NCBI RefSeq assembly: GCF_029855125.1
Contig: NZ_CP123229.1
Span: forward strand, 806,001 to 870,000
Origin: Methylocapsa sp. D3K7
Lineage (GTDB): Bacteria; Pseudomonadota; Alphaproteobacteria; Rhizobiales; Beijerinckiaceae
DNA: 64,000 nucleotides
Direction of reading: 5' to 3'
A program made the translations under genes and the position numbers. Of this stretch, positions 1 to 64,000 are shown in pieces. Under the pieces are notes generated by a model, which saw nothing but the letters and a program-made list of their open reading frames with translations, did not search any database and had not been told where the DNA came from. How positions within the stretch are numbered: position 1 is the stretch's first letter; each line of letters opens with the position of its first letter.

Positions 1-1260
1 TTCGAGTGCGTTTCGCAGGAGATTGACCAGCACCTGTTGAATTTGCACCGTATCGACCAGGACGCAGTTAACCTCTGACGCGACCTGAACATGAACCACG
101 ATACCCATATCATGCGCACCCGCGAGAGCCAGGTCACATGTTTCCTCTAGAAGATGGGCAATCCGCACAATCCTTTTGTCGCTCTCATTGCGAGAGATGA
201 AATCGCGCAAATGCCTGATAATATCCCCAGCACGAAGCGTCTGCCTGGCGGCTTTATCGAGTGCTGCGCGAATGGTCGCCGCGTGCGAATCGTCATTCCC
301 TTCGAGCAGACGCTGGACGCCAACAAGATAGTTGTTGATGGCCGCAAGCGGCTGATTAAGCTCATGCGCAAAGCTCGAGGCCATCCCCCCGAGCAAGCTG
401 AGACGAGATAGGCGAAAGAGATTGACTTGTAGTTCATGCAGCTTTGCTTGCGTCTTTTGCTGTTCGGTCAGATCACGTATGAACCCAATAAAATGCCGGT
501 GGCCAAATTCCGTAATACTCCCGCAGTCCGCCCGAACCACTTCGCCGATAGCAAGCAGCATCGGAAATGTGGTCCCATCCTTGCGTTGGCCGGTGAGCAC
601 TCGATCAAAATGAATTACAGGAGGTTTGTTGGTTCGCCGATCATGCTCGAGAGAGCTATCATGCCGGTTGCGATCGATCTCAAGCGACAATTTGTTGATG
701 TTTCGGCCAACTATCTCTTCGGCCCGGTAGCCAAATAAGCGTTCGGCAACGGCACTAAAGGATGTTACGATACCGGCCTCATCGATCACGATCATCGCAT
801 CGGGCACCATGTCGAGGATCGATTGAAGGCGCTGATTGTTCGAGCGCAATTCGTCTTCTGCGCGTCTCCGGCTATCGATGTCAAAGACGACGCCGCTCAG
901 TTCACGTCCGCCAACACGGCGGTCAGGGGACATCGACCCTTTCACATGGAGCCAGTTTGCCTTGCCCCCGGCGTGAACAACCCTAAATTCGAGATCAAGG
1001 AAGCCCGTCATCTGAACGGTACGCAATGCCGCGATAACACGTTCTCGATCTTCGTAATGTAGTAACGATGTGAATAACTTGCAATTTAATGGCTTACCAC
1101 GACGGATATTGAGAAGTCTTGCACAGTATTTTGAATAGGAGATCACGTCACGGTCGAGGTCCCATTCCCAAATTCCAACTCCTGCTGCTTCATAGGCAAC
1201 CTCATATTCTTGGTTATAACGATCCACAAATCCGCGAGAAATTTTACCTATGTTTCTCAT
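1..1260 (-). CDS. PAS-domain sensor histidine kinase (FixL-type), C-terminus beyond window
   Basis: The frame is open for 420 codons from an ATG at 1260 to the window edge. GGAGAAG lies 12 bases before the ATG. Two PAS-like segments are visible at about residues 15-130 and 135-265; the second contains the motif DMVPDAMIVIDE. A HisKA domain follows with the phospho-acceptor box FAHELNQPLAAINNYL (His299), which is the FixL/DctB style of H-box. The last residues, VNLLRNALE, are the N-box of the ATPase domain, so the G-boxes and any receiver domain lie outside the window. I see no membrane segment, so the kinase is probably cytoplasmic. The ligand is unknown: the second PAS could bind haem as in FixL, but I cannot confirm the haem histidine. 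The partner regulator is not in view. Confidence 0.88.
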   Translation of the reverse strand, partial: MRNIGKISRGFVDRYNQEYEVAYEAAGVGIWEWDLDRDVISYSKYCARLLNIRRGKPLNCKLFTSLLHYEDRERVIAALRTVQMTGFLDLEFRVVHAGGKANWLHVKGSMSPDRRVGGRELSGVVFDIDSRRRAEDELRSNNQRLQSILDMVPDAMIVIDEAGIVTSFSAVAERLFGYRAEEIVGRNINKLSLEIDRNRHDSSLEHDRRTNKPPVIHFDRVLTGQRKDGTTFPMLLAIGEVVRADCGSITEFGHRHFIGFIRDLTEQQKTQAKLHELQVNLFRLSRLSLLGGMASSFAHELNQPLAAINNYLVGVQRLLEGNDDSHAATIRAALDKAARQTLRAGDIIRHLRDFISRNESDKRIVRIAHLLEETCDLALAGAHDMGIVVHVQVASEVNCVLVDTVQIQQVLVNLLRNALE

Positions 1261-1639
1261 TTATTCTGGATACTTCTCCAAATGCGCGCAATTCAATCCC
1301 GCTCACTGACGCTTATGGTTGCGCGGTCGCCGGGATCCCAAAGCATTTGATTTGAATGTACAATTGATAGTAGTTAAATGCAAAATACCATTTTGAAATA
1401 TTATTAATCTCGCGACGCACCACAACACGCCGGATACGATGCCGGAGCTGGACAAATCGCTCCCTGCTAATCCCACCGGCTCATTTCGCTACCGGAATTA
1501 CCATAACGGGGCAGTTTCATTTTCGAGTAGAACCGGTTAAGCGGCTGTGCTTCCGCCAATCGCGGCCCGTGTTCGGCCCGGAAGCGACTATCGGCAAGAA
1601 TGTAGGTCAGCGACAAAAGCCCAAGACGAGGCCGTAAGC
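1261..1639. other. intergenic region between cysNC and the histidine kinase
   Basis: This 379-bp AT-richer spacer lies downstream of cysNC and upstream of the kinase, both on the minus strand. It must carry the kinase promoter. I see no convincing terminator, RNA gene or conserved short gene; the open frames here lack codon character. Confidence 0.5.
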
Positions 1640-3562
1640 TCAAATCGACCAATCGTCGCCGAGGTCATCGATATCGTCGATAAAGCCATCAGCGGCAAGC
1701 AACGCGATGACCTGTGCTGCCGATTCTTCAGCGGTTTGCCCCTGGCGCGCAACAATGAGTTCCGGCGCTTCAGGCGGTTCATAGCTCTGGCCGATGCCGG
1801 TGAAATTTGCGATCTCTCCCGCCATTGCCTTTTTGTAAAGCCCTTTCGGATCGCGAGCGATACACGTCTCAAGCGGTGTATCCACGAAAATCTCGATGAA
1901 TTCACCTTTTGCAAGCAAGTCGCGCACCATGGCCCGCTCGGCCCGGAATGGCGAAATGAACGAGCAAAGCGCAATGAGTCCGGCGTCTGTCATGAGCTTC
2001 GCGACTTCGCCAATTCGGCGGATATTTTCCACCCTATCAACTTCGGTAAAGCCCAAATCCTTGTTGAGCCCATGCCGCACATTATCGCCGTCGAGCAGAA
2101 TGGTATGAACCCCTCGTCCGTAAAGGCGAGCTTCGACGAGATTGGCAATGGTCGATTTGCCGGAGCCAGAAAAGCCAGTGAACCATAGTACGGCGGGTTT
2201 GTGATGCTTGATGCGCAAGCGGTCCTGCTTACCGACACTCAATCCTTGGCGATGAATGTTGGCCGCGCGGCGTAACCCGTGCGCAATCAGCCCCGCCGCG
2301 GCGGTAGCGTTGGTCGCGCGGTCAATGAGAATAAAAGCTCCGGTCGTGTGGTTGTCTTTATAAGGATCGAAAGCGATGGGCGAGGTCGTCGCGAGATTAC
2401 AGACGCCCACCTCGTTCAGGCTCAAAGTTTTGGCCGGAAGCTTACCAAGCGTATTGACATCTAGCCGATGCTTGAGTTCGGTCACCGCCACGGGAACCGT
2501 CCTTGTCCCCTCTTTCAAGAGATAGGAGCGGCCGGGTATCAACTTATCTCCACTCATCCAGATAAGATGCGCGGCAAATTGATCAGAAACCTCGGGCCGG
2601 TTTTTCGGATCGCATAAAATATCGCCGCGTGCGACATCGAGTTCGTCCACCATCGTGAAAGTCACCGCATCTCCCGCAGTTGCGCTGTCGAGGTCACCAT
2701 CGGCGGTGACAATACGCGCGATCCGCGAGAACCGGCCAGAACCGGCAACGACGATGTCATCGCCGGGGCGCACGGTTCCACTCGCGATGGTTCCAGAAAA
2801 TCCGCGGAAGTCGAGATGCGGGCGATTGACCCATTGGACAGCAAAGCGGAACGGCCGGGCGGCCAGGTCCTGGCTGACATCGATGGCCTCGAGATAATCG
2901 AGCAGCGGCGGACCGTCGTACCAAGGTGTATTGGCGCTCTTTTTTGATACATTGTCACCGTGACGGGCCGATATCGGAATCGGCATGATCGTCTCAAACG
3001 TCAAATTGGCGGCAAAGGATTTGAAATCAGCAACGATCTTTTCGAACCCGGCCGCGTCAAAGCCAGTGAGATCGATCTTATTGACGGCGAGCACCACATG
3101 CCGGATGCCTGTCAGCGAAACAATCGCGGCGTGGCGGAAAGTTTGGGTTAGGAGACCCTTGCGCGCATCGACAAGCAAAATCGCAAGATCGGCGCATGAC
3201 GCGCCGGTTGCCATGTTGCGGGTATATTGCTCATGGCCGGGAGTATCGGCGATGATGAACGAGCGCCGCGGCGTTGAGACATAGCGATAGGCGACATCAA
3301 TCGTGATTCCTTGTTCGCGCTCGGCTTCCAGCCCATCCACGAGCAGCGCGAAATCGATGTTGTCGCCATCGGTTCCATGCCGGCGCGAATCGCGTTCAAG
3401 CGCGGCAAGCTGGTCATCGAGAATGAGACTCTGCTCAAATAAGAGACGGCCGATCAGCGTCGACTTCCCGTCATCGACAGAGCCACAAGTAAGCAATCTG
3501 AGGGTTGGGAGAGCGGCGGTTTTTATGAGAGTCGGCGCTTCCGCGCGCACGGCTTCGAGCAT
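1640..3562 (-). CDS. cysNC: bifunctional sulfate adenylyltransferase large subunit / APS kinase (CysNC)
   Basis: CysN is the GTPase subunit that drives ATP sulfurylase, and CysC phosphorylates adenylyl sulfate (APS) to PAPS. Both are fused here in 640 residues, the usual length for CysNC/NodQ proteins. The EF-Tu-like GTPase part shows the P-loop [10 protein letters not shown] (about 26-35), DTPGH and NKID. It is followed by translation-factor beta-barrel domains to about residue 430. The C-terminal kinase has its own P-loop GFSGSGKST and the typical [17 protein letters not shown] segment. The start codon shares one base with the cysD stop (TGATG), so the two subunits are translationally coupled. 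No sulfite or PAPS reductase gene is adjacent. Confidence 0.95.
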
Positions 3563-4470
3563 CAGAAATAGCCTTCCCGCTTTTTCTTTTCCATTGAACC
3601 GGATTCATCGTGATCAATCAGGCGGCCTTGCCGCTCCGATGTCGTCGAAGCACGCATTTCGGCGATCATCTCGGGAAGATTCGCGGCTTGCGAGCGGATT
3701 GCCCCGGTCAGCGGATAGCAGCCAAGCGTGCGAAAACGGACGCTCTCCATGCGCGGCACTTCGCCAGGCCGCAAAGGAAATCTTTCGTCATCGACCATGA
3801 TAAGCGCACCGTCACGCTCAACGACGGGGCGCTTCTTGGCAAAATAGAGCGGCACGACAGGAATATTCTCGGCCAAAATATAGTCCCAGACGTCGAGTTC
3901 GGTCCAATTTGACAATGGAAACACCCGCATCGATTCGCCTGGCTTGATTCTGGTGTTGAAGAGTTGCCAAAGCTCAGGCCGTTGGTTGCGCGGATCCCAG
4001 GCATGGGCGACCGAGCGATGCGAGAAAACTCTCTCCTTGGCCCGGCTTTTTTCCTCATCGCGCCGGGCGCCCCCAAAGGCGGCGTCGAACCGCCAAAAGT
4101 CGAGGGCCTGGCGCAAACCCTCGGTCTTCATCACCTGGGTGTGCACGGACGAGCCCGAGGTGAATGGCGAGACGCCGCGAGCCAAGCCCTCCTCATTGAT
4201 ATGCACGAGAAGCTCCATCCCGGCCCTCTTCACCGCTTCGTCGCGAAAAGTGATCATTTCCCGGAACTTCCACGTCGTATCGACATGGAGGAGCGGAAAT
4301 GGCGGCTTGGACGGGAAAAACGCCTTTTGCGCCAAATGCAACATCACGCTCGAATCCTTGCCGATGGAATAGAGCATGACAGGACGCTCGAACTCCGCGG
4401 CCACCTCGCGCATGATGAAGATCGACTCAGATTCGAGCCGTTGCAGATGGGGAGAAACGTCACTTTTCAC
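3562..4470 (-). CDS. cysD: sulfate adenylyltransferase subunit 2 (CysD)
   Basis: CysD is the catalytic small subunit of ATP sulfurylase; it makes APS from sulfate and ATP with CysN. The 302-residue protein has the PP-loop motif [13 protein letters not shown] near residues 35-47 and ends in the family-typical EKKKREGYF. The start is a GTG at 4470, which matches the family's N-terminal length; the next Met (residue 20) would cut into the conserved helix. The 95 bp upstream are AT-rich and probably contain the operon promoter. The gene is first in a cysD-cysNC operon. Confidence 0.95.
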
Positions 4471-4564
4471 ATAAATACTCTGTTATATGATAGATTTCAC
4501 GTAGATCATTACGTTGTTATTATGATGCTCCTAGCGGTTTGGCAATATTTCCTGTGGGTCACCG

Positions 4565-5167
4565 TCACAAGGAAAACCGTGGTCCTTGCGCCGTTTTGAG
4601 GCACAGGGGAACGCCCGCGATGACCAAAACGACAGCCTCGCACGTCTCCGCCAGCGTCTGATTAAGAAGGCCTTGCGCGTCTCTGAATAGGCGCGCCAGC
4701 GCATTCTCAGGCACGAGTCCAGAACCAACTTCATTTGAAACAAAAACAACCGGCCCCGCAAGCCCGGCAACGCTTTGCGCCAGGCCGTGCGCCGCCGCCG
4801 CTACATCGGCATTCTGCAAGAGAAGCTTGCTGAGCCACAAAGTTACGCAATCGACAACGATGATACGATCCGGGCGGGCCTCCCGCTGAAGGGCCTCAAC
4901 CAGGGCGACCGGCTCTTCGACCAGTGCCCATCGTGCGTCCCGCGCGGCGGCGTGGCGGGCTATGCGATCCGTCATTTCGGAGTCAAGCGCCTCCGCTGTC
5001 GCGATCAAGACGGGCTGGCGGCCGGATTTTTCCGCGAACGCTTGCGCAAACCTACTTTTGCCAGAGCGGGCCCCGCCCAGGACGAGAAGGCTTTTCGTCA
5101 CGACTGCGGTGTTTTGCAAGTCGCCGGCTGACGCGCTGGCCCTAGCCGCCAGCTCGGCATGCAGCAT
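4565..5167 (-). CDS. cobU: adenosylcobinamide kinase / adenosylcobinamide-phosphate guanylyltransferase
   Basis: CobU (CobP) phosphorylates adenosylcobinamide and then transfers GMP to it, in the nucleotide-loop assembly of B12. The P-loop GGARSGKS lies close to the N-terminus. RIIVVDCVTLWLSKLLL and VVFVSNEVGSGLVPEN match the family. The start is uncertain: an ATG at 5167 is given, but a GTG at 5101 would place the P-loop at about residue 10, which is typical of the family. A GTG at 5224 would run into the preceding gene. No Shine-Dalgarno sequence decides among them. No other cobalamin gene and no cobalamin riboswitch was seen nearby. Confidence 0.88.
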   Translation of the reverse strand: MLHAELAARASASAGDLQNTAVVTKSLLVLGGARSGKSRFAQAFAEKSGRQPVLIATAEALDSEMTDRIARHAAARDARWALVEEPVALVEALQREARPDRIIVVDCVTLWLSKLLLQNADVAAAAHGLAQSVAGLAGPVVFVSNEVGSGLVPENALARLFRDAQGLLNQTLAETCEAVVLVIAGVPLCLKTAQGPRFSL

Positions 5168-5186
5168 AGGTAGCGAAAGGCGCGCC

Positions 5187-5621
5187 CTAGGTGCGCCATG
5201 GATGCTCCGGCAAATCGCTGACACCGATGGGTCCTACGCCTGCGAGCGCAACCGCGTGGTCGTTTTCCACCGAGCTTCCGCTGACGCCGATCGCGCCGAC
5301 CAAGACACCTTCTTTGTCAACGATGGGCAATCCGCCGGGAAACGTAATCAGGCCGTCGTTTGAATGTTCGATGCCAAAGAGCGATCCGCCCGGCTGCGAC
5401 AGCTTCCCGATGAGCCCTGTCGGCATGCCAAAGAACACCGCTGTCTTGGCTTTCTTAATGGCAATGTCGATGCTGCCAACCCACGCGTCGTCCATGCGGT
5501 GGAAGGCTTTCAGATTTGCCCCTGAATCGACAATCGCGATGCACATTTCGGTACCAAGTTCGATGGCGCGCTTGCGGGCGGCCTCGATGGCGATTTCAGC
5601 GTCGGCGATGGTGACATGCAT
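5187..5621 (-). CDS. GlcG/HbpS-like protein (DUF336)
   Basis: This 144-residue protein has the GlcG/HbpS (DUF336) pattern: [16 protein letters not shown] at the N-terminus, [32 protein letters not shown], and the Gly-rich [22 protein letters not shown]. Family members bind small ligands or haem, or occur beside glycolate oxidase genes; there is no glycolate gene here. It has no signal peptide, unlike secreted HbpS. It lies 19 bp upstream of the cobU start on the same strand and may be cotranscribed with it. Its substrate cannot be inferred. Confidence 0.8.
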
Positions 5622-5732
5622 GATTGATGTTCCTTGGGCTGATTTTCATTCCACGCTCTGCGGTCTCAATAACCCCAAAAGCGGTTCACTCTTATCGGCA
5701 AAGCGTTAAAGCCGGGCGACACCGCAGACAAT

Positions 5733-7244
5733 TTACTTAAATATCGCAGGCGCGGGAACGCCATCTCGCGGGCGGTATAGGTAGTGCAAGGCAAAAAGAA
5801 GGAGAAAAACAACCGGCAAATTCCGCGTTGTCCATGCCAAAAAGACGTCCGAGGTGCTTTCAAGCATCATGTGCTGGGTATCCACGAAAAGATAAATGCT
5901 GACAGGCAGAGCCTGCCGTAAGCTCGACAAACGTCCGCAAAGGACAAGCACGGGAAGCATGAAAATGAACGGATATACGATCATTCCGGCCAAGCCCCAA
6001 CTTGCCAGACCTTCCATCGGAAGACCAAAAACCGCAAAATAGATGCGCCCCGGCTCGGAAAGTCCTGTCTGCCATGACAGCCAATCGCCTGGGCCAATCG
6101 TGGCTATACCCTTGTCATAGCCAAGGAACCCTGGGGCAATACGGGCGAGACTCTGCTCGATCCCTTCCAGCCCAATCGGTTTGCGCGTGCGTATGCCGTT
6201 GTATGCCGCATCCACCAGGCCAACCCACGTCAGACGATCCAAAACGTCCGAGCGGTTGCCAAAATAGTCATAGGGAACCAAGGCCTTCATATCTAGGTAA
6301 TTAATATATTTTTCAGCCTCGGTAAGGCTTTTCAAGTATCCTGGGTCAGTCAAGGCCTTCGTAAACGTACTCACAGCACGATCGGCGAACTCAGTCACCG
6401 ATTCTCCTCCCCTGTTCAACCTTAAATATATAGTAATTGGCGTGAAGACATATACGAAAAATATCGATGCTAATATACCTGCAATAATATGACGGATATA
6501 TATCGTATTATAAAGGAATGCCGTCGTAACTACTCCAATAACACAAGCGACAATTTGACCCCTTTCATTATATGAAATCGAAAATATTACTTGAATAAGA
6601 AATAATACCACAAGCCTTTTCGTGATGAAGGTGCGCCCGTCAGTTTTGATAATTGCGTAGACAGTCTCCGCAATCAATCCAAGATAATAAAAATCTCGTA
6701 CCGCGGATCCAAGAACAACAAAGGCTCCGCCAGGGCTCGCATTTTCTGAATTTGGCTGTTTGCCTGAAAAGAGCGCATTGCCGATTATTCCGATGAAAAT
6801 GCAAGCAGATGACATTCGTCGCAAGGTCAGCAAATCCGTTGGAAACTGGAAAAAAGCCTCACCCCGGTCGAGTGCCCTCGCAACGATAAGCATTGCGGTC
6901 AGCACAAACATAAGCAGCAAGATCAAACTGAAAGTAGCATTTGCATCAAATAGGTTCGACTCGAGTGTTTGTCCGTATAGAGTTTTCGTGACGAGCGCCA
7001 TTCCTGGATATTGCATGCAAAAGCCAATGCCCAGCACGCCATAAAGATCGCGCCCGCAATAACTGAGATGCAAGAAGGGGATGGCGACCGCTACTGCGCA
7101 CATCGCGACGATCGTTGGACTCGCGCCAAGCAGCAATTGCAGGGTAGAGAAGACGCCGATAATGGTTAGGGGAATGAAAGGCGATACGTTTGTCTTGACG
7201 TGAACACGAGGGCCAGACACTTTCATACCTCGCGTTGCCGCCAC
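5733..7244 (-). CDS. polytopic membrane protein, possible polysaccharide polymerase
   Basis: This 503-residue protein has about ten or more hydrophobic segments over its whole length. Its layout recalls oligosaccharide-repeat or O-antigen polymerases (Wzy-like), with one large polar loop at about residues 280-390. I recognise no diagnostic motif, so the polymerase idea is inference only. The first codon could be the GTG at 7244 or the ATG six codons later. The middle part (6400-6700) is visibly more AT-rich than neighbouring genes, which is common for surface-polysaccharide genes and may indicate transfer. No glycosyltransferase gene adjoins it. Confidence 0.6.
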   Translation of the reverse strand: MAATRGMKVSGPRVHVKTNVSPFIPLTIIGVFSTLQLLLGASPTIVAMCAVAVAIPFLHLSYCGRDLYGVLGIGFCMQYPGMALVTKTLYGQTLESNLFDANATFSLILLLMFVLTAMLIVARALDRGEAFFQFPTDLLTLRRMSSACIFIGIIGNALFSGKQPNSENASPGGAFVVLGSAVRDFYYLGLIAETVYAIIKTDGRTFITKRLVVLFLIQVIFSISYNERGQIVACVIGVVTTAFLYNTIYIRHIIAGILASIFFVYVFTPITIYLRLNRGGESVTEFADRAVSTFTKALTDPGYLKSLTEAEKYINYLDMKALVPYDYFGNRSDVLDRLTWVGLVDAAYNGIRTRKPIGLEGIEQSLARIAPGFLGYDKGIATIGPGDWLSWQTGLSEPGRIYFAVFGLPMEGLASWGLAGMIVYPFIFMLPVLVLCGRLSSLRQALPVSIYLFVDTQHMMLESTSDVFLAWTTRNLPVVFLLLFALHYLYRPRDGVPAPAIFK

Positions 7245-7433
7245 TTAAATATTGGGCCAATTCAAAAATTGGCAGTAAGAAAATGGTACTCACCGCGAAA
7301 GCAACGCTGGCACATCGCGGAACGCCCTAAACGGCCCCCAAACAGTAGAAAATCGTGACCCAAACGGAATTGATTCGAGCGAGGTCCAATTGCTGGACAC
7401 GAGCTCAATCTCAATCAGCAAACGTCAACCGGC

Positions 7434-7724
7434 CTAGCCCGCCGCAGCAGCCTTCTTAGCGATCTGGCGCTTGATCGCTAGCGCGTCTTTTGAGAGTTCC
7501 GTGTCCTGAGCCTTTACCAAAAAAGCGTCGAGACCGCCGCGATGCTCCACAGAACGCAAGGCGGAGGCAGTTATGCGCAAGCGGACTTTCCGCTGCAAGG
7601 CATCGGAAATGAGGGTTACATTGCAAAGATTCGGCAAGAAACGCGTCCGCGTCTTGTGATTGGAATGGCTGACCAAATTGCCGGTCTGCACGGCCTTTCC
7701 GGTCAATTCGCAACGGCGGGACAT
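7434..7724 (-). CDS. rpmB: 50S ribosomal protein L28
   Basis: The 96-residue protein starts [16 protein letters not shown] and contains [14 protein letters not shown], the signature of L28, a component of the large ribosomal subunit. The start at 7724 is set by AGGAG 8 bases upstream; the open frame extends further back but is not conserved. The gene ends in TAG with an in-frame TGA two codons later. It is monocistronic here, divergent from ftsK. Confidence 0.95.
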
Positions 7725-8151
7725 TGTATCTCCTAGAGCTATGATCTGGCCGTTCAACGGCCTCGGTCCGGGCCAAATGGCGGCCGACCGCATCTTCCCT
7801 TGTGCATTCCGTGAATCGGAGGTTCTTAAGCTAAGGGTTCGCAAGCGTCAAGGCCGGAGTGCAGCGAATATCTTAAACCTGCCCTCGCAATGAGACCACC
7901 TGAAAAACATCCGTCGACACGCAAATCATACACAAAAAGAAGCATTTTTTTCAATTGTCTGAAGGGACTGAGCCCCCGGCACCTTGAATCCGCGCAAATT
8001 TAACCTCGTCCGAAATCCGCAAGGTTAAAACGGTCTTAACCGCCCACTCTTAAATTGAAGTCATCGCAGGCAGGTCTACCCAGTCGCGCCGTAAGCGTGG
8101 CCTGCAGATTGACCTGTAAAATGGCGGCGGCAGTACGGCGGCGGGAATCGA
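7725..8151. other. divergent intergenic region rpmB / ftsK
   Basis: The 427-bp region must hold promoters for rpmB (minus) and ftsK (plus). It contains an A/T-rich stretch at about 7925-7955. No RNA gene, small gene or repeat was recognised. Confidence 0.5.
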
Positions 8152-10740
8152 ATGCGGACAACCACCAATTTTTCGGTCCTGGATCATATTCCAGACGCCC
8201 TGCGCGAATTTTTGATGAGGCGCGGTGCTGAACTTGCAGGGATTGGCCTGATTGGCTTCAGCGCGGCGATCGCCTTGGCGCTAGCATCCTGGTCGGTGCT
8301 CGACCCTAGCTTCAATCATGCGGCTCCAGGGCAGGTGCACAATCTTCTTGGCGCGCCAGGGGCTATCGCCGCCGATCTTATCATGCAGATGCTCGGCGTT
8401 TCGGCGCTCGCATTTTTGGCGCCCATGTGTCTGTGGGGATGGCGGCTCATCTTTTCCGGGCGCCTCGAACGGGCGCAAGCCCGTTTGGGGTTGTGGATCG
8501 CGGGCGGAATTCTTGCGGCGGGGCTCGCCTCACTGCTGCCCGTCACCGCCCGCTGGCCTTTGCCGACTGGCCTTGGCGGCGTTGCTGGCGATGCCATCCT
8601 GGCGATCCCTAGCCGGTTGCTTGCGGGATCCGGCACCGCAATGCTTGTGTTTACCGCAATTCTGGCGGTAGGCGCGATCCTTTGCCTTTCAGCTTGCGTC
8701 AGTCTGCGCGATTACAGGTCTGATGATTCCGGCGATGATGCTGACACAATGGTGACGAGGCGAGGTGTGATGCCCGCCGAGGATCTCGACGCGGCAGGGG
8801 AGCCTGGGACCGCGCTTATTTTGCTTGGCGCCGTGCTGCACGCTGGACTTAGCCTCAAAGCCGCAGTGGCCCGCCAAATCGCCCGGCGCCGGGCGCCCCC
8901 CGCCATGCCGCAGCCCCTCGCAATGCGTGACCATGACGGTTTCTTCGACCGGCCGCTCGATCTTTCCGTCGAACCGCTGCATTGGCCGCAACTCGAGCCG
9001 GAAAACTCAAGTTTCGACCCAAGTGCCTACGCGCCGCCCGCCACCCGCGAAGCAATCGGAACTCAGACAAGGCAAAAACCTGATGTCGATATTTATGCGC
9101 CACGTCGGGTCATCGCCCCGGCAGCCGCCGCGCTGAAGCCGGGATCGCGTGCCCTCAAGGAGACTCAGCCCTCGCTGCTCGACCGCCTGGCAAGGCAGAA
9201 CTACCTGTTGCCGCCACTCCATATCCTGGCCGAGCCAAGAAATTCGGCCGCAAGCAAGGTTTCCGAGGACGCGCTTAGCCAAAACGCCAGGCTGCTGGAA
9301 GGTGTGCTCGAGGATTTCGGCGTCAAGGGCGAAATCGTTCATGTGCGGCCGGGTCCGGTTGTCACCCTCTATGAGCTCGAGCCCGCGCCCGGCATCAAAT
9401 CGTCACGGGTCATCGGACTTGCCGACGACATCGCGCGCTCCATGTCGGCGCTGTCGGCCCGTGTGGCCGTCGTGCAAGGGCGCAATGCGATAGGCATTGA
9501 ACTGCCGAATCAGCGCCGTGAGACGGTTTTCTTGCGCGAATTGCTGGGGTCCCAGGATTTCGAGAAAACCAAGCACCAGCTGGCCATCGCGCTCGGAAAG
9601 ACAATCGGCGGCGAGCCGATCATCGTCGATCTCGCCCGCATGCCGCATCTTCTCGTCGCCGGAACGACCGGTTCAGGCAAGTCGGTTGCCATCAACACCA
9701 TGATCTTGTCGCTCCTCTACCGGCTGAAGCCGGAGGAGTGCCGCCTCATCATGGTCGATCCGAAAATGCTCGAATTGTCCGTCTATGACGGCATTCCGCA
9801 TTTGCTGACGCCGGTTGTTACCGATCCGAAAAAAGCGGTGGTGGCGCTGAAATGGGCGGTCCGTGAAATGGAGGACCGCTACAAGAAAATGTCGAAGCTT
9901 GGCGTGCGGAACATTGAAGGCTTCAACGCCCGTGTGACAGAGGCGAACGCCAAGGGCGAGACACTCATGCGGACCGTGCAAACGGGCTATGACCGCGAGA
10001 CTGGTGAAGCGATCTATGAACAGGAAGCGATGGAGCTTTCGGTCTTGCCCTTCATCGTCGTGATCGTGGACGAAATGGCCGATTTGATGATGGTGGCGGG
10101 CAAGGACATCGAGGGCGCGATCCAGCGGCTTGCCCAGATGGCGCGCGCGGCGGGTATTCACCTCATCATGGCGACGCAAAGACCGTCCGTCGACGTCATC
10201 ACCGGCACGATCAAGGCCAATTTTCCGACCCGCATTTCGTTTCAGGTGACCTCAAAAATCGACAGCCGCACGATTTTGGGCGAGCAAGGCGCGGAACAGC
10301 TGCTCGGCCAGGGCGACATGCTTTATATGGCGGGCGGCGGCCGCATTTCACGCGTGCATGGCCCTTTCGTCGCCGATGGCGAAGTCGAAAAGATCGTCGC
10401 GCATCTCAAGACGCAAGGGCAGCCGGAATATCTCGAGGCGATCACCAGCGAGGACGATGCGAGCGAGGAGGATGCCGCCGCACCGGCACCTGGTAGCATG
10501 GACGCCGAGGAAGCCGGCGATCTCTACGATCGCGCCGTCAATATCGTTCTGCGCGATAAAAAATGCTCGACAAGCTATATCCAGCGCCGGCTGTCCGTCG
10601 GCTACAACAAAGCCGCGTCCTTGGTTGAGAGGATGGAAAAAGAGGGTGTCGTGGGCGCCCCCAATCATTCGGGAAAACGAGCGATTTTGGTTGGCGGCGG
10701 CATCGACCGCGGCGCGTTTGACGTGGCGGCGGAGGGTTAA
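8152..10740 (+). CDS. ftsK: DNA translocase FtsK
   Basis: FtsK pumps chromosome termini through the division septum. The 862-residue protein has about four N-terminal membrane helices (residues 20-190), a short variable linker with Pro/Arg-rich segments, and then the RecA-like motor. The Walker A motif AGTTGSGKS is at about 503-511 and the Walker B region reads [14 protein letters not shown]. The C-terminal gamma winged helix ([20 protein letters not shown]) recognises oriented polar sequences. Length fits alphaproteobacterial FtsK. The ATG lies in CGGCGGGAATCGAATG with only a weak ribosome site. An intrinsic terminator follows directly. Confidence 0.96.
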
Positions 10741-10752
10741 GCACGCGAAACC

Positions 10753-10779
10753 GCCTGCCCCGCTCACGCAGGCTTTTTT
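10753..10779 (+). terminator. intrinsic terminator of ftsK
   Basis: A 6-bp stem GCCTGC/GCAGGC with a 9-base loop is followed by TTTTTT, 12 bp after the ftsK stop codon. Confidence 0.85.
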
Positions 10780-10826
10780 CCACTAATGTTCAAGTGTTTG
10801 TTACGCGCCAAAATCACTTAAGACGC

Positions 10827-10992
10827 GTTTCCAACGTTTCCCAATCGTTCCAACCCGGTTTCCAATCGTTCGACAGGGTTCATTGAGCATGGTTTCGCCG
10901 TTTCCCAAATCAGCCGTCTTAATGTTTCGAGTATTGCAGATCGCTGGAAGCCTGCCTCACCAAGAGAAAAAGATAGCGGTTTCCTATCGTTC
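10827..10992 (+). repeat. cluster of GGTTTCCAATCGTTC-like direct repeats
   Basis: Three 15-bp units share one pattern in the same orientation: GTTTCCCAATCGTTC (10836-10850), GGTTTCCAATCGTTC (10857-10871) and GGTTTCCTATCGTTC (10978-10992). Shorter variants (GTTTCCAAC at 10827, GTTCCAAC at 10846, GTTTCCCAA at 10900) and further ACGTTC ends (11021, 11042) surround them. The exact 15-mer GGTTTCCAATCGTTC recurs, inverted, at 59591-59605 in front of the coiled-coil HTH gene. No gene lies in this 315-bp spacer between the ftsK terminator and the M32 peptidase gene. The cluster looks like a multi-copy protein-binding site. Confidence 0.65.
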
Positions 10993-11095
10993 GCACGAAT
11001 GTTTGGCAACCGTTTGATGAAACGTTCAAGGAAATTGCCGCAACGTTCTTGCGTTACACCGGATTGAATAATTTCTCGCCCGGGAGTCTTCTCAA

Positions 11096-12658
11096 ATGAC
11101 CAAGACGGCCGAGACCAAACTTGCGGAACTCAAACTCCGCCTGCTTGAAATCAGCGACCTGGCGGGCGCGGGAGCGCTGCTCGGCTGGGATCAGTCCACC
11201 TATATGCCAAGAGGTGGCGCTCCCGCGCGGGCTCGCCAGGGCGCGACGCTCAGCAAGCTTGCGCACGAGAAATCCATCGATCCGGCGCTCGGCAAATTAC
11301 TCGACGAACTTGCGCCATATGCCGATGATCTACCTTATCAATCCGATGAGGCTAGCCTGATACGGGTCGCCCGCCGCGACTTCGAAAAGGCGATCAAAGT
11401 CCCAAGCGCCTATGTCGCCAGGGCCAGCGCCCTCGGCTCATCCTCTTATGATGCCTGGACGCGGGCACGGCCGGCGAACGACTTTGCAACCATGCGGCCG
11501 TTCCTGGAACAGGCCGTTGAACTTAGCCGTGAATATGCGGGTTTTTTTGCGCCCTATCAGCATGTTGCCGATCCGTTGATCGATGCCGCCGAGGAAGGTA
11601 TGACGACAGCGTCTATCCGCTCGCTTTTTGCCGAACTCCGGAGCGAATTGCAGCCGATCGTGCGCGCCATCGCCGAACAGCCTGTCCCCAGTGACGGCTG
11701 CTTGCGTGGCTCATTCCCTGAGACGACGCAGCTGGATTATAGCCTTTTGGTGGTCAAGCAATTTGGCTATGACCTTGATCGCGGACGGCTCGACAAGACA
11801 CATCATCCTTTTTGCACAAAATTCTCGACGGGGGACGTCCGGATCACAACCCGCGTTGACGAAAAGCTTTTCGGGGACGCACTGTTCTCCACCATGCACG
11901 AGTCCGGTCACGCGCTTTACGAGCAAGGCGTTGCCACCGCGCTCGATGGCACGCCGCTCGGATCGGGAACATCGGTCGGCGTGCACGAGAGCCAGTCGCG
12001 GCTTTGGGAAAATGTTGTCGGCCGTGGCCGTGCGTTTTGGGAGCATTTTTTCCCTATTTTGCAAGATCGTTTTCCTGATCAGTTCCGCCGGACAAGTTTC
12101 GAGACCTTTTACCGGGCGATCAACAAGGTGCAACGCTCCTTGATCCGCACGGATGCCGACGAGGTCACCTATAACCTCCACATTATGATGCGTTTCGACC
12201 TTGAGCTGGACTTGCTCGAAGGCAGTCTGCGCGTCAAGGATCTCCCCGAAGCTTGGCGTGCCCGAATGCGCACCGATCTCGGCGTTACGCCCGATGGCGA
12301 TCGTGATGGCTGTCTGCAAGATGTGCATTGGTATGCGGGCAGCGTCGGCGGCGGATTTCAGAGCTACACCATAGGCAATATTCTCAGTGCGCAGTTTTAT
12401 GCCGCCGCCCTCAACGCCTGTCCCGGCATCCCGGCCGAGATCGCGAAGGGGAAATTCGGAACCCTTCACGGCTGGCTCCGCAAGCACCTCTACGAGCATG
12501 GGCGTAAGTTCCAGCCGGGTGAGGTGGTCATGCAGGCGACGGGCGGCCCGATGAGCATCGAGCCCTATCTCGCGTATCTTCGTACCAAATATGGCGAGCT
12601 TTACCACTTACCGCCGACCGGCGAAGGCAATCGACGGGCAAGTACGGGCGGCCGTTAA
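11096..12658 (+). CDS. M32-family metallocarboxypeptidase
   Basis: M32 (thermostable carboxypeptidase Taq-type) enzymes are cytoplasmic, zinc-dependent and remove C-terminal residues from peptides. The 520-residue length is standard. The zinc motif HESGH is at residues 268-272 in MHESGHALYEQG, and the family segments LLGWDQSTYMPRGG near the N-terminus and GVHESQSRLWENVVGR after the zinc site are present. There is no signal peptide. The gene ends 17 bp before the left end of the tRNA-Asn island, so it marks the pre-insertion chromosome. Confidence 0.93.
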   Translation: MTKTAETKLAELKLRLLEISDLAGAGALLGWDQSTYMPRGGAPARARQGATLSKLAHEKSIDPALGKLLDELAPYADDLPYQSDEASLIRVARRDFEKAIKVPSAYVARASALGSSSYDAWTRARPANDFATMRPFLEQAVELSREYAGFFAPYQHVADPLIDAAEEGMTTASIRSLFAELRSELQPIVRAIAEQPVPSDGCLRGSFPETTQLDYSLLVVKQFGYDLDRGRLDKTHHPFCTKFSTGDVRITTRVDEKLFGDALFSTMHESGHALYEQGVATALDGTPLGSGTSVGVHESQSRLWENVVGRGRAFWEHFFPILQDRFPDQFRRTSFETFYRAINKVQRSLIRTDADEVTYNLHIMMRFDLELDLLEGSLRVKDLPEAWRARMRTDLGVTPDGDRDGCLQDVHWYAGSVGGGFQSYTIGNILSAQFYAAALNACPGIPAEIAKGKFGTLHGWLRKHLYEHGRKFQPGEVVMQATGGPMSIEPYLAYLRTKYGELYHLPPTGEGNRRASTGGR

Positions 12659-12675
12659 GACCAGCTGGACCAACG

Positions 12676-12697
12676 AGATTTGGCTCCCTGAGCAGGA
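12676..12697 (-). repeat. left attachment site (displaced tRNA-Asn 3' end)
   Basis: This is the distal copy of the 22-bp direct repeat. It starts AGATTTGGCTCCCTGAGC, the reverse complement of the tRNA-Asn acceptor end and CCA. The match stops at the next base on each side. Confidence 0.88.
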
Positions 12698-12756
12698 GCC
12701 TAATAACATGAATAAATACTTGAAAATAAAAGATAATTCTGCAAAAAATAAATTTT

Positions 12757-12777
12757 TATACCAACAAAGATACCAAC
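12757..12777 (+). promoter_or_regulatory. putative integrase arm-type sites, left end
   Basis: TATACCAAC and GATACCAAC lie 12 bp apart start to start, embedded in AT-rich DNA 60 bp inside the left end. A 21-bp stretch here (12758-12778) is identical to 45493-45513 at the other end of the island. This placement is typical of recombinase arm-binding sites. Confidence 0.65.
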
Positions 12778-12821
12778 AAATTTTCAAGCTGTCTTGGCCA
12801 TCAGCGCCGGTAGATCTGACC

Positions 12822-13142
12822 TTACGCCCATCGAAACGTCGGCGATCCGGAACGCAAGCGCACAGGCGTGGCCCGGCGCCGCGGCTGGTGCTGCAAACAC
12901 CGTTGGCGCTTGATTCTCGGCGATGTTCCAATCTTCGCCGGAGGCCTTCGGACCAGACATGAAAACCACTGTGGGTGAGCCAATTCCACGACACTCCAGC
13001 AGAACACGACCTCGACCGTCGTCGAATTGGCGTCAGACTTCAATTCGCTCTTGTGCGGGGTCGTCAGCGGCTCACTCGATGGAACATAATCGAGCCGGCC
13101 CCGGAGTTCATTTCTTTCATCTGAAAGTCCGGACTCCTCCAT
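12822..13142 (-). CDS. hypothetical protein at island left end
   Basis: This is a 106-codon frame starting MEESGLSDERNELRGR, 13 bp after the stop of the gene upstream on the same strand. The first 50 residues have plausible composition (VPSSEPLTTPHKSEL), but the C-terminal half becomes Arg/Pro/Cys-rich. A second frame (12784-12969, starting MVFMSGPKASGEDWN) looks more protein-like there, so a frameshift or two overlapping genes are possible. I do not recognise a family. Confidence 0.3.
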   Translation of the reverse strand: MEESGLSDERNELRGRLDYVPSSEPLTTPHKSELKSDANSTTVEVVFCWSVVELAHPQWFSCLVRRPPAKIGTSPRIKRQRCLQHQPRRRATPVRLRSGSPTFRWA

Positions 13143-13155
13143 TCCGAGACTTGGA

Positions 13156-13425
13156 TTAGCGAAGCGTCTCCTCGGCCAAGAAAGCGGCTATGTCGCGCGC
13201 CACCTCCGCCTGCATTCGCACACGCTCCGCCGCTCCCTCGCTCGGCTTCTCGGGGCCGGCGCCGTCTTGGGCCTTATCCAGATTGACGGCAGCCTGATCC
13301 CTTAGCGCGGCATAGGTCAGCACGCGGTCGATACAGCGCTGCCACTCGGAAGCGATAGCGGCCTTGATCGCGGCGTCCGCCGCCTCTCCCCGCTGTTGTT
13401 TTTCCACCGTCAATTGATCGCTCAT
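13156..13425 (-). CDS. hypothetical alpha-helical protein
   Basis: This is an 89-residue, Ala/Glu/Arg-rich, probably helical protein starting MSDQLTVEKQQRGEAADAA and ending FLAEETLR. The ATG at 13425 has AGGG 9 bases upstream; a GTG at 13488 would add 21 residues. It lies between the island left end and an IS5 element and may form an operon with the next frame. No known domain was recognised. Confidence 0.45.
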   Translation of the reverse strand: MSDQLTVEKQQRGEAADAAIKAAIASEWQRCIDRVLTYAALRDQAAVNLDKAQDGAGPEKPSEGAAERVRMQAEVARDIAAFLAEETLR

Positions 13426-13537
13426 GGTTTGCGCCCTTTGCCGGTAATGGAGGCTCAACGCACCCCCCTTAAAGATTATCTCTGACACGATTTGGTCAAT
13501 CGTGTCCTTCAGTCATCCGGTACAGCTATCAGGCTAA

Positions 13538-14469
13538 GAGCCTGACCCAAAAGGTTGTTGCGCTCGCGCTGGTTGCGTGATTCCCGAGATTCCGAAGCGT
13601 CGGAGGATGATTCGGAATGTGGACTGAGCAGCACCGCAAGATTTACCAGCGGGTCGAGAAGCGTTATCCGAGCGATATGACAGATGGCGAATGGGTGCGT
13701 CTTGAACCATTGATCCCGCCCGCCAAACCCGGTGGGCGTCCGCGCGAAACCAATATGCGCGAAGCGATCAACGCCATTCTTTATCTCCTTCGCACCGGCT
13801 GCCCATGGCGTTATCTTCCTCGCGAGGGATTTCCGCCGCGCTCGACTGTCTACAATATCTTTCGCAACTTCCAGAAAGCTGGCACCTGGGACGCGATCTG
13901 GGAACGATTGCATATGGATTTGCGTGAAGTCATGGGGCGTGAAGCGATCGCCTCGGCCGCGATCATCGACAGTCGATCCTTGAAGTCGGCGGAAAAAGGG
14001 GCGGTCATGACCGTCTGACCGGGTATGACGCCGGCAAGAAAGTGAAGGGACGCAAAATTCATGCGTTGGTCGATACGCAAGGTTTGCCGATGCGTATCGT
14101 CATTCATTCGGCGGGCGTCCAAGATCGTGATGGAGCCGCGTTCGTGCTCGATAAAATCCGCAACAGCTTCCCCTGGCTCGAACTCTTGTGGGCGGACAGC
14201 GGATACAACGCACATCAGGTTGACGCGGCGGTCGCGAAGGTTCCTTCGCTGCGCATTGAGATCGTCAAGCGCAGCGACGACATGAATGGCTTCGTCTTGC
14301 TGCCGCGCCGCTGGGTTGTCGAAAGAACCTTCTCATGGTTCGGGCGCAACCGCCGCCTCGCCAAGGATTGGGAAAATCTCGCCGCAACGCTTCAAGCCTT
14401 CTTCGCTCTCGCCTCGATCCAGATCGCCATCAGACGACTCGCCCGATAGTTGTCTTTTGAGTCAGGCTC
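13538..14469 (+). mobile_element. IS5-family element (IS427/IS1031-like), copy 1
   Basis: The element is 932 bp, with terminal inverted repeats beginning GAGCCTGACCCAAAAG on the left and the complement of CTTTTGAGTCAGGCTC on the right. It is flanked by the 3-bp direct repeat TAA (13535-13537 and 14470-14472), as expected for a group using TNA targets. It contains one two-frame transposase and appears structurally intact. Confidence 0.85.
13617..14449 (+). CDS. IS5-family transposase, two frames joined by -1 frameshift
   Basis: Frame 1 (13617-14018) encodes the N-terminal DUF4096-like domain (MTDGEWVRLEPLIPPAKPGGRP) up to IIDSRSLKSAEKG. It then runs into a stop after the run AAAAAGGGG near 13994-14002. 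The -1 frame continues GYDAGKKVKGRKIHALVDT through RRWVVERTFSWFGRNRRLAKD to the stop at 14449, giving the complete DDE domain. This arrangement is the usual programmed frameshift of this IS group rather than decay. A very similar layout is seen in the second IS5 copy at 36554-37489. Confidence 0.85.
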
Positions 14470-14788
14470 TAAGTGTTGGTGACGGCGCCCTGATGCTTCG
14501 GTCGTGGAAAAATAATGCATTTGACGTGGCGGAAAAGCTGATGTTCCGATCGGCCTTCAGGCGCACCCGCTGCGTCGTGCCGGCGTTGACACACCGCCGG
14601 AACAGCAGCGGCGACTGCTTTGGGCCGAAAGGGGACGGACTGCTTCCGAGCGAGCGACCCGAGAAAGCGGACGCAAGCCGACTTGGGAAGAGCATTGCAG
14701 AATGCCGGCGACAGTGACTACACTGCCCTCGGAACGGGCGAATGAGCCATCCAGCGAGGAAATGCCGTGTTGCAGCGTTCGCGTCAAA

Positions 14789-16348
14789 ATGGGTGAGTCC
14801 GCACCCGCACCGACCGTCCTGATCGTGGGGGCAGGTCCGGCGGGATTGTTCGCAGCCTGCGAACTTCTGCGCCATGGCGTCAAGCCGCGCATCGTGGAAC
14901 GCAGGCTTGCGCCGCATGGCGAGACTCGCGGGACAGCCCTCCAGCCGGCGGTGCTGGAGATTCTTGACCGGGCCGGCCTGATCGAACCGTTCCTTCGCGC
15001 AGGCGTGCGCGTCAGGCACATTCAACTCTTAGGTCCGGGTTTACAGGAGATCTTGAAGTCGAGTTTCGAGGATGTTGGCTGCACGTATGAGTTTCAGTGC
15101 AGCCTTCCGCAATGTCGCACCGAGGCAATCCTGCGCGAACATTTAAAGAGGCTTGGCCTTGAGATCGAATTCGGCACCAATGTCACATCGATCGAAGATG
15201 TTCCGGCCGACCTGCGCATGACGCTCGAAACCGACGGGCGAACGGAGCTCGTCACGGCGGCTTACGTTCTAGGCGCAGGCGGTGGCCATAGCATAACACG
15301 CCATTCGATGCAGGAACATCTCGCGGGAGAAACCTATGACGGTCGATATGTGGTCGCCGATGTGAAGTTTCGACTTCCCTGCCCACCCGAATGCGGCCGC
15401 GTCATTGTGGGGTCTACTGGGTTCGGACTGTTCTCGCCGCTGCCTGATGACCGCTGGCTTATTTTTGTCAATCGCGACGAGGCTGATAAGCGGCGCGAGC
15501 TTCCTACGGCAGCTGATTTGAGCGCGCTGCTCAATGCCCGGATCGGGGTTGACGTGGGGTTGAGCGATCTCCGATGGGTTTCCTATTTCAAGATGCACAA
15601 GCGTGACGTTGAGAGGATGAGCGATTGGCGGCGTTTCCTGTTGGGCGACGCCGCCCATCTGTCCAGTCAGCTCGGCGGGGAGGGAATCAACGCAGCGTTT
15701 ATGGACGCGGCTGACATCGCCTGGAAACTCGCCCTTGTCATACTCGGCGCGGCGCAACCATCACTACTCGACAGCTATGCAATCGAACGGGGGCTTGCCG
15801 ACCACCACGTGCTGGAAGTATCGGACGAGGTTCACAGCCTTGTGATGGAGCTTGTCGCGATGTGCGACGGCGGTGGCGCGCCGACCCTGCCGCCGCGGGA
15901 TCCGGCACAGAACGTGGCTGCGGCACGCAGACGGTCGATGCTTGATGTTTCCTACGCGGGAAGCGCGCTCGTCGGTCAGGCCGGCGCAGTCGTCGAAGGA
16001 CCGTCACCGGGAGACCGTTTCCCCGCCTGCTTAAGCCTAAGCGGTACGTGCCACCATCTGATCGTGTTCGGCGAGGCGCCTCGCTTGGACTATCTCCGCG
16101 CCCGCTGGGATAAACTCGTCTCGATTGTAGATGCTTCAAGCGCGCATTTCGATGCGACCAAGGCCGGCGTGCCTAACGGCGGTGCCATCCTCATTCGGCC
16201 GGACGGCTTCATCGGGTTCCGTGCCACACCCGCCAACGAAACGACAATGGACGCCATGGACGCCCACCTGACGACCTATCTGGTGCCCAACGTCGGCGCG
16301 GAACGAAGGGCAGTAATCAACTGTAGTCGTTCCGCAGATAGCGACTGA
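14789..16348 (+). CDS. FAD-dependent aromatic monooxygenase (PheA/TfdB type)
   Basis: This flavoprotein hydroxylase probably uses NAD(P)H and O2 to hydroxylate an aromatic or polyketide-like substrate. It shows the dinucleotide fold LIVGAGPAGLFAACELL at the N-terminus, the DG-type middle region, the second FAD motif LLGDAAHLSSQLGGEGINAA, and a thioredoxin-like C-terminal domain (about 430-519). The start is chosen at 14789, just before the FAD motif; upstream ATGs at 14702 and 14762 would add non-conserved residues. It stands alone, without ring-cleavage or regulator genes, so the substrate is unknown. It is island cargo just right of IS5 copy 1. Confidence 0.82.
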   Translation: MGESAPAPTVLIVGAGPAGLFAACELLRHGVKPRIVERRLAPHGETRGTALQPAVLEILDRAGLIEPFLRAGVRVRHIQLLGPGLQEILKSSFEDVGCTYEFQCSLPQCRTEAILREHLKRLGLEIEFGTNVTSIEDVPADLRMTLETDGRTELVTAAYVLGAGGGHSITRHSMQEHLAGETYDGRYVVADVKFRLPCPPECGRVIVGSTGFGLFSPLPDDRWLIFVNRDEADKRRELPTAADLSALLNARIGVDVGLSDLRWVSYFKMHKRDVERMSDWRRFLLGDAAHLSSQLGGEGINAAFMDAADIAWKLALVILGAAQPSLLDSYAIERGLADHHVLEVSDEVHSLVMELVAMCDGGGAPTLPPRDPAQNVAAARRRSMLDVSYAGSALVGQAGAVVEGPSPGDRFPACLSLSGTCHHLIVFGEAPRLDYLRARWDKLVSIVDASSAHFDATKAGVPNGGAILIRPDGFIGFRATPANETTMDAMDAHLTTYLVPNVGAERRAVINCSRSADSD

Positions 16349-16824
16349 TCTTGAGCCGCCGTTAGGCGGAAGTGAGGTTGGACACGATCTGCGCGCAGCA
16401 TTGTCGGTGTGACCAATAACCAGAGCTCTGCTTTCCACCTCTAGCAGGCGGGAAGCTCGAGGGCGAAGCGTCCGCTTCGGAGGAGCGGCGACTATTCATT
16501 GAAAGGCTTGATTGGGCGCTCTGCAGTCGGCGCCCCAGCTTCGTGAACGACTGCTTCGGAGAGCGGGGACAATCGAAACGCCCGGAGCGCTGCGCGCTCG
16601 CGGCGTCGACGTCACCATGCTCACCTGCAACTAGGCGAGCAAGGTCAAGGAACTCCAGCTCCAGCGAAAAAGAATACAACACAAGCGACCAAATTGCACC
16701 GAAATTGGAAGGCGAAACGTGCTATGGTGGCGCTGACTCAAGGGGCAGAGCGTGGCGACCTTGGGGTGGCGTGACGGCTTCATGTGCCGCGCGTACGGTT
16801 GGCCAGAGTCAGATTGGAGATATT
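16349..16824. other. non-coding stretch upstream of the rpsU pseudogene
   Basis: No convincing gene is present. Around 16430-16480 there is a degenerate copy of the island's dispersed repeat motif (TTTCCACCTC... CGTCCGCTTCGGAG). The remaining open frames have no codon bias. Confidence 0.4.
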
Positions 16825-17092
16825 TTGCTCGTTACAGTCCGCGACAATAACATCGACCAGGCATTGAAATTCCTGAAGAAAAAAATGCAGCGCGAGGGAA
16901 TATTCCGAGAGATGAAGCTCCGGTCCGCCTATGAAAAGCCGTCTGAAAGAAAAGTGCGGGAGAAAGCGGACGCCATTTCGCCGCGCTCGCAAGCTCGCCC
17001 GCAAGACTGCTATTCGCGATGGTTTGATTGCCGCCCCCAAACCGAAAACACCAGCACCCGGCCAACGCAAGCCAGCTTTCGCTCAGCTATAG
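16825..17092 (+). pseudogene. rpsU: 30S ribosomal protein S21, frameshifted copy
   Basis: A TTG start with GGAG 8 bases upstream opens [18 protein letters not shown], followed by [20 protein letters not shown], the S21 signature. After KADAI one extra T (near 16976-16978) shifts the frame. In the +1 frame the expected basic tail ([17 protein letters not shown]) and a Pro/Lys extension continue to a TAG at 17092. Without the T the protein would be about 88 residues, a normal S21 with an alphaproteobacterial tail. As written it encodes a long wrong C-terminus. It lies in the island, so it is an extra copy or a captured gene. Confidence 0.75.
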
Positions 17093-17465
17093 AAGCCTCG
17101 ACGTCGAGACAAAGCGACTCAGTGAACGGCCCCAGCGGCTTCGCTGGGAATGTCCGCTTATGCGTTCCACACGATAACCCTCGAACGACCTGGTTGGGCG
17201 CGAAATAGAAGCGGCGGGCCGAAAGGGGCATGACGGCTTTCGGGCGATGAGATGGAAAAGAGGACCTTGGCCAAATGGCACAGTCCGACCCCAAAGCGGT
17301 CCTTCGGCATCGTGCAGAAATCAACATGGGCTGTCCCGTCGGACCGGGTGCTCGGCGCGAAAAGAGCCCCAGCCGCGTTGTGTCTCGGCCATCTGATGAC
17401 GTCCCCCCATTGGAGCGGCGCGCGCAGAACAATCTCGGCAATGCGCTCAAGCTTCCACCGCTGCG
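17093..17465. other. non-coding stretch with repeat fragment
   Basis: This 373-bp spacer contains GGTTGGGCGCGAAATAGAAG (from 17193), a variant of the motif ATTGGGCGCGAAACAGAAGC seen near 21202. It therefore holds a fragment of the island's dispersed repeat. No gene was seen. Confidence 0.4.
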
Positions 17466-18371
17466 TCACTGTCCCCGCCGCCTCGGCGGTTTGTTGGAGG
17501 TTCTAGCCGGGGGCTCGCTGGGTTGTGGGGCGATGTCCGCCTGCGGCATGACAGCCGGGGGCGATCGAGACTGTTCGGTGGGTTGTGGGGCGGTGTTCAC
17601 CTCCGGCATGATCTGAAGTAGCGGCTGGGGCCCGACCGAAATCTCCCCAAGGAATGGGCGGTCGTGAGCAAGGATCAGCAACACGGACGCGGCCACCCCG
17701 GTTGCAAAGGTTCCCATCGCGATCGTAGAGGCGAGCCGGTTATCGCTGTGAACGATGGCGATCGCCAGGAGGGCGCAGACTGCTTGCAGGACCAGACATG
17801 CCCACTTAACCAAATTGACTTCGGATCGGCTGGTGAGAATGCGCTGGCGACGCGCATCCAACGCGCTTTCAAGTGCGGTGGTGATCTCACGCTGTGCGGT
17901 CTGTTGGCCCAGGTTGCTGGGCGCGAGAGCAAGAGTCAGCTGCAACGCCTCGCCGAGCGCGCGTGGGTAGATGCTCAGCGTGGCGGTGTGCCGGGCCATC
18001 ATAGGCCACTCCTGAGTTGCGGCTTCCTCAATGTAGCGGCGGATCAGCGCACGCAACCGCACCTCGGGCTCTCCCGGAAAGCTGGCGGCGAGGATTACGA
18101 CAGATCTTAGAGCACTAGCCTCCCGGTTGACTGCCACATTGGCCCGTTCGGTATCGTTCCAGACCTGCGCAGCGGTGAACGCGACGAAAAGGCCGAAGAT
18201 GATACCCAGTGGCGGCAGCATGCCGGGTGAGACGGCCTTAAATGAGCGCGCTCGCTCGCCAACCGCGAGGACCGCGACGATTGCATGGATTGCGGCCGCG
18301 ACCAGGTATGTAAGGCCGAAAACAACCAGTGCCATCCATAGGACTGGGAGATTATGCAGCCAGTCGCTCAT
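17466..18371 (-). CDS. DUF4239 (bestrophin-like) membrane protein
   Basis: This 301-residue protein starts MSDWLHNLPVLWMALVVFGL. It has two N-terminal membrane helices, a soluble middle with FGLFVAFTAAQVWNDTERANVAVNREASALRSV, and two more helices near residues 200-250. The pattern matches the DUF4239 family, whose function is not established. The C-terminal 60 residues are Pro/Ser-rich with two PQPTEQSRSPPAVMPQ-like repeats. Start 18371 has GGGG about 9 bases before; upstream in-frame codons are not conserved-looking. The gene is solitary. Confidence 0.75.
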   Translation of the reverse strand: MSDWLHNLPVLWMALVVFGLTYLVAAAIHAIVAVLAVGERARSFKAVSPGMLPPLGIIFGLFVAFTAAQVWNDTERANVAVNREASALRSVVILAASFPGEPEVRLRALIRRYIEEAATQEWPMMARHTATLSIYPRALGEALQLTLALAPSNLGQQTAQREITTALESALDARRQRILTSRSEVNLVKWACLVLQAVCALLAIAIVHSDNRLASTIAMGTFATGVAASVLLILAHDRPFLGEISVGPQPLLQIMPEVNTAPQPTEQSRSPPAVMPQADIAPQPSEPPARTSNKPPRRRGQ

Positions 18372-18786
18372 TTTATTGCCCCTTGGCCGTATTCGCCCAT
18401 TCGTAGATACGGCCGCTCGGCTCGCAAGCAGCTTAATGAGGTGACGTCCGCCCGACTTGTCGATTGTGCAAAATAAACTGTGCCCCCGGCGGCAGGTCCA
18501 GTTTAGGTCATTTTCGACGTTCCGCACGTGTGTCGGACCGATCCGGTTTAACTCAATAACCGGACGCGTGGATAGCACTCAGACACTTCGGAGTCGCGCC
18601 ACGAGCGGCCATGCACCGACGAGTGCCGAATAGCTAATATAATTCCGCCAAAGCGGACTTCTCGGCGGGGAATTGCTTATTCCGCTCGTACTTGAGCTTA
18701 CTAGAGGTACCTGAGACGCGATCTGCACTGTTTGGCGCAACTGGCCTCTTTGACCCCACGCGCATTGTCAAATATCGCGGCCATTC

Positions 18787-20454
18787 TCAGCCGCCGGATC
18801 TCGTTTCCCCTTGCGGCGTAGCCGAAGGTGAGGCTCGGCCGATCACATTGAAGCGCGCCTTCTGCTCGTCGGTCAACGAGTTGTAGAAATCGGTCAGCGC
18901 GGGTTTGACAGTGTTGACGGCGTCGGCAAGGGCATCAAGGCGTTTGCCCACCGCATCGAGCCGGCCCATCAGTGTCTGTGGAATGTCAGTTGGGCAGGAA
19001 TAATTGAGGTCCGCGGCGGCCTTGGCCGAGGCAGATTTTAGCGCGTCGAAAGCGGCATTCTGCTGTTCGGTCGGTTTGATCAACTCCTTGACGCGCTGCA
19101 CCGGCAATTGCGTGAAGTTCTCCGTCTGCAGCTTGCACAGACCGCCGAGATTGCCTGACGGTGATTCTTCTCGTGCCATTCCGGCGCGCCGATACTCGGT
19201 CTGCGTGCCGATGGCCGCGAATCGATCTTTCTGCTCGTCATCCAAAGAATTGTAGAGCGTCGCAAGCGATGGGCGTAGGATCTGTACGGCCTGACTCATC
19301 GCCTGGATTCGTTTCATGACGACATCGAGTCGCGCAATCGGCGTGAGCGGGACTTCTGTCGGGCACGAAACCCGCAAGATGTTATCGGCCTTTGCGGATG
19401 CCGCCTTGAGATCGTCCAGCGTTGCCACTTGCGATTCAGTAGGCCGGATCACCCTGTCAATCTGGTCAATCGGCAAGCTGACGACACTGGGGGCCAGGCC
19501 ACCACAGGTCATTGCGCTGTTGGAGCGGGCCTCAAGGTTAGCATGCGCCACGGAGCGAGCGGCATAAAGCCGATGATGGTGACGATAATGGCGCCCCTCA
19601 TCGTAGCCGTAAGAGGCGTTGCCGTTCGCAGATGGGACGTTGCCGTAGATGTTGAACAGACTGTTTCCCCCATCGTAATAGGGAGTGTAGGCATAATAGG
19701 GGGAGAACAAGGGGCCCGGCCAGAAGATGCTGGTCAGCAACAAGTCGGGCCCGTAGGCGAAGAAGGGGTCGTAGAAGGCATAGGGCCAGAGCGCGAACGT
19801 CAGCGCATCACCGAAAAAGAAGGGCCAGAAAACCGGTCCTGCCCAATAGCCCCATCCGCTACCCCAATCGTTCCAGCCGGCGCCCCAATAATTGTTGCCC
19901 CAAGAATTCCATGCGGCCATGCTGCCGAAGGCGTTGCGATTGAAGCCATGCGGGTCGAAGCTGTGGACGCCGTTGAATCGGCCAATCTCGCGGCCACCGA
20001 ACCCGTTATGGGCGAAGGCAGTCCGGCCGCCTAGGCCGCCAGCGCCGCCGAACCGCTGCCCTGCCAAGTTTGCGTGCCCAAAACGGTCGCCGCCAAAGTG
20101 GCGACCGCCGAACTGCCGTCCACCGAAATGGCTGCGGGCGAAATGACCCCCTCCGAAGTGCCTGCTACCGAAGTGCCCGCCGCCGAAGTGCCTGCCGCCG
20201 AAGTGCATGCCTCCGAAATGGCCGCCTCGGAAGCCGCCGAAGTGATGGAAGCCGCCGAAACCTCCAAAATGACCGAAGCCTCCGAAGTGGCCCCCGCCAA
20301 AACCGCCGAAGTGACCGCCACCACCGAATCCACCGTGCCCAAAGGCAAATGCTTCGCTCATCACGCCAGGCATCGCACCCGGCGTAAACGAGGCTTCGAG
20401 GCCGAACCCGAGCGCGATCGCCGCTCCGAGAATTTTCAGCATACGGCGAGTCAT
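18787..20454 (-). CDS. secreted Gly/His-rich protein with Spy/LTXXQ domains
   Basis: The 555-residue protein has a signal peptide (MTRRMLKILGAAIALGFGLE). A long low-complexity region of GGHFGG/RHFGG units follows (about residues 38-150), then aromatic Gly-rich sequence. At the C-terminus are two copies of an LTXXQ-like module containing DDEQKDRFAAIG and TDEQKARFNVIG. LTXXQ domains occur in the periplasmic proteins Spy and CpxP, and the His-rich part may bind metal. The start at 20454 has GGGAGAAG upstream; a longer frame begins at 20535. Its strong repeats create misleading open frames on the other strand. Confidence 0.75.
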   Translation of the reverse strand: MTRRMLKILGAAIALGFGLEASFTPGAMPGVMSEAFAFGHGGFGGGGHFGGFGGGHFGGFGHFGGFGGFHHFGGFRGGHFGGMHFGGRHFGGGHFGSRHFGGGHFARSHFGGRQFGGRHFGGDRFGHANLAGQRFGGAGGLGGRTAFAHNGFGGREIGRFNGVHSFDPHGFNRNAFGSMAAWNSWGNNYWGAGWNDWGSGWGYWAGPVFWPFFFGDALTFALWPYAFYDPFFAYGPDLLLTSIFWPGPLFSPYYAYTPYYDGGNSLFNIYGNVPSANGNASYGYDEGRHYRHHHRLYAARSVAHANLEARSNSAMTCGGLAPSVVSLPIDQIDRVIRPTESQVATLDDLKAASAKADNILRVSCPTEVPLTPIARLDVVMKRIQAMSQAVQILRPSLATLYNSLDDEQKDRFAAIGTQTEYRRAGMAREESPSGNLGGLCKLQTENFTQLPVQRVKELIKPTEQQNAAFDALKSASAKAAADLNYSCPTDIPQTLMGRLDAVGKRLDALADAVNTVKPALTDFYNSLTDEQKARFNVIGRASPSATPQGETRSGG

Positions 20455-20699
20455 GGCGCTCTTCTCCCCTGCCGCTTCGGGACTATGACACCCCTGCGCA
20501 CACAGCCAACGCACGGACGGTTCCGCGCGTTCCATGGAACTTTAAGTATGGCTTAAGCCTTTATAATCTAAAGCGCATCGTCAACAAAATGGACGCGATT
20601 TACGCATGCGATTACGAATTCATGTGACGCGCAGAACGGCCACGATTTCGGCCGGACCGCAAAGACCCCGGCGCGAGCGGCGCTATAATTGGGGGCCAA

Positions 20700-20830
20700 A
20701 AGTTTGCGACAGGGAAAGTGACTAAAATTGGTGACTTGAAACGTGAATGGATAGGAACCTCTGGACCTGTCGCGGTGATGTGAACCGCTTCATGATCCGC
20801 TCTTTTGCCTCGTTGGCAGACGTGACTTTT
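20700..20830 (-). pseudogene. possible IS6-family transposase C-terminal relic
   Basis: The minus strand reads MKRFTSPRQVQRFLSIHV (from 20793), which resembles the C-terminal RFKSP..QRFLS.H motif of IS6/IS26-type transposases. It is preceded by NEAKERI and soon broken by a stop. No upstream catalytic domain or terminal repeat was seen. Confidence 0.35.
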
Positions 20831-21914
20831 CCGGCGATTGTGCGATCAGAAGCCGTAGCTCAATTCGTAGTTCCAGCGCCGTTCACGCAGCGCTCGTAGA
20901 GCTTATCATAACGCGAGGCGATTTTACTGCGTGCCGCAGAATCTTGCGCATGAGCCGCCCTACGGCTGCTCGGTCTCGTGGACTTTGGATCAAACGTCGA
21001 GAACGAAGCCGTCCTGGTCGAAGGCGCGCTATCTTACAGGAAGCATCTTCATCTTCAGTGACGCGGGAATTTCCACTTCTGGCGCACTGGCAACATTCTG
21101 GCGGCTTGACCGAATCTCCGCTTTCCACTCATCAAAGCCGTAAACATCTTAGGGTGGACGTCCGCTTTGGAGAAGCGGCTACGGTCGGCTGGAGGATGCA
21201 ATTGGGCGCGAAACAGAAGCGGCTGGCCAGAAGGGGAAGGTCCGGTTCCCGGTCCGAAAACGAAGTTTTGGACATTCGCTTCGCAAGTCTCGTGCGTTCG
21301 GAAAAGAGCGATCCTTCTCTTCCCAACCTCGGCCGCCTTGCGCCAATTCCGGAAATAACCCCGAGTCTTCGACAAGTACATGTTCGCAAAGGTCAATCGC
21401 CAGCATGAACATATGTCTTGTGTATTACGGCTGGCTGGTTTGTCCTTGGTCTGCGACTCATGATGCCCATGGTCTACAGCTTCTGGTCAGTTCCTAAACC
21501 GTCCAGCAATGGCTTTCGGCGAATTTAATGAATGCGTTGAGGTCGTCATCTCGTTCACGCAAACACAGAAGACTGCACGTTCTAAAGAATTCCATGTCGG
21601 CGACCTGCGCCAGCTTCACGGCCGGTGCCCTGAGGCGAGCCGAAATAAATGATAAACCTGCTCCGGCGGAGACGAGAACGAGTGTCCTGTCAATTTTGAG
21701 TATCTTAATACCGCGAGAGAAGAGAGCATTGCTTGAATCCTCGAACATGTCGCGACCTGTCCGTCTGGACCGAGGCGGCTAAACCGCCTTTCCGATCGTG
21801 CATGCCTGATGTCGCCCTGTCATCACTTTAGCCGCTTACATCTAGTCTTTTATGCGCTTGATGACCCGCCCAGATTGTGCTTGCGATACGGATCTGGCAG
21901 TAGAAACAACAGCC
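20831..21914. other. 1.1-kb non-coding stretch
   Basis: No gene with convincing composition is present. A minus-strand frame of 84 codons at 21494-21748 is the most protein-like, but I recognise no family. One copy of the dispersed repeat lies at 21123-21193. Confidence 0.4.
21123..21193 (+). repeat. dispersed island repeat, copy A
   Basis: About 71 bp here match 26456-26527 with roughly 85-90% identity and the same orientation, e.g. GTCCGCTTTGGAGAAGCGGC versus GTCCGCTTTGGAGAAGCAGC. The following bases (from 21202, ATTGGGCGCGAAACAGAAGC) resemble 17194 onward. Confidence 0.7.
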
Positions 21915-24389
21915 ATGAAGTTTGCCACTCCGCTTCCGATTGACGCCGTCCTGGCTGAATTGACAACGGCTTTGGCCGCGCACAGATCTGCCGTCCTAGT
22001 CGCCCCACCCGGCGCTGGTAAAACGACACGCGTCCCTCTCGCCTTGATGGATGAAAGCTGGCTCCTGGGTCGAAAGATCCTGGTTCTGGAACCGCGGCGC
22101 ATTGCCGCGCGGGCTGCCGCCGAGCGCATGGCACACACCTTGTCGGAGGCTATCGGAGGGCGGATCGGATTGCGTGCGCGGATGGTCTCGAAATCAGGGC
22201 CGAATACATGTATCGAGGTCGTCACGGAGGGAGTCTTTACCCGCATGATCCTCGATGATCCTGAGCTTTCCGGGATCGGCGCGGTGCTGTTCGACGAGTT
22301 CCACGAGCGCTCGCTCGATGCCGATCTGGGACTTGCCCTCGCGCTCGACTGCCAGTGCGGCTTACGCGATGACCTGCGCATCCTGCCAATGTCGGCGACG
22401 CTAAATAGCGCTCGGGTCGCCCAACTTCTCGGCAATGCTCCCATCATCGCCAGCGAAGGTCGCGCGTTCCCGGTCGAGACGCGTTATCTCGGCCGTGCTG
22501 ACAACGCGCGCATCGAGGACCAAATGGCAGACGCGGTGATGCGGGCCTTGCGGACGGAATCCGGTTCAATCCTGGCGTTCCTGCCGGGCCAAAGCGAGAT
22601 CCGGCAGGTTGAGGAGCGGTTGCAGGAGCGCATCAGCGATCCGACAATCGTGCTTGCCCCGCTTTACGGGGCGATGGACATGAAAGCGCAGGACCTCGCA
22701 CTCAAGCCAGCACCCAAGGGAGTGCGCAAGGTGGTGCTCGCGACCTCGATTGCCGAGACGTCGGTTACCATCGAGGGCGTGCATGTCGTCATCGACAGTG
22801 GTCTTGCGCGAGTTCCACGTTTCGAGCCGGACGTCGGCGTGACACGGCTCGAGACTGTGCGCGTGTCTCGTGCCGCCGCCGATCAGCGGAGGGGCCGCGC
22901 TGGCCGTACCGAGCCAGGTGTCTGCTTTCGCCTGTGGGACGAGCCGCAAACGCAGAGCCTTCCAGCTTTCGCCGAGCCCGAGATTCGCTCTGCCGATCTT
23001 ACAGCCCTGTTGCTCGACTGCGCGGAATGGGGAACAACCGATCCGCTCTTGCTGTCTTGGATCGATCCACCGTCGGCCGCCGCCACAAACGCCGCGCGCG
23101 AGGAACTGATGGAGTTGGAAGCGCTAGACAAAAGAGGCAGCATCACGGCCATGGGGAGGCGGCTCAGGTCGCTGCCTCTGCCTCCCCGGCTTGCTCGTAT
23201 GGTGATTTTTGCAGCCGAGGTGGGCCAGGCAGAGAAGGCTGCCGAGATCGCTGCGGTTATGGTGGAACGCGGGTTAGGCGGCAATGATGTCGATCTCGCA
23301 TATCGGCTAGAAGATTTCCGCCGTGACCGCTCGCGTCGCGCGAGTGAGATGCGAAAGCTAGCTGTCGGCTGGGCCCAGATGGCAAATGCGGGGCGCTCGG
23401 CACAAGAGCCTCGTGAGGACATGTCGGTCGCGCGCACGCTGGCGTTCGCCTTTCCGGAGCGCATCGGCAAAGCACGTGGCGCACCGGGCCACTTTCTCCT
23501 CGCCAATGGCCGCGGCGCCAGCCTTGATTCGACTCATCCTTTGGCGCGATCACCTTTCCTCGTCTCTGCCGAGCTGTCGGGATCAGCGGGGTCAACGCGC
23601 ATCCTGCTCGCAACCTCAGCTAATGAAGCGGACATTCTCGCTGCCGCCAGTCATCGCATCCGCGAGAAGGACGAGATCGAGTTCGATCAAAGCGCAGGCG
23701 CGCTGAGGTCGCGCCGTGTCCGCCGTCTTGACGCCATCCTGCTCGCAAACGAGCCCAAGGCGGTAATCGCGAGCGAGGAGGCTGCGCGTCTACTGGCTGA
23801 CGGCATTGCACAGCACGGACTGAGCCGTCTGCCGTGGAGCAAGGCGCAAATTCAGCTCCGTGACCGGGTCGGCTTCTTGCGCGCGGCCGGAGAGGACGAA
23901 TGGCCGGACCTGACCATTGAAGCGCTTGCCAAGACGGCCGCGGAATGGCTTGCCCCTTTCCTAGCTGGTAAGACGAAGCTCTCCGAGATCGGCGCTGATG
24001 ACCTCGGCGCGGCCCTCGATGCGCTGCTGCCATGGAACTTAAAGCGGCGCTTGGACGAAGAGGCTCCGACGCATTTCGAGGCGCCCACGGGCAATCATCA
24101 CGCCATCGATTACGAGACGGGACCCGCGCCCACCCTGCACATCCGCGTGCAGGAGTTGTTTGGGCTGACGCAACATCCTTCGATCGCCAAGGGCAAGCTG
24201 CCCCTCACACTGTATTTGCTCTCGCCGGCGCACCGGCCGATTCAGATCACGCGCGATCTCCCGGGTTTCTGGAAGGGATCGTGGACGGCGGTTAAGGCCG
24301 ACATGAAAGGGCGCTATCCGCGGCATCCCTGGCCCGACGATCCCACCTCGGCAGTTCCGACCTCTCGGGCCAAGCCACGCGGAACGTGA
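21915..24389 (+). CDS. hrpB: ATP-dependent helicase HrpB
   Basis: HrpB is a DEAH/RHA-type helicase of unknown cellular role. The 824-residue protein shows Walker A PPGAGKT near residue 36, the family-specific DEFH box in LFDEFHERSLDADLGLALAL, MSATLN, ATSIAETSVTIEG and QRRGRAGRTEPG. The HrpB C-terminal domain ends near WPDDP, as in the family. The start at 21915 (MKFATPLPIDAVL) matches family N-termini; upstream ATGs at 21852 and 21861 add unlike residues. A chromosomal housekeeping-type gene on an island is unusual; whether another copy exists elsewhere cannot be told. Confidence 0.93.
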   Translation: MKFATPLPIDAVLAELTTALAAHRSAVLVAPPGAGKTTRVPLALMDESWLLGRKILVLEPRRIAARAAAERMAHTLSEAIGGRIGLRARMVSKSGPNTCIEVVTEGVFTRMILDDPELSGIGAVLFDEFHERSLDADLGLALALDCQCGLRDDLRILPMSATLNSARVAQLLGNAPIIASEGRAFPVETRYLGRADNARIEDQMADAVMRALRTESGSILAFLPGQSEIRQVEERLQERISDPTIVLAPLYGAMDMKAQDLALKPAPKGVRKVVLATSIAETSVTIEGVHVVIDSGLARVPRFEPDVGVTRLETVRVSRAAADQRRGRAGRTEPGVCFRLWDEPQTQSLPAFAEPEIRSADLTALLLDCAEWGTTDPLLLSWIDPPSAAATNAAREELMELEALDKRGSITAMGRRLRSLPLPPRLARMVIFAAEVGQAEKAAEIAAVMVERGLGGNDVDLAYRLEDFRRDRSRRASEMRKLAVGWAQMANAGRSAQEPREDMSVARTLAFAFPERIGKARGAPGHFLLANGRGASLDSTHPLARSPFLVSAELSGSAGSTRILLATSANEADILAAASHRIREKDEIEFDQSAGALRSRRVRRLDAILLANEPKAVIASEEAARLLADGIAQHGLSRLPWSKAQIQLRDRVGFLRAAGEDEWPDLTIEALAKTAAEWLAPFLAGKTKLSEIGADDLGAALDALLPWNLKRRLDEEAPTHFEAPTGNHHAIDYETGPAPTLHIRVQELFGLTQHPSIAKGKLPLTLYLLSPAHRPIQITRDLPGFWKGSWTAVKADMKGRYPRHPWPDDPTSAVPTSRAKPRGT

Positions 24390-24570
24390 TCGAATGAACT
24401 TACAGCAGCGTGCAATCCGTATGACCATATTGAAGACTATAGCATCAATTATTCTCCCTTCGCCCGTGGCGATCAGGGGGCTTCCGAAGCGAGTCGGGAA
24501 CCGTTGAACGAACGACCGGTATTGGAAGGGATAGTTAGGCTCGTGAACGACGTACATGGGTCAATTGTCA

Positions 24571-24652
24571 ACGTTTCGCCCGGGTGCCAGACTGGTCCGA
24601 TGTTCCTCAAGATCCGGACGTGCTGGCAACAATCAGACACTTCAGAGTCGCA
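24571..24652 (+). repeat. dispersed inverted repeat, copy 1
   Basis: About 80 bp match the reverse complement of 31931-32014 at roughly 85% (shared pieces include ACGTTTCGCCCG, CCAGACTGGTCCG and ACTTCAGAGTCGC). A fragment of it (TCAGACACTTCGGAGTCGCG) also occurs at 18579-18598. The repeat is non-coding, between hrpB and the AEC permease gene. Confidence 0.65.
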
Positions 24653-24662
24653 CCAACAGTGG

Positions 24663-25571
24663 TCAGAGGAAACTCAGCAAATGCCACCACACGGGGAGCG
24701 TCAGGAAGGAAAGCGGAATGCCGACACCGACCATCAGCGTGAGCAGCGGCGGGTCCAGGTCGTGATCGATCGCGACGATGCTCGCCCCAATCATCGGCCC
24801 CATCGCGGCCTCGAACACGGTTACACTCAGCACCTGCCCCTTGGCCCCCAGCACACCCGCAAATAGCAATAGGACCAGCACGGGGGCGACCGCGAGCTTG
24901 AAGACAAGTCCGACGGCCAGCGCACACGCCTTGCCCCGCATCTGGCTTAGGTGAAGCTGGTAGCCGACCGATACGAGAGCAATTGGCACGAGCGTAGCGC
25001 CCAGGCGCCTAAGCAGATCGTCGAGCCAGATCGGGTATTGGAACGGCATGAGCAGCAACGCGAGCACGAAGGCTTGAAAGGGCGCGAACAGCACAATCTT
25101 TCGGACCACCTTCTTCGCATCGATGCTGTCACCGGAGGAATACAGCGAGGCCACCAGGATGCCGAGGGTTGAGAGCACAAAATACGACCCCAACTGGTCG
25201 ATCAATATTCCGAGACCAAGAAACTGCGGGCCATAAAACGTTTCGATCATCGGCAGACCAAGAAACGACGTGTTCGCTAGCCCGCCTGTGAGCATTAGCC
25301 CCCCGGTTGTCGCCCGTGAAAAACCAAGCTGCCGTGCGGCCAGCCAAAAGAAACCGCATCCGATCCCAAACATGACCCAGGCCATCAACGCGGGCAGGAT
25401 CAGGGTCGTATCGAGTTTCAGGCCATGCACGTAGGTCAGGGTCAGCGCCGGAAGCGAAATATGAACGACGAACCCGTTCAACGACGCCGCTGCGTTGTCC
25501 GGCAAGCGCCCCGAACGGCGCAAGAGGATTCCAAGAAGGAAGCAGGCTGCCAGAAGCAGGTAGTTGTTCAT
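24663..25571 (-). CDS. AEC-family (auxin efflux carrier-like) permease
   Basis: This 302-residue protein has about ten hydrophobic helices with a polar centre and the pattern LLAACFLLGILLRRSGRLPDN at the N-terminus. TGGLANTSFLGLPMIETFYG is the conserved AEC segment. Bacterial members export small organic acids such as malate or malonate; the substrate here is unknown. It is convergent with hrpB. It is divergent from the cyclic-nucleotide-binding gene at 25693, and the 121-bp gap must carry both promoters. Confidence 0.85.
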   Translation of the reverse strand: MNNYLLLAACFLLGILLRRSGRLPDNAAASLNGFVVHISLPALTLTYVHGLKLDTTLILPALMAWVMFGIGCGFFWLAARQLGFSRATTGGLMLTGGLANTSFLGLPMIETFYGPQFLGLGILIDQLGSYFVLSTLGILVASLYSSGDSIDAKKVVRKIVLFAPFQAFVLALLLMPFQYPIWLDDLLRRLGATLVPIALVSVGYQLHLSQMRGKACALAVGLVFKLAVAPVLVLLLFAGVLGAKGQVLSVTVFEAAMGPMIGASIVAIDHDLDPPLLTLMVGVGIPLSFLTLPVWWHLLSFL

Positions 25572-25692
25572 CGAACCGCCCTAGTCGCTCTGGGGCCGCA
25601 ACGGCGCCTACTATGGGGGACAATACAAAGCGGCGAAACCGGGAATTGGTAAGACAAGCCATCTTGCAGTACGCTGCGACATCCTCGCCAAA

Positions 25693-26208
25693 ATGACCTT
25701 AAGCATGCCGGCAGACAATATTTCTTTAGAGGGCCTCGAAGCCGCCATCGCGTGTTTTCGCGCGGGCGGTTCTTCGGCGACGCCGGGCGACGCGTTGCTG
25801 CTGCCCTGCTGGCGCGACGAGGACTGGAAACAGCTGTTCCGGTTTACGAGCATCCGCAGAGTGATGGCCGGCGACGCGCTGATCCGGCGCGGCGAGCCTG
25901 ACCGGACGCTCTACTTTGTGCTGCATGGCGACCTTGAAGTCATTGTGCACTCAGGCGATGGGCTCACCATGGGCCGCGTGTCTTTGGTCGGAGCGGGGTC
26001 GGTCTTGGGAGAGCTGGCGTTTTTCGACGGCGGCCCAAGGTCGGCTGGAGCCTGGGCGGTGGAGGATTGCGAAGTTGCGGCGATGACCCCGGACCAATAC
26101 GTCGCATTCGAGCAGAGCAGTCCGGCCCTCGCGCGCGAACTGATCTTCGCGCTCGGCCGGATTCTCGCGATCCGACTGCGCAGGACGAATGCAAAAGTCG
26201 TCGGGTGA
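25693..26208 (+). CDS. cyclic-nucleotide-binding (Crp-like) domain protein
   Basis: This 171-residue protein carries one cNMP-binding beta-roll: IRRVMAGDALIRRGEPDRTLYFVLHGDLEV, then GAGSVLGELAFFDGGPRSAGAWA, which corresponds to the phosphate-binding cassette. The usual Arg of the cassette is present (PRSAGAWA). No helix-turn-helix follows, so it is not a Crp-type activator on its own; it may regulate a partner or be a truncated form. It is divergent from the AEC permease gene. Confidence 0.8.
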   Translation: MTLSMPADNISLEGLEAAIACFRAGGSSATPGDALLLPCWRDEDWKQLFRFTSIRRVMAGDALIRRGEPDRTLYFVLHGDLEVIVHSGDGLTMGRVSLVGAGSVLGELAFFDGGPRSAGAWAVEDCEVAAMTPDQYVAFEQSSPALARELIFALGRILAIRLRRTNAKVVG

Positions 26209-26690
26209 ATTCCCGCGAGGTCGCACTCGGGCACCGATCCGAAGTCAATATCCCAAAGCCGGAACGATGCACGGGGACAAAGTCAATCTGGACGCGGTCT
26301 CCGCTCGATGTCGGGCCGGTCGCCATCGACGCCAGCACCTAGGACCCGCCCTGCATGCTGATGGATCCAGAACTGACCGACTGCTTCCGGCCCGAGCGGG
26401 CCATACGACGAATGTCCGCTTCTCGGTCTCGCCGTCCCAGAGCGGATCGTCGCAAATCCACCCATCATAGCCGTGAACACCTTTAGGGTGGATGTCCGCT
26501 TTGGAGAAGCAGCTATGGTCGGCTGGACGGCCCAAATGGGCGCGATTCAGCGCTTCGCAGGCTCGGCCTTATCTGTCCGGTTTTCACCCGACCCGGCCGT
26601 TCGCCAGAGTCGTCGTGAGTCGCAACTTAGGAGTCAAAATGCAAAGTAACTGCACGATCCGGCCATGTCCGACAGCATACGGGAATAACA
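26209..26690. other. non-coding stretch with dispersed repeat
   Basis: This is a 482-bp spacer without a convincing gene. The repeat copy at 26456-26527 lies in it, preceded by a related stretch (26395-26425, ACGAATGTCCGCTTCTCGGT). Confidence 0.4.
26456..26527 (+). repeat. dispersed island repeat, copy B
   Basis: This is the partner of 21123-21193 in direct orientation. It differs by a few substitutions and one indel. Confidence 0.7.
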
Positions 26691-27008
26691 TCAGCACAAC
26701 CGCTCTCCCCACCCGATTGCCTGGCGGCTCGGATGCACAATGATCCAGAATTTCGTCAGGTCGCTCTCGTCGTCGGTCCGTTTGGAGAAATGTACGGCAG
26801 ACCCCGCCCCATCGCGATAAGCGATGCCGATGGTGGCACCGACGTCCGGTGTTCGACCGTGAGTGCCATCGCCGAATGTGAGCCTGCCGCTTTCTGGATC
26901 CAACACGAATACGGGATCATCAGGCCGGGCGTTCCGAAGGTCGGATACACGGGTCCATGCTTGATCATTCACGGTCACTGCAACCGTTGCTTCGACGTTG
27001 CGTCCCAT
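26691..27008 (-). CDS. hypothetical protein with FGDGTHG motif
   Basis: This is a 105-residue frame starting MGRNVEATVAVTVNDQAWTR. The segment DPESGRLTFGDGTHGRTPDV followed by GATIGIAYRDGAGSA resembles a motif in phage baseplate-like and other beta-rich proteins. That link is only by eye. It has no signal peptide and no conserved neighbour. It could be a fragment of a longer protein. Confidence 0.45.
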   Translation of the reverse strand: MGRNVEATVAVTVNDQAWTRVSDLRNARPDDPVFVLDPESGRLTFGDGTHGRTPDVGATIGIAYRDGAGSAVHFSKRTDDESDLTKFWIIVHPSRQAIGWGERLC

Positions 27009-27291
27009 GAAAGTCGCCCCTCGCTAGCATAGAATCTTGAAAGATTTAAAGGCAGAGAACATTGGCGAGGTGATGACGTCGACTGACGGCGTTGTGCACG
27101 ACAAAGGTGTAGAGCCCTTCGCCGTATAAGCGATCCGAGCCGCTCGTGCTCAACCAACCGAAGTCCATTAACGCCAACTGTGGGCTTTCTGTCAAAACTA
27201 CAAACGCGGTCTCGCCGCGCGGATAGCTGTCACCGGTGACTGACCTCTTGATCTGGCACGCTTGAAGTCCCCATGTAGCTTTGCGCGGCGA

Positions 27292-28593
27292 TCAAGCGGA
27301 TCCATGGCGCTCCGGGTCTGGTATCACATTTGCGTGCAGACGCGATACATACCAGCATAGCGCCGCCACTGGGATTCCGATCAGTGAGCTCAGCACGAAA
27401 AATATCGTGAATCCAGTTTTCGCGATCACGAAGCCAGAGGCGCCGGCGAGGATGCTTCCGGGAAAAGCGCATAGCGAGGTGAGAAGCGCGTATTGGCTGG
27501 CGGCAAGTTCCGTCGCAGTGAGCATCGACATGTAGTTGATCAGCACGACCTGCGCGAAAGCGTAGGCGAACCCTTCTATGCTGACCGCAACGGCGAAGAT
27601 CCAAAAATGGCCGCCGCCACTTTCGGAGAGCCAGGCGAGGCTGAGATGGGAAGCTGATCCCGCGATCGTGCCGAGCAGCAGGCTCGGCATCATGCCTATC
27701 CTGCGAATGATGTGGGCGCTGAAAAACGTGGCTCCGAGCGCGATCCAGAACCCGAACAATTTGGTGACCGTCGCAATTTCTGTGTCGGAATAATCCAGGC
27801 TTTTGAATAAGGGCAGCGACATGGCGGTTGAAAGGTAGCCCGGCATTCGAAAGCCGGCGACCATGAGGAGGATCGGAAGCGCCAAAGGCCCGAGCCGTCC
27901 GACCATCTCCTTGATCGGCGCGATCACCGTCGCGGCGAAACCCCGATGGTTATGAGGCACTGTGAAATCGGACTCGGGCTCGGGCGCGACGAAAGCGGAG
28001 ATCGCTCCGACCGTCATCAGCGCCGCCATGCCGAGATAGGCGAAGCGCCACCCGTATCTATCGGCGAGCAGCAGCGCGCCGGCGCCGGCAGCGAGCGTCC
28101 CGACGCGGTATCCCATCTCCGAAATCGCCGTCATGACAGATTGCTTCGCAACCGGAACCGACGTGATGCGCCAGCCGTCGATCGTGATGTCCTGCGTCGC
28201 CCCGGCGACGCCGAGGGCGATGGAGAACGCCGCGGTGTAGGCGATCCAATGAGCCGGATCGCCGAAGGAGACGCCTGCGAGCGCCAGCATGACGGCCAGC
28301 TGCGAAACGACGATCCAGCCGCGGCGGCGCCCAAGAAGGGCGCCGAAAATCGGCGCGTCGTATATGTCGAGGAACGGCGCCCAGACGAATTTGAATTTGT
28401 AAGCGATGGTGAACTCGCTCATCAGCCCGATCGTCTCAATCGGAACCTTCGCCTCCGACAGCCAGGCGGATTGCGTCGAATAGACCAGCAGATAAGGAAT
28501 GCCCGCGCTGAAGCCGAGCCCCAGCATCGCCGCGTAACGTCGGTCGGCCAACAAATGGGAGAGGAGGGAGTTTTTTACTGGATCCTCCTGCAT
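27292..28593 (-). CDS. AmpG-like MFS permease
   Basis: This 433-residue major-facilitator protein has about 12 helices. Its N-terminus, LLADRRYAAMLGLGFSAGIPYLLV, and the segments LSEAKVPIETIGLMS, KFVWAPFLD and GVAGATQDITIDGWR are characteristic of AmpG-type permeases, which import muropeptides. The ATG at 28593 is preferred to a TTG at 28599. No ampC, ampR or other cell-wall recycling gene adjoins it, so the substrate is inferred from family only. Confidence 0.85.
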   Translation of the reverse strand: MQEDPVKNSLLSHLLADRRYAAMLGLGFSAGIPYLLVYSTQSAWLSEAKVPIETIGLMSEFTIAYKFKFVWAPFLDIYDAPIFGALLGRRRGWIVVSQLAVMLALAGVSFGDPAHWIAYTAAFSIALGVAGATQDITIDGWRITSVPVAKQSVMTAISEMGYRVGTLAAGAGALLLADRYGWRFAYLGMAALMTVGAISAFVAPEPESDFTVPHNHRGFAATVIAPIKEMVGRLGPLALPILLMVAGFRMPGYLSTAMSLPLFKSLDYSDTEIATVTKLFGFWIALGATFFSAHIIRRIGMMPSLLLGTIAGSASHLSLAWLSESGGGHFWIFAVAVSIEGFAYAFAQVVLINYMSMLTATELAASQYALLTSLCAFPGSILAGASGFVIAKTGFTIFFVLSSLIGIPVAALCWYVSRLHANVIPDPERHGSA

Positions 28594-28952
28594 TTCCAAC
28601 TCTATTCCCTCTCTTGGAATGTCTTTTCAATCAATTGCCTCTTTGACGGCACTCATTCTTCCACAAAGGGCACATGCGAGCTGAGCGTTTTCGCGAGACG
28701 GCTGGATGACTTAAATAAGACGAAGCACGATAAGCCGGACCGCCTTCAATTACAGAGGTGCTGTATTAGTGGCGGGAACTGTGAGCAAAAATCTGCAGGG
28801 ACGCTACTATAACGTTGGCCTTCCCACCATCACGACTGAGGCATTTGGCCGATGTTTATGTCCGGTTCAACGGCGCAATTTTGCGCTCGCAATGATTTCA
28901 ATAGGTTATCGATAGCCCGAGTGCCGTTCGCAGTCGATGTTGAAATTGGCGT
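28594..28952. other. intergenic region left of the IS256 element
   Basis: No gene or repeat was recognised. It contains the upstream region of the AmpG-like permease gene. Confidence 0.4.
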
Positions 28953-30308
28953 GAGGCGATCTCCAGCGGGTTGAGTTTATCGGATCATGCGGCGAGATCA
29001 ATGATCCGGTCGGAAGGCTTCTCGGAGAGGCTTGTCCAGCCGTCGACCTTCCGCATTACGATCTGTCCTGAAGCAAGCAGGTCCCAGAAAAGCATGGCGG
29101 CGGTTTCAGCGCTTGGCAGGACGGTTTGCGTCTTGATCCGCCGCTTGAATTCCTCGTGCAAGCGTTCAATGGCATTGGTTGTTCTTATCGATTTACATTG
29201 GCTTTCGGGGAAGCGCGCGAAGGTGAACAATCGATCTCCCGCTTCTTCCAGGCTATCGGCGACAGCGCGACATTTGAGCCGCCATTTGCGGATGAAGACC
29301 TTTCGCTTCGCCTCAATCTCTTGCTTCGTCTTGGCGTAAATCATGTCGTTGTAGTCAGCCGAGATTTCCTCGTGCAGCCGGTCTGGCGCGTGGGCGAGAA
29401 GGTTGCGGTGCTTGTGCACGGTGCAGCGCTGAACCGGCGCGTCGGGCCAAAGCGCCGCAAGTGCCTTATCAAGGCCAGACCCACCATCGACAATAACGAG
29501 AGCGGGCTTGGCGAGCCCGCGCGTGACGAGATTTTCGAGCACCGCTCGCCAGGCCGCTTCGCTTTCCCCGCCCATGTTCTTGATCGCCAGAAGCACTTTC
29601 TGGCCGTCGCGGCGTACGCCCAGCGCCACCAGCAGCGAGATAGAGGTTGCCTTCTTGTCAAGACGCACGCGCACGACTGTGCCATCAAGAATAAGGCGGA
29701 TGATCGGCTCATCGGTGAGCGAGCGGGCGTTCCAGGCGTCCCAGTCGCCTTTGGTCTTGCGCCAAACCCGGCTGACGGTGTCCTTGCCCACTGCGCCGCC
29801 GAACAGCGCCGCCAGTGCACGGCGCACCCGGCGCGTGTTGGTCCCGGACAGATAAGCTCCGGCAATCAGAGCGTCTGCCCGCTTCGTGCGCCGCTGGTAG
29901 GCTGGGATGGTCGTATTCCGCCACTCGGCCGTCTTGCCCTCAGGGGTCGTCAGCCGTGCCCGGGGCACCCGAATGGTCGTCGCCCCGAAGGTTCCCATCA
30001 GACCACGCTCCCGATGGCCGTGGCGCGAGCCGACAGCCCCTATCCGCAAATTGCCGCCCCCCCGAGGCCGTTCATACCGATCTCGTCCCAGTGCCGCGTC
30101 CAGCTCGGCTTCGAGAAGCTCCTCGATGAAGCCCCGAATGCGCGTGCGCACCCCATTTTCCAGGGGATCGAACCAATCATCGAAAAGAAAATGTCCTTCT
30201 TCGGAAGAACCGATCGCTGACTTTATGCTATCCATTGTCATGGCGTGATCTCCGTCGGCATGCCAAAGCCGATTCTGTTAGCTTTCACAAGCTGGAGATT
30301 ACGCCACC
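28953..30308 (-). mobile_element. IS256-family element
   Basis: Imperfect terminal repeats (GAGGCGATCTCCAGC at 28953-28967; reverse complement GTGGCGTAATCTCCAGC ending near 30307) enclose one intact transposase gene. I could not see a clear target duplication. Confidence 0.7.
28985..30241 (-). CDS. IS256-family (mutator) transposase
   Basis: This is a complete 418-residue transposase. It has the N-terminal segment IEELLEAELDAALGRDRYER, then MGTFGATTIRVPRARL, LILDGTVVRVRLDKKATSIS with a catalytic Asp, VIVDGGSGLDKAL with the second Asp, and the RCTVHKHRNLLAHAP segment. No stop or frameshift was seen, so the element may still be active. It sits beside an apparently disrupted phage-type gene fragment on the right. 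Confidence 0.92.
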   Translation of the reverse strand: MTMDSIKSAIGSSEEGHFLFDDWFDPLENGVRTRIRGFIEELLEAELDAALGRDRYERPRGGGNLRIGAVGSRHGHRERGLMGTFGATTIRVPRARLTTPEGKTAEWRNTTIPAYQRRTKRADALIAGAYLSGTNTRRVRRALAALFGGAVGKDTVSRVWRKTKGDWDAWNARSLTDEPIIRLILDGTVVRVRLDKKATSISLLVALGVRRDGQKVLLAIKNMGGESEAAWRAVLENLVTRGLAKPALVIVDGGSGLDKALAALWPDAPVQRCTVHKHRNLLAHAPDRLHEEISADYNDMIYAKTKQEIEAKRKVFIRKWRLKCRAVADSLEEAGDRLFTFARFPESQCKSIRTTNAIERLHEEFKRRIKTQTVLPSAETAAMLFWDLLASGQIVMRKVDGWTSLSEKPSDRIIDLAA

Positions 30309-30508
30309 TTCAAATTTCAACCACACCGGCTACGGCACCATAGCCCGTAAAACGTCCTTGTATGCTTGCCGAAGCGCTCGGCGATCTCATGGCTGTCGGC
30401 AACAGGGTGCCCCTCTGATTTCAGTGTGGGTTGATGCGTCCGTGCGGTGCCCGAGGAAGGGTAAGATGATACTGCTTGGCGCCATCTTAGGGAACTGATC
30501 TCGATCAC
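30309..30508 (-). pseudogene. possible Rha-type phage antirepressor relic
   Basis: The minus strand reads TLKSEGHPVADSHEIAERFG followed by KHTRTF, which resembles the N-terminal segment of Rha-family phage regulators. The frame is lost at the IS256 end. It is small and degenerate, so the assignment is tentative. Confidence 0.35.
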
Positions 30509-30525
30509 CGAATAGGAAGGCTAAG

Positions 30526-31107
30526 ATGACCATCCGCAACCGCAAAGACGACTCGGCCATTGCCCGGCGACGTGGCAAGCAGATTTACCTCGAACTCTCG
30601 GTCGCCTTGCGCGGCACCAAATTCCCGGTCACCCTGGCGAGCGTCCGCGATACGCTGGCCCGCGAGGGGTTGCCCGCCTATACCGTCAGGGCGCTCGAAA
30701 AGTGGCGGCGCGCCGATACATGGGACGCCTTTGTCGCGTCCGGCGCCACCGCCCTGCCCGTTCCATATATTGACCAGGCAAACGTCACGCTGGAAGATCT
30801 GGAGGGCGGCGGTGCGCAGGGCCTCGATCTTTTCGTCCAGACAGCGTCGGCGCTCGCCAAGCGCCTATCCAATCTGGCCGAGGATGAGACGGACGAGACG
30901 ACCGTGCCTAAGATTGTCGAATGCCTGCCGGTACTGACGCGGGTCATGAACGAAACCCTGGCCTTGCGCCGTCAAATCCTCGATGACCGGGCGAGAGAAG
31001 CGATCGACATCAAGGCCACCAGGACATTGCCGGCGCTCGAAGGCCCGGCGCAATCCCCGTTCGCCTCGACGCTAGACAAGATGCGCGCGAAACTCGACAA
31101 TCTCTGA
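30526..31107 (+). CDS. hypothetical phage-like protein
   Basis: This 193-residue, charged, mainly helical protein starts MTIRNRKDDSAIARRRGKQI with GGAAGG 8 bases upstream. The N-terminal 70 residues (VALRGTKFPVTLASVRDTLA, YTVRALEKWRRADTWD) suggest a DNA-binding fold, as in small terminase or Mu-type morphogenesis proteins. I cannot name a family. It lies between a Rha-like relic and a small convergent gene, a setting that fits a prophage remnant. Confidence 0.6.
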   Translation: MTIRNRKDDSAIARRRGKQIYLELSVALRGTKFPVTLASVRDTLAREGLPAYTVRALEKWRRADTWDAFVASGATALPVPYIDQANVTLEDLEGGGAQGLDLFVQTASALAKRLSNLAEDETDETTVPKIVECLPVLTRVMNETLALRRQILDDRAREAIDIKATRTLPALEGPAQSPFASTLDKMRAKLDNL

Positions 31108-31136
31108 GCACGCAAGCGACAAATTGTCGTTTGTGT

Positions 31137-31298
31137 CTAACCTTCGTCCCGTACCTTGGCCAAATCGTCGATTATCGGCGTCGCTCGTGACAGCAAATGG
31201 TTGTGCTCGTTCAGAAGAGCCGCTTCACGTTGCCGTTCGGCCTTTCTGGCCTCATTCTCGTATCGGGAGACACTGCAAGCCAGATAATCGAGAAGCAT
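31137..31298 (-). CDS. small hypothetical protein (53 aa)
   Basis: A 53-residue frame begins MLLDYLACSVSRYENEARKA and ends DDLAKVRDEG. It is charged and helical, probably a short coiled coil, and its stop lies 30 bp from the stop of the convergent phage-like gene. No strong ribosome site was seen, so it may not be expressed. Confidence 0.35.
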   Translation of the reverse strand: MLLDYLACSVSRYENEARKAERQREAALLNEHNHLLSRATPIIDDLAKVRDEG

Positions 31299-31378
31299 AA
31301 TGAGCGATCAACCACTTAGAGGGTGATTTCGAGAGATTTCGCGGCGAACGAATTTTCAGCGAAAAAATTCTTTGCACT

Positions 31379-31436
31379 TATATGCAAAATGATAATGCCT
31401 TCTACCTTCACACTATATGCAAATTTCATAGTGTGA
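31379..31436. promoter_or_regulatory. direct and inverted repeats in AT-rich DNA
   Basis: TATATGCAAA occurs at 31379-31388 and 31414-31423. The second copy lies within a perfect 9-bp inverted repeat, TCACACTAT (31408-31416) and ATAGTGTGA (31428-31436), with an 11-base spacer. This looks like a regulator binding site; no obvious target gene follows. Confidence 0.4.
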
Positions 31437-31930
31437 CTAGACGTTGCGCAGCGAAGCAGTTCAGTGGGAATTTATTTTATCATCCTATCCGATCTGCGCT
31501 TTTGCGCGGCCGTGGTTCGCTCATTTCGATTTCCTCTTGAGCTTAAATGGTCCCGCAGCGAACAAGACCTGAGCATTCAGACGCCTAGGCACTATCTGGC
31601 GCGCGACGGCAAGTTCAGCAGCATCGTGAGAACATTCATTAAAACATCGCCTAGGCGTAGACCAGGCACCCGGACGACGTTGCAGGTGGAAGCGAACAGC
31701 ACAAACAGGCCGCCTCTCGCTCAATGATGGATTTTTGCGCTATCTAAAAATACTGATGGCATTCCTACATCAGGCATCGATCCTCCCCAACGACGGGTCG
31801 CCCGATCGTTTAAGTATTCTACCGTAACTATCCGCTTTGTTATTCTCAGCGCTTGGCGGCTCGGTCGCGAATTTCTGGGATTGATCGGAAGCTGATCTTG
31901 GGGTGCCGCGCCCAGAATGTCCGCTCCTGG

Positions 31931-32014
31931 CGCGACTCTGAAGTACCTGATTGTGGCCAGTACGTCCGGTTCTTGAGGTACACCGGACCAGTCTGGCTTA
32001 CGGGCGAAACGTCG
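31931..32014 (-). repeat. dispersed inverted repeat, copy 2
   Basis: This is the reverse-complement partner of 24571-24652, about 85% identical. Confidence 0.65.
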
Positions 32015-32172
32015 AGAATGGCACAAAACAGAATTCGCCGCGGGCCACCCCTCTACCGTGCGAAGGAGTGAGATGGTAGTCTTGCAAGAGTGGGAGGACC
32101 AGTTGCCGGCAGCTTACTCGGCGGAGGTGAGCCGGCGCGGCCGTTTGCACGGCGTTGATGAGAGGGAGTGAG

Positions 32173-32628
32173 ATGTTCCTCAATCCGGATCATGTTACTA
32201 TCGCGGTGGCCGATGCTGGCCCGGCGATCGAGTTCTTCGCGCTCCTCGGCTTCCGGAAGGAGCACGTCGCGACGATCGACGGCGGCCTTCCCGCCCGGTA
32301 CATGGGCATGCCGGGCATGAAAGCGCTGCACATCACCCTCGCACTCGAGGGAGCGGATCCTCGTTTCGAGATCCAGCTGCTCGAGTTCGACCCGACCCCA
32401 GGGACCGATCCGGGTGCGCACCCGACGAATCTGCGGCAACGGGGCTACAACCACCTCGCGTTCCGCGTCGACGACATCGAGGCGGCTACCGCGCACCTCG
32501 TGGCCAACGGCGTAACCATGCTGAGCGACGAGATGGATTACATCAACCGAAAGCTGCGGCTGTTCGAGGGTCCCGAGGGCATCACCCTCGAGTTGGTGCA
32601 GCAGGGCGGCTCAGACGCTTCTGGCTAG
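32173..32628 (+). CDS. VOC-family (glyoxalase/dioxygenase superfamily) protein
   Basis: The 151-residue protein consists of one VOC unit: NPDHVTIAVADAGPAIEFFALLGF at the N-terminus, GYNHLAFRVDDIEAATAHL in the second half, and GPEGITLELVQ at the end. The His, His and Glu positions of a metal site are present. The start at 32173 has GAGGGAG just upstream. Members include glyoxalase I, fosfomycin-resistance enzymes and extradiol dioxygenases; the activity here cannot be chosen. It stands alone. Confidence 0.8.
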   Translation: MFLNPDHVTIAVADAGPAIEFFALLGFRKEHVATIDGGLPARYMGMPGMKALHITLALEGADPRFEIQLLEFDPTPGTDPGAHPTNLRQRGYNHLAFRVDDIEAATAHLVANGVTMLSDEMDYINRKLRLFEGPEGITLELVQQGGSDASG

Positions 32629-32951
32629 GGCCTCCAACGAGCGACCCGCTGCCACCCGAGCAAGTCGTGATGTCGCCTTATGGCGCGTCTCAGACACCCA
32701 GCAATGTCCGCATCCCGGTCGCCATTGGGGGCAAAGCGCACATCGGGGAATTTATAGACCGCCGACTCGTTGATGAACCATGTTTCCTTCTCCCCGCCAG
32801 GGGTCCCCAAATTACGGACCTCTTTCCAAGCCTCTGAATTGCAGCGAGAGTTCGCGCGCCGTCCGTGATGCTATTCGATCAATGTGGGGCAGTGATGATC
32901 GTGACTGGAATCTATTGACAGTGAATGCGGTCGTGGGCGAAAAATTTGTTT
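32629..32951. other. intergenic region VOC / cupin
   Basis: This is a 323-bp spacer. No gene, terminator or repeat was recognised apart from a short TGTCCGCATCCCGGT stretch (32705-32719) like the dispersed repeat motifs. Confidence 0.35.
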
Positions 32952-33593
32952 ATGTCGCACCCAGACCCGAACGAGCCGCCGGTCCGCACGCCGATCCAAA
33001 TCGGTGAGGTCTGGGAAAACCCCGTCACACGCGAGCGCGCGACGATCATCGAGCTTCCCCACCAGAACCCCGCGGGTCGCGCGACGGCAGAGCTTACTGC
33101 GCTCGTCGGAGCACAAGTTCTAGGCGAACACCGCCATCCCGCTCTTGTCGAGCAGTTCACCGTGCTTGAGGGCGAACTGACCGTGAAGCTCGACGGACGA
33201 ACAAGCATTCTTCACCAGGGCGAGAGCGCCGTGGTCGAGGCTGGCATGTGGCATGATTGGTGGAACGCGGCCGATCGCGACGCCCGGGTACGCGTGGAGA
33301 TCACACCCGGCGAACGTTTTTCCCATATGGTCGAGACCTTGTTTGGTCTGGCTCGGCTCGGGCACACAGACAATAAGGGCATGCCAAATATGCTGCAGCT
33401 CGCATTGATCGCGCAGGAGTTCAGCGACGTCGTAGTGTTTCGTTCGCCTCCGTCGGCAGTACAGCGCGTGCTGTTTGGCGCCCTCGCTCCGATCGCACGC
33501 TGGCGAGGCTATCGTGCAACGTATCCGCAACTCTCGCGAACGATGCTGGCGACACGGGCATTGCAGGCGGTTGCGCAAGGACCGCATCCTTAG
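32952..33593 (+). CDS. cupin-domain protein
   Basis: The 213-residue protein carries one cupin barrel at about residues 40-110: LGEHRHPALVEQFTVLEGEL gives the first metal motif and VVEAGMWHDWWNAADRDARV the second. About 100 C-terminal residues with two hydrophobic helices follow. Cupins of this size bind metals or act as sensors; no substrate is indicated. The ATG at 32952 is preferred to one at 32925. Confidence 0.75.
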   Translation: MSHPDPNEPPVRTPIQIGEVWENPVTRERATIIELPHQNPAGRATAELTALVGAQVLGEHRHPALVEQFTVLEGELTVKLDGRTSILHQGESAVVEAGMWHDWWNAADRDARVRVEITPGERFSHMVETLFGLARLGHTDNKGMPNMLQLALIAQEFSDVVVFRSPPSAVQRVLFGALAPIARWRGYRATYPQLSRTMLATRALQAVAQGPHP

Positions 33594-33799
33594 CCCACTT
33601 GGCACTGGCCGCATCCTCGAGGGGTCGATCAAGCTGTGGTCATCGTCGCCCCGGCCCTTTTTTGGATGGTCGCGTCGTAAGCCAGCACAGCGGGTCGAGT
33701 TCGCCAAACACGAATGTATGGTACGGCCGTCAAAGTGGCGGTAAGCTCGCCGTCGTCGGATCAACATCGTGCCGATGTCACCATGATTGGCGTGGGTGT

Positions 33800-34999
33800 T
33801 CAAGTCTCATCTAGTGCGGTCATTTCTTTCAGCGCCGTTGCCGCAGACGAATAGCCTCCGCGTGCGCCATCAATAAAGTGGACGTGATTGCTGTCGGTGG
33901 CGGAGGGCGTGAAGCAAGTCATCACCGCAGCGTCCTGGAGGTGCAGTCCATAGCGGACCGTTCCAGCCGATGCCGCGGCAACAAGGCGTCCCTCGATTTC
34001 ACCGACGAGGTCGGGCGTGCAATCGAGGATCATGCGCAAGCCATCGGCAAATTTACGGAAATCAGAATTCTCGACCACTTGCTGCAGATAAGTCATCGGC
34101 ACGAAGCTGCCCACACGAATGCCGTATCGCAAAATAAAATAATAGATAAAGGTCCGCACAAGGACAGCGCTCCGCCGCACGAACAGCGGCATTTCAGCGT
34201 TGCGCGCGGCGCGCGCCTCAAGTTCAGCACCAGCCGCCGGCCAACGCATCCGGAGGCCGGCAAGCGAGACAGGATTGGACATGTCCGGGCTCTTGGCGAT
34301 GACCGCGACGATGTCATCGATGGCCGCACGGAAAGCGTCGGGGTCGGCGCCGCGGGCCGGCACGATAAGCAGCGAAAGGACCACTCCACGCGCAGCCGGC
34401 ATTTCCTCGAACCGGCACGACAGGCCGGTGAGATCCGGACGAATGCCCGGCGGCGCGGGAACAACCGCGAACCCACCTCGCCGCATAGTGCCATCGGCCC
34501 ACTCCAAGCCGCCACCCGAGAACATCGCGTAGGTGACATTTGGAGACGGTGAGAAACGAGCCACACGTACATCGGCGCCTTGCGCGCGGATACATGCGAC
34601 CGGAACCAGCGCGGCCTTCATGACGAGATCAAGATCGTTCTTCACCCATGCCGTGGTGGCCGCAAGGGCTTCACGCGCGCGCTTAAGGTCCTGCGGCGGG
34701 ACGGCGAAACTCGCCCCGTCGCCGCCGAACACGTATGGGAAGTCGCTGCCGTCCAGCGCGTTTTTGAGCGCCGCAATAACGGCGGCGCCGGCCATGTTCA
34801 CGGCCTTGTATTGATTCTCGCGAATGGCCTTGGTCGACTGTACAATATCGGCGATGCCGATCGACCAGTTATTTGGTAGCGGCTTATAGAGGGCCGGATC
34901 CATCAGGCTCCCGAATCTGTCGAAGATCGGAATGCTCTCATAGAATTGATCTGCTTCGTTGCTCTCACTCGTTGCTCGAGTTGGCATTCCCACGGTCAT
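33800..34999 (-). CDS. DUF3095 protein
   Basis: This 399-residue protein has the hallmark segments of DUF3095: NNWSIGIADIVQSTKAIREN, then FPYVFGGDGASFAVPP, which recalls the metal-binding loops of class III nucleotide cyclases. Whether it is catalytic is unknown. There is no signal peptide or membrane helix. It is solitary, transcribed toward the cupin gene, and its stop lies 206 bp from that gene's end. Confidence 0.8.
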   Translation of the reverse strand: MTVGMPTRATSESNEADQFYESIPIFDRFGSLMDPALYKPLPNNWSIGIADIVQSTKAIRENQYKAVNMAGAAVIAALKNALDGSDFPYVFGGDGASFAVPPQDLKRAREALAATTAWVKNDLDLVMKAALVPVACIRAQGADVRVARFSPSPNVTYAMFSGGGLEWADGTMRRGGFAVVPAPPGIRPDLTGLSCRFEEMPAARGVVLSLLIVPARGADPDAFRAAIDDIVAVIAKSPDMSNPVSLAGLRMRWPAAGAELEARAARNAEMPLFVRRSAVLVRTFIYYFILRYGIRVGSFVPMTYLQQVVENSDFRKFADGLRMILDCTPDLVGEIEGRLVAAASAGTVRYGLHLQDAAVMTCFTPSATDSNHVHFIDGARGGYSSAATALKEMTALDET

Positions 35000-35410
35000 C
35001 CGCTTTTCTGTTCAATAGCCCGAGGCACTCAATGCCCGGACGTCTAAATTCAACACCCCTAGGACGTTCGTCGCCGAGCTATCAGCTCAAGAATCGTCAA
35101 ACCGATACAAATAATTACGTCAGTGCCACGTTTGCTCCTCATCCAACTCCCGATGAATTTGCGCGCCGCAGGCACAGCGATCTTGTCGCCAGGAGCGGTC
35201 ATTCGCCGACCGACGCCGGATAACCGATTTTGCATTGCCCGCTTCGAAACTAAGTTTGGAGCGCGACACAGTTTGAAGTGCAACATAGCCTCATCCGGCC
35301 CAAGTCCGAGATACCGAAGCTTTCCAACTTCAGCTTCTTTGGTCTGGACCGGATGGGCTCACATCTTGCGAAATCCGAAGGACCCAATCAAAGTTTGGGT
35401 CGCCCTCGTC
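35000..35410. other. non-coding stretch upstream of the DUF3095 gene
   Basis: No supported gene was found. It carries the promoter side of the DUF3095 gene and the 3' side of the small lipoprotein gene. Confidence 0.4.
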
Positions 35411-35545
35411 TCATTGCGGGAGCGTAAGAGGTGCCGACGATTTGCCGGAATTCTTTTGGTCGGAGGGCGATTCTTCCGAGGGCGTACCGCACGCCCCCAA
35501 CGACAAAGCAAAAACCGCAAATAGCAATGCTAACAAGCTGCGCAT
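35411..35545 (-). CDS. small lipoprotein (44 aa)
   Basis: An ATG with GGGAGG 6 bases upstream opens MRSLLALLFAVFALSLGACG, a lipoprotein signal with lipobox LGAC (Cys19). A 25-residue Ser/Asp/Lys-rich tail ending LTLPQ follows. It resembles the short hydrophilic entericidin-like or LptM-like lipoproteins of proteobacteria, but I cannot assign it. The strong ribosome site and clean lipobox support a real gene. Confidence 0.7.
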   Translation of the reverse strand: MRSLLALLFAVFALSLGACGTPSEESPSDQKNSGKSSAPLTLPQ

Positions 35546-35735
35546 GAATTACCTCCCTGTCCATATTGGCGAGCGAACCAAAATTGGTCCAGTCGCACCT
35601 TCAGCGTATCCGAGCCCACGGTTCTTGTCGATGTTGAGTATTGGGCGGGGCCGTGGCGAGCGATCGGCTATCCGATTTTGACCGCGGCCTGATTCTGGAG
35701 TTCATGGGTTGCGGACCGAACTGGAGGGCACAACC

Positions 35736-36116
35736 ATGGATGTCAAAAAGTTCTTCGCCGACCTAATCGCCACGTTTAGGAAGCCTGCTGATCCGCCGCC
35801 CTCGGCGCCGGTCGTGGACGTCGATGCGGCCCACGAAGCCGGCCGAAATGCAGGATATGAGGCCGACCGCTCTGACGAGGATGAAGCCAGCGGAACCGCG
35901 GGGCACGAAGATGATCATGCCGAAAGGCACGAGGTCGGCCGGCAAACCGAAAACGCGGGCAGCCATGAGGAAAGGTACGAGACGGACCGCCAAAAGGACT
36001 CCGATGAGGGCGCCCAAATTGGTTTAGAGGCCAACACTCCGCCGGAACCACCACCACCACTACTGGAACAGCCATCGCAGCCGGAACCGCCGGCGGAGGA
36101 ACCGCAATCGAGCTAG
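35736..36116 (+). CDS. acidic, disordered hypothetical protein
   Basis: This 126-residue protein starts MDVKKFFADLIATFRKPADP with GGAGG 10 bases upstream. It is dominated by Asp/Glu/His/Arg repeats such as HEAGRNAGYEADRSDEDE and a Pro/Glu-rich tail (PPEPPPPLLEQPSQPEPP). Only the first 15 residues look foldable, as an amphipathic helix. It is probably intrinsically disordered; function unknown. It is divergent from the small lipoprotein gene. Confidence 0.6.
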   Translation: MDVKKFFADLIATFRKPADPPPSAPVVDVDAAHEAGRNAGYEADRSDEDEASGTAGHEDDHAERHEVGRQTENAGSHEERYETDRQKDSDEGAQIGLEANTPPEPPPPLLEQPSQPEPPAEEPQSS

Positions 36117-36553
36117 GGCGAGCGCCCAATCGGGAGAGCGTCAAGCGACGGCTGTGGCCGATCGGTGAGGCGGCCGATCCGCATTTCTGTTCGCCGCGGG
36201 GAGTACCCCCCGCGTTTCAGGTCAACGAGATGCATAATGTTGGCACGTTGGAGCGCCAAACGGGCAAGCACCTCTCTGTATTCCGTCGCACCACAGGGAG
36301 AAGTTTCAGTCCACATTCCCTTGTCCCTTCTTCAGATGGCCGAGATTTATTCGGAACGGGTCTTCGGGGGCCAAGAGACGTATCTGAACGCAAGACTATT
36401 GTCGAGACGAAGGATTGGGAAGGGCCGAGCTTCGAAACGTATGCACCATTTTTAGCTTCGATCTCCTCGGAACATTAGGGGTCGGGGAACGTTTCTAATC
36501 GGGGTGTCGGGCACGCGGCGGCGATAGGCTCTACCAATAAGCGCCGCCGCTTA
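36117..36553. other. non-coding stretch left of IS5 copy 2
   Basis: This is a 437-bp spacer. Overlapping open frames exist on both strands, but none has recognisable content. Confidence 0.35.
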
Positions 36554-37489
36554 GAGTCGGTCCGGAAAGTTCATCAATTCAGACAAAGCTTTCTGAGCGT
36601 GAGACGAATTGAGGCGAGACGGAGAAAAGCGAGTGCGTTTCGGGTGAGATTTTCGAAGTCTTTGGCCAAGCGGCGGCAACGATTAAGCCAAGCGAAGGTG
36701 CGTTCGACAACCCAACGTCGCGGCAGAAGCTCAAACCCTTTGGCCTGATCGGAGCGTTTGACGATTTCGATTTGTATATGCGGCAGGATTTTGGCCGACG
36801 CCTTTTGAAAGACCGGGCCCTGATATCCGCCATCAGCAAAGAGCTTTTGTAAAAACGGATACAAGCCGAACAAGGTCGACAGAACAAGCACGCCACCATC
36901 CCGATCTTGAATGTCGGCGGGATGCACCACTGCATGCAGCAGCAGGCCTAGCGTATCGACGAGGATATGGCGCTTCTTGCCTTTGATCTTCTTGCCAGCA
37001 TCATAGCCGCTCGGATCGATGCGGCGCCCCCTTTTTCCGCGCTCTTTACGCTCTGGCTGTCGATGACGCAGGCCGTCGGGCTCGCTTCACGATCCATGGC
37101 TTCGCGACACTTCACGTAGAGCGCGTGATGAATGCGATCCAGCGTGCCGTCCCAGTTCCAAAGGTCGAAATAACCAAACAGCGTGCTCTTGGGCGGCAGA
37201 TCTTTGGGAACGTAACGCCACTGGCATCCCGTGCTCAGCACATACATGAGACCGTTCACGATTTCCCGCGGCTCAACAGAGCGCTTGCGTCCGCCACGTT
37301 TGGCCGGTGGAATAATCGGCTCGATGTGCGACCACTCATCGTCCGTCAGATCGCTCGGATAGCGCAGTTTGTCACGATTGTATTTCGGGCGGTTTTCGGA
37401 CGTCCACATTGGCGGCCTCTCATCGAATCAGGCAGCCGCCAATGAATCACAAATGATTCATCCGATTCAACTACTTCCCGGACGGACAC
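36554..37489 (-). mobile_element. IS5-family element, copy 2
   Basis: The element is 936 bp. Its terminal repeats are GAGTCGGTCCGGAAAGT on the left and the complement of ACTTCCCGGACGGACAC on the right. TTA is duplicated on both sides (36551-36553 and 37490-37492). Its ends and transposase differ clearly from copy 1, so it is a distinct IS of the same group. Confidence 0.85.
36574..37409 (-). CDS. IS5-family transposase, two frames
   Basis: The first frame (37409-36948) carries the N-terminal domain with LRYPSDLTDDEWSHIEPIIP and ACVIDSQSVKSAEKGG. It shifts at the run AAAAAGGGGG. The second frame continues through DIQDRDGGVLVLSTLFGLYP and RRWVVERTFAWLNRCRRLAK to LTLRKLCLN. A programmed -1 frameshift is the likely expression mode. 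No other damage was seen. Confidence 0.82.
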
Positions 37490-37574
37490 TTAGGGTTAAG
37501 GCTTCACCGCACCGTAGAGCGCATTTGTGACGCTGAGACGCTTACCCCTTTAGAGCACAACAGGGAGGTCTTCG

Positions 37575-37895
37575 ATGTCGATGGTAAGTATCATAGCGCT
37601 TGCCGCCCTCATTGGCGCGTTCCTTTTCCTGCTCCTCAGTCTCCGCGTTCCACCTTTATACGGACCGCCGGAGAAAAACGGGCCGAAGGGGAACAACACG
37701 ATAGCCAGAAATCTCACTAGCGGAAGCGAGCGCCCAGGTTTCCTAGGCGGCACGAACCATAGGCTTTGTTGTGCCAGATGTTGCCAACGCAACTATCGGC
37801 GTTTGAGGCGCACGCTACCATCAGCCTCACCGCACGAAACGGCGAGTCTGTCGAGAAGCTATAAGTTAACCGGAGGATTCGTCTATGTCTCGTAG
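37575..37895 (+). CDS. small single-span membrane protein, uncertain
   Basis: AGGGAGG lies 9 bases before an ATG opening MSMVSIIALAALIGAFLFLL, a strong membrane helix. A Pro/Gly-rich tail (VPPLYGPPEKNGPKG) follows. The C-terminal 40 residues look unnatural, and the frame overlaps the start of smbP by 11 bp, so the true end may have been lost by mutation. Confidence 0.4.
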   Translation: MSMVSIIALAALIGAFLFLLLSLRVPPLYGPPEKNGPKGNNTIARNLTSGSERPGFLGGTNHRLCCARCCQRNYRRLRRTLPSASPHETASLSRSYKLTGGFVYVS

Positions 37896-38223
37896 ATTCT
37901 TTGTCGTTATGTTGAGCTTTGCTCTCGCTCTCTTTCTGATGCCACAGGTTTCGCTGGCTGAGGAAGATCACATCGCCGAGGCCATCACACACACCAAGCA
38001 GGCCATTGACCACGGCAAGCAAGGACATGCCGATGTCCTGAAAACTCACGCCGACGCCGCGCTCATCCACGCGGAGGCCGGTGAAAAGGCCAAGGCTAAT
38101 CCCCACACCGAAGAAGCCATCACACATTTGAAACAAGCAATCGACGAGGGCAAAAAGGGCAATGCCCAGATGGCTACGACTCACGCCGAAGCTGCGCTAA
38201 CCCATTTGGAACAGGTCAAGTAG
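37885..38223 (+). CDS. small metal-binding protein SmbP
   Basis: This 112-residue protein has a signal peptide (MSRRFFVVMLSFALALFLMP, cut after LAEE or nearby). The mature helical domain has repeated His-rich units: AITHTKQAIDHGKQGHADVL, THADAALIHAEAGE, AITHLKQAIDEGKKGNAQMA, THAEAALTHLEQ. This is the pattern of SmbP from Nitrosomonas, a periplasmic helical protein that binds Cu and other divalent metals. GGAGG lies 11 bases before the ATG. No copper exporter adjoins it. Confidence 0.85.
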   Translation: MSRRFFVVMLSFALALFLMPQVSLAEEDHIAEAITHTKQAIDHGKQGHADVLKTHADAALIHAEAGEKAKANPHTEEAITHLKQAIDEGKKGNAQMATTHAEAALTHLEQVK

Positions 38224-38406
38224 GATTAAATGCGGCCGCTGCAATCTCGATGAGCTCCGGCCGAGTCGTACGCTTGCAGATGCGCGGAGGGCGGCCGCAT
38301 TACCCGCCAAATATACACGGCGCGCGGCCCGAGAGCGGGCAGTCTGAAATATGGGAGGATTGACAAGCGGTTGGTGGATTAGCTCATTAAATGATATTCT
38401 TTGCAT

Positions 38407-38637
38407 ATGGATGCATGGATTGTCGCCGTTGTCACAGCGTCATCTAGAGGCCGTCCTTCGATCGCTACCTTATTCCTAGCTGAAGGAAGGGACCAGCTGG
38501 CGGTTGAGGCTGCTGTCCGAAAACAAATTTCGGCTCCGATTCACAGTATCGAGATGTCTTCATTGTCGCCAGAAATAGCCCTGGCTTTTAAGTTAAGACT
38601 AGCAGAAGTGCGGCGGCTCCCATGCCAAGCAGCCTGA
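38407..38637 (+). CDS. small hypothetical protein
   Basis: This is a 76-residue frame starting MDAWIVAVVTASSRGRPSIA, with mixed alpha/beta composition and no clear ribosome site. I do not recognise it. Confidence 0.35.
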   Translation: MDAWIVAVVTASSRGRPSIATLFLAEGRDQLAVEAAVRKQISAPIHSIEMSSLSPEIALAFKLRLAEVRRLPCQAA

Positions 38638-38678
38638 GCGCCCCCCACAACTCGCAGCAGTCATTCGCCACAGCGAAG

Positions 38679-39064
38679 CTAAAACCGCCGCGCTCTAAAA
38701 AATGAATTTACAGCTTCCGCAATCTTTACGAGCGCACCTGCGAGGTTGCAGCGATTGTTACGGCCGTCCTCATCGCGTGGCAATTTATCATTCTCGCTTG
38801 TCAGCTTCTCGACGGGAATTGACGCGGCCGGATCGCCCCTCGGCGTCTTTCGCAATATTACGCCCGGCTCGTCTCCATTGGTGAATTCGATACCGGCCAA
38901 TTCCAGAACGGGACAAACGGCGGCAATTTTGTTGAATAGCCCTACAGGCTCGCCGAAGCTTGCTTCCATCCGTCGAGATTTTAACCTTCCTGGCAAGCTC
39001 CCTTAGCGACAAACCGAGGAGAGCCCGCGCCGCAGCAATTTGACGACCGTAGATTTCTTTGGTC
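38679..39064 (-). pseudogene. XRE-family regulator, frameshifted
   Basis: The N-terminus MTKEIYGRQIAAARALLGLS and LRELARKVKIS is an XRE helix-turn-helix start. After ARKVKIS the frame changes. The next frame supplies the matching C-terminal part (LELAGIEFTNGDEPGVILRK), the usual end of this small regulator family, plus a 55-residue extension. An intact paralogue lies at 41033-41272. Confidence 0.6.
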
Positions 39065-39105
39065 ATTTCCTTTTCGCTTTCGGCTTCCCCGAGGATCACG
39101 CCGGC

Positions 39106-39240
39106 TTATTTTCTCCGTTTAGATGGGCCGCGATGCCCCAGCGCATCGAAACCAACTCCGAGCCGTTTTGCTGGCTGGGTCAGCCGGTAAAGCTCGACAA
39201 GCTCACACCACATGTAGCATTGGGTGAAGTGTCCGCACAT
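39106..39240 (-). pseudogene. SOS-response-associated peptidase (YedK/HMCES) N-terminal fragment
   Basis: The 44-codon frame reads MCGHFTQCYMWCELVELYRL followed by TQPAKRLG. It matches the N-terminus of YedK, including the catalytic Cys2. It then ends at a stop after 44 residues where about 200 are expected. The rest of the gene is absent. Confidence 0.6.
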
Positions 39241-39440
39241 GACGCAAGCTTATCATTTATGGGGAATAGCTGAGAACTTCCACCGCAAGTGCAAGCGCGT
39301 TCACGAAACAAATCGCCGCCGGCATCTAATAATGGTGAGCCTTTGTTCTCATGTATATACTTTCGATAACTCGGAGGGGTGCCGGACAGGGTTATTGGGG
39401 CCAGCCCTTCCTCGTGAGCTTTTTGGGAATAGAAATCTCA

Positions 39441-39860
39441 ATGGCACTCCATTTTTCGAACGCTAGCAGAATTTACGATCTGGCACGGCACTGCGTCCGC
39501 TTCTGGGGCAACGATTCCGCGTTCGAAATCACCTTCTACTTGAATGAGGAAGCCTTAAGTAAAATAAGTCCCTATGCGGATCGCGACGAAGCCTCATTGC
39601 TACATGTGTTTGACGTCAATCGCGCCCGGATCGAGAAAGCCGCCAGCGTTGCCTATTCGCATTCACTGCAGCGGCAGAGTTATCATCGATTGTCGGCGTC
39701 GGATTTATTGCTGGAGGCGATCATGGCAAGAAGTGACAAGCACGGCAATCGTGAAGCCAAGAAGCCAAAAAAGGTGAAACCGAAGGAAGCCATGCCTGTT
39801 TCGACATTCGCTTCGATTCAGAAGAAGGAGCTTGAAGCTACCAATCTAAAGAAGAAATAG
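39441..39860 (+). CDS. DUF1488 protein with basic C-terminal extension
   Basis: Residues 1-95 (MALHFSNASRIYDLARHCVR ... SYHRLSASDL) match the DUF1488 family, which normally ends at about 90 residues. Here the frame runs on without a stop into a Lys-rich tail, MARSDKHGNREAKKPKKVKP onward. That tail has its own start signal (see 39723). The function of DUF1488 is unknown. Loss of the original stop codon probably fused two genes. Confidence 0.65.
   Translation: MALHFSNASRIYDLARHCVRFWGNDSAFEITFYLNEEALSKISPYADRDEASLLHVFDVNRARIEKAASVAYSHSLQRQSYHRLSASDLLLEAIMARSDKHGNREAKKPKKVKPKEAMPVSTFASIQKKELEATNLKKK
39723..39860 (+). CDS. small basic protein, in-frame internal start
   Basis: The ATG at 39723 has GGAGG 5 bases upstream and opens a 45-residue Lys-rich protein, MARSDKHGNREAKKPKKVKP, ending ELEATNLKKK. 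Similar short basic proteins occur in Rhizobiales genomes, as I recall. It lies in the same frame as the DUF1488 gene and may be made both alone and as a fusion. Confidence 0.4.
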   Translation: MARSDKHGNREAKKPKKVKPKEAMPVSTFASIQKKELEATNLKKK

Positions 39861-40170
39861 GAGAAATTCTTACGGCGTGCCCAGTGCTCTCGATGACGAT
39901 CACACATTGTCCTGGCGCTTGAGGCCGGACGCTACGCCTTATCGCGATCACCTAGTGGGCTTTGAAAAAGGCCGCCGAATTAAGCGGCCAAGTCACACCG
40001 GGGAGTTGATGGGAAGTGAACTTCGTACATTGTGAAAGGTTCGTATTACGTCTTATTGCCGCTGCTCAATTCTACGTGACTGCTATGCCGCCAAGCTTGG
40101 TGTTTCCGGATAGGCAACCAAAGGGCTAGGCGCGTCGTTTGTGAGCCGTAGAAGCGCAAGGAGATTACCT
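39861..40170. other. intergenic region with hairpin
   Basis: This is a 310-bp spacer. Apart from the hairpin at 39965-39989, no gene or repeat was recognised; it carries the upstream region of the PRC-barrel gene. Confidence 0.4.
39965..39989 (-). terminator. possible intrinsic terminator (minus strand)
   Basis: On the minus strand a GGCCGC/GCGGCC stem with an 8-base loop is followed by TTTTT. The nearest minus-strand gene upstream ends at 40653, so the transcript it serves is unclear. Confidence 0.4.
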
Positions 40171-40551
40171 ATGTTAAAATTGCTCGCTTTGGCCGCCACG
40201 GTGCTTGCATTCGCTTGCAGCGTCGCCTTTGCAGAGACTGTGCTTCCGATGGGCCAGTAGCTCGCCTCCGAAATCTATAAAACGAATGTTTATGATCCTT
40301 CCGAACAAAAAATCGGTAGAGCCACCGTTCTCATGATTGATAGCAACGGCAACGTAGCGGCGGCGATCATCAGCGTCAGCAGTGGTTTCCTTGGCGTTAA
40401 CCAGAAAGACGTCGTGATTCCCTTCAAGGAGCTGAAACTCTCGACTCGCGACGGCACGAATTCGCTGGTTCTCAATCGCACGAAAGACGATCTAATGACG
40501 GCTCCCGCCTACAACAACACGGGGGCCCCAAGCGACTATCGGAATCGCTAG
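40171..40551 (+). pseudogene. secreted PRC-barrel protein interrupted by amber codon
   Basis: AAGGAGA precedes the ATG at 40171. Codons 1-21 form a signal peptide (MLKLLALAATVLAFACSVAF). After PMGQ a TAG stands at 40258-40260. The same frame then continues without interruption for 96 codons with a PRC-barrel sequence (SEIYKTNVYDPSEQKIG, GFLGVNQKDVVIPF) to a TAG at 40551. Everything except the one codon looks intact. PRC-barrel proteins of this kind are periplasmic and of unclear function in alphaproteobacteria. Confidence 0.75.
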
Positions 40552-40652
40552 TCCTAACGCGCTTCGCCCGCAAGCCCGATAGCTGACCATAGCACCTCGG
40601 CGGCTGCAATTACGTTGGGCACCTCAATCCGGGCGGTAATTACATCCAGCGT

Positions 40653-41036
40653 TTAGCGCATCGATTTCCCGGCATCTCGAATAATCATTGGCGAGGGAGA
40701 CGGCTCCAAAAGCTCTCCGTGCAGTGTGTCAATATCCCCCGCATATTGGTTAACCACAGAATCTGGCCAATTGGCTTGCTGAATTGCCTCTTCAAATCTC
40801 GCCAGAGCGTCACGAGCTTCCGCGATGTGAAGCGTGAATTGAACACAGAGTGGGGTGCTTGGATTGCGCGGCTGGATTTCGTTTTTGATCATGGGTCGAT
40901 CCGATCGCAACCTGAGCCTCTCGGGACCCGGCGATGAGAAGATTTCTCGGCAAAAAGCATAGACGCAAGGGGAACGATTGTCGAAATATATCGCGATAAA
41001 TCGCAAGCCTGTGATGCTGCACTGCGGCAAGTTCAT
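40653..41036 (-). CDS. hypothetical protein, coupled to XRE gene
   Basis: The 127-codon frame starts at an ATG that overlaps the stop of the XRE gene (ATGA), which suggests translational coupling. The last 80 residues (IAEARDALARFEEAIQQANW) are helical and protein-like; the first 48 are less convincing. An internal start at 40892 is possible. No family was recognised. Confidence 0.45.
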   Translation of the reverse strand: MNLPQCSITGLRFIAIYFDNRSPCVYAFCREIFSSPGPERLRLRSDRPMIKNEIQPRNPSTPLCVQFTLHIAEARDALARFEEAIQQANWPDSVVNQYAGDIDTLHGELLEPSPSPMIIRDAGKSMR

Positions 41037-41272
41037 TTCGCCTTCCGCTTGGCTTTCTTGAGCCGCACGCCCGGGCCGCCGCCATTCTCGGCGATGAACT
41101 CGACGTCGGCCGATTCCAATGCTCGGCTGATCGCTTGAACAGCTTCAGGGGATACGGCCCTGCGGCTTCGTTCGAAATCAACAACGGTAGACAGCCCAAG
41201 CCCTGCAGCTTCAGCTAACTGTGGCTGTGTCCAATCAAGCAAGGCTCTGGCGGCTCGACAGTGGGCAGGCAT
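41033..41272 (-). CDS. XRE-family helix-turn-helix regulator
   Basis: This 79-residue protein starts MPAHCRAARALLDWTQPQLA. The helix-turn-helix is followed by GLGLSTVVDFERSRRAVSPE and the C-terminal signature FIAENGGGPGVRLKKAKRK. This is a common compact XRE regulator in Rhizobiales islands. Longer starts exist at 41356 and 41386. It probably controls the adjacent small operon. Confidence 0.8.
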   Translation of the reverse strand: MPAHCRAARALLDWTQPQLAEAAGLGLSTVVDFERSRRAVSPEAVQAISRALESADVEFIAENGGGPGVRLKKAKRKAK

Positions 41273-41342
41273 CAATTCAGGGATTGCTGCCTCGCGCAAG
41301 CGACGGGCGTCAGGACGTATGATTAGGCTTACAATCGGGAGA

Positions 41343-41816
41343 TCAGCGACGTCCATTTGGTGCCCCACGCGCAATGCGCGGCTCATTCAAGCGGTTCTTC
41401 CAAAACGGCTGCAGCTCTGCCTCTTGATTTGGCAAAGATCGCGGCGCTACCCGATTGGATGGTTGTCCAGTCAGCATGCTTTTCCTCAAGCACAGCGACA
41501 CCTCGGGCTCGTGGAGCGGCCTCTTGATCGGTGTGGCATCATCAGCGATTTCGACGACATGCACGCGGATGTCTCTGCGCCCGCATCTGCCGGTTACCAA
41601 GCCAGTAAACCGGATCACGTCGCCGGCCTGCCTTTCCATCGGGACCGCTATGGTTTCGGGCGCTTGACAGATGAGCCACAAGTCCAGGACTGGTAAATTC
41701 AGAGCCCAGCTTCCCGATACTCCCGCGATTGGCCCCGGCTCAGTCTCGGCACCCACCATGACCATAGTTCCTTTGTTTGTGGGTGCTGGACAGCTCTTAA
41801 GTTTGGCCCTTGTCAT
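41343..41816 (-). CDS. hypothetical protein of integrase-linked module
   Basis: The ATG at 41816 overlaps the stop of the preceding gene (ATGA). The 157-residue product has a beta-rich core (ALNLPVLDLWLICQAPETIA, GDVIRFTGLVTGRCGRRDIR). By eye this resembles an OB-like fold, but no family was recognised. The C-terminal third is low-confidence and overlaps the longer start options of the XRE gene. Confidence 0.5.
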   Translation of the reverse strand: MTRAKLKSCPAPTNKGTMVMVGAETEPGPIAGVSGSWALNLPVLDLWLICQAPETIAVPMERQAGDVIRFTGLVTGRCGRRDIRVHVVEIADDATPIKRPLHEPEVSLCLRKSMLTGQPSNRVAPRSLPNQEAELQPFWKNRLNEPRIARGAPNGRR

Positions 41817-42922
41817 GCAAAGCATTCTTTGCCTCCTGATACGAACTGCTGGTCTGCTGGCAATAGTGGGTGGCTTCCTCGGAACGGCACCAGTAGCATT
41901 GCTGTGGTAAGCACAGATGCTTCTCCAATCTCTCCTTGGCAGGCCCCTTCGGGTCTTCGTAGTGTGTTCCGCACCTTGTGATCTAGTAAACTAGAAGGGT
42001 GAGGGACGGACGGACTTGCGACAGGCCGTTCCCCTCTGACGGCGGCCCCACATAGTTCGGACGGACTTGCGGCGACCTCGGAGCACTTCCGCCGCCGCTC
42101 CCAAGTTCTTCGACATATACCCTCAGCCTCCCATGGCTTGGTCGCGGACAAGCTTTCAGCCTCATAAACAGCGCGCGGCTTTACCCCAGACCGACGGCGC
42201 TCGGCGGTCTTGCGTTCTGCCTCGGCCCGGCGGATGGCGTCCTGTCGTCTTTCTCGACGCCTCTCTGCCTTCGCCCGTGCGCTGGCTTCGTTCCGCTCCT
42301 CGCGCGATTCATCTATGGCCCCAATATTCCGAGCATCGGCGAGCGATCGCTCTTTAGCGGTGACGCCAAGAATGCGAGCAATAGAATCAGCACTAAGGGC
42401 CCTGCCGTTCCGCTTTCCAGCGCGCCGAAGCGCCGCGCCAATATCGTCGGGATGAAGGCAAAAGCCGAGTCGTTGAAGCTCGTTGGCGAGCGTCGAGTAA
42501 TCGAGGCCGGGCCACATCGCGAACGAGGCTATGCGCCCATTCATTTTGTACCGGCCGTGCTCGGCACTTCCAAGAACGCACGCGATCACGTAGGCCCAAT
42601 CAACCGGATCCAGGTATCCGCGCGATGCGAGGCAAGTGAGCGCCAGTCGCCGTATTTGGCCGAGAACTATTGACGCCAGGCGCCGAGGTTGACTCTTGCT
42701 GCGGCGCGGATTGCTGCGGGCTTTCTTTTGGTAGTCGTCGCGCGGGCGGTCTCCTACAGCCACGTCGCCAGACAGAGGTAACTGGCCTCCATTTGCACCG
42801 CTTGATTCGCCTTGCGACAGCAGAAGATTTAGCGTAACCTTTGATTTGTCAGCCACCAAGCATGACGAATTTCTGAGCCCGGCCGCGTTACCAGCGCGGA
42901 CCGGGTTTGTTGTTGCGATCAT
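41813..42922 (-). CDS. hypothetical island protein with helical basic region
   Basis: This 369-residue protein follows the excisionase-like gene after 3 bp, with AAGGGA 10 bases before the ATG. It has a disordered basic N-terminus, a conserved-looking middle (RGYLDPVDWAYVIACVLGSA, LHPDDIGAALRRAGKRNGRA), a long Arg/Glu/Ala helix (about 195-240), and the segment KPWEAEGICRRTWERRRK. The last segment recalls a helix-turn-helix of island or plasmid proteins. It may be a DNA-binding or replication-related protein; this is inference. Confidence 0.55.
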   Translation of the reverse strand: MIATTNPVRAGNAAGLRNSSCLVADKSKVTLNLLLSQGESSGANGGQLPLSGDVAVGDRPRDDYQKKARSNPRRSKSQPRRLASIVLGQIRRLALTCLASRGYLDPVDWAYVIACVLGSAEHGRYKMNGRIASFAMWPGLDYSTLANELQRLGFCLHPDDIGAALRRAGKRNGRALSADSIARILGVTAKERSLADARNIGAIDESREERNEASARAKAERRRERRQDAIRRAEAERKTAERRRSGVKPRAVYEAESLSATKPWEAEGICRRTWERRRKCSEVAASPSELCGAAVRGERPVASPSVPHPSSLLDHKVRNTLRRPEGACQGEIGEASVLTTAMLLVPFRGSHPLLPADQQFVSGGKECFA

Positions 42923-42925
42923 GGC

Positions 42926-43168
42926 TTAGGTCCCTTGCTCGACAAGCCTATCGAGCTCTGCTTCAGGTACAAGGGTGCGGCTGCCAATCCGAATGAGTTT
43001 GATCTTACCGGCGGCCGCGAGCGCGTACAGATGGCTTCTAGATATTTTCAGCGCGTCGCAGGCGTCATTGATACGGCGCGCGCGCGGGTAATTGAGTGCA
43101 GTCGATTTCTTGCCGACTGGCGCATCGCCTAACGGCGAGCGGATAGCGATATGGGAAGCTGAGATCAT
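42926..43168 (-). CDS. excisionase-like helix-turn-helix protein
   Basis: This 80-residue protein ends in a MerR-like winged helix: RARRINDACDALKISRSHLY, AAGKIKLIRIGSRTLVPEAE, LDRLVEQ. This is the layout of AlpA/Xis-type proteins that direct excision of integrase-bearing islands. The ATG at 43168 has GAGG 8 bases upstream; a GTG at 43306 overlapping the preceding stop would add 46 residues. A CTCGCCC/GGGCGAG hairpin at 43280-43302 lies before this start and may attenuate read-through. Confidence 0.7.
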   Translation of the reverse strand: MISASHIAIRSPLGDAPVGKKSTALNYPRARRINDACDALKISRSHLYALAAAGKIKLIRIGSRTLVPEAELDRLVEQGT

Positions 43169-43302
43169 ATAGTCGTCCTCGGATGTGGCTTTGTTCCGTC
43201 GATGACGGACACGCGAGGACATAAGATCAGACCTATGAGGCCGGTAAAACGCAGGGTCCCTGAGATAAATTTTAACGGCTCGCCCTGTAGAAAACGGGCG
43301 AG

Positions 43303-44049
43303 TCACTTCCTGTCATGATTTTGCTCGTCTCTTTGGGATTTCGTTCTACCCAACGCCGTAGCAATCGTGTGCGGCGAGACAGCATTTATTCCGGGGAATA
43401 GCTTCAAATAATTCTGAACAGCTTGCACGAATTGCACAAATGCCCCGCGAGGGGTTCGATCCTCCGCTCCTTCTGAAGGTGTTGACGCAGTAGCTTCCTT
43501 GCCAAAATGCTTTTTGAAAATCGGCGCTAATTCCCACGCGATGATCCAGGAAACGCTTGCGTGGGGATTGTGCCAAAAGAGCGAACGGAGCGAATAGAAG
43601 GGCGGGGGGCTGGATTCAGGAAGTTTGCCTGCCTCCTTCCCTTGTTGGATTTCTGCATTCGCTTCTGAAATAATTTGGTCTGCGTCCTGAATGAGAGAGC
43701 TGAGCGAAAGCATTAGCTCACCATACGCCTTTGGACTTCCATCTTGATGACGACGATAGAATGGGCTCAAAAATTCAAGGAGAGTGTCGATTTCATGGGA
43801 AGAGCTGAGAGCAGAAAGAAGTTTTTTGGCATGGCTTTTGACAGTCTCGGCATGCCGCTTCCGTTTTGTAGGGAATACCTTCCGAGAGGATGATGTGTGG
43901 CGAATCTGCTCAGCGCTTACCCTAAGCCTATCGAGATCTGCGCCCAACGCTGCAAGGTCCACATTAACCGCCGTTAATCCGACCGCCTCAACAATCCGTT
44001 TCACGATGTCTTCGTCAACGGGCTTGAATGCGCTCAAAAGCCTCAACAA
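43303..44049 (-). CDS. hypothetical protein, start uncertain
   Basis: This is a 248-codon frame whose only early start is TTG at 44049, with an in-frame stop directly before it. The protein is mostly helical, with VDEDIVKRIVEAVGLTAVNV near the N-terminus and SLRSLFWHNPHASVSWIIAW in the middle. The missing conventional start suggests a truncated 5' end, possibly at the recombinase relic just upstream. No family was recognised. Confidence 0.5.
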   Translation of the reverse strand: MLRLLSAFKPVDEDIVKRIVEAVGLTAVNVDLAALGADLDRLRVSAEQIRHTSSSRKVFPTKRKRHAETVKSHAKKLLSALSSSHEIDTLLEFLSPFYRRHQDGSPKAYGELMLSLSSLIQDADQIISEANAEIQQGKEAGKLPESSPPPFYSLRSLFWHNPHASVSWIIAWELAPIFKKHFGKEATASTPSEGAEDRTPRGAFVQFVQAVQNYLKLFPGINAVSPHTIATALGRTKSQRDEQNHDRK

Positions 44050-44107
44050 TTACGACATCGCGAGCATCCGCGCGCATCAGAGGAACGCAGGGAAACCAAG
44101 CGATGCT
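44015..44107 (-). pseudogene. possible serine-recombinase fragment
   Basis: The minus strand reads LMRADARDVVIVEAFERIQAR and then stops. It resembles the resolvase motif in which ...DVVIVEA(L/F)DR precedes the conserved SRD. It is very short; treat as a weak relic call. Confidence 0.25.
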
Positions 44108-44250
44108 CCTTGGCTTGTCGGCCCGTCGGCCTATCCCAGCGTGTTCATGGTTGCGCGTGGACGCTCGATTTTCTACCGATTGTTTGAAGCGGCATGTGGA
44201 AATCCACCATCAAATGCGGGAATTTGGGAAGCCGAGGACGTGGATGTTCG

Positions 44251-45462
44251 TCAACTTTTCTTGGCGATCGTGTCACCCCCGCAACGCAACTCACCACATC
44301 GATCAGCCCACCAGGTCATCATGCGAACGCGCTCGTCCCAAAAATCAGCACGGGCATAGGCACGGCGGACGCTATCATTGTCCACATGGGCTAATTGGCG
44401 TTCGATGGCGTCGGAATTCCAAAGGCCGCTTTCGTTCAACATTGAAGACGCCGACGAACGAAAGCCGTGGCTGGTCATTTCGTGGCCGGTAAACCCTAGA
44501 CGGCGAAGCGCCCCATTGATGGTGTTCTCGCTCATGCAGCGCGCCGGCAAGCGGATGGATGGAAAAACGAATTTTCCATGTCCGGTGATAGTTTGAAGCT
44601 CGCGCAAGATGGCGACGGCGCGGGCCGCGAGTGGAACGCGATGCGGTCGCCTCATTTTCATTTTCTCGCCAGGGATTGACCAGACCGCCGCGTCAAGATC
44701 AAATTCTGTCCATTCAGCCGCGCGAAGCTCGCCAGGGCGCACTAACGTTAGAGAGATCAATTCCAGCGCCATGCGCGTTTCCGGCGCACCCTCATAGCCA
44801 GATATGGCGCGGAGAAGCCCACCGAATGCTTTTGGCTCGATAATGGCGGCGCGATGCTGAACTGTTGGTGCGCTCAACGCGCCCTTCAATGCACCCGTAG
44901 GATCAGCGTCAGCGCGCCCAGTTGAGACGGCGTAGCGGAAGACTTGCCCGATGGTTGAGCGGAGCCGACGAGCGGTTTCAAGCTTGCCACGAGATTCCGC
45001 GCTCCTGAGAATGGCCAACACTTCTGGAGCGGTTATCTCGGATACCGGCCTCGCCCCGATTGCTGGGCGGGCGAGCCCAACTAGCCATTGGAACTTTTCG
45101 AGAGTCGGCGGGGCTTTCCTTTCCCTCCGCTTCTTATCCAAAAGCTCGATCGCGATTGCGTCGAATGTGTTGGCGGACGCGGTGGCCTTTGTAGCCTTGG
45201 CGAGCCTTTTGACGAGCAATGGGTCTTGTCCAGCAGCCAAGAGCCGCTTGGCTTCTTCCCGCGCGGCCCGCGCCTCGCGAAGGCCGGTTGCAGGATAGAC
45301 GCCGATGGCAAGCAGCTTTTGAGAACCACCAGAGCGGTAAGCCAACCGCCAGCGCTTGGCACCATCGGGCGTGATCCATAATTGCAGTCCGCCACCATCT
45401 GACAACTTTACGAGGCGGGAGGCGGGCTTGGCGGCCCGAATTTCGAGATCGGTAACGGCCAT
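44251..45462 (-). CDS. int: P4-type tyrosine integrase
   Basis: This 403-residue integrase of the P4/DUF4102 family has the N-terminal arm-binding domain (TDLEIRAAKPASRLVKLSDG, LAIGVYPATGLREARAAREE), the core-binding domain, and the catalytic domain with Arg in TLVRPGELRAAEW, HGFRSSASSML and the nucleophile Tyr in NDSVRRAYARADF. It probably inserts and excises the island at tRNA-Asn. Its gene starts 163 bp from the tRNA 3' end and reads away from it. An inverted arm-type motif touches its start codon and overlaps its ribosome site, which suggests autoregulation. The gene looks intact. Confidence 0.95.
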   Translation of the reverse strand: MAVTDLEIRAAKPASRLVKLSDGGGLQLWITPDGAKRWRLAYRSGGSQKLLAIGVYPATGLREARAAREEAKRLLAAGQDPLLVKRLAKATKATASANTFDAIAIELLDKKRRERKAPPTLEKFQWLVGLARPAIGARPVSEITAPEVLAILRSAESRGKLETARRLRSTIGQVFRYAVSTGRADADPTGALKGALSAPTVQHRAAIIEPKAFGGLLRAISGYEGAPETRMALELISLTLVRPGELRAAEWTEFDLDAAVWSIPGEKMKMRRPHRVPLAARAVAILRELQTITGHGKFVFPSIRLPARCMSENTINGALRRLGFTGHEMTSHGFRSSASSMLNESGLWNSDAIERQLAHVDNDSVRRAYARADFWDERVRMMTWWADRCGELRCGGDTIAKKS

Positions 45463-45531
45463 GTTGGTATCTTTTCAGGCGGCAATGGCTGGATACCAAC
45501 AAAGATACCAACATTTGACGCGGATACCAAC
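45463..45531. promoter_or_regulatory. putative integrase arm-type sites, right end
   Basis: GATACCAAC occurs at 45492-45500, 45504-45512 and 45523-45531. It occurs inverted (GTTGGTATC) at 45463-45471, directly against the int start codon. Left-end counterparts are at 12757-12777. Confidence 0.7.
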
Positions 45532-45620
45532 GCACATCCAAAAACGTCTGTGGACAGAGATTGCACTCTAAGTCCCTGTTTTTCTGTTATTTTTGGACGA
45601 TTATGGATGCAGGCGGATAA

Positions 45621-45642
45621 AGATTTGGCTCCCTGAGCAGGA
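45621..45642 (-). repeat. right attachment site within tRNA-Asn 3' end
   Basis: This is the proximal copy of the 22-bp direct repeat. It covers the last 17 bases of tRNA-Asn including CCA and 5 bp beyond, and is identical to 12676-12697. Confidence 0.88.
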
Positions 45643-45701
45643 CTCGAACCTGCGACCGATCGATTAACAGTCGATTGCTCTACCAGCTGAGCTATCAGGG
45701 A
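45626..45701 (-). tRNA. tRNA-Asn (GTT)
   Basis: The gene is 76 nt, with acceptor stem TCCCTGA/TCAGGGA, D arm AGCTCAGCTGGTAGAGCA, anticodon loop CTGTTAA (GTT), T arm GCAGGTTCGAGTCCTGC, and encoded GCCA. The island integrated at its 3' end and rebuilt an intact gene. Confidence 0.96.
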
Positions 45702-45969
45702 TCGCGATGCTTCGCGACGCGCATATAACAAGCTGCAACCGCCTTTGCAAAGGGCTACTGCACGATCCCAAGAAATTGCCCCGCTTTTCCATAAGATTAT
45801 ATGCGAAAACAAAGAGGTAGTGGCGATCGCAGGTTACCCGGGAGCGCTCGCGGTCAAATTTCCCTGCCCTCTCCTTTAGCCATCGGCTTAGCGGGCTTGT
45901 TGGAACCACGCCTTGCGGGAAAAGCGTATCCTCTGTATAGGCGAGGGCCGCGTGACGCGGTGCGGCAGG

Positions 45970-46043
45970 GGCCTCGTGGCGGAATGGTTACGCAGAGGAC
46001 TGCAAATCCTTCAATCCCGGTTCGATTCCGGGCGAGGCCTCCA
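45970..46043 (+). tRNA. tRNA-Cys (GCA)
   Basis: The gene is 74 nt, with acceptor stem GGCCTCG/CGAGGCC, anticodon loop CTGCAAA (GCA), T arm CCCGGTTCGATTCCGGG, and encoded TCCA. It is divergent from tRNA-Asn. Confidence 0.95.
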
Positions 46044-46253
46044 TCCGTTTTGCCGTTGTTTTATAACTACCTTCATTCAACAATAATCGACCCGAATTGC
46101 AATTGCGGTTCTTGAACTGTGAGACATGCAAACCGGCATCTCCGGGTTAAGCGCAAACATTCAGAGCGCTGACGCAAGCCGTGCACTCGAGGTTTGACCC
46201 AACGCGTGCGAGGCGGAATGGCGGCCGTAGCGGCCATAACTTTGGAGTTCCGC

Positions 46254-47297
46254 GTGTCCGAAAAAATCCCCGTCACCGTGCTGACCGGCTATCTCGGCGC
46301 TGGCAAGACGACGCTTCTGAACCGCATTCTCACCGAGGACCATGGCCGGAAGTTTGCCGTCATCGTCAACGAATTCGGCGAAATCGGCATCGACAATGAT
46401 CTCGTTGTTGGTGCCGACGAGGAAGTGTTCGAAATGAACAATGGCTGCATCTGCTGTACCGTGCGCGGCGATCTCATCCGGATCATCGAGGGCCTCCTCA
46501 AGCGCCGGGGCAAATTCGACGCGATCCTGGTCGAGACGACCGGCCTCGCCGATCCCGCTCCCGTGGCTCAAACTTTTTTTGTCGATGCCGATGTGCGCGA
46601 CGCCGCGCGGCTCGATGCGGTCGTCACCATCGCCGACGCCAAATGGCTCGGCGACCGTCTCAAAGACGCGCCGGAAGCCAAGAATCAGATTGCCTTCGCC
46701 GATGTGATCATCCTCAACAAGACCGATCTCGTGAGCACGGAAGAACTTCACGACGTGGAAGCGCGGATCCGGGCAATCAACCCCTATGCCCAACTGCACA
46801 AGACGACGAACTGCGCCGTGCCGCTCGATGCGGTGCTCGGCCGCAACGCCTTCGACTTGGAGCGCATCCTCGAAATCGAGCCGGAGTTTCTCAACGGCGG
46901 TGATGATCCTGAACATGACCACGACCACCATGATCATCACGGCCACGAGCATCACGAGCACCATCATCACGAGTCACATGGCCTAAAACATTATCACGAC
47001 GAAGACATGCAGTCCGTCGCTCTATCCATCAACGGCGATGTCGATCCAGAGAAATTCGTGCCCTGGCTGCAAGATTATGTGCAGAAAGAAGGCGGGTCCA
47101 TCCTGCGCGCGAAAGGCATCATTGCTTTCAAGGATGAGCCAAAGCGGTTTGTCTTTCAAGGCGTGCATATGCTTCTCGATGGCGATTTGCAGCGCGAATG
47201 GAAGCCGCAGGAGAAGCGTGTGAGCCGGCTTGTCTTCATTGGCCGCAACCTCAAGGAAGACGAAATTACCAAGGGATTCTTGAGCTGCGCCGCTTAA
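46254..47297 (+). CDS. CobW-family metallochaperone GTPase
   Basis: This G3E GTPase, probably a zinc chaperone, has Walker [10 protein letters not shown] and the metal-binding CXCC motif in [13 protein letters not shown]. It also has [16 protein letters not shown] and a His/Asp-rich insert of about 35 residues near 220-255 ([20 protein letters not shown]) before the CobW C-terminal domain. The GTG at 46254 with GGAG 8 bases before gives the standard N-terminus [15 protein letters not shown]; an upstream ATG at 46194 would add 20 odd residues. The WD40 gene follows 37 bp later. Confidence 0.92.
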
Positions 47298-47334
47298 CGC
47301 CCAGCGAGCGATCCATTTCACGCATGAGCTTCCG

Positions 47335-48333
47335 ATGACCGCTGCTGCCCTGACCGCCAATGTCAAGCCGCTGGACGCAGGAGCTCCCGTCGCGGCGGCG
47401 GGTTTCCTTGGAGATATTCCGGCGCTCGCGCTCGAAGACGGCACCGTCTTTTTCGTGACGCCCGGCAGCGGACAGCACATTCCCGTGCATCCGGACGCCG
47501 CGATTCTGACCGCCGTCAATTCGGCGGGTCATTTTGTCACTGGCGGCGATGACGGCCGTGTGGTGGTTGTCTCGCAAGATGGCGCCATCCAAGAAATCGC
47601 CAACGAAAAAGGCAAATGGATCGACGCACTCGCCGCACGGGAGGATGGCGCGGTTGCCTGGTCTTGCGGGAAGGACGTCCGCGCCCGCGATCACCACGGC
47701 GTCATTAAGACCTTTGCCGCGCCATCAACCGTGCGCGGGCTCGCGTTTATGCCAAAGGGTTACCGGATCGCGATTGCCCATTATGATGGCGCAAGCCTGT
47801 GGTTTCCCAATACCGCCGCTCCGCCTGAGCCGTTCAAATGGAAAGGCTCCCATCTCTCCGCGACGGTCTCCCCAGACGGCCGATTTCTCGTGACCTCGAT
47901 GCAGGAAAACACGCTGCATGGCTGGCGGACTGCCGACAAAAAGGACATGCGGATGAGCGGCTACCCCGCGAAGACGCGTTCCTTGTCTTGGTCTTTCGAT
48001 GGCCAATGGCTGGCGACGTCCGGCGCCGACGCCGCGATCATTTGGCCGTTCAAAGATAAGGAAGGACCCATCGGCAAAGCACCGCTCGAATGCGGCGCAC
48101 GGCAAGTGAGGGTCACATCGGTTGCCTTTCATCCAAAATCGCTCGTCTTGGCGCAAGGCTATGAGGATGGACTGGTGATGCTTTGCCGGGTTCCCGACGG
48201 GGCGGAAATACTGGTGCGCCCTCCGCCCGCGGCCGGGCGGGCGATTGGCGCACTTGCTTGGGATGGTCCGGGCCGCAGACTTTTGTTCGGCGCGGCGGAC
48301 GGTACGGCTGGACTTCTTGAGATGCCAGCCTGA
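47335..48333 (+). CDS. WD40-repeat protein, partner of CobW
   Basis: This 332-residue beta-propeller protein has no signal peptide. Repeats are recognisable as segments such as AILTAVNSAGHFVTGGDDGR, VRGLAFMPKGYRIAIAHYDG, TRSLSWSFDGQWLATSGADA and VTSVAFHPKSLVLAQGYEDG. Such a WD40 gene commonly follows cobW in Rhizobiales, as I recall, and is presumed to act in the same metal-homeostasis pathway; that role is inference. It is close enough to cobW (37 bp) to share a transcript. Confidence 0.85.
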   Translation: MTAAALTANVKPLDAGAPVAAAGFLGDIPALALEDGTVFFVTPGSGQHIPVHPDAAILTAVNSAGHFVTGGDDGRVVVVSQDGAIQEIANEKGKWIDALAAREDGAVAWSCGKDVRARDHHGVIKTFAAPSTVRGLAFMPKGYRIAIAHYDGASLWFPNTAAPPEPFKWKGSHLSATVSPDGRFLVTSMQENTLHGWRTADKKDMRMSGYPAKTRSLSWSFDGQWLATSGADAAIIWPFKDKEGPIGKAPLECGARQVRVTSVAFHPKSLVLAQGYEDGLVMLCRVPDGAEILVRPPPAAGRAIGALAWDGPGRRLLFGAADGTAGLLEMPA

Positions 48334-48412
48334 GGCAATTTTTAAATCTGTCATGCTTTGCCGCTACAACTTGGCGTTTGCCAGGTTTCCTGCCCTCCCG
48401 AGGAGCCTCGAA

Positions 48413-49204
48413 ATGAAAATCGCCGATGTCCGCGCGCGCGCTTTCGCCATGCCGCTCAACAACCCCTCCTATCCGCGGGGACCTTATCATTTTTATGATC
48501 GCGAATATTTTGTCGTCGAATATTTGACCGATCCAGAGGCTTTGCGCGCCATTGTGCCCGAGCCCCTCGAAATCATCGACCCGATCGTCAAATTTGAATT
48601 CATCCGTCTGCCGGATACGACTGGCTTTGGGGATTTCACCGAATGCGGCCAGATGATTCGCGTCGGCCTCGGAGGCGAAACGGGAACCTACGTTCATTCG
48701 ATGTATCTTGACGATGAAGCTCCGATCGCGGCGGGGCGCGAAATTTGGGGGTTTCCGCAAAAACTCGCTCGTCTGAATCTCAGCCACGAGAGCGAGGTGC
48801 TTGTGGGCACCCTGCATTTTGGCTCCGTGCCCTGCGCCATAGGCAGTATGGGCTATAAGCACATTGAACTCGACCCCGCACCGATCCTGCGCGAACTCGG
48901 TGCGCCGAATTTTCTGATCAAAATCATACCGCATGTCGATGGCGGCCTGCGGATCTGTGAGCTCGTGCGGTATCGTTGGCAAAACGTCTCGTTGAAAGGC
49001 GCTTGGAGCGGCCCAGCGGCGCTGCAATTATTTCCCCATGCGATGGCAAATGTTTCAAAACTTCCGATCTTGAAAGTGCTTTCCGGCACCCATTTCATCG
49101 CTGATGTGACGCTCGGCCTTGGCGAGGTCGTACATGATTATTTGGCGGATAGAATTGAGCCGCCGCTCCAAGACTTGTCTTTCTTGACGGAGCCCGCGCA
49201 ATGA
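48413..49204 (+). CDS. acetoacetate decarboxylase-family protein
   Basis: This 263-residue protein starts MKIADVRARAFAMPLNNPSY with AGGAG 10 bases upstream. It has the ADC pattern YFVVEYLTDPEALRAIVPEP, AGREIWGFPQKLARLNLSHE and NFLIKIIPHVDGG, containing candidate Schiff-base lysines. True members decarboxylate acetoacetate to acetone; related ones act on other keto acids. Its stop overlaps the start of the patatin-like gene (ATGA), so the two were built as an operon, perhaps for polyhydroxybutyrate or ketone metabolism (inference). Confidence 0.88.
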   Translation: MKIADVRARAFAMPLNNPSYPRGPYHFYDREYFVVEYLTDPEALRAIVPEPLEIIDPIVKFEFIRLPDTTGFGDFTECGQMIRVGLGGETGTYVHSMYLDDEAPIAAGREIWGFPQKLARLNLSHESEVLVGTLHFGSVPCAIGSMGYKHIELDPAPILRELGAPNFLIKIIPHVDGGLRICELVRYRWQNVSLKGAWSGPAALQLFPHAMANVSKLPILKVLSGTHFIADVTLGLGEVVHDYLADRIEPPLQDLSFLTEPAQ

Positions 49205-50367
49205 ACGAGATGCGCCCGGCGCGCGCAAAGACTCGCCGGGACAATATTGAGGCCATCGCCAAACGTTACGACCGCGTCGCCCTGGTCCTGTAGGGCGGTG
49301 GCGCCTTGGGGGCCTATCAGATCGGCGTCTATCAAGCACTAGCCGAGGCAGGCTGCGAGCCAACTTGGATCTCGGGCGTCTCGATCGGCGCCATCAACTC
49401 CGCGATCATTGCCGGCAATGGGCCGGAAAAGCGGTTACAAAACCTCGAAGTTTTCTGGTCCACGGTGTCGGGGCGCAAGATCTGGGCCTATACGCCAGAA
49501 GGCGATATTTTCCGTGATTTCCGCAATCAGACAAGTTCCCTGATGACGCTGCTCTTTGGCCAGCCGGGATTCTTTCAGCCACGCTCGCCCAGTCCTTGGC
49601 TGCAACCGCCGGGCGCGCAGGGCGCCACCAGTTACTATGATTCCGGCACCTTAAAAGACACGCTCGAAAAGCTGATCGATTTTGATCTTCTCAACGATGG
49701 CCGCAAACGGCTCAGCGTCGGCGCGGTCAATGTGTGGACTGGCAATTTCGTCTATTTCGACACCGAGAAGCAAAGGATCGGCCCCGAGCACATCATGGCC
49801 TCAGGTGCGCTTCCCCCGGCGCTTCCGGCCGTCAAGATCGAGGGCGAATATTATTGGGACGGCGGCATCGTCTCCAACACGCCGCTGCAATATTTGTTGG
49901 AACAAGACGAGCACCAATCCTCGCTGGTGTTTCAGGTAGATCTTTTTAGCGCGCGCGGAACCTTGCCCCGCCAGATGTCCGATGTTCTGACCCGCCACAA
50001 GGAAATCATGTATTCGAGCCGCACCCGCCAGAATACGGATGCTTTCGCGCGCGCGCATAATATGAAGATGCGCCTTGCCGATGCTTTGAAAAGAGTCCCA
50101 CCCGAAGCGCTGAAGCCAGGCGAGAAGGAATTTTTGGCCGAATGTTCTAACGCCGCCGTCGTCAATATTGTGCATCTTATCTATCAGCATAAGAACTATG
50201 AAGGCCACGCGCGGGACTATGAGTTTTCCGGCACATCGATGCGTGAGCATTGGGACTCGGGCTATGAGGATACGTTGCGCACGCTTCGCCATCCCGAATG
50301 GCTGGAACGATCGGCGATTACGCGGGGGGTGACGGTCCACGATCTGCATCGCGAGGACCCGACGTAA
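49201..50367 (+). pseudogene. patatin-like phospholipase interrupted by amber codon
   Basis: The ATG at 49201 overlaps the ADC stop. After 30 codons (ending RVALVL) a TAG at 49291-49293 replaces the Gln usual in the motif VLQGGGALGAYQ. The frame then stays open for 358 codons with all other family marks: GGGALGAYQIGVYQA (oxyanion hole), GVSIGAIN (nucleophile Ser), DGGIVSNTPLQY (catalytic Asp) and the DUF3734-type C-terminus. One C-to-T change from CAG explains it. Restart at the TTG at 49306 would lose the oxyanion-hole glycines. It may be a recent pseudogene, a sequencing error or a suppressed amber. Confidence 0.82.
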
Positions 50368-50390
50368 AGGAAAATCCTCCGCGATCGGCT

Positions 50391-50996
50391 CTACACGGCA
50401 AATCGCCGCGTTGCCTTAACCCAATCCTGCGCGCGTTGCTCTGGATGGGCGTTGCGCGTAATGTCGGTGACAACGGCAGCACTGTCCGCTCCTGCTTTTA
50501 ATACTCCCACCGCCCGCTCCAAGGTTATACCGCCGATCGCAACGAGCGGTATTTTGCCAATTTTCTCCTTCCATTCTGCGAGGCGCGGCGGGCCTTGCGG
50601 CGCAAAGGCCATCGCTTTCAGGATTGTCGGATAAATAGGACCAAGCGCGATATAATCCGGCTGGGTTTCGAGGGCGCGAAAAAGCTCGGTCTCGTCATGG
50701 GTTGAGACGCCGAGCTTCAAACCGGCGCGGCGGATCGCGGCGAGATCAGCTGAATCGAGGTCGGTTTGGCCAAGATGGATGAAATCGCAGCCCGTATCGA
50801 TCGCCTCTTGCCAATAGTCGTTGACGACGAGTTGGGCGCCTGCGCCCGCGCAGAGCGCTTTTGCCTCGATGATCTCGGAGCGGACCCTAGCACCTGGCAG
50901 GTCTTTGATCCGCAATTGCACGAGCCGCACGCCGCTCGGCAACAGCCGTGCGATCCAAGCCGCGCTGTCAACGATCAGATAGAAAGGATCAAGCAT
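50391..50996 (-). CDS. thiE: thiamine-phosphate synthase
   Basis: ThiE joins HMP pyrophosphate and thiazole phosphate to give thiamine monophosphate. The 201-residue TIM barrel shows [30 protein letters not shown] and IPLVAIGGI. The gene overlaps the thiG stop by 8 bp and is last in the thiOSGE operon. It is convergent with the patatin-like gene. Confidence 0.92.
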
Positions 50997-51798
50997 GCGC
51001 GCGATCGCTGAAGGCGCGCCCGATCACGGGTGTCGAGGGAGCCGCCATGTCCCGCGCCTGCATCAGATCGGCGTTGTAGCCAAGCCGCCCCGCCTCCACC
51101 GCCAAAGCAAAGGCACGCGCCATTTGCACAGGATCGCCCGCCTTGGCGATCGCCGTGTTGATGAGCACTGCATCGAATCCCATCTCCATCGCCACCGCCG
51201 CATGCGAAGGCGCGCCGATTCCAGCATCGACAATAAGTGGCACGCCTGGAAAATGCGCGCGCAACGATCTGAGCGCATAGGGATTGTTGAGGCCACGCCC
51301 CGAGCCGATGGGCGATCCCCAAGGCATGAGCACTTCGCAGCCTGCGCCCAGCAGTTTCTCGGCCGCGACAAGATCCTCTGTGGTGTAAGGGAAGACTTGA
51401 AATCCTTCGCGCGTGAGGATCGATGCCGCTTCGACGAGACCAAACACATCCGGCTGCAAAGTATCTTCTTCGCCGATCACCTCGAGTTTGATCCAAGGCG
51501 TGTCGAACACTTCGCGCGCCATTTGCGCGGTGGTCACGGCGTCCTTCACGCTGAGGCACCCGGCGGTGTTCGGCAAAACCCGGACGCCCAATTCGCGGAT
51601 CAGCGCCCAAAACCCCTCGCCTGCCCGGCTGCCTCCGGATTCACGCCTGAGCGATACCGTCACGATTTCGGCCCTAGCCGCCGCGATGGATTGCGAGAGA
51701 ATTGCGGGAGAGGGATATTGCGCGGTCCCGGCAAGCAGCCGGGAAGAAAATTCGGCGCCATACAGCTTGAGACGGTCCTGGTGTGGAGACGCCGCCAT
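50989..51798 (-). CDS. thiG: thiazole synthase
   Basis: ThiG forms the thiazole ring from deoxyxylulose phosphate, dehydroglycine and ThiS thiocarboxylate. The 269-residue protein has the start [20 protein letters not shown] and [16 protein letters not shown] with the Schiff-base Lys. It also has [20 protein letters not shown] and [20 protein letters not shown], the phosphate-binding loop. It lies one base downstream of thiS. Confidence 0.95.
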
Positions 51799-51799
51799 G

Positions 51800-51997
51800 T
51801 CAGCCTCCTTGACGCGGGGTGAGGATTTCCACCTCGTCGCCCTCGTTCAATAGTGTTTTGAAGCGATCTGTTTTCCGAACAAAACTGTGATTGAGCGCTG
51901 TGGCGACCGCGGTGTCCTCATAGTCGAGTTCGTGCAGCAACGCGGCCAGATTTGCCGCCCTAACGTCAAGCGCTTTGCCGTTCACATGGATTTGCAT
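51800..51997 (-). CDS. thiS: sulfur carrier protein ThiS
   Basis: This is a 65-residue ubiquitin-like sulfur carrier starting [20 protein letters not shown] and ending in the essential Gly-Gly (LTPRQGG). It overlaps the thiO 3' end by 32 bp. No thiF was seen in the window, so adenylation may rely on a gene elsewhere. Confidence 0.93.
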
Positions 51998-52976
51998 CCA
52001 TCACCTCCGGAAAATAAGCGTCTTTGCGGATGATTTGCACGACCCGCCTGGCAAGAGCGGGCGCAAGCAAGAAGCCATGCCGGTACAAGCCGTTGACATA
52101 GAGTTTACGCCCGTCGCGGCGGATTCTTGGCAGATTGCCCGGAAAGGCCGGCCGCACGCCGGCCCCCGTCTCTACAATTTCCGCCTCGGCAAAAGCCGGA
52201 TGCAGACAATAGGCGGCACCCAGCAATTCGAGCATGGCCCGCGCGGTGATCCGGCCGGGCTCGGCATTTTCGACCATCGTCGCGCCGACCATGAACCGCC
52301 CATCGCCGCGCGGCACGATATAGACAGGATGGCGCGGGTGCAGGAGCTGCACCGGCCGGCTCAGCGTGATCTCCCGCGTTGCCAAAACCAGCATTTCACC
52401 CTTGACACCGCGCAGATCGGGCAACGCGTCTTGCGCCGCAAGACCGCGGCAATCAATCGTCCAATCAGAGGACTTCAACATCTGAGCCGCATCCACGCCA
52501 AAGCGCAGCGCAACATTGTCGAAAGAAGCAAGCCGCGCTGCGAGAACGTCCATCGCCGCGCGCGGATCGAGATGCGCCTCGGAGGGGAAAAACAAGGCTT
52601 CGTCAAAACGCCTTTCGAGATCCGGTTCCAGCGCCGCAATTTTCGTGGAGTCAAGCCGCTCAAAGCCAGAGGCGCGACGGGCAAAACGGGCAAGCTCCGG
52701 CCGGTCACGAGCAGGCGCAACAAGAAGTGACCCATGCTGTTTTGCGACGGGTATGGTTTTTGTCCAGAATTGAAGCGATTCGAGACCGAGATGGAGAACG
52801 AGTTTTTCTGTACCCTCGGCCTCGCACCAAGGGGCCAGCATGCCGCCCGCAAAATAGGAACAGCCGAGCCCCGGACCCTCCCGCCTCTCGACCACTTCCA
52901 CATCAAGCCCGGCGCGGGCGCATTCAAAGGCAACTGTGAGCCCGGCAACACCGGCACCGATAACGCGAATAGGCAT
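51966..52976 (-). CDS. thiO: glycine oxidase
   Basis: ThiO oxidises glycine to the imine used for the thiazole ring. The 336-residue flavoprotein opens MPIRVIGAGVAGLTVAFECA with the FAD motif. GLGCSYFAGGMLAPWCEAEG and YVNGLYRHGFLLAPALA near the C-terminus are typical. The start at 52976 is chosen for family fit; an earlier ATG at 53018 adds 14 residues. It is first gene of the operon, 90 bp after the riboswitch. Confidence 0.92.
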   Translation of the reverse strand: MPIRVIGAGVAGLTVAFECARAGLDVEVVERREGPGLGCSYFAGGMLAPWCEAEGTEKLVLHLGLESLQFWTKTIPVAKQHGSLLVAPARDRPELARFARRASGFERLDSTKIAALEPDLERRFDEALFFPSEAHLDPRAAMDVLAARLASFDNVALRFGVDAAQMLKSSDWTIDCRGLAAQDALPDLRGVKGEMLVLATREITLSRPVQLLHPRHPVYIVPRGDGRFMVGATMVENAEPGRITARAMLELLGAAYCLHPAFAEAEIVETGAGVRPAFPGNLPRIRRDGRKLYVNGLYRHGFLLAPALARRVVQIIRKDAYFPEVMDANPCERQSA

Positions 52977-53065
52977 GGCCCTACCCATTGGCGCGGGCTT
53001 TCGGCCAGCTATCGACACAAAGGCGCCGGAAAAACAGATCTGTTAAGGGAAAAATCATGGCTTAC

Positions 53066-53165
53066 CATCCCTACGCCAGTGCGAACTGGATCAGGTTCGA
53101 AGGGTCGCTAGGCCGCTTTGTCAGCGCCGCCAGCCTCTCAGCCCCCTGCCGGGGATCCCCTAGGT
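53066..53165 (-). promoter_or_regulatory. TPP riboswitch (THI element)
   Basis: On the minus strand the conserved parts of the TPP aptamer appear in order: GGGGGCTGAGAGG, a variable P3 arm, then ACCCTTCGAACCTGATCCAG and CACTGGCGTAGGGA, with the closing stem ATCCC/GGGAT. It precedes thiO and should repress thiOSGE when thiamine pyrophosphate is plentiful. Confidence 0.95.
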
Positions 53166-53416
53166 TTTCACCGAATTAGATAGGCTTATTAGGGGTTTGC
53201 GTCAAGGACGGCAGCCTTTGCTCACCGCAACCAACTCCGGAAAAACTTGAAAACCCTGACTTGAGCCGCGCGAACACCTCCCGGGCGCAAATTAATCATT
53301 TTCTGCCACATTAATGCTTTTTTACGGACAGATAGAATTGGAGGCGTAAAGGCACCGGTTGCGCAAAAACCGTCGGAGCCCTGGCTTTTTTAATTTTCGA
53401 CAAATGAGCAGAGCCT

Positions 53417-54322
53417 ATGAACATCGCCTCTAGGAACACGCATAAACCGGCGGGCAACGCTGCGAACTGGTTATCGATCCATGCTGTCGCGGCATTGGCG
53501 GTGATGGCCGTCTCCATGCCGGCCTCCGCTGACTCATGGATGGATTCTCTCAATCCATTCAATCTGTTCAAGGGCGAAAAATACGAAACCAAGATCATTC
53601 CCGATGTTCCAGCAGACGATCTCTACAATCAAGGATTAGCCCGGCTCCAATCCAAGGATTATGATGGCGCCGCCAAAAAATTCGCTGACCTTGAAAAACA
53701 ATATCCGTATTCGCAATGGCAAAGGAAGGCGAGTTTGATGACCACCTTCAGCCAATATCAAAATGGCAGCTATGACGACGCCATTGCATCGGCAAAACGG
53801 TACATTGCCCTTTATCCCGCATCCCCAGACATCCCATACGCTTATTATCTCGAAGGCATGTCCTACTACAATCAAATCCCGGACATCAGCCGCGATCAAG
53901 GGCGCGCGGCGAAGGCTGTCGAGGTCTTTACCGTCATCACCGACAAATACCCGAAGTCGGAATATGCGCAGGATGCGAGCTACAAGCTTCAGGTTGCCCG
54001 CGACCAATTGGCGGGTAAGGAAATGTCGGTTGGCCGTTATTATCTCAACCAGCACAATTACGCGGCGGCGATCAACCGCTTTCGCGAGGTGTTGTTCAAA
54101 TATCAAACGACTCGCCATGCGGAAGAAGCTTTGATGCGCTTGACCGAGGCTTATCTCGCGCTCGGTGTCCCCAGCGAAGCGCAGACCGCCGCCGCCGTTC
54201 TCGGCCATAACTACCCCGAGTCAAGCTGGTACAAGGATGCCTTCGCGCTGCTCCAAGGCGGCGGCCTGCAGCCAAACGAGGATAAGGGATCCTGGATCTC
54301 GAAAATCTTCCGCCTTGGCTAG
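53417..54322 (+). CDS. bamD: outer-membrane assembly factor BamD
   Basis: BamD is a TPR-type scaffold of the outer-membrane protein insertion machine. The protein has 301 residues. Family segments are DVPADDLYNQGLARLQSKDY, AAKKFADLEKQYPYSQWQRK and SPDIPYAYYLEGMSYYNQIP with following TPRs. The N-terminus is unusual. The signal sequence (VAALAVMAVSMPASADSWMD) has no lipobox Cys, and the cut would be by signal peptidase I after ASA. Homologues normally carry a lipid-anchored Cys just before the LNPF segment seen here. The stop codon TAG abuts the end of an IS5-like relic. Confidence 0.93.
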   Translation: MNIASRNTHKPAGNAANWLSIHAVAALAVMAVSMPASADSWMDSLNPFNLFKGEKYETKIIPDVPADDLYNQGLARLQSKDYDGAAKKFADLEKQYPYSQWQRKASLMTTFSQYQNGSYDDAIASAKRYIALYPASPDIPYAYYLEGMSYYNQIPDISRDQGRAAKAVEVFTVITDKYPKSEYAQDASYKLQVARDQLAGKEMSVGRYYLNQHNYAAAINRFREVLFKYQTTRHAEEALMRLTEAYLALGVPSEAQTAAAVLGHNYPESSWYKDAFALLQGGGLQPNEDKGSWISKIFRLG

Positions 54323-54630
54323 GGTCAGGACTCATTTAGCCCAGTAGCTGACGCAGGCTGCGATGAGGACGCCAGAGAGGAAGCTCTCGGCGAGTTTGTC
54401 ATATCGAGTTGCGACACGGCGATAGTCATTAAGGCGGGACCAACACCGCTCAGAACCCGGCGGTCATCCACGCGACGAGCGCCCCTTGCGGCCCCTGGGA
54501 AGATGCGGCTCGATCCGAGCCCAAGCCTCGTCGTCCAGCCAGTAAAGCTTGCGCATTCAAAGCTCCCTTCCAGAAGCCTTGAATCAGAACAACAACCTCA
54601 CAGCCAAACCTTATTGGGTACGGGCCTTAG
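54322..54630 (-). mobile_element. decayed IS5-family element (internally deleted)
   Basis: The left terminal repeat GGGTCAGGACTCATTTAG starts at 54322. The minus strand encodes an N-terminal transposase piece (MRKLYWLDDEAWARIEPHLP at 54558 and following VDDRRVLSG) joined directly to a C-terminal piece (DYRRVATRYDKLAESFLSGV), so the catalytic centre is deleted. A degenerate right repeat lies at 54613-54630. It is non-autonomous and MITE-like. Confidence 0.75.
54596..54630 (+). repeat. IS5-type right end, inner copy
   Basis: These 35 bp match 55790-55824 at 29 positions, same orientation. The outermost bases resemble the complement of the left repeat at 54322. Confidence 0.6.
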
Positions 54631-54739
54631 CGTGCCGCCTAGGAAGAGGGGCATGAACAGTGAGCGAACGATATCGACATTGATTGCGTTCATCGCCGAG
54701 ATGCCGGCCGCTGACGGTGGTGATCCGGCAGCAGACCCA

Positions 54740-55231
54740 TTAAGCACGCAATGCCTCGACATGGCGCGCGAGCTTTTCGAGCGTCTGGTAACCGTATTCG
54801 ACTGCACCGAAGCCGATGCCCGCGTCGCGCTTTGCTTTGGTTGGATGCAACTGACGCAATGTAATCACGGTCTTGCTATCGCCCTGTTCGTCGAAAGTGA
54901 TGGTTGTCCGGAATCGCCCCGGATCGTCATCGCTGTCCGTTCCGTGATCGAACTCGATCAGAGTCGGTCGTTCGATACGACGGAATATCATCCGGTTGGT
55001 GAAGCGCTGGCCATCAGGTGCGATCATGTCGAAGCGCCACAGACCGCCGACGCATATGTCGATCTCCTTGGTCTCGATTTTAAAACCGGTTGGCCCGAAC
55101 CAGCTCGGCAGATGTTTCGGGTCGATCCAGGCAGAAAACACAACGTCGCGCCGCGCATCAATTACCCGCGAGAGAACGGTTTCGCGATCGAGCGCCCATT
55201 GCGAGAGCGCAGCGTTGGTGGACGAGTTCAT
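54740..55231 (-). CDS. AHSA1/SRPBCC-domain protein
   Basis: This 163-residue protein has the AHSA1-type START fold. RETVLSRVIDARRDVVFSAW and PKHLPSWFGPTGFKIETKEI form the N-terminal strands and helix, and the long C-terminal helix includes GYQTLEKLARHVEALRA. Such proteins are typically encoded beside ArsR regulators, as here (109 bp downstream of it). The start ATG at 55231 has AAGGA 8 bases before. Ligand unknown. It lies inside the 1.5-kb insertion between bamD and recN. Confidence 0.85.
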   Translation of the reverse strand: MNSSTNAALSQWALDRETVLSRVIDARRDVVFSAWIDPKHLPSWFGPTGFKIETKEIDICVGGLWRFDMIAPDGQRFTNRMIFRRIERPTLIEFDHGTDSDDDPGRFRTTITFDEQGDSKTVITLRQLHPTKAKRDAGIGFGAVEYGYQTLEKLARHVEALRA

Positions 55232-55340
55232 GATCAAATCCTTTGATTGGGATGGGCATGTGACAGTGGTGTCAATGACGCGGGCGAACTCCCTGAGATC
55301 GTGGCGGCAGCAAGGAGCGTCCGCCGTTTGCGGAACTCAA

Positions 55341-55694
55341 TCATTTCAACCTTCTTTTCCGGGACTTCTTCTCAATTGTCTTCACATAGGCCTCGAGCCG
55401 ATCCAGGCGCGCCTCCCAAACCGCACGCTGCTCGGCCAGCCAACGTTCAGCATCGGTCATGGCGACCGGCTTCAACCGGCAGGTGCGAACGCGCCCACTC
55501 TTCTGAGATTCAACGAGGCCGACGGCCTCCAGCACCCGAACGTGCTTCATCAGACTAGGCAGCGCCATGTCAAATGGTTGGGCGAGTTCCCCGATCGAGG
55601 CGTCGCCCTCCCCTAGACGCTCAAGGACCGCTCTCCTGGTTGGGTCCGCAAGAGCGCCGAACACAAGGTCGAGACTCGATGGTAAGTTATCCAT
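55341..55694 (-). CDS. ArsR-family transcriptional regulator
   Basis: This 117-residue winged-helix regulator starts MDNLPSSLDLVFGALADPTR. It shows RRAVLERLGEGDASIGELAQ, the recognition-helix region PFDMALPSLMKHVRVLEAVG, and the wing GLVESQKSGRVRTCRL. No metal-binding Cys cluster is visible, so it belongs to the ArsR group paired with SRPBCC proteins rather than metal sensors. It probably regulates itself and the downstream AHSA1 gene. Confidence 0.88.
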   Translation of the reverse strand: MDNLPSSLDLVFGALADPTRRAVLERLGEGDASIGELAQPFDMALPSLMKHVRVLEAVGLVESQKSGRVRTCRLKPVAMTDAERWLAEQRAVWEARLDRLEAYVKTIEKKSRKRRLK

Positions 55695-55789
55695 ATGGCT
55701 AACAATATATGCGCGCCGAGGGGCTGTCAATAATAGTTATCCGTCTGGATTACTAATCGTGCAGAGGGAGGTGCCGCCTTTGACAAAAG

Positions 55790-55824
55790 CCTCACAGCCA
55801 GATCTTATAGAGTACGGACCCTAG
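55790..55824 (+). repeat. IS5-type right end, outer copy
   Basis: This is the partner of 54596-54630. Its complement begins GGGTCCGTACTCTATAAG, which resembles the left end GGGTCAGGACTCATTTAG. With that left end it brackets the arsR/AHSA1 pair, and CTA/TA bases flank both sides. Confidence 0.6.
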
Positions 55825-55950
55825 GCAATATCCCGCCAAGGCAATTTCATTCTAGTCATATGGGTGATTTGCCTCTTTTCGCCGTTTCGCTAAAAGATAT
55901 AAAGAGCACCGGTGGCGCTATCTCGCCGCATCGGGGAGTCCCTCCACCCC

Positions 55951-57615
55951 ATGCTCGTTTCGCTCTCGATTCGCGATATCGTCTTAATCGACAAACTCGA
56001 CCTCGAGTTTGCGCGTGGCTTGACGATTCTGACCGGGGAGACAGGCGCGGGCAAATCGATTTTGCTCGACGCGTTTTCTCTCGCGCTTGGCGCCAGGGGG
56101 GACGGCGGTTTGGTCCGCCAGGGCCAAGCGCAAGGTCAAGTCAGCGCGAGTTTCGAGCTTGCCCCCGGTCATCCCGCTTTTGCGGCGGCGCAGGCGCAAG
56201 ATATTGATACGGATGGCGGCCTCATTCTCCGGCGGGTGCAACTCGCGGATGGCCGCAGCCGTGCGTTCGTCAATGATCAGCGGGTGACAACCCAAGGGTT
56301 GCGCGCGATCGCCTGTGAACTCGTCGAAATCCATGGGCAGCATGACGATCGGGCACTCGTCAATTCGAGCACCCACCGGCAGTTGATCGATGCTTATGGC
56401 GGCCTGAAAGGTGAGGCCGCCACGGTGCGCGACGCTTATGCGCGTGTCCGCGCCCTCAAGGCGGAGAGCGCCCGCGAACTGGCGCGGGTCGAGAAGGCCC
56501 GCGCGGAGGCGGATTACCTTCGCCATGCGGCTGCCGAGTTGGTTGCGCTTGCAGTCGAGCCGGATGAAGAGCCCGCGCTCTCTGAACGCCGCGCCACAAT
56601 GATGCAAGCCGAGAAGGTTGCAGGGGAACTTCGCGACGTGCAGGCGGCGGTGACCGGTGAACATTCGCCGATGCCCGGCCTCTCTGCAGCCCTGCGAAGA
56701 TTGGAACGGCGTCAGACTCAAGCTCCTCGATTGATCGCGCCTGTCGCCGAAGCGCTCGATGCCGCCCTGGATGCCCTCGATCTTGCCGGACAGGCCGTGG
56801 ATCAGGCCTTGCGAGAAGCCGATTTTGAGCCGCGCGAATTGGAGCGGATCGAGGAACGGCTGTTCGCCTTGCGGGCAGCGGGACGCAAATATACAACCGC
56901 CGTCCATGCACTTCCCCAGCTTGCCGATAAATTTGCCGCAGACCTTGCCGCGCTCGATGCCGGCGAAGCTAGACTCATCACCTTGACACGAGACGTCGAA
57001 GCCGCGGAGGCCTCGTATGCGGCAGCGGCACGGGTTTTGTCAGCCGCGCGGAAGAAAGCGGCCGCCGCATTGGATGCCGCGGTGTGTGCCGAACTCGGAC
57101 CGCTCAAGCTCGAAGGCGCCTGTTTCATGACGGAAATCAGCAAAGAGGCGGATGGTCCCGACGGGTGCGATCAGGTCGAATTTTGGGTGCGAACCAACCC
57201 CGGAACAAAGCCCGGGCCATTGATGAAAATCGCTTCGGGCGGCGAACTCGCACGCTTCATGCTGGCGCTGAAAGTGGTTCTCGCCGACCGCGGCTCGGCG
57301 CCAACACTTGTCTTTGATGAAATCGACACTGGCGCCGGTGGCGCGGTCGCCGATGCCATGGGCCAGCGGCTGGCGCGGCTCGCCTCCCGCGTGCAAGTGC
57401 TGGCCGTCACGCATGCGCCGCAAGTCGCGGCGAGAGCCAAGGGCCATTTCCGCATCGCCAAGGATGCCACTGATAAAGGTCAGCGCGTCGCGACGCAGGT
57501 GGTCCATCTCGAAATGGACGCCCGCCGCGAGGAAATCGCCCGCATGCTCGCCGGCGCGACGATCACCGACGAAGCGCGCGCCGCCGCAGGGCGGCTGCTG
57601 GACAGTGCTGGGTAA
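55951..57615 (+). CDS. recN: DNA repair protein RecN
   Basis: RecN is an SMC-like ATPase of double-strand-break repair. The 554-residue protein opens MLVSLSIRDIVLIDKLDLEF, with Walker A GETGAGKS, the ELVEIHGQHDDR segment, long coiled-coil arms (about 150-340), the signature motif KIASGGELARFMLALK and Walker B TLVFDEIDTGAGG. An earlier start at 55912 adds 13 residues. In alphaproteobacteria recN usually follows bamD directly; here 1.6 kb of foreign DNA lies between them. Confidence 0.95.
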   Translation: MLVSLSIRDIVLIDKLDLEFARGLTILTGETGAGKSILLDAFSLALGARGDGGLVRQGQAQGQVSASFELAPGHPAFAAAQAQDIDTDGGLILRRVQLADGRSRAFVNDQRVTTQGLRAIACELVEIHGQHDDRALVNSSTHRQLIDAYGGLKGEAATVRDAYARVRALKAESARELARVEKARAEADYLRHAAAELVALAVEPDEEPALSERRATMMQAEKVAGELRDVQAAVTGEHSPMPGLSAALRRLERRQTQAPRLIAPVAEALDAALDALDLAGQAVDQALREADFEPRELERIEERLFALRAAGRKYTTAVHALPQLADKFAADLAALDAGEARLITLTRDVEAAEASYAAAARVLSAARKKAAAALDAAVCAELGPLKLEGACFMTEISKEADGPDGCDQVEFWVRTNPGTKPGPLMKIASGGELARFMLALKVVLADRGSAPTLVFDEIDTGAGGAVADAMGQRLARLASRVQVLAVTHAPQVAARAKGHFRIAKDATDKGQRVATQVVHLEMDARREEIARMLAGATITDEARAAAGRLLDSAG

Positions 57616-57725
57616 GGGGTGGGCAAGGGCTTTTCGTCGCCGCCTTCGAGGCCGAGCCGCAGGCGAGAGTGATCAGTTTCGAGGGTGAGATGCTCGATGT
57701 TCAGGGAGGACTGAGGTTCCCGACT

Positions 57726-57806
57726 CGTCATGCCCGGCCCCGAGCCGGGCATCCAACAACGAAAGGCGGACGCTTGGATGGTCGGTTCAAGCCCGGCCAT
57801 GACGCC
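57726..57806. repeat. palindromic intergenic repeat (REP-like)
   Basis: The left arm CGTCATGCCCGGCCCCGAGC and the right arm AAGCCCGGCCATGACGC are inverted copies that can form a long hairpin of about 80 bp. This resembles the GTCATGCCCGG...CCGGCCATGAC repeat family scattered through Bradyrhizobium/Rhodopseudomonas-type genomes. It lies between the convergent recN and pentapeptide genes and may also serve as a terminator. Confidence 0.7.
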
Positions 57807-57810
57807 ATGA

Positions 57811-59292
57811 CTATTTCATGCGGAATCGATTGCGAATGCCAAGGCCGACGAGAAAAAGGAGAATTGTACCGAGGATGGTTTGAACGGCGGAAAGGACTTT
57901 CAAGAGATCGGGAAGATTGCTGATCGTCGCAGCATCAAAATAATCTTTGCGAAAGCCAAAAACATTAAAGGTATTTGCGAAACTGAGACTCAGGGATTCC
58001 CAGGGCGATAGTATTTTGAATGGTAAGAAGATCAAGGCACCGATTGCCGCCACCACGAAAAGCCCAATCAGTGGCCTGATATAGCTGCGGCCATAATCGC
58101 AGATGATCCCATAAAGGGCGATCGGAATCCCTGATCCTCTAAATTTGCTCTCTCGCAAGATCCGGAGCGATCGCAATTCGAGAGAAAAGAATTTGAGCTC
58201 GTCCTCGTGCTTTTTTAGCCGGTCCATTTCGAGCTTGAGACAAGCATAGGCATCAACGAACACCCCCGCCTCATCCTTGCCTTTCGGAGTTGGTGGCCAA
58301 GTTATTCCACGCCACACGGTGCCCTGGTGAAGTTTGGCACCGAAAAATTTAGGAGGCTCCATGTTGAACGCCATTGTATCGAAAAAGGTTTCTCCTTTCA
58401 TCTCCGCATTGACAAAGCTGCACGTCCTTTCAAAAATTGCACTAGTGAAGCGCGTCTCCCCGAAGAATGTCGCATTCTCAAATGAGGTCTCCTCCTTCAT
58501 CTCCACTCTGACAAAGCTGCTCCGCATGTGAAATTTCGCTCCGTCAAACAACACCCGACCATAGAATTTCGTTTGATTAAAGAAGCTCTGACCAGAGAAG
58601 GTAGCGCCATGAAATGCAGCGTATCTACAAAATGTTGCGTCTCTAAACCCTGCATATTGCGAGAAAGTCGAATTTAAAAAATCGGCGGCACTAGGGAATA
58701 TCGCGCCATCAAAGCAGGCGCCACTCAAGAAAGTCACATAGATAAACGAGGCGCCACCACAGAAATTCGCACAATGAAAGTGGGCATTTCCGGAGAAAAT
58801 AACGCGATCAAAAAATGTACCACCGAAAAAGGTCGCGCCGGAGTATGAGTTAAGTTCGCCGAAGAAATTCGCGTCGACAAAAAAAGTTACCCCCGCGAAG
58901 AGATAGTCTGCAAAATATACATTGTTAGTGAATTGAACACCTGAGAAATTGATCATAATATTGAACGGAGGGAGAACCTGCGTTGCCGAGGAACTTGCTC
59001 TCTTGACAAAGGCTTCCCCAACCTCGGCTAGCTCTTCTGCGGACAAAGGGGTTAGATCTTCTGCGGGATGCCGCTTTTGTTCGATTAATTGCTCGCGTGT
59101 TTCATCGTCGAGGTTAGCCGCGAAGTAGCGATTCCAGGCGATCCGATTCTTCGTTCGCAGCTCGCTATCCTCAAGGGCAGGCTCTCCATAGAGCGTCGCC
59201 AGCAGATACCAAGGATTATCCTCGGCCTTAGACTTCTGCGGTGGCTTAGCCGCGCCTGCCCCGCTCTCTGGCTCCTCCGGATCATTGCTCAT
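57811..59292 (-). CDS. pentapeptide-repeat membrane protein
   Basis: The 493-residue protein has an acidic N-terminus, then about 200 residues of F-rich pentapeptide-type repeats (e.g. FSGATFSGQSFFNQTKFYG-like units; FFGGTFFDRVIFSGNAHFHC) predicted to form a right-handed beta-helix. It ends in a C-terminal region with two membrane helices (IGLFVVAAIGALIFLPFKIL and VQTILGTILLFLVGLGI). The start MSNDPEEPES at 59292 is preferred; the frame extends to 59478 across the parS palindrome. The role is unknown; in related proteins the C-terminus resembles an ion-channel pore domain, which is inference. Confidence 0.78.
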   Translation of the reverse strand: MSNDPEEPESGAGAAKPPQKSKAEDNPWYLLATLYGEPALEDSELRTKNRIAWNRYFAANLDDETREQLIEQKRHPAEDLTPLSAEELAEVGEAFVKRASSSATQVLPPFNIMINFSGVQFTNNVYFADYLFAGVTFFVDANFFGELNSYSGATFFGGTFFDRVIFSGNAHFHCANFCGGASFIYVTFLSGACFDGAIFPSAADFLNSTFSQYAGFRDATFCRYAAFHGATFSGQSFFNQTKFYGRVLFDGAKFHMRSSFVRVEMKEETSFENATFFGETRFTSAIFERTCSFVNAEMKGETFFDTMAFNMEPPKFFGAKLHQGTVWRGITWPPTPKGKDEAGVFVDAYACLKLEMDRLKKHEDELKFFSLELRSLRILRESKFRGSGIPIALYGIICDYGRSYIRPLIGLFVVAAIGALIFLPFKILSPWESLSLSFANTFNVFGFRKDYFDAATISNLPDLLKVLSAVQTILGTILLFLVGLGIRNRFRMK

Positions 59293-59406
59293 CGCCGCCC
59301 ATCCCCTCCCCCAAAATAGCCGCAAAAAGACAGCCGCTTTCGCCGGTCGCACCAAGCCGAGAGGCGGGCCTGACCTGCGGCTTGCCAAAACTTTTGCGTC
59401 AATCGT

Positions 59407-59436
59407 ACCAAAACGTTTCACGTGAAACATTTTGGT
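59407..59436. promoter_or_regulatory. parS centromere site within 30-bp palindrome
   Basis: GTTTCACGTGAAAC (59415-59428) matches the bacterial parS consensus bound by ParB. It is nested in a longer palindrome: ACCAAAA (59407-59413) and TTTTGGT (59430-59436) flank it, and only one base pair of 15 is mismatched. No parAB genes are in the window. Confidence 0.85.
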
Positions 59437-59572
59437 AAGGTTTCCTGCCCCGACCGGACAAGATTGATGCTTCACCAATCAGCCTTGGCCTTCGACAAAG
59501 CGCGGCAGCCCTGCCACGCCCCGCGCATTTTCTGATTCGCGCTTAAAGTTTTCTTAAAAGTTTCGCGAAATA

Positions 59573-59604
59573 GTTTCCAAACTCCCACGAGAACGATTGG
59601 AAAC
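59573..59604. promoter_or_regulatory. palindromic operator before the coiled-coil HTH gene
   Basis: GTTTCCAA (59573-59580) and TTGGAAAC (59597-59604) form a perfect inverted repeat with a 16-base spacer. Its right half ends three bases before the ATG. The right half with flank, GAACGATTGGAAACC, is the complement of the 15-mer found at 10857-10871. Confidence 0.7.
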
Positions 59605-59607
59605 CGC

Positions 59608-60117
59608 ATGTATCTTTCTCTCGGACAGGCCGCCAAGGAGGCGGGTGTCGCCAAATCCACTATCTCGAAAGCCTTGTCTTCCGGCAAGTTATCTTACCGG
59701 GAAAAAAATCCGGAGGGCTATAAGATTGATCCAGCCGAACTTTTCCGTGTGTATCCGAGAACCACGAAAACCAGTGCGGAAGACACCGCGGAAAACGATT
59801 GGCAACAGGGTCACTCTGGCGCGGAAACTATCCCCTATTCGGCGAAATTCGAGATTCAGCTTGCTGGGCTGAAGAGTCTCATCGCCGAAAAAGACCGCCG
59901 CATCTCTGATCTCGAAACCGACCGCGCGCAATTGCGCGAAGACCGTCATCGCCTCACCGAAAACTGGCAAGACGAGCGGGTCCGCCTTTTGAAATTGCTC
60001 GAGGACCAGACCGGCACCCTTAAACTGCTGACCGACGAGCGGAGCAAACTGGTGGCGGAAGTTCAACGCACCTTTTGGCAGCGGGTGTTTGGCCGTAAGC
60101 CAGCCGTGGCGGCCTAG
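59608..60117 (+). CDS. HTH protein with coiled coil (KfrA-like layout)
   Basis: This 169-residue protein has a MerR/excisionase-like helix-turn-helix at the N-terminus (MYLSLGQAAKEAGVAKSTIS, KALSSGKLSYREKNPEGYKI). A coiled coil follows at about residues 85-155 (IAEKDRRISDLETDRAQLRE), and it ends FWQRVFGRKPAVAA. The layout recalls KfrA-type DNA-binding proteins of plasmids and some chromosomal site-binding proteins, but the family is not certain. The palindromic operator overlaps its start region and no normal ribosome site is visible, so it probably represses itself. It lies 172 bp from parS. Confidence 0.75.
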   Translation: MYLSLGQAAKEAGVAKSTISKALSSGKLSYREKNPEGYKIDPAELFRVYPRTTKTSAEDTAENDWQQGHSGAETIPYSAKFEIQLAGLKSLIAEKDRRISDLETDRAQLREDRHRLTENWQDERVRLLKLLEDQTGTLKLLTDERSKLVAEVQRTFWQRVFGRKPAVAA

Positions 60118-60225
60118 TTTTCCCTCACGCGGCGCGCCGGGCAGCTTGCCCGGCCACGGACGTGCTGTCATGATTTGCGTCCAAAGGTGCGGTAGGATGC
60201 AAACCCGCCGGCCCGGGGTTCCGCG

Positions 60226-61431
60226 ATGACATCGCCCTACACCGTCCAAGTCGCGCAATCTTTGCGCGAAATCGACGCCGCGCAATGGGACGCCTGTGCC
60301 AATCCACAGGCAGATGGGCAAGCGCCGGACCCGCACGGCGATGAAAGTCATGAGGCCGAGCGGTTCAATCCTTTTATCTCGCATGCTTTCCTCAGAGCCC
60401 TGGAAACGTCCAAATCGATTGGTCCCCGGACCGGCTGGACGAGCACGCATCTTCTCGTCAAGGATACAGACGGCCGTCTCGCCGCCGCCGCGCCCGCCTA
60501 TCTCAAAACCCATTCAATGGGCGAATATGTCTTCGATCATGGCTGGGCCGATGCGTATCATCGCGCGGGCTTGCATTATTATCCAAAGCTGCAAGTCGCC
60601 GTGCCGTTCACACCGGTCACTGGCCGCAGGCTGCTCGTTGCGCCAGGGCATGGCGAGGCGGCGCGCTCGGCCTTGCTCGGCGGGCTGCGGGCCTGGCGCG
60701 AAAAAATCGAAGCCTCATCAATCCACATCACCTTCCCGACAAGGACTGAATGGGAGGCGCTTGGCGCTTCCGGGTTCCTGCAGCGGACCGGGCAGCAGTT
60801 TCATTTCCTCAACCAAGGTTACGCGGATTTCGAGGCTTTCCTGTCCGATCTCGCATCACGCAAGCGCAAGGTGATCCGGCGCGAGCGGAAGGAAGCATTG
60901 GCGGACGGCATCACGATTGAACTTCTGACTGGCGCCGATATCAAGGAAATCCATTGGGACGCATTTTTCCACTTTTACATGGACACCGGTGAGCGCAAAT
61001 GGGGCACGCCATATCTCAGCCGCGCGTTTTTCTCATTGGCCGGCGCGGCGATGAGCGAGTATATTCTTTTGGTCATGGCCAAGCGCAAGGGCCGCTATAT
61101 CGCGGGTGCCCTCAATTTCATAGGCAAGGATGCCCTCTACGGCCGCAATTGGGGAGCGATCGAGGAACATCCCTTTTTGCATTTCGAGGTCTGCTACTAT
61201 CAGGCCATCGCCTTCGCGATTGCGCGAGGACTCTCCCGCGTCGAGGCGGGTGCGCAAGGCGAGCATAAGCTGGCCAGAGGCTATCGCGCGGTTGCAACCT
61301 TCTCGGCACATGACATCGGCGACAAACGGTTTGCCCGCGCGATCGAGGATTATCTGCAGCGGGAGCGTGTTCATATCGATGAGGCGATGCGCGAATATGA
61401 GGAGCTCGCACCCTTCAAAAAGGTGCCTTGA
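60226..61431 (+). CDS. FemAB-like GNAT-family protein (DUF482)
   Basis: This 401-residue cytosolic protein is of the family annotated as GNAT N-acetyltransferase / peptidoglycan biosynthesis. It shows NPFISHAFLRALETSKSIGP near residue 50, VFDHGWADAYHRAGLHYYPK, SRKRKVIRRERKEA, and FYMDTGERKWGTPYLSRAFF. The C-terminal LHFEVCYYQAIAFAIARGLS and GAQGEHKLARGY are typical. It probably transfers an aminoacyl or acyl group; the substrate is not known. The HIT gene follows 25 bp later on the same strand. Confidence 0.85.
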   Translation: MTSPYTVQVAQSLREIDAAQWDACANPQADGQAPDPHGDESHEAERFNPFISHAFLRALETSKSIGPRTGWTSTHLLVKDTDGRLAAAAPAYLKTHSMGEYVFDHGWADAYHRAGLHYYPKLQVAVPFTPVTGRRLLVAPGHGEAARSALLGGLRAWREKIEASSIHITFPTRTEWEALGASGFLQRTGQQFHFLNQGYADFEAFLSDLASRKRKVIRRERKEALADGITIELLTGADIKEIHWDAFFHFYMDTGERKWGTPYLSRAFFSLAGAAMSEYILLVMAKRKGRYIAGALNFIGKDALYGRNWGAIEEHPFLHFEVCYYQAIAFAIARGLSRVEAGAQGEHKLARGYRAVATFSAHDIGDKRFARAIEDYLQRERVHIDEAMREYEELAPFKKVP

Positions 61432-61456
61432 ACATCAATCCAAGAGGAGCGCGCCC

Positions 61457-61888
61457 ATGCCATCGGCTTATGACGAGACAAACATATTCGCGAAAATCCT
61501 GCGCGGCGAAGTCCCGTGCTACAAGGTCTATGAGGACGATGCGGTACTCGCCTTCATGGATGTCATGCCGCAAGCCGACGGTCATGTGCTGGTCCTGCCA
61601 AAACAGCCTTCACGCAATATTCTCGATGCCGACCCCGATGTTCTTTCTGCACTGATACCGCGGGTGCAGAAAATCGCGCGTGCGGTTAAGAAGGCGCTCG
61701 CGGCGGATGGAATCACCCTCCTTCAATATAACGAACCCGCCGGCGGCCAGACGGTATTCCACCTGCATGTCCATATTGTCCCGCGCTGGACGGGTGTGGA
61801 GTTGCGGCGGCACGCGGGTGCAATGGAGAAACCGGAGGTGCTCGAAGCTTTCCGTGCCAAGATCGCGGCAGCGATTGATGGAGCTTAG
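61457..61888 (+). CDS. HIT-family nucleotide-binding protein
   Basis: This 143-residue HIT protein has NIFAKILRGEVPCYKVYEDD at the start, DVMPQADGHVLVLPKQPSRN, and the HxHxH triad in VFHLHVHIVPRW. These enzymes hydrolyse dinucleotides or AMP-lysine/adenosine phosphoramidates (Hint type). The ATG at 61457 has AGAGGAG 9 bases upstream. It forms a likely operon with the preceding gene and is convergent with clpA. Confidence 0.93.
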   Translation: MPSAYDETNIFAKILRGEVPCYKVYEDDAVLAFMDVMPQADGHVLVLPKQPSRNILDADPDVLSALIPRVQKIARAVKKALAADGITLLQYNEPAGGQTVFHLHVHIVPRWTGVELRRHAGAMEKPEVLEAFRAKIAAAIDGA

Positions 61889-61941
61889 CTGAACGGCGGC
61901 CGCCGCACGCGCATTGTCCACGCGGCAGCGGCGTTACCGTT

Positions 61942-64000
61942 TCAATGCTTCAGATCCGGCTCCTCGACCGTTTCCGACTCATCGCCGGATGCGTCGTCAT
62001 CCAGATCGTCCTCGTCGTCGCCACCTTCTTCCTTAAGGCGGCGGGATTTCGCCCGCCGCACTTCGGGTTCGGGCCGGACACGCTTTTTGCCAGCTTCGAC
62101 GATATCACGTTCCGGGCGCGGGAGAACCGGCCCTTCCGGGAACAGGAAGCCCAGTTTCTTGACACCATCTTCTTGGGTCACAACCACGACCCGCACCGTT
62201 CCGCCGTTTTTCAAACGGCCGAACAGGACTTCATCGGCAAGCGGCGTCTTGATGACCTGCTGGATCACGCGCGCCATCGGCCGCGCGCCCATCTGCTCAT
62301 CATAGCCATTTTCAACGAGCCAGCTGCGCGCCTCATCGGTGAGTTCGATCGAGACATTGCGGTCGGCGAGTTGCGCATCGAGCTGCATGATGAATTTGTC
62401 GACGACCTTGACGATGACTTCGGCGGGCAGATGCCGGAAAGTGACAACCGCGTCGAGCCGATTGCGGAATTCTGGCGCGAACATCCGGTTGATTGCCTCA
62501 AGATCCTCGCCCTCACGTTTCGTGCGGGTAAAACCATAGGCGGCGCGCGCCATGTCGGCGGCACCGGCATTGGTGGTCATGATCAAGATGACGTTGCGGA
62601 AATCGACCGACTTGCCGCTGTGATCGGTGAGCTTTCCATGATCCATGACCTGCAACAAAATATTATAGAGGTCGGGATGCGCCTTTTCGATCTCGTCAAG
62701 GAGCAAGACGCAATGGGGATGCTGGTCGATTGCATCGGTCAAGAGGCCGCCCTGGTCGAAGCCGACATAGCCAGGCGGCGCGCCGATGAGCCTTGAGACG
62801 GTGTGCCGCTCCATATATTCCGACATGTCGAAGCGCACGAGTTCAACGCCAAGACTGACCGCGAGCTGCCGGGCGACCTCGGTCTTGCCGACGCCCGTCG
62901 GTCCCGAGAAGAGGTAGCTGCCAATCGGCTTCTCGCCGTCGCGCAACCCTGCCCTGGCCAGTTTGATCGCGGCTGTCAGCGCCACGATCGCATCATTCTG
63001 ACCATAGACCACGCGCTCAAGTGTCTCGGTCAGATGTTCGAGAACCTCGGCATCATCCTTCGACACGGTCTTGGGAGGAATCCGCGCCATCGTCGCGATG
63101 GTCGCCTCGACCTCCTTGATGCCGATCGTCTTCTTCCGTTTGGGTTCCGGCAGCAGCATCTGGCTCGCCCCCGTCTCGTCGATCACATCGATCGCCTTGT
63201 CGGGCAGCTTGCGGTCGTTGATGTAGCGCGCCGAGAGTTCCACCGCAGCCTTCACCGCTTCATTGGTGTAGCGGATTTTGTGGAACTCCTCGAAATAGGG
63301 TTTCAGCCCTTTCATGATCTCGATCGCGTCAGGGATCGAGGGCTCATTGATGTCGATTTTCTGGAAGCGGCGGACGAGTGCGCGATCCTTCTCGAAATAC
63401 TGCCGGTATTCCTTGTAGGTTGTCGAACCGATGCAGCGCAGGACACCTTGCGCGAGGGCGGGCTTTAAAAGATTGGACGCGTCCATGGCGCCGCCGGACG
63501 TCGCTCCCGCACCGATGACGGTATGAATTTCGTCGATGAAGAGAATTGCCTTTTTGTGATTTTCGATTTCCTTCATCACCTGCTTGAGGCGTTCCTCGAA
63601 ATCGCCACGGTAGCGGGTCCCGGCCAGAAGCGTGCCCATATCGAGCGCGAACACCGTCGCTTCCGCGAGAACCTCGGGGACCTCGCCCTTGACGATTTTG
63701 CGGGCTAGCCCTTCGGCGATTGCGGTCTTGCCGACACCGGGATCACCGACGAGCAGCGGATTGTTCTTGTGGCGGCGGCACAGCACCTGGATGGTCCGTT
63801 GAACTTCCGGCTCGCGTCCGATCAAAGGATCGATCCGCCCATCCCTGGCCTTCTTGTTGAGATTGACGCAATAGGCATCGAGAGCGCCCTCTTTTTTCTT
63901 CGAGTCGCCGTTGTCCTTGGCATCTCTTGGCTCGCGCGCTTCGGCTTCCTCCTCGGTGCCGCGCGGCGTCCTCGAGGAATCCGTAAGGCCGGGCCGTTTG
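61942..64000 (-). CDS. clpA: ClpA ATPase, N-terminal part beyond window
   Basis: ClpA unfolds substrates for the ClpP protease. The frame is open to the window edge. Visible parts are an acidic/basic linker, the D1 start [20 protein letters not shown], Walker A GDPGVGKT, the D2 Walker [29 protein letters not shown], and the C-terminal D2 small domain ([20 protein letters not shown]). The C-terminus is an unusual 45-residue charged tail ([20 protein letters not shown]). The adaptor-binding N-domain lies outside the window; clpS is usually upstream of it. Confidence 0.95.

Follow-up and report, generated by a model that had tools for sequence, protein, structure and literature searches.

A probable tRNA-targeting integrative island at a tRNA-Asn gene of Methylocapsa sp. 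D3K7 and the family of its integrase

Introduction

In the window considered here, i.e., the whole 64-kb stretch of DNA that was analysed, a short sequence containing the 3' end of a tRNA-Asn gene recurs some 33 kb away, and an integrase gene lies beside the tRNA. Do the two copies mark the ends of a single mobile element and, if so, of which kind? The segment from 12676 to 45642 is very probably a single integrated element, and the tRNA-targeting islands to which it belongs occur throughout this bacterial family. Integrative islands that target tRNA genes by P4-type integrases were reportedly described by Williams in 2002, and the island is a good example of this known kind of mobile DNA. As in such islands, the integrase is located beside the 3' end of a tRNA gene that is kept whole, and a 3' fragment is present at the far end. 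No essential difference was found; the arm-type sites and the set of targets are particular to the present clade. Further sources deal with tRNA-targeting integrative islands (Islander; PMC4383910) and with islands in tRNA genes of Sinorhizobium (PMC11476347).

The ends of the island

The integration target, a whole tRNA-Asn gene (anticodon GTT), was located by ARAGORN at 45626..45701 on the minus strand. The repeat AGATTTGGCTCCCTGAGCAGGA is present in two exact copies on the same strand, one at the tRNA (45621-45642) and one at the far end (12676-12697). As the first-pass annotation had claimed, its 22 bp consist of 17 nt of the tRNA-Asn 3' end and 5 additional nt; the far copy is thus a tRNA 3' fragment from which no base is lost. 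When up to three mismatches were allowed, the window contained these two matches, against 0.01 expected, and no third copy. When a 298-base query ending in the left copy was compared with the entire 4.15-Mb genome, it had no matches at E≤1e-3 other than its own locus and the right copy. Hence, both boundaries carry a direct repeat with the tRNA 3' end, as in tRNA-targeting integrative islands.

A second signal comes from short repeated sites, GATACCAACA, that are putative arm-type sites. On the tRNA side, three of them are found on the plus strand within 45492..45532, starting at 45492, 45504, and 45523, the last one with one mismatch, and a fourth one on the minus strand (45462..45471) touches the start of the integrase gene. 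At the far end, two tandem sites, the first with one mismatch, are located at 12757..12778 on the plus strand, 60 bp inside the repeat and in the right orientation; the segment 12758-12778 is identical to 45493-45513. These six are the only matches with at most one mismatch in the window, all at the two ends, and the interior of the island contains none. The doubled site occurs at four places in the genome, each of them the end of an element of the same family, whilst a control pattern was found at none. The far end shares 21 nt with the island's own near end, and none of 69 other near ends was as good, although the likeness between near and far arms within elements is weak in many relatives (mean shared length 11.3 vs. 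8.7; 36 elements). The same layout of the ends is seen in four other genomes (G011, G013, G009, and G174) and in the element at a tRNA-Met gene in the own genome; in relatives, it was found at Thr, Phe, Leu, Met, and Asn genes. Judged from their sequence and position, the matching arm-type sites would be an independent signal joining both repeats as the ends of one element. The first-pass annotation had not mentioned them; since they are present at both ends, the case for one island is stronger than from the repeat alone.

Integrase and adjacent regulators

The integrase gene (44251..45462, minus strand) encodes 403 amino acids in an uninterrupted reading frame, with the three Pfam domains of the P4-type layout, i.e., Arm-DNA-bind_3, Phage_int_M, and Phage_integrase. 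The catalytic residues R242, H332, R335, H359, and Y369 are present, and conservation at each of these positions is 97% or more across 77 aligned rows. The earlier claim of an intact P4-type integrase next to the tRNA is borne out, as is that of an island of ~33 kb at tRNA-Asn, given the exact ends, the uninterrupted integrase, and the arm-type sites at both ends. No second relative of the integrase was found in the island interior.

An HTH_17 protein resembling AlpA and excisionases (42926..43306, minus strand; Pfam PF12728) is a candidate directionality factor. It may correspond to the AlpA-type regulator of phage-inducible chromosomal islands (PICI) and P4-like satellites, but its match to phrog_66 is weak (E 4.8e-4). 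An HTH_3 regulator is encoded at 41033..41386 on the minus strand (Pfam). Of ten island proteins compared with PHROGs, three had matches, viz. to integrase, excisionase/regulator, and regulator families, and two of these three also match some families of unknown function. As four of the six ORFs adjoining the integrase gene have no Pfam family, a diverged primase, replication, or packaging gene could be missed.

In the proposed mechanism, the integrase would bind the GATACCAACA sites near both ends and recombine an attP with a tRNA 3' end. In the present island, the target would have been tRNA-Asn, which is kept whole, and the copy of its 3' end would mark the far boundary. The island may still form a circle, presumably with the HTH_17 protein as the directionality factor.

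Flanking regions

The first-pass annotation had proposed a clean core-gene boundary on each side, which holds only on the right. There, the neighbouring tRNA-Cys gene (45970..46043, plus strand; ARAGORN) adjoins tRNA-Asn in all eight relative loci that contain tRNA-Asn. The left neighbour, an M32 peptidase gene outside the element (11096..12658, plus strand), is patchy in relatives: it was found at 76% identity or more in 3 of 297 other genomes of the family (search of 15 genus and 298 family genomes, own included; family matches at E≤1e-100). The sequence examined on the M32 contigs of these three genomes contains no tRNA, and of the 80 FtsK loci, the 19 that were checked (the first 18 and L299) have neither M32 nor tRNA-Asn in the flank examined. 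Thus, these searches yielded no relative with an uninterrupted junction from M32 to tRNA-Asn, which leaves the original arrangement on the left side unproven. In G005 and G010, a phasin gene is located 3' of tRNA-Asn; the best phasin match in the own genome lies at 3.16 Mb, away from the island. The locus illustrates that, where synteny with relatives fails, the ends of an island can be argued from sequence alone, i.e., from arm-type sites and a tRNA fragment.

Cargo

The cargo appears from its sequence to be a mosaic that may have accumulated stepwise from two or more sources. A point against the island is that no GC step is visible across the cargo. It includes genes for an FAD-dependent aromatic-ring hydroxylase-type protein (14702..16348, plus strand; Pfam), an MFS transporter (27292..28599, minus strand; Pfam), a DUF3095 protein (33800..34999, minus strand; Pfam), and an HrpB helicase (21852..24389, plus strand), the latter being the only copy found in the genome. 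This HrpB is 81–82% identical to proteins of at least 6 of 397 genomes of the order, all outside the family (E≤1e-250, among the matches listed), whereas identities within the family do not exceed 63% in the genomes searched. However, two database proteins labelled Methylocella sp., of the own family, reach 86–88% among the best 120 of 7997 matches; therefore, an outside origin of the gene is not certain.

The same annotation had suggested an old, decaying landing site. This is not supported as stated: repeats, arm-type sites, and integrase are intact, and few signs of decay were found. They comprise a gene that is presumably of the PRC type and has an internal stop (40158..40553, plus strand), a second gene for ribosomal protein S21 (16831..16974, plus strand) whose match ends early (2–50 of 55 profile positions), and insertion sequences. 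The latter include an uninterrupted Mutator-family transposase (28985..30241, minus strand; Pfam) and two IS4/5-type transposases of two ORFs each (13617..14449, plus strand; 36574..37409, minus strand). A relative of the PRC-type gene (80% DNA identity) adjoins the far end of the tRNA-Met element. A cassette system based on dispersed repeats of ~90 bp between the cargo genes was also considered and is unsupported; the one such repeat that was searched for occurs at five places genome-wide. As to defense functions, PADLOC gave only helix-turn-helix regulator-type matches, on two of ten island proteins.

Alternative explanations

It could be argued that the present ends enclose a composite, i.e., what is left of at least two elements that had stacked up at tRNA-Asn, with AATCT, the 5 additional nt of the far repeat, being the start of an older, later deleted element. 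AATCT follows CCA at both island copies of the repeat and at none of 28 tRNA-Asn loci of relatives, the cargo is a mosaic, and in other family members, near-copies of the element's own start after the far fragment look like tandem stacking (14/14 nt in the G226 element at Leu, 13/14 in G187, G132, and G108). The island itself, however, scores only 8/14 in this respect, and its interior lacks a second integrase relative and an arm-type site. A remnant of an older element left of the far repeat is also argued against, since in local alignments of the flank beyond AATCT with 69 family starts, 41 of 200 shuffles were as good. Such accretion is considered rather unlikely. A rearranged boundary is much less probable still. 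It would imply a short element near tRNA-Asn, with the far repeat and the 13–40 kb stretch placed by a rearrangement, e.g., between the IS4/5-type copies, which are indeed inverted. The island is also longer than 35 of 36 other measured elements of the family (whole range 2.4 to 39.8 kb), and the gene surroundings of tRNA-Asn, M32, and FtsK vary between the species compared. Yet, the IS copies are only 67–73% alike, and the event must also have placed matching arm-type sites, rightly oriented, 60 bp inside the far repeat.

That the segment is an ordinary prophage or conjugative element at a tRNA is the least probable of these readings. The integrase, the excisionase-like HTH protein, and a regulator adjoin the tRNA, as they would in such elements, but in 33 chosen island ORFs, Pfam detected no family of relaxases, of secretion or packaging proteins, or of phage structural proteins, and the three proteins with PHROGs matches mentioned above belong to integrase and regulatory families, two of them also matching families of unknown function. 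Accordingly, among these 33 ORFs the relaxase or transfer genes of an integrative conjugative or mobilizable element were absent, and the primase/replication and packaging genes of PICI or P4-like satellites were found neither there nor among the ten proteins compared with PHROGs. One integrated island of the tRNA-targeting family remains the preferred reading.

Change of tRNA target in the integrase clade

Among the full-length integrases from other genomes, the five closest to that of the island (76–81% identity) are all located at tRNA-Thr. A different target of the nearest relatives had been named beforehand as an observation that would refute the island, and literally it was made. It does not refute the island, because the clade often changes its target, as the sequences indicate. 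Of 104 rows, the integrase tree contains the 77 that reach 45% identity and whose match begins at residue 25 or earlier and extends to 385 or later; this leaves out two copies in the own genome, which are truncated or split. A tRNA gene is found directly upstream in 70 of the 77, mostly 160–200 bp away, and the other 7 are without a tRNA label; on this quick tree, the 70 labelled members represent eight tRNA types and 32 changes of target. That close relatives among integrases can occupy different tRNA genes is likewise described for pT26-2-type archaeal elements (PMC8371274) and for actinobacterial AICEs (PMC3218068). The present family differs in being bacterial, in that no transfer gene was found, and in an integrase gene that is not split by the att site. 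The islands of G009 and G174 contain type I restriction-modification genes.

The displaced tRNA fragment

The far fragment was surveyed in the 56 of 70 labelled elements with downstream sequence; 14 fell outside the survey. It was present in 37 of the 56, whilst the reversed tail had a match in 2 of them, and no fragment was found in 19 within the downstream sequence examined, which is short in several of them. The fragments of G011 (a 12-nt exact match) and of the tRNA-Met element are not included in the 37. One G of the acceptor stem is missing in 29 of the 37 fragments, whilst the island's own fragment is whole. The loss is identical in these 29 fragments and occurs in 24 of 29 genomes, and it changes seven times on the tree; hence, the trait is not fixed. 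"Damage" in displaced tRNA fragments of islands is described in two papers (PMC4048246; PMC10111431), which most measured family members resemble by their missing nucleotide; the present islands differ from those described there in belonging to the Beijerinckiaceae group and, in the case of the tRNA-Asn island, in a fragment that lost no base.

How does the base get lost? In G140, position -15 is T in the host tRNA and C in the fragment, and an ungapped alignment of G277 gives the same result. Thus, the fragment region around this position probably does not stem from the host gene. Furthermore, the two ends agree at no more than 6 of the 14 nt after CCA in 28 of 37 elements, which places the exchange before these 14 nt. 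Possibly, though on balance doubtfully, the loss is borne by the element's attP as a slightly defective mimic of a tRNA end, with the exchange taking place in the last bases (..CACCA) common to many tRNA genes, rather than being damage caused by integration. The uniform loss in 29 of 37 fragments is in line with this. Against it, fragment and host tRNA differ at positions clustered near the left edge, so that the exchange point may lie anywhere from about -14 on, and the seven changes on the tree show a trait that is not fixed. If correct, an element with such a mimic in its attP could move to other tRNA genes and need no new recognition site, which would explain the frequent switching of targets. 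The family comprises 70 sister integrases with a tRNA label, which represent eight tRNA types, and the far end is measured for 37 of them. It thus constitutes a test set for two old questions, i.e., how integrases come to use another tRNA gene and what causes the loss of a base in displaced tRNA fragments.

Boundaries of the Island

The segment at positions 12676-45642 appears, from its sequence, to be a well-delimited tRNA-Asn island with a mosaic cargo, which has possibly retained mobility. Of greater interest than this single island is the integrase family that surrounds it. The first-pass annotation reported an exact 22-bp direct repeat consisting of the 3' end of tRNA-Asn plus 5 bp, and this was confirmed by a mismatch search and by placement of the tRNA. 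The two copies are identical, comprise the last 17 nt of the tRNA and 5 further nt, and start 32,945 bp from each other; searching the whole window with up to three mismatches yielded these two matches, vs. 0.01 expected, and no third copy. Another exact repeat, of 21 bp, is present a short distance inside both island ends (12758-12778 and 45493-45513) and is built from GATACCAACA-like units in tandem. All six matches of the GATACCAACA unit in the window (≤1 mismatch) are located at the two island ends, and the units are putative arm-type sites of the integrase. When doubled, the unit occurs at four places in the whole genome (≤3 mismatches), vs. none for a backward control. Two of these places are the ends of the island itself; the third belongs to a broken tRNA-Thr element (938 kb), at its integrase end, and the fourth, at 2,276,975, marks the far boundary of a tRNA-Met element of 24 kb, where a displaced 3' fragment of tRNA-Met comes next. 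The far end of the island and its own near end, on the integrase side, have 21 nt in common, vs. a mean of 9.8 nt between this far end and 69 other near ends in the family, none of which matches it as well. This contrast is far weaker for many other family elements.

A clean core-gene boundary had been claimed on both sides. The right flank is the sounder of the two, because tRNA-Cys adjoins tRNA-Asn in all eight of the examined relative loci that contain tRNA-Asn. The left boundary fared less well, as the M32 peptidase gene was found with 76-83% identity in only three other genomes of the host family, i.e., G003 (in two pieces), G005, and G006, and with at most 42% in the other 32 matching genomes (E ≤ 1e-100). 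No tRNA was seen on the short M32 contig sequences of these three genomes, and neither M32 nor tRNA-Asn was found near FtsK, the next gene after M32, in the flanks of 19 loci examined from 80. The closest named match of FtsK is from Methylocapsa aurea (78%), which suggests that the host is probably a member of the Beijerinckiaceae.

The Integrase Family and Its Targets

The integrase gene (44251-45462, minus strand), which starts 164 bp from the end of tRNA-Asn, is indeed intact, as annotated earlier: its reading frame is uninterrupted, it encodes the domains Arm-DNA-bind_3, Phage_int_M, and Phage_integrase, and it has R242, H332, R335, H359, and Y369, which are presumably catalytic and are each at least 97% conserved in a 77-row alignment. 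In a search of 15 genus and 298 family genomes, the integrase was matched in 67 of the latter (E ≤ 1e-90). The five closest full-length integrases of other genomes (G011, 81%; G009, 79%; G300, 77%; G178, 76%; G013, 76%) are all located at tRNA-Thr. Nearest relatives at another tRNA had been proposed as evidence against the island; they exist, but the island stands, targets in this family changing often. Of 77 integrases in a quick tree, which has poor support for 22 of its 74 inner branches, 70 adjoin a tRNA, representing eight anticodon types and six amino acids. The eight tRNA labels required 32 changes, vs. 45.1 when shuffled (0/200 shuffles as low), and the amino-acid labels 25; the three Asn rows needed three. 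Thus, targets are partly inherited, yet often change. Target switching was already known in archaeal (PMC8371274) and actinobacterial (PMC3218068) elements.

Two further members reside in the same genome. The tRNA-Met element (C1, ~2252962-2277080; L219, L220, L217) has far arm-type sites identical to those of the island and a truncated integrase (79-80% identity to that of the island). Cargo varies among the sister elements, and this one carries genes for a methylpurine glycosylase, a TonB receptor, and a LigD-type ORF of 458 aa with ligase C-terminal and primase-polymerase parts only. A PRC-type gene is common to the island (40158-40553) and this element (L220, 4436-4831), with 80% DNA identity; the island copy is interrupted by an internal stop, and the two copies face opposite ways with respect to the integrase. 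The third member, at tRNA-Thr(CGT) (C1, 938360-939445; L089, L221), has an integrase split across two frames (76-80%), and no far doubled arm site was found in the 18 kb examined.

Displaced tRNA Fragments

The sequence downstream of 56 labelled elements was searched with the last 17 nt of the target tRNA (≤2 edits). A far fragment was present in 37, vs. two for a reversed-tail control. In 29 of these 37 (24 of 29 genomes), one G is absent directly ahead of the terminal bases (Thr, 14/15; Phe, 7/7; Leu, 7/10; Asn, 1/2; Met, 0/3), a trait that requires seven changes on the integrase tree; the far fragment of the window has lost no base. The lost G may be carried by the element or inflicted on the fragment. 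A T-to-G change at -17 recurs in several far fragments of the family. According to PMC10111431, damage to displaced fragments may be restricted to PICIs. Type I restriction-modification genes are present in the sister elements of G009 and G174, which, as far as annotated, do not resemble PICIs. In G140, position -15 is T in the host tRNA and C in the far fragment (likewise in G277, if aligned without gaps), which suggests that part of the G140 fragment was probably not derived from its host tRNA gene.

It is possible that elements have accreted at the tRNA-Asn of the window. AATCT follows CCA at the far copy, as at the start of the island itself, and occupies this position in none of 28 tRNA-Asn loci of relatives. 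Elements appear to be stacked in G226 (Leu), G187, G132, and G108, where 13-14 of the 14 nt after the far fragment match the start of the respective element. However, the window shows only 8/14 nt, and beyond the first 5 nt the likeness of its far copy to element starts is no better than that of shuffles.

Cargo

The cargo includes genes for an FAD hydroxylase, a bestrophin-like protein, an LTXXQ protein, HrpB, a membrane transport protein, a cNMP-binding protein, MFS, a glyoxalase, a cupin, DUF3095, and a small metal-binding protein. A Pfam scan of 33 chosen island ORFs revealed no transfer, packaging, or primase genes. No second copy of HrpB (21852-24389) was found in the genome. Nine of 14 other genus genomes have an HrpB with 56-63% identity to it, no match being present in the remaining five, two of which are <90% complete. 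Among the matches listed in a search of 397 order genomes, it reaches 81-82% in at least six, all of other families, and at most 63% in family genomes. This greater likeness to other families suggests that HrpB was likely acquired horizontally. Among the best 120 of 7997 protein-database matches, identity reaches 96%; named relatives are from a Methylocella sp. MAG (88%) and another (86%), Rhodomicrobium (85%), Hyphomicrobiaceae (85%), and Hyphomicrobium (84%). If the Methylocella labels are right, HrpB of this type also exists within the host family. A member of the island's element family occupies tRNA-Thr in G300, and ~7 kb away from it, on the outer side of that tRNA, is an HrpB of the host family's own type (L223, 8062-10558; 58% to that of the window).

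The S21 gene at 1,095,965 matches over its full length; the one in the island is an extra copy, whose match ends at position 50 of 55. Two families of small repeats are dispersed between the cargo genes, one at 21124-21211, 26457-26545, and 17194-17228 (five places genome-wide) and the other at 18509-18612, 24564-24655, and 31928-32019.
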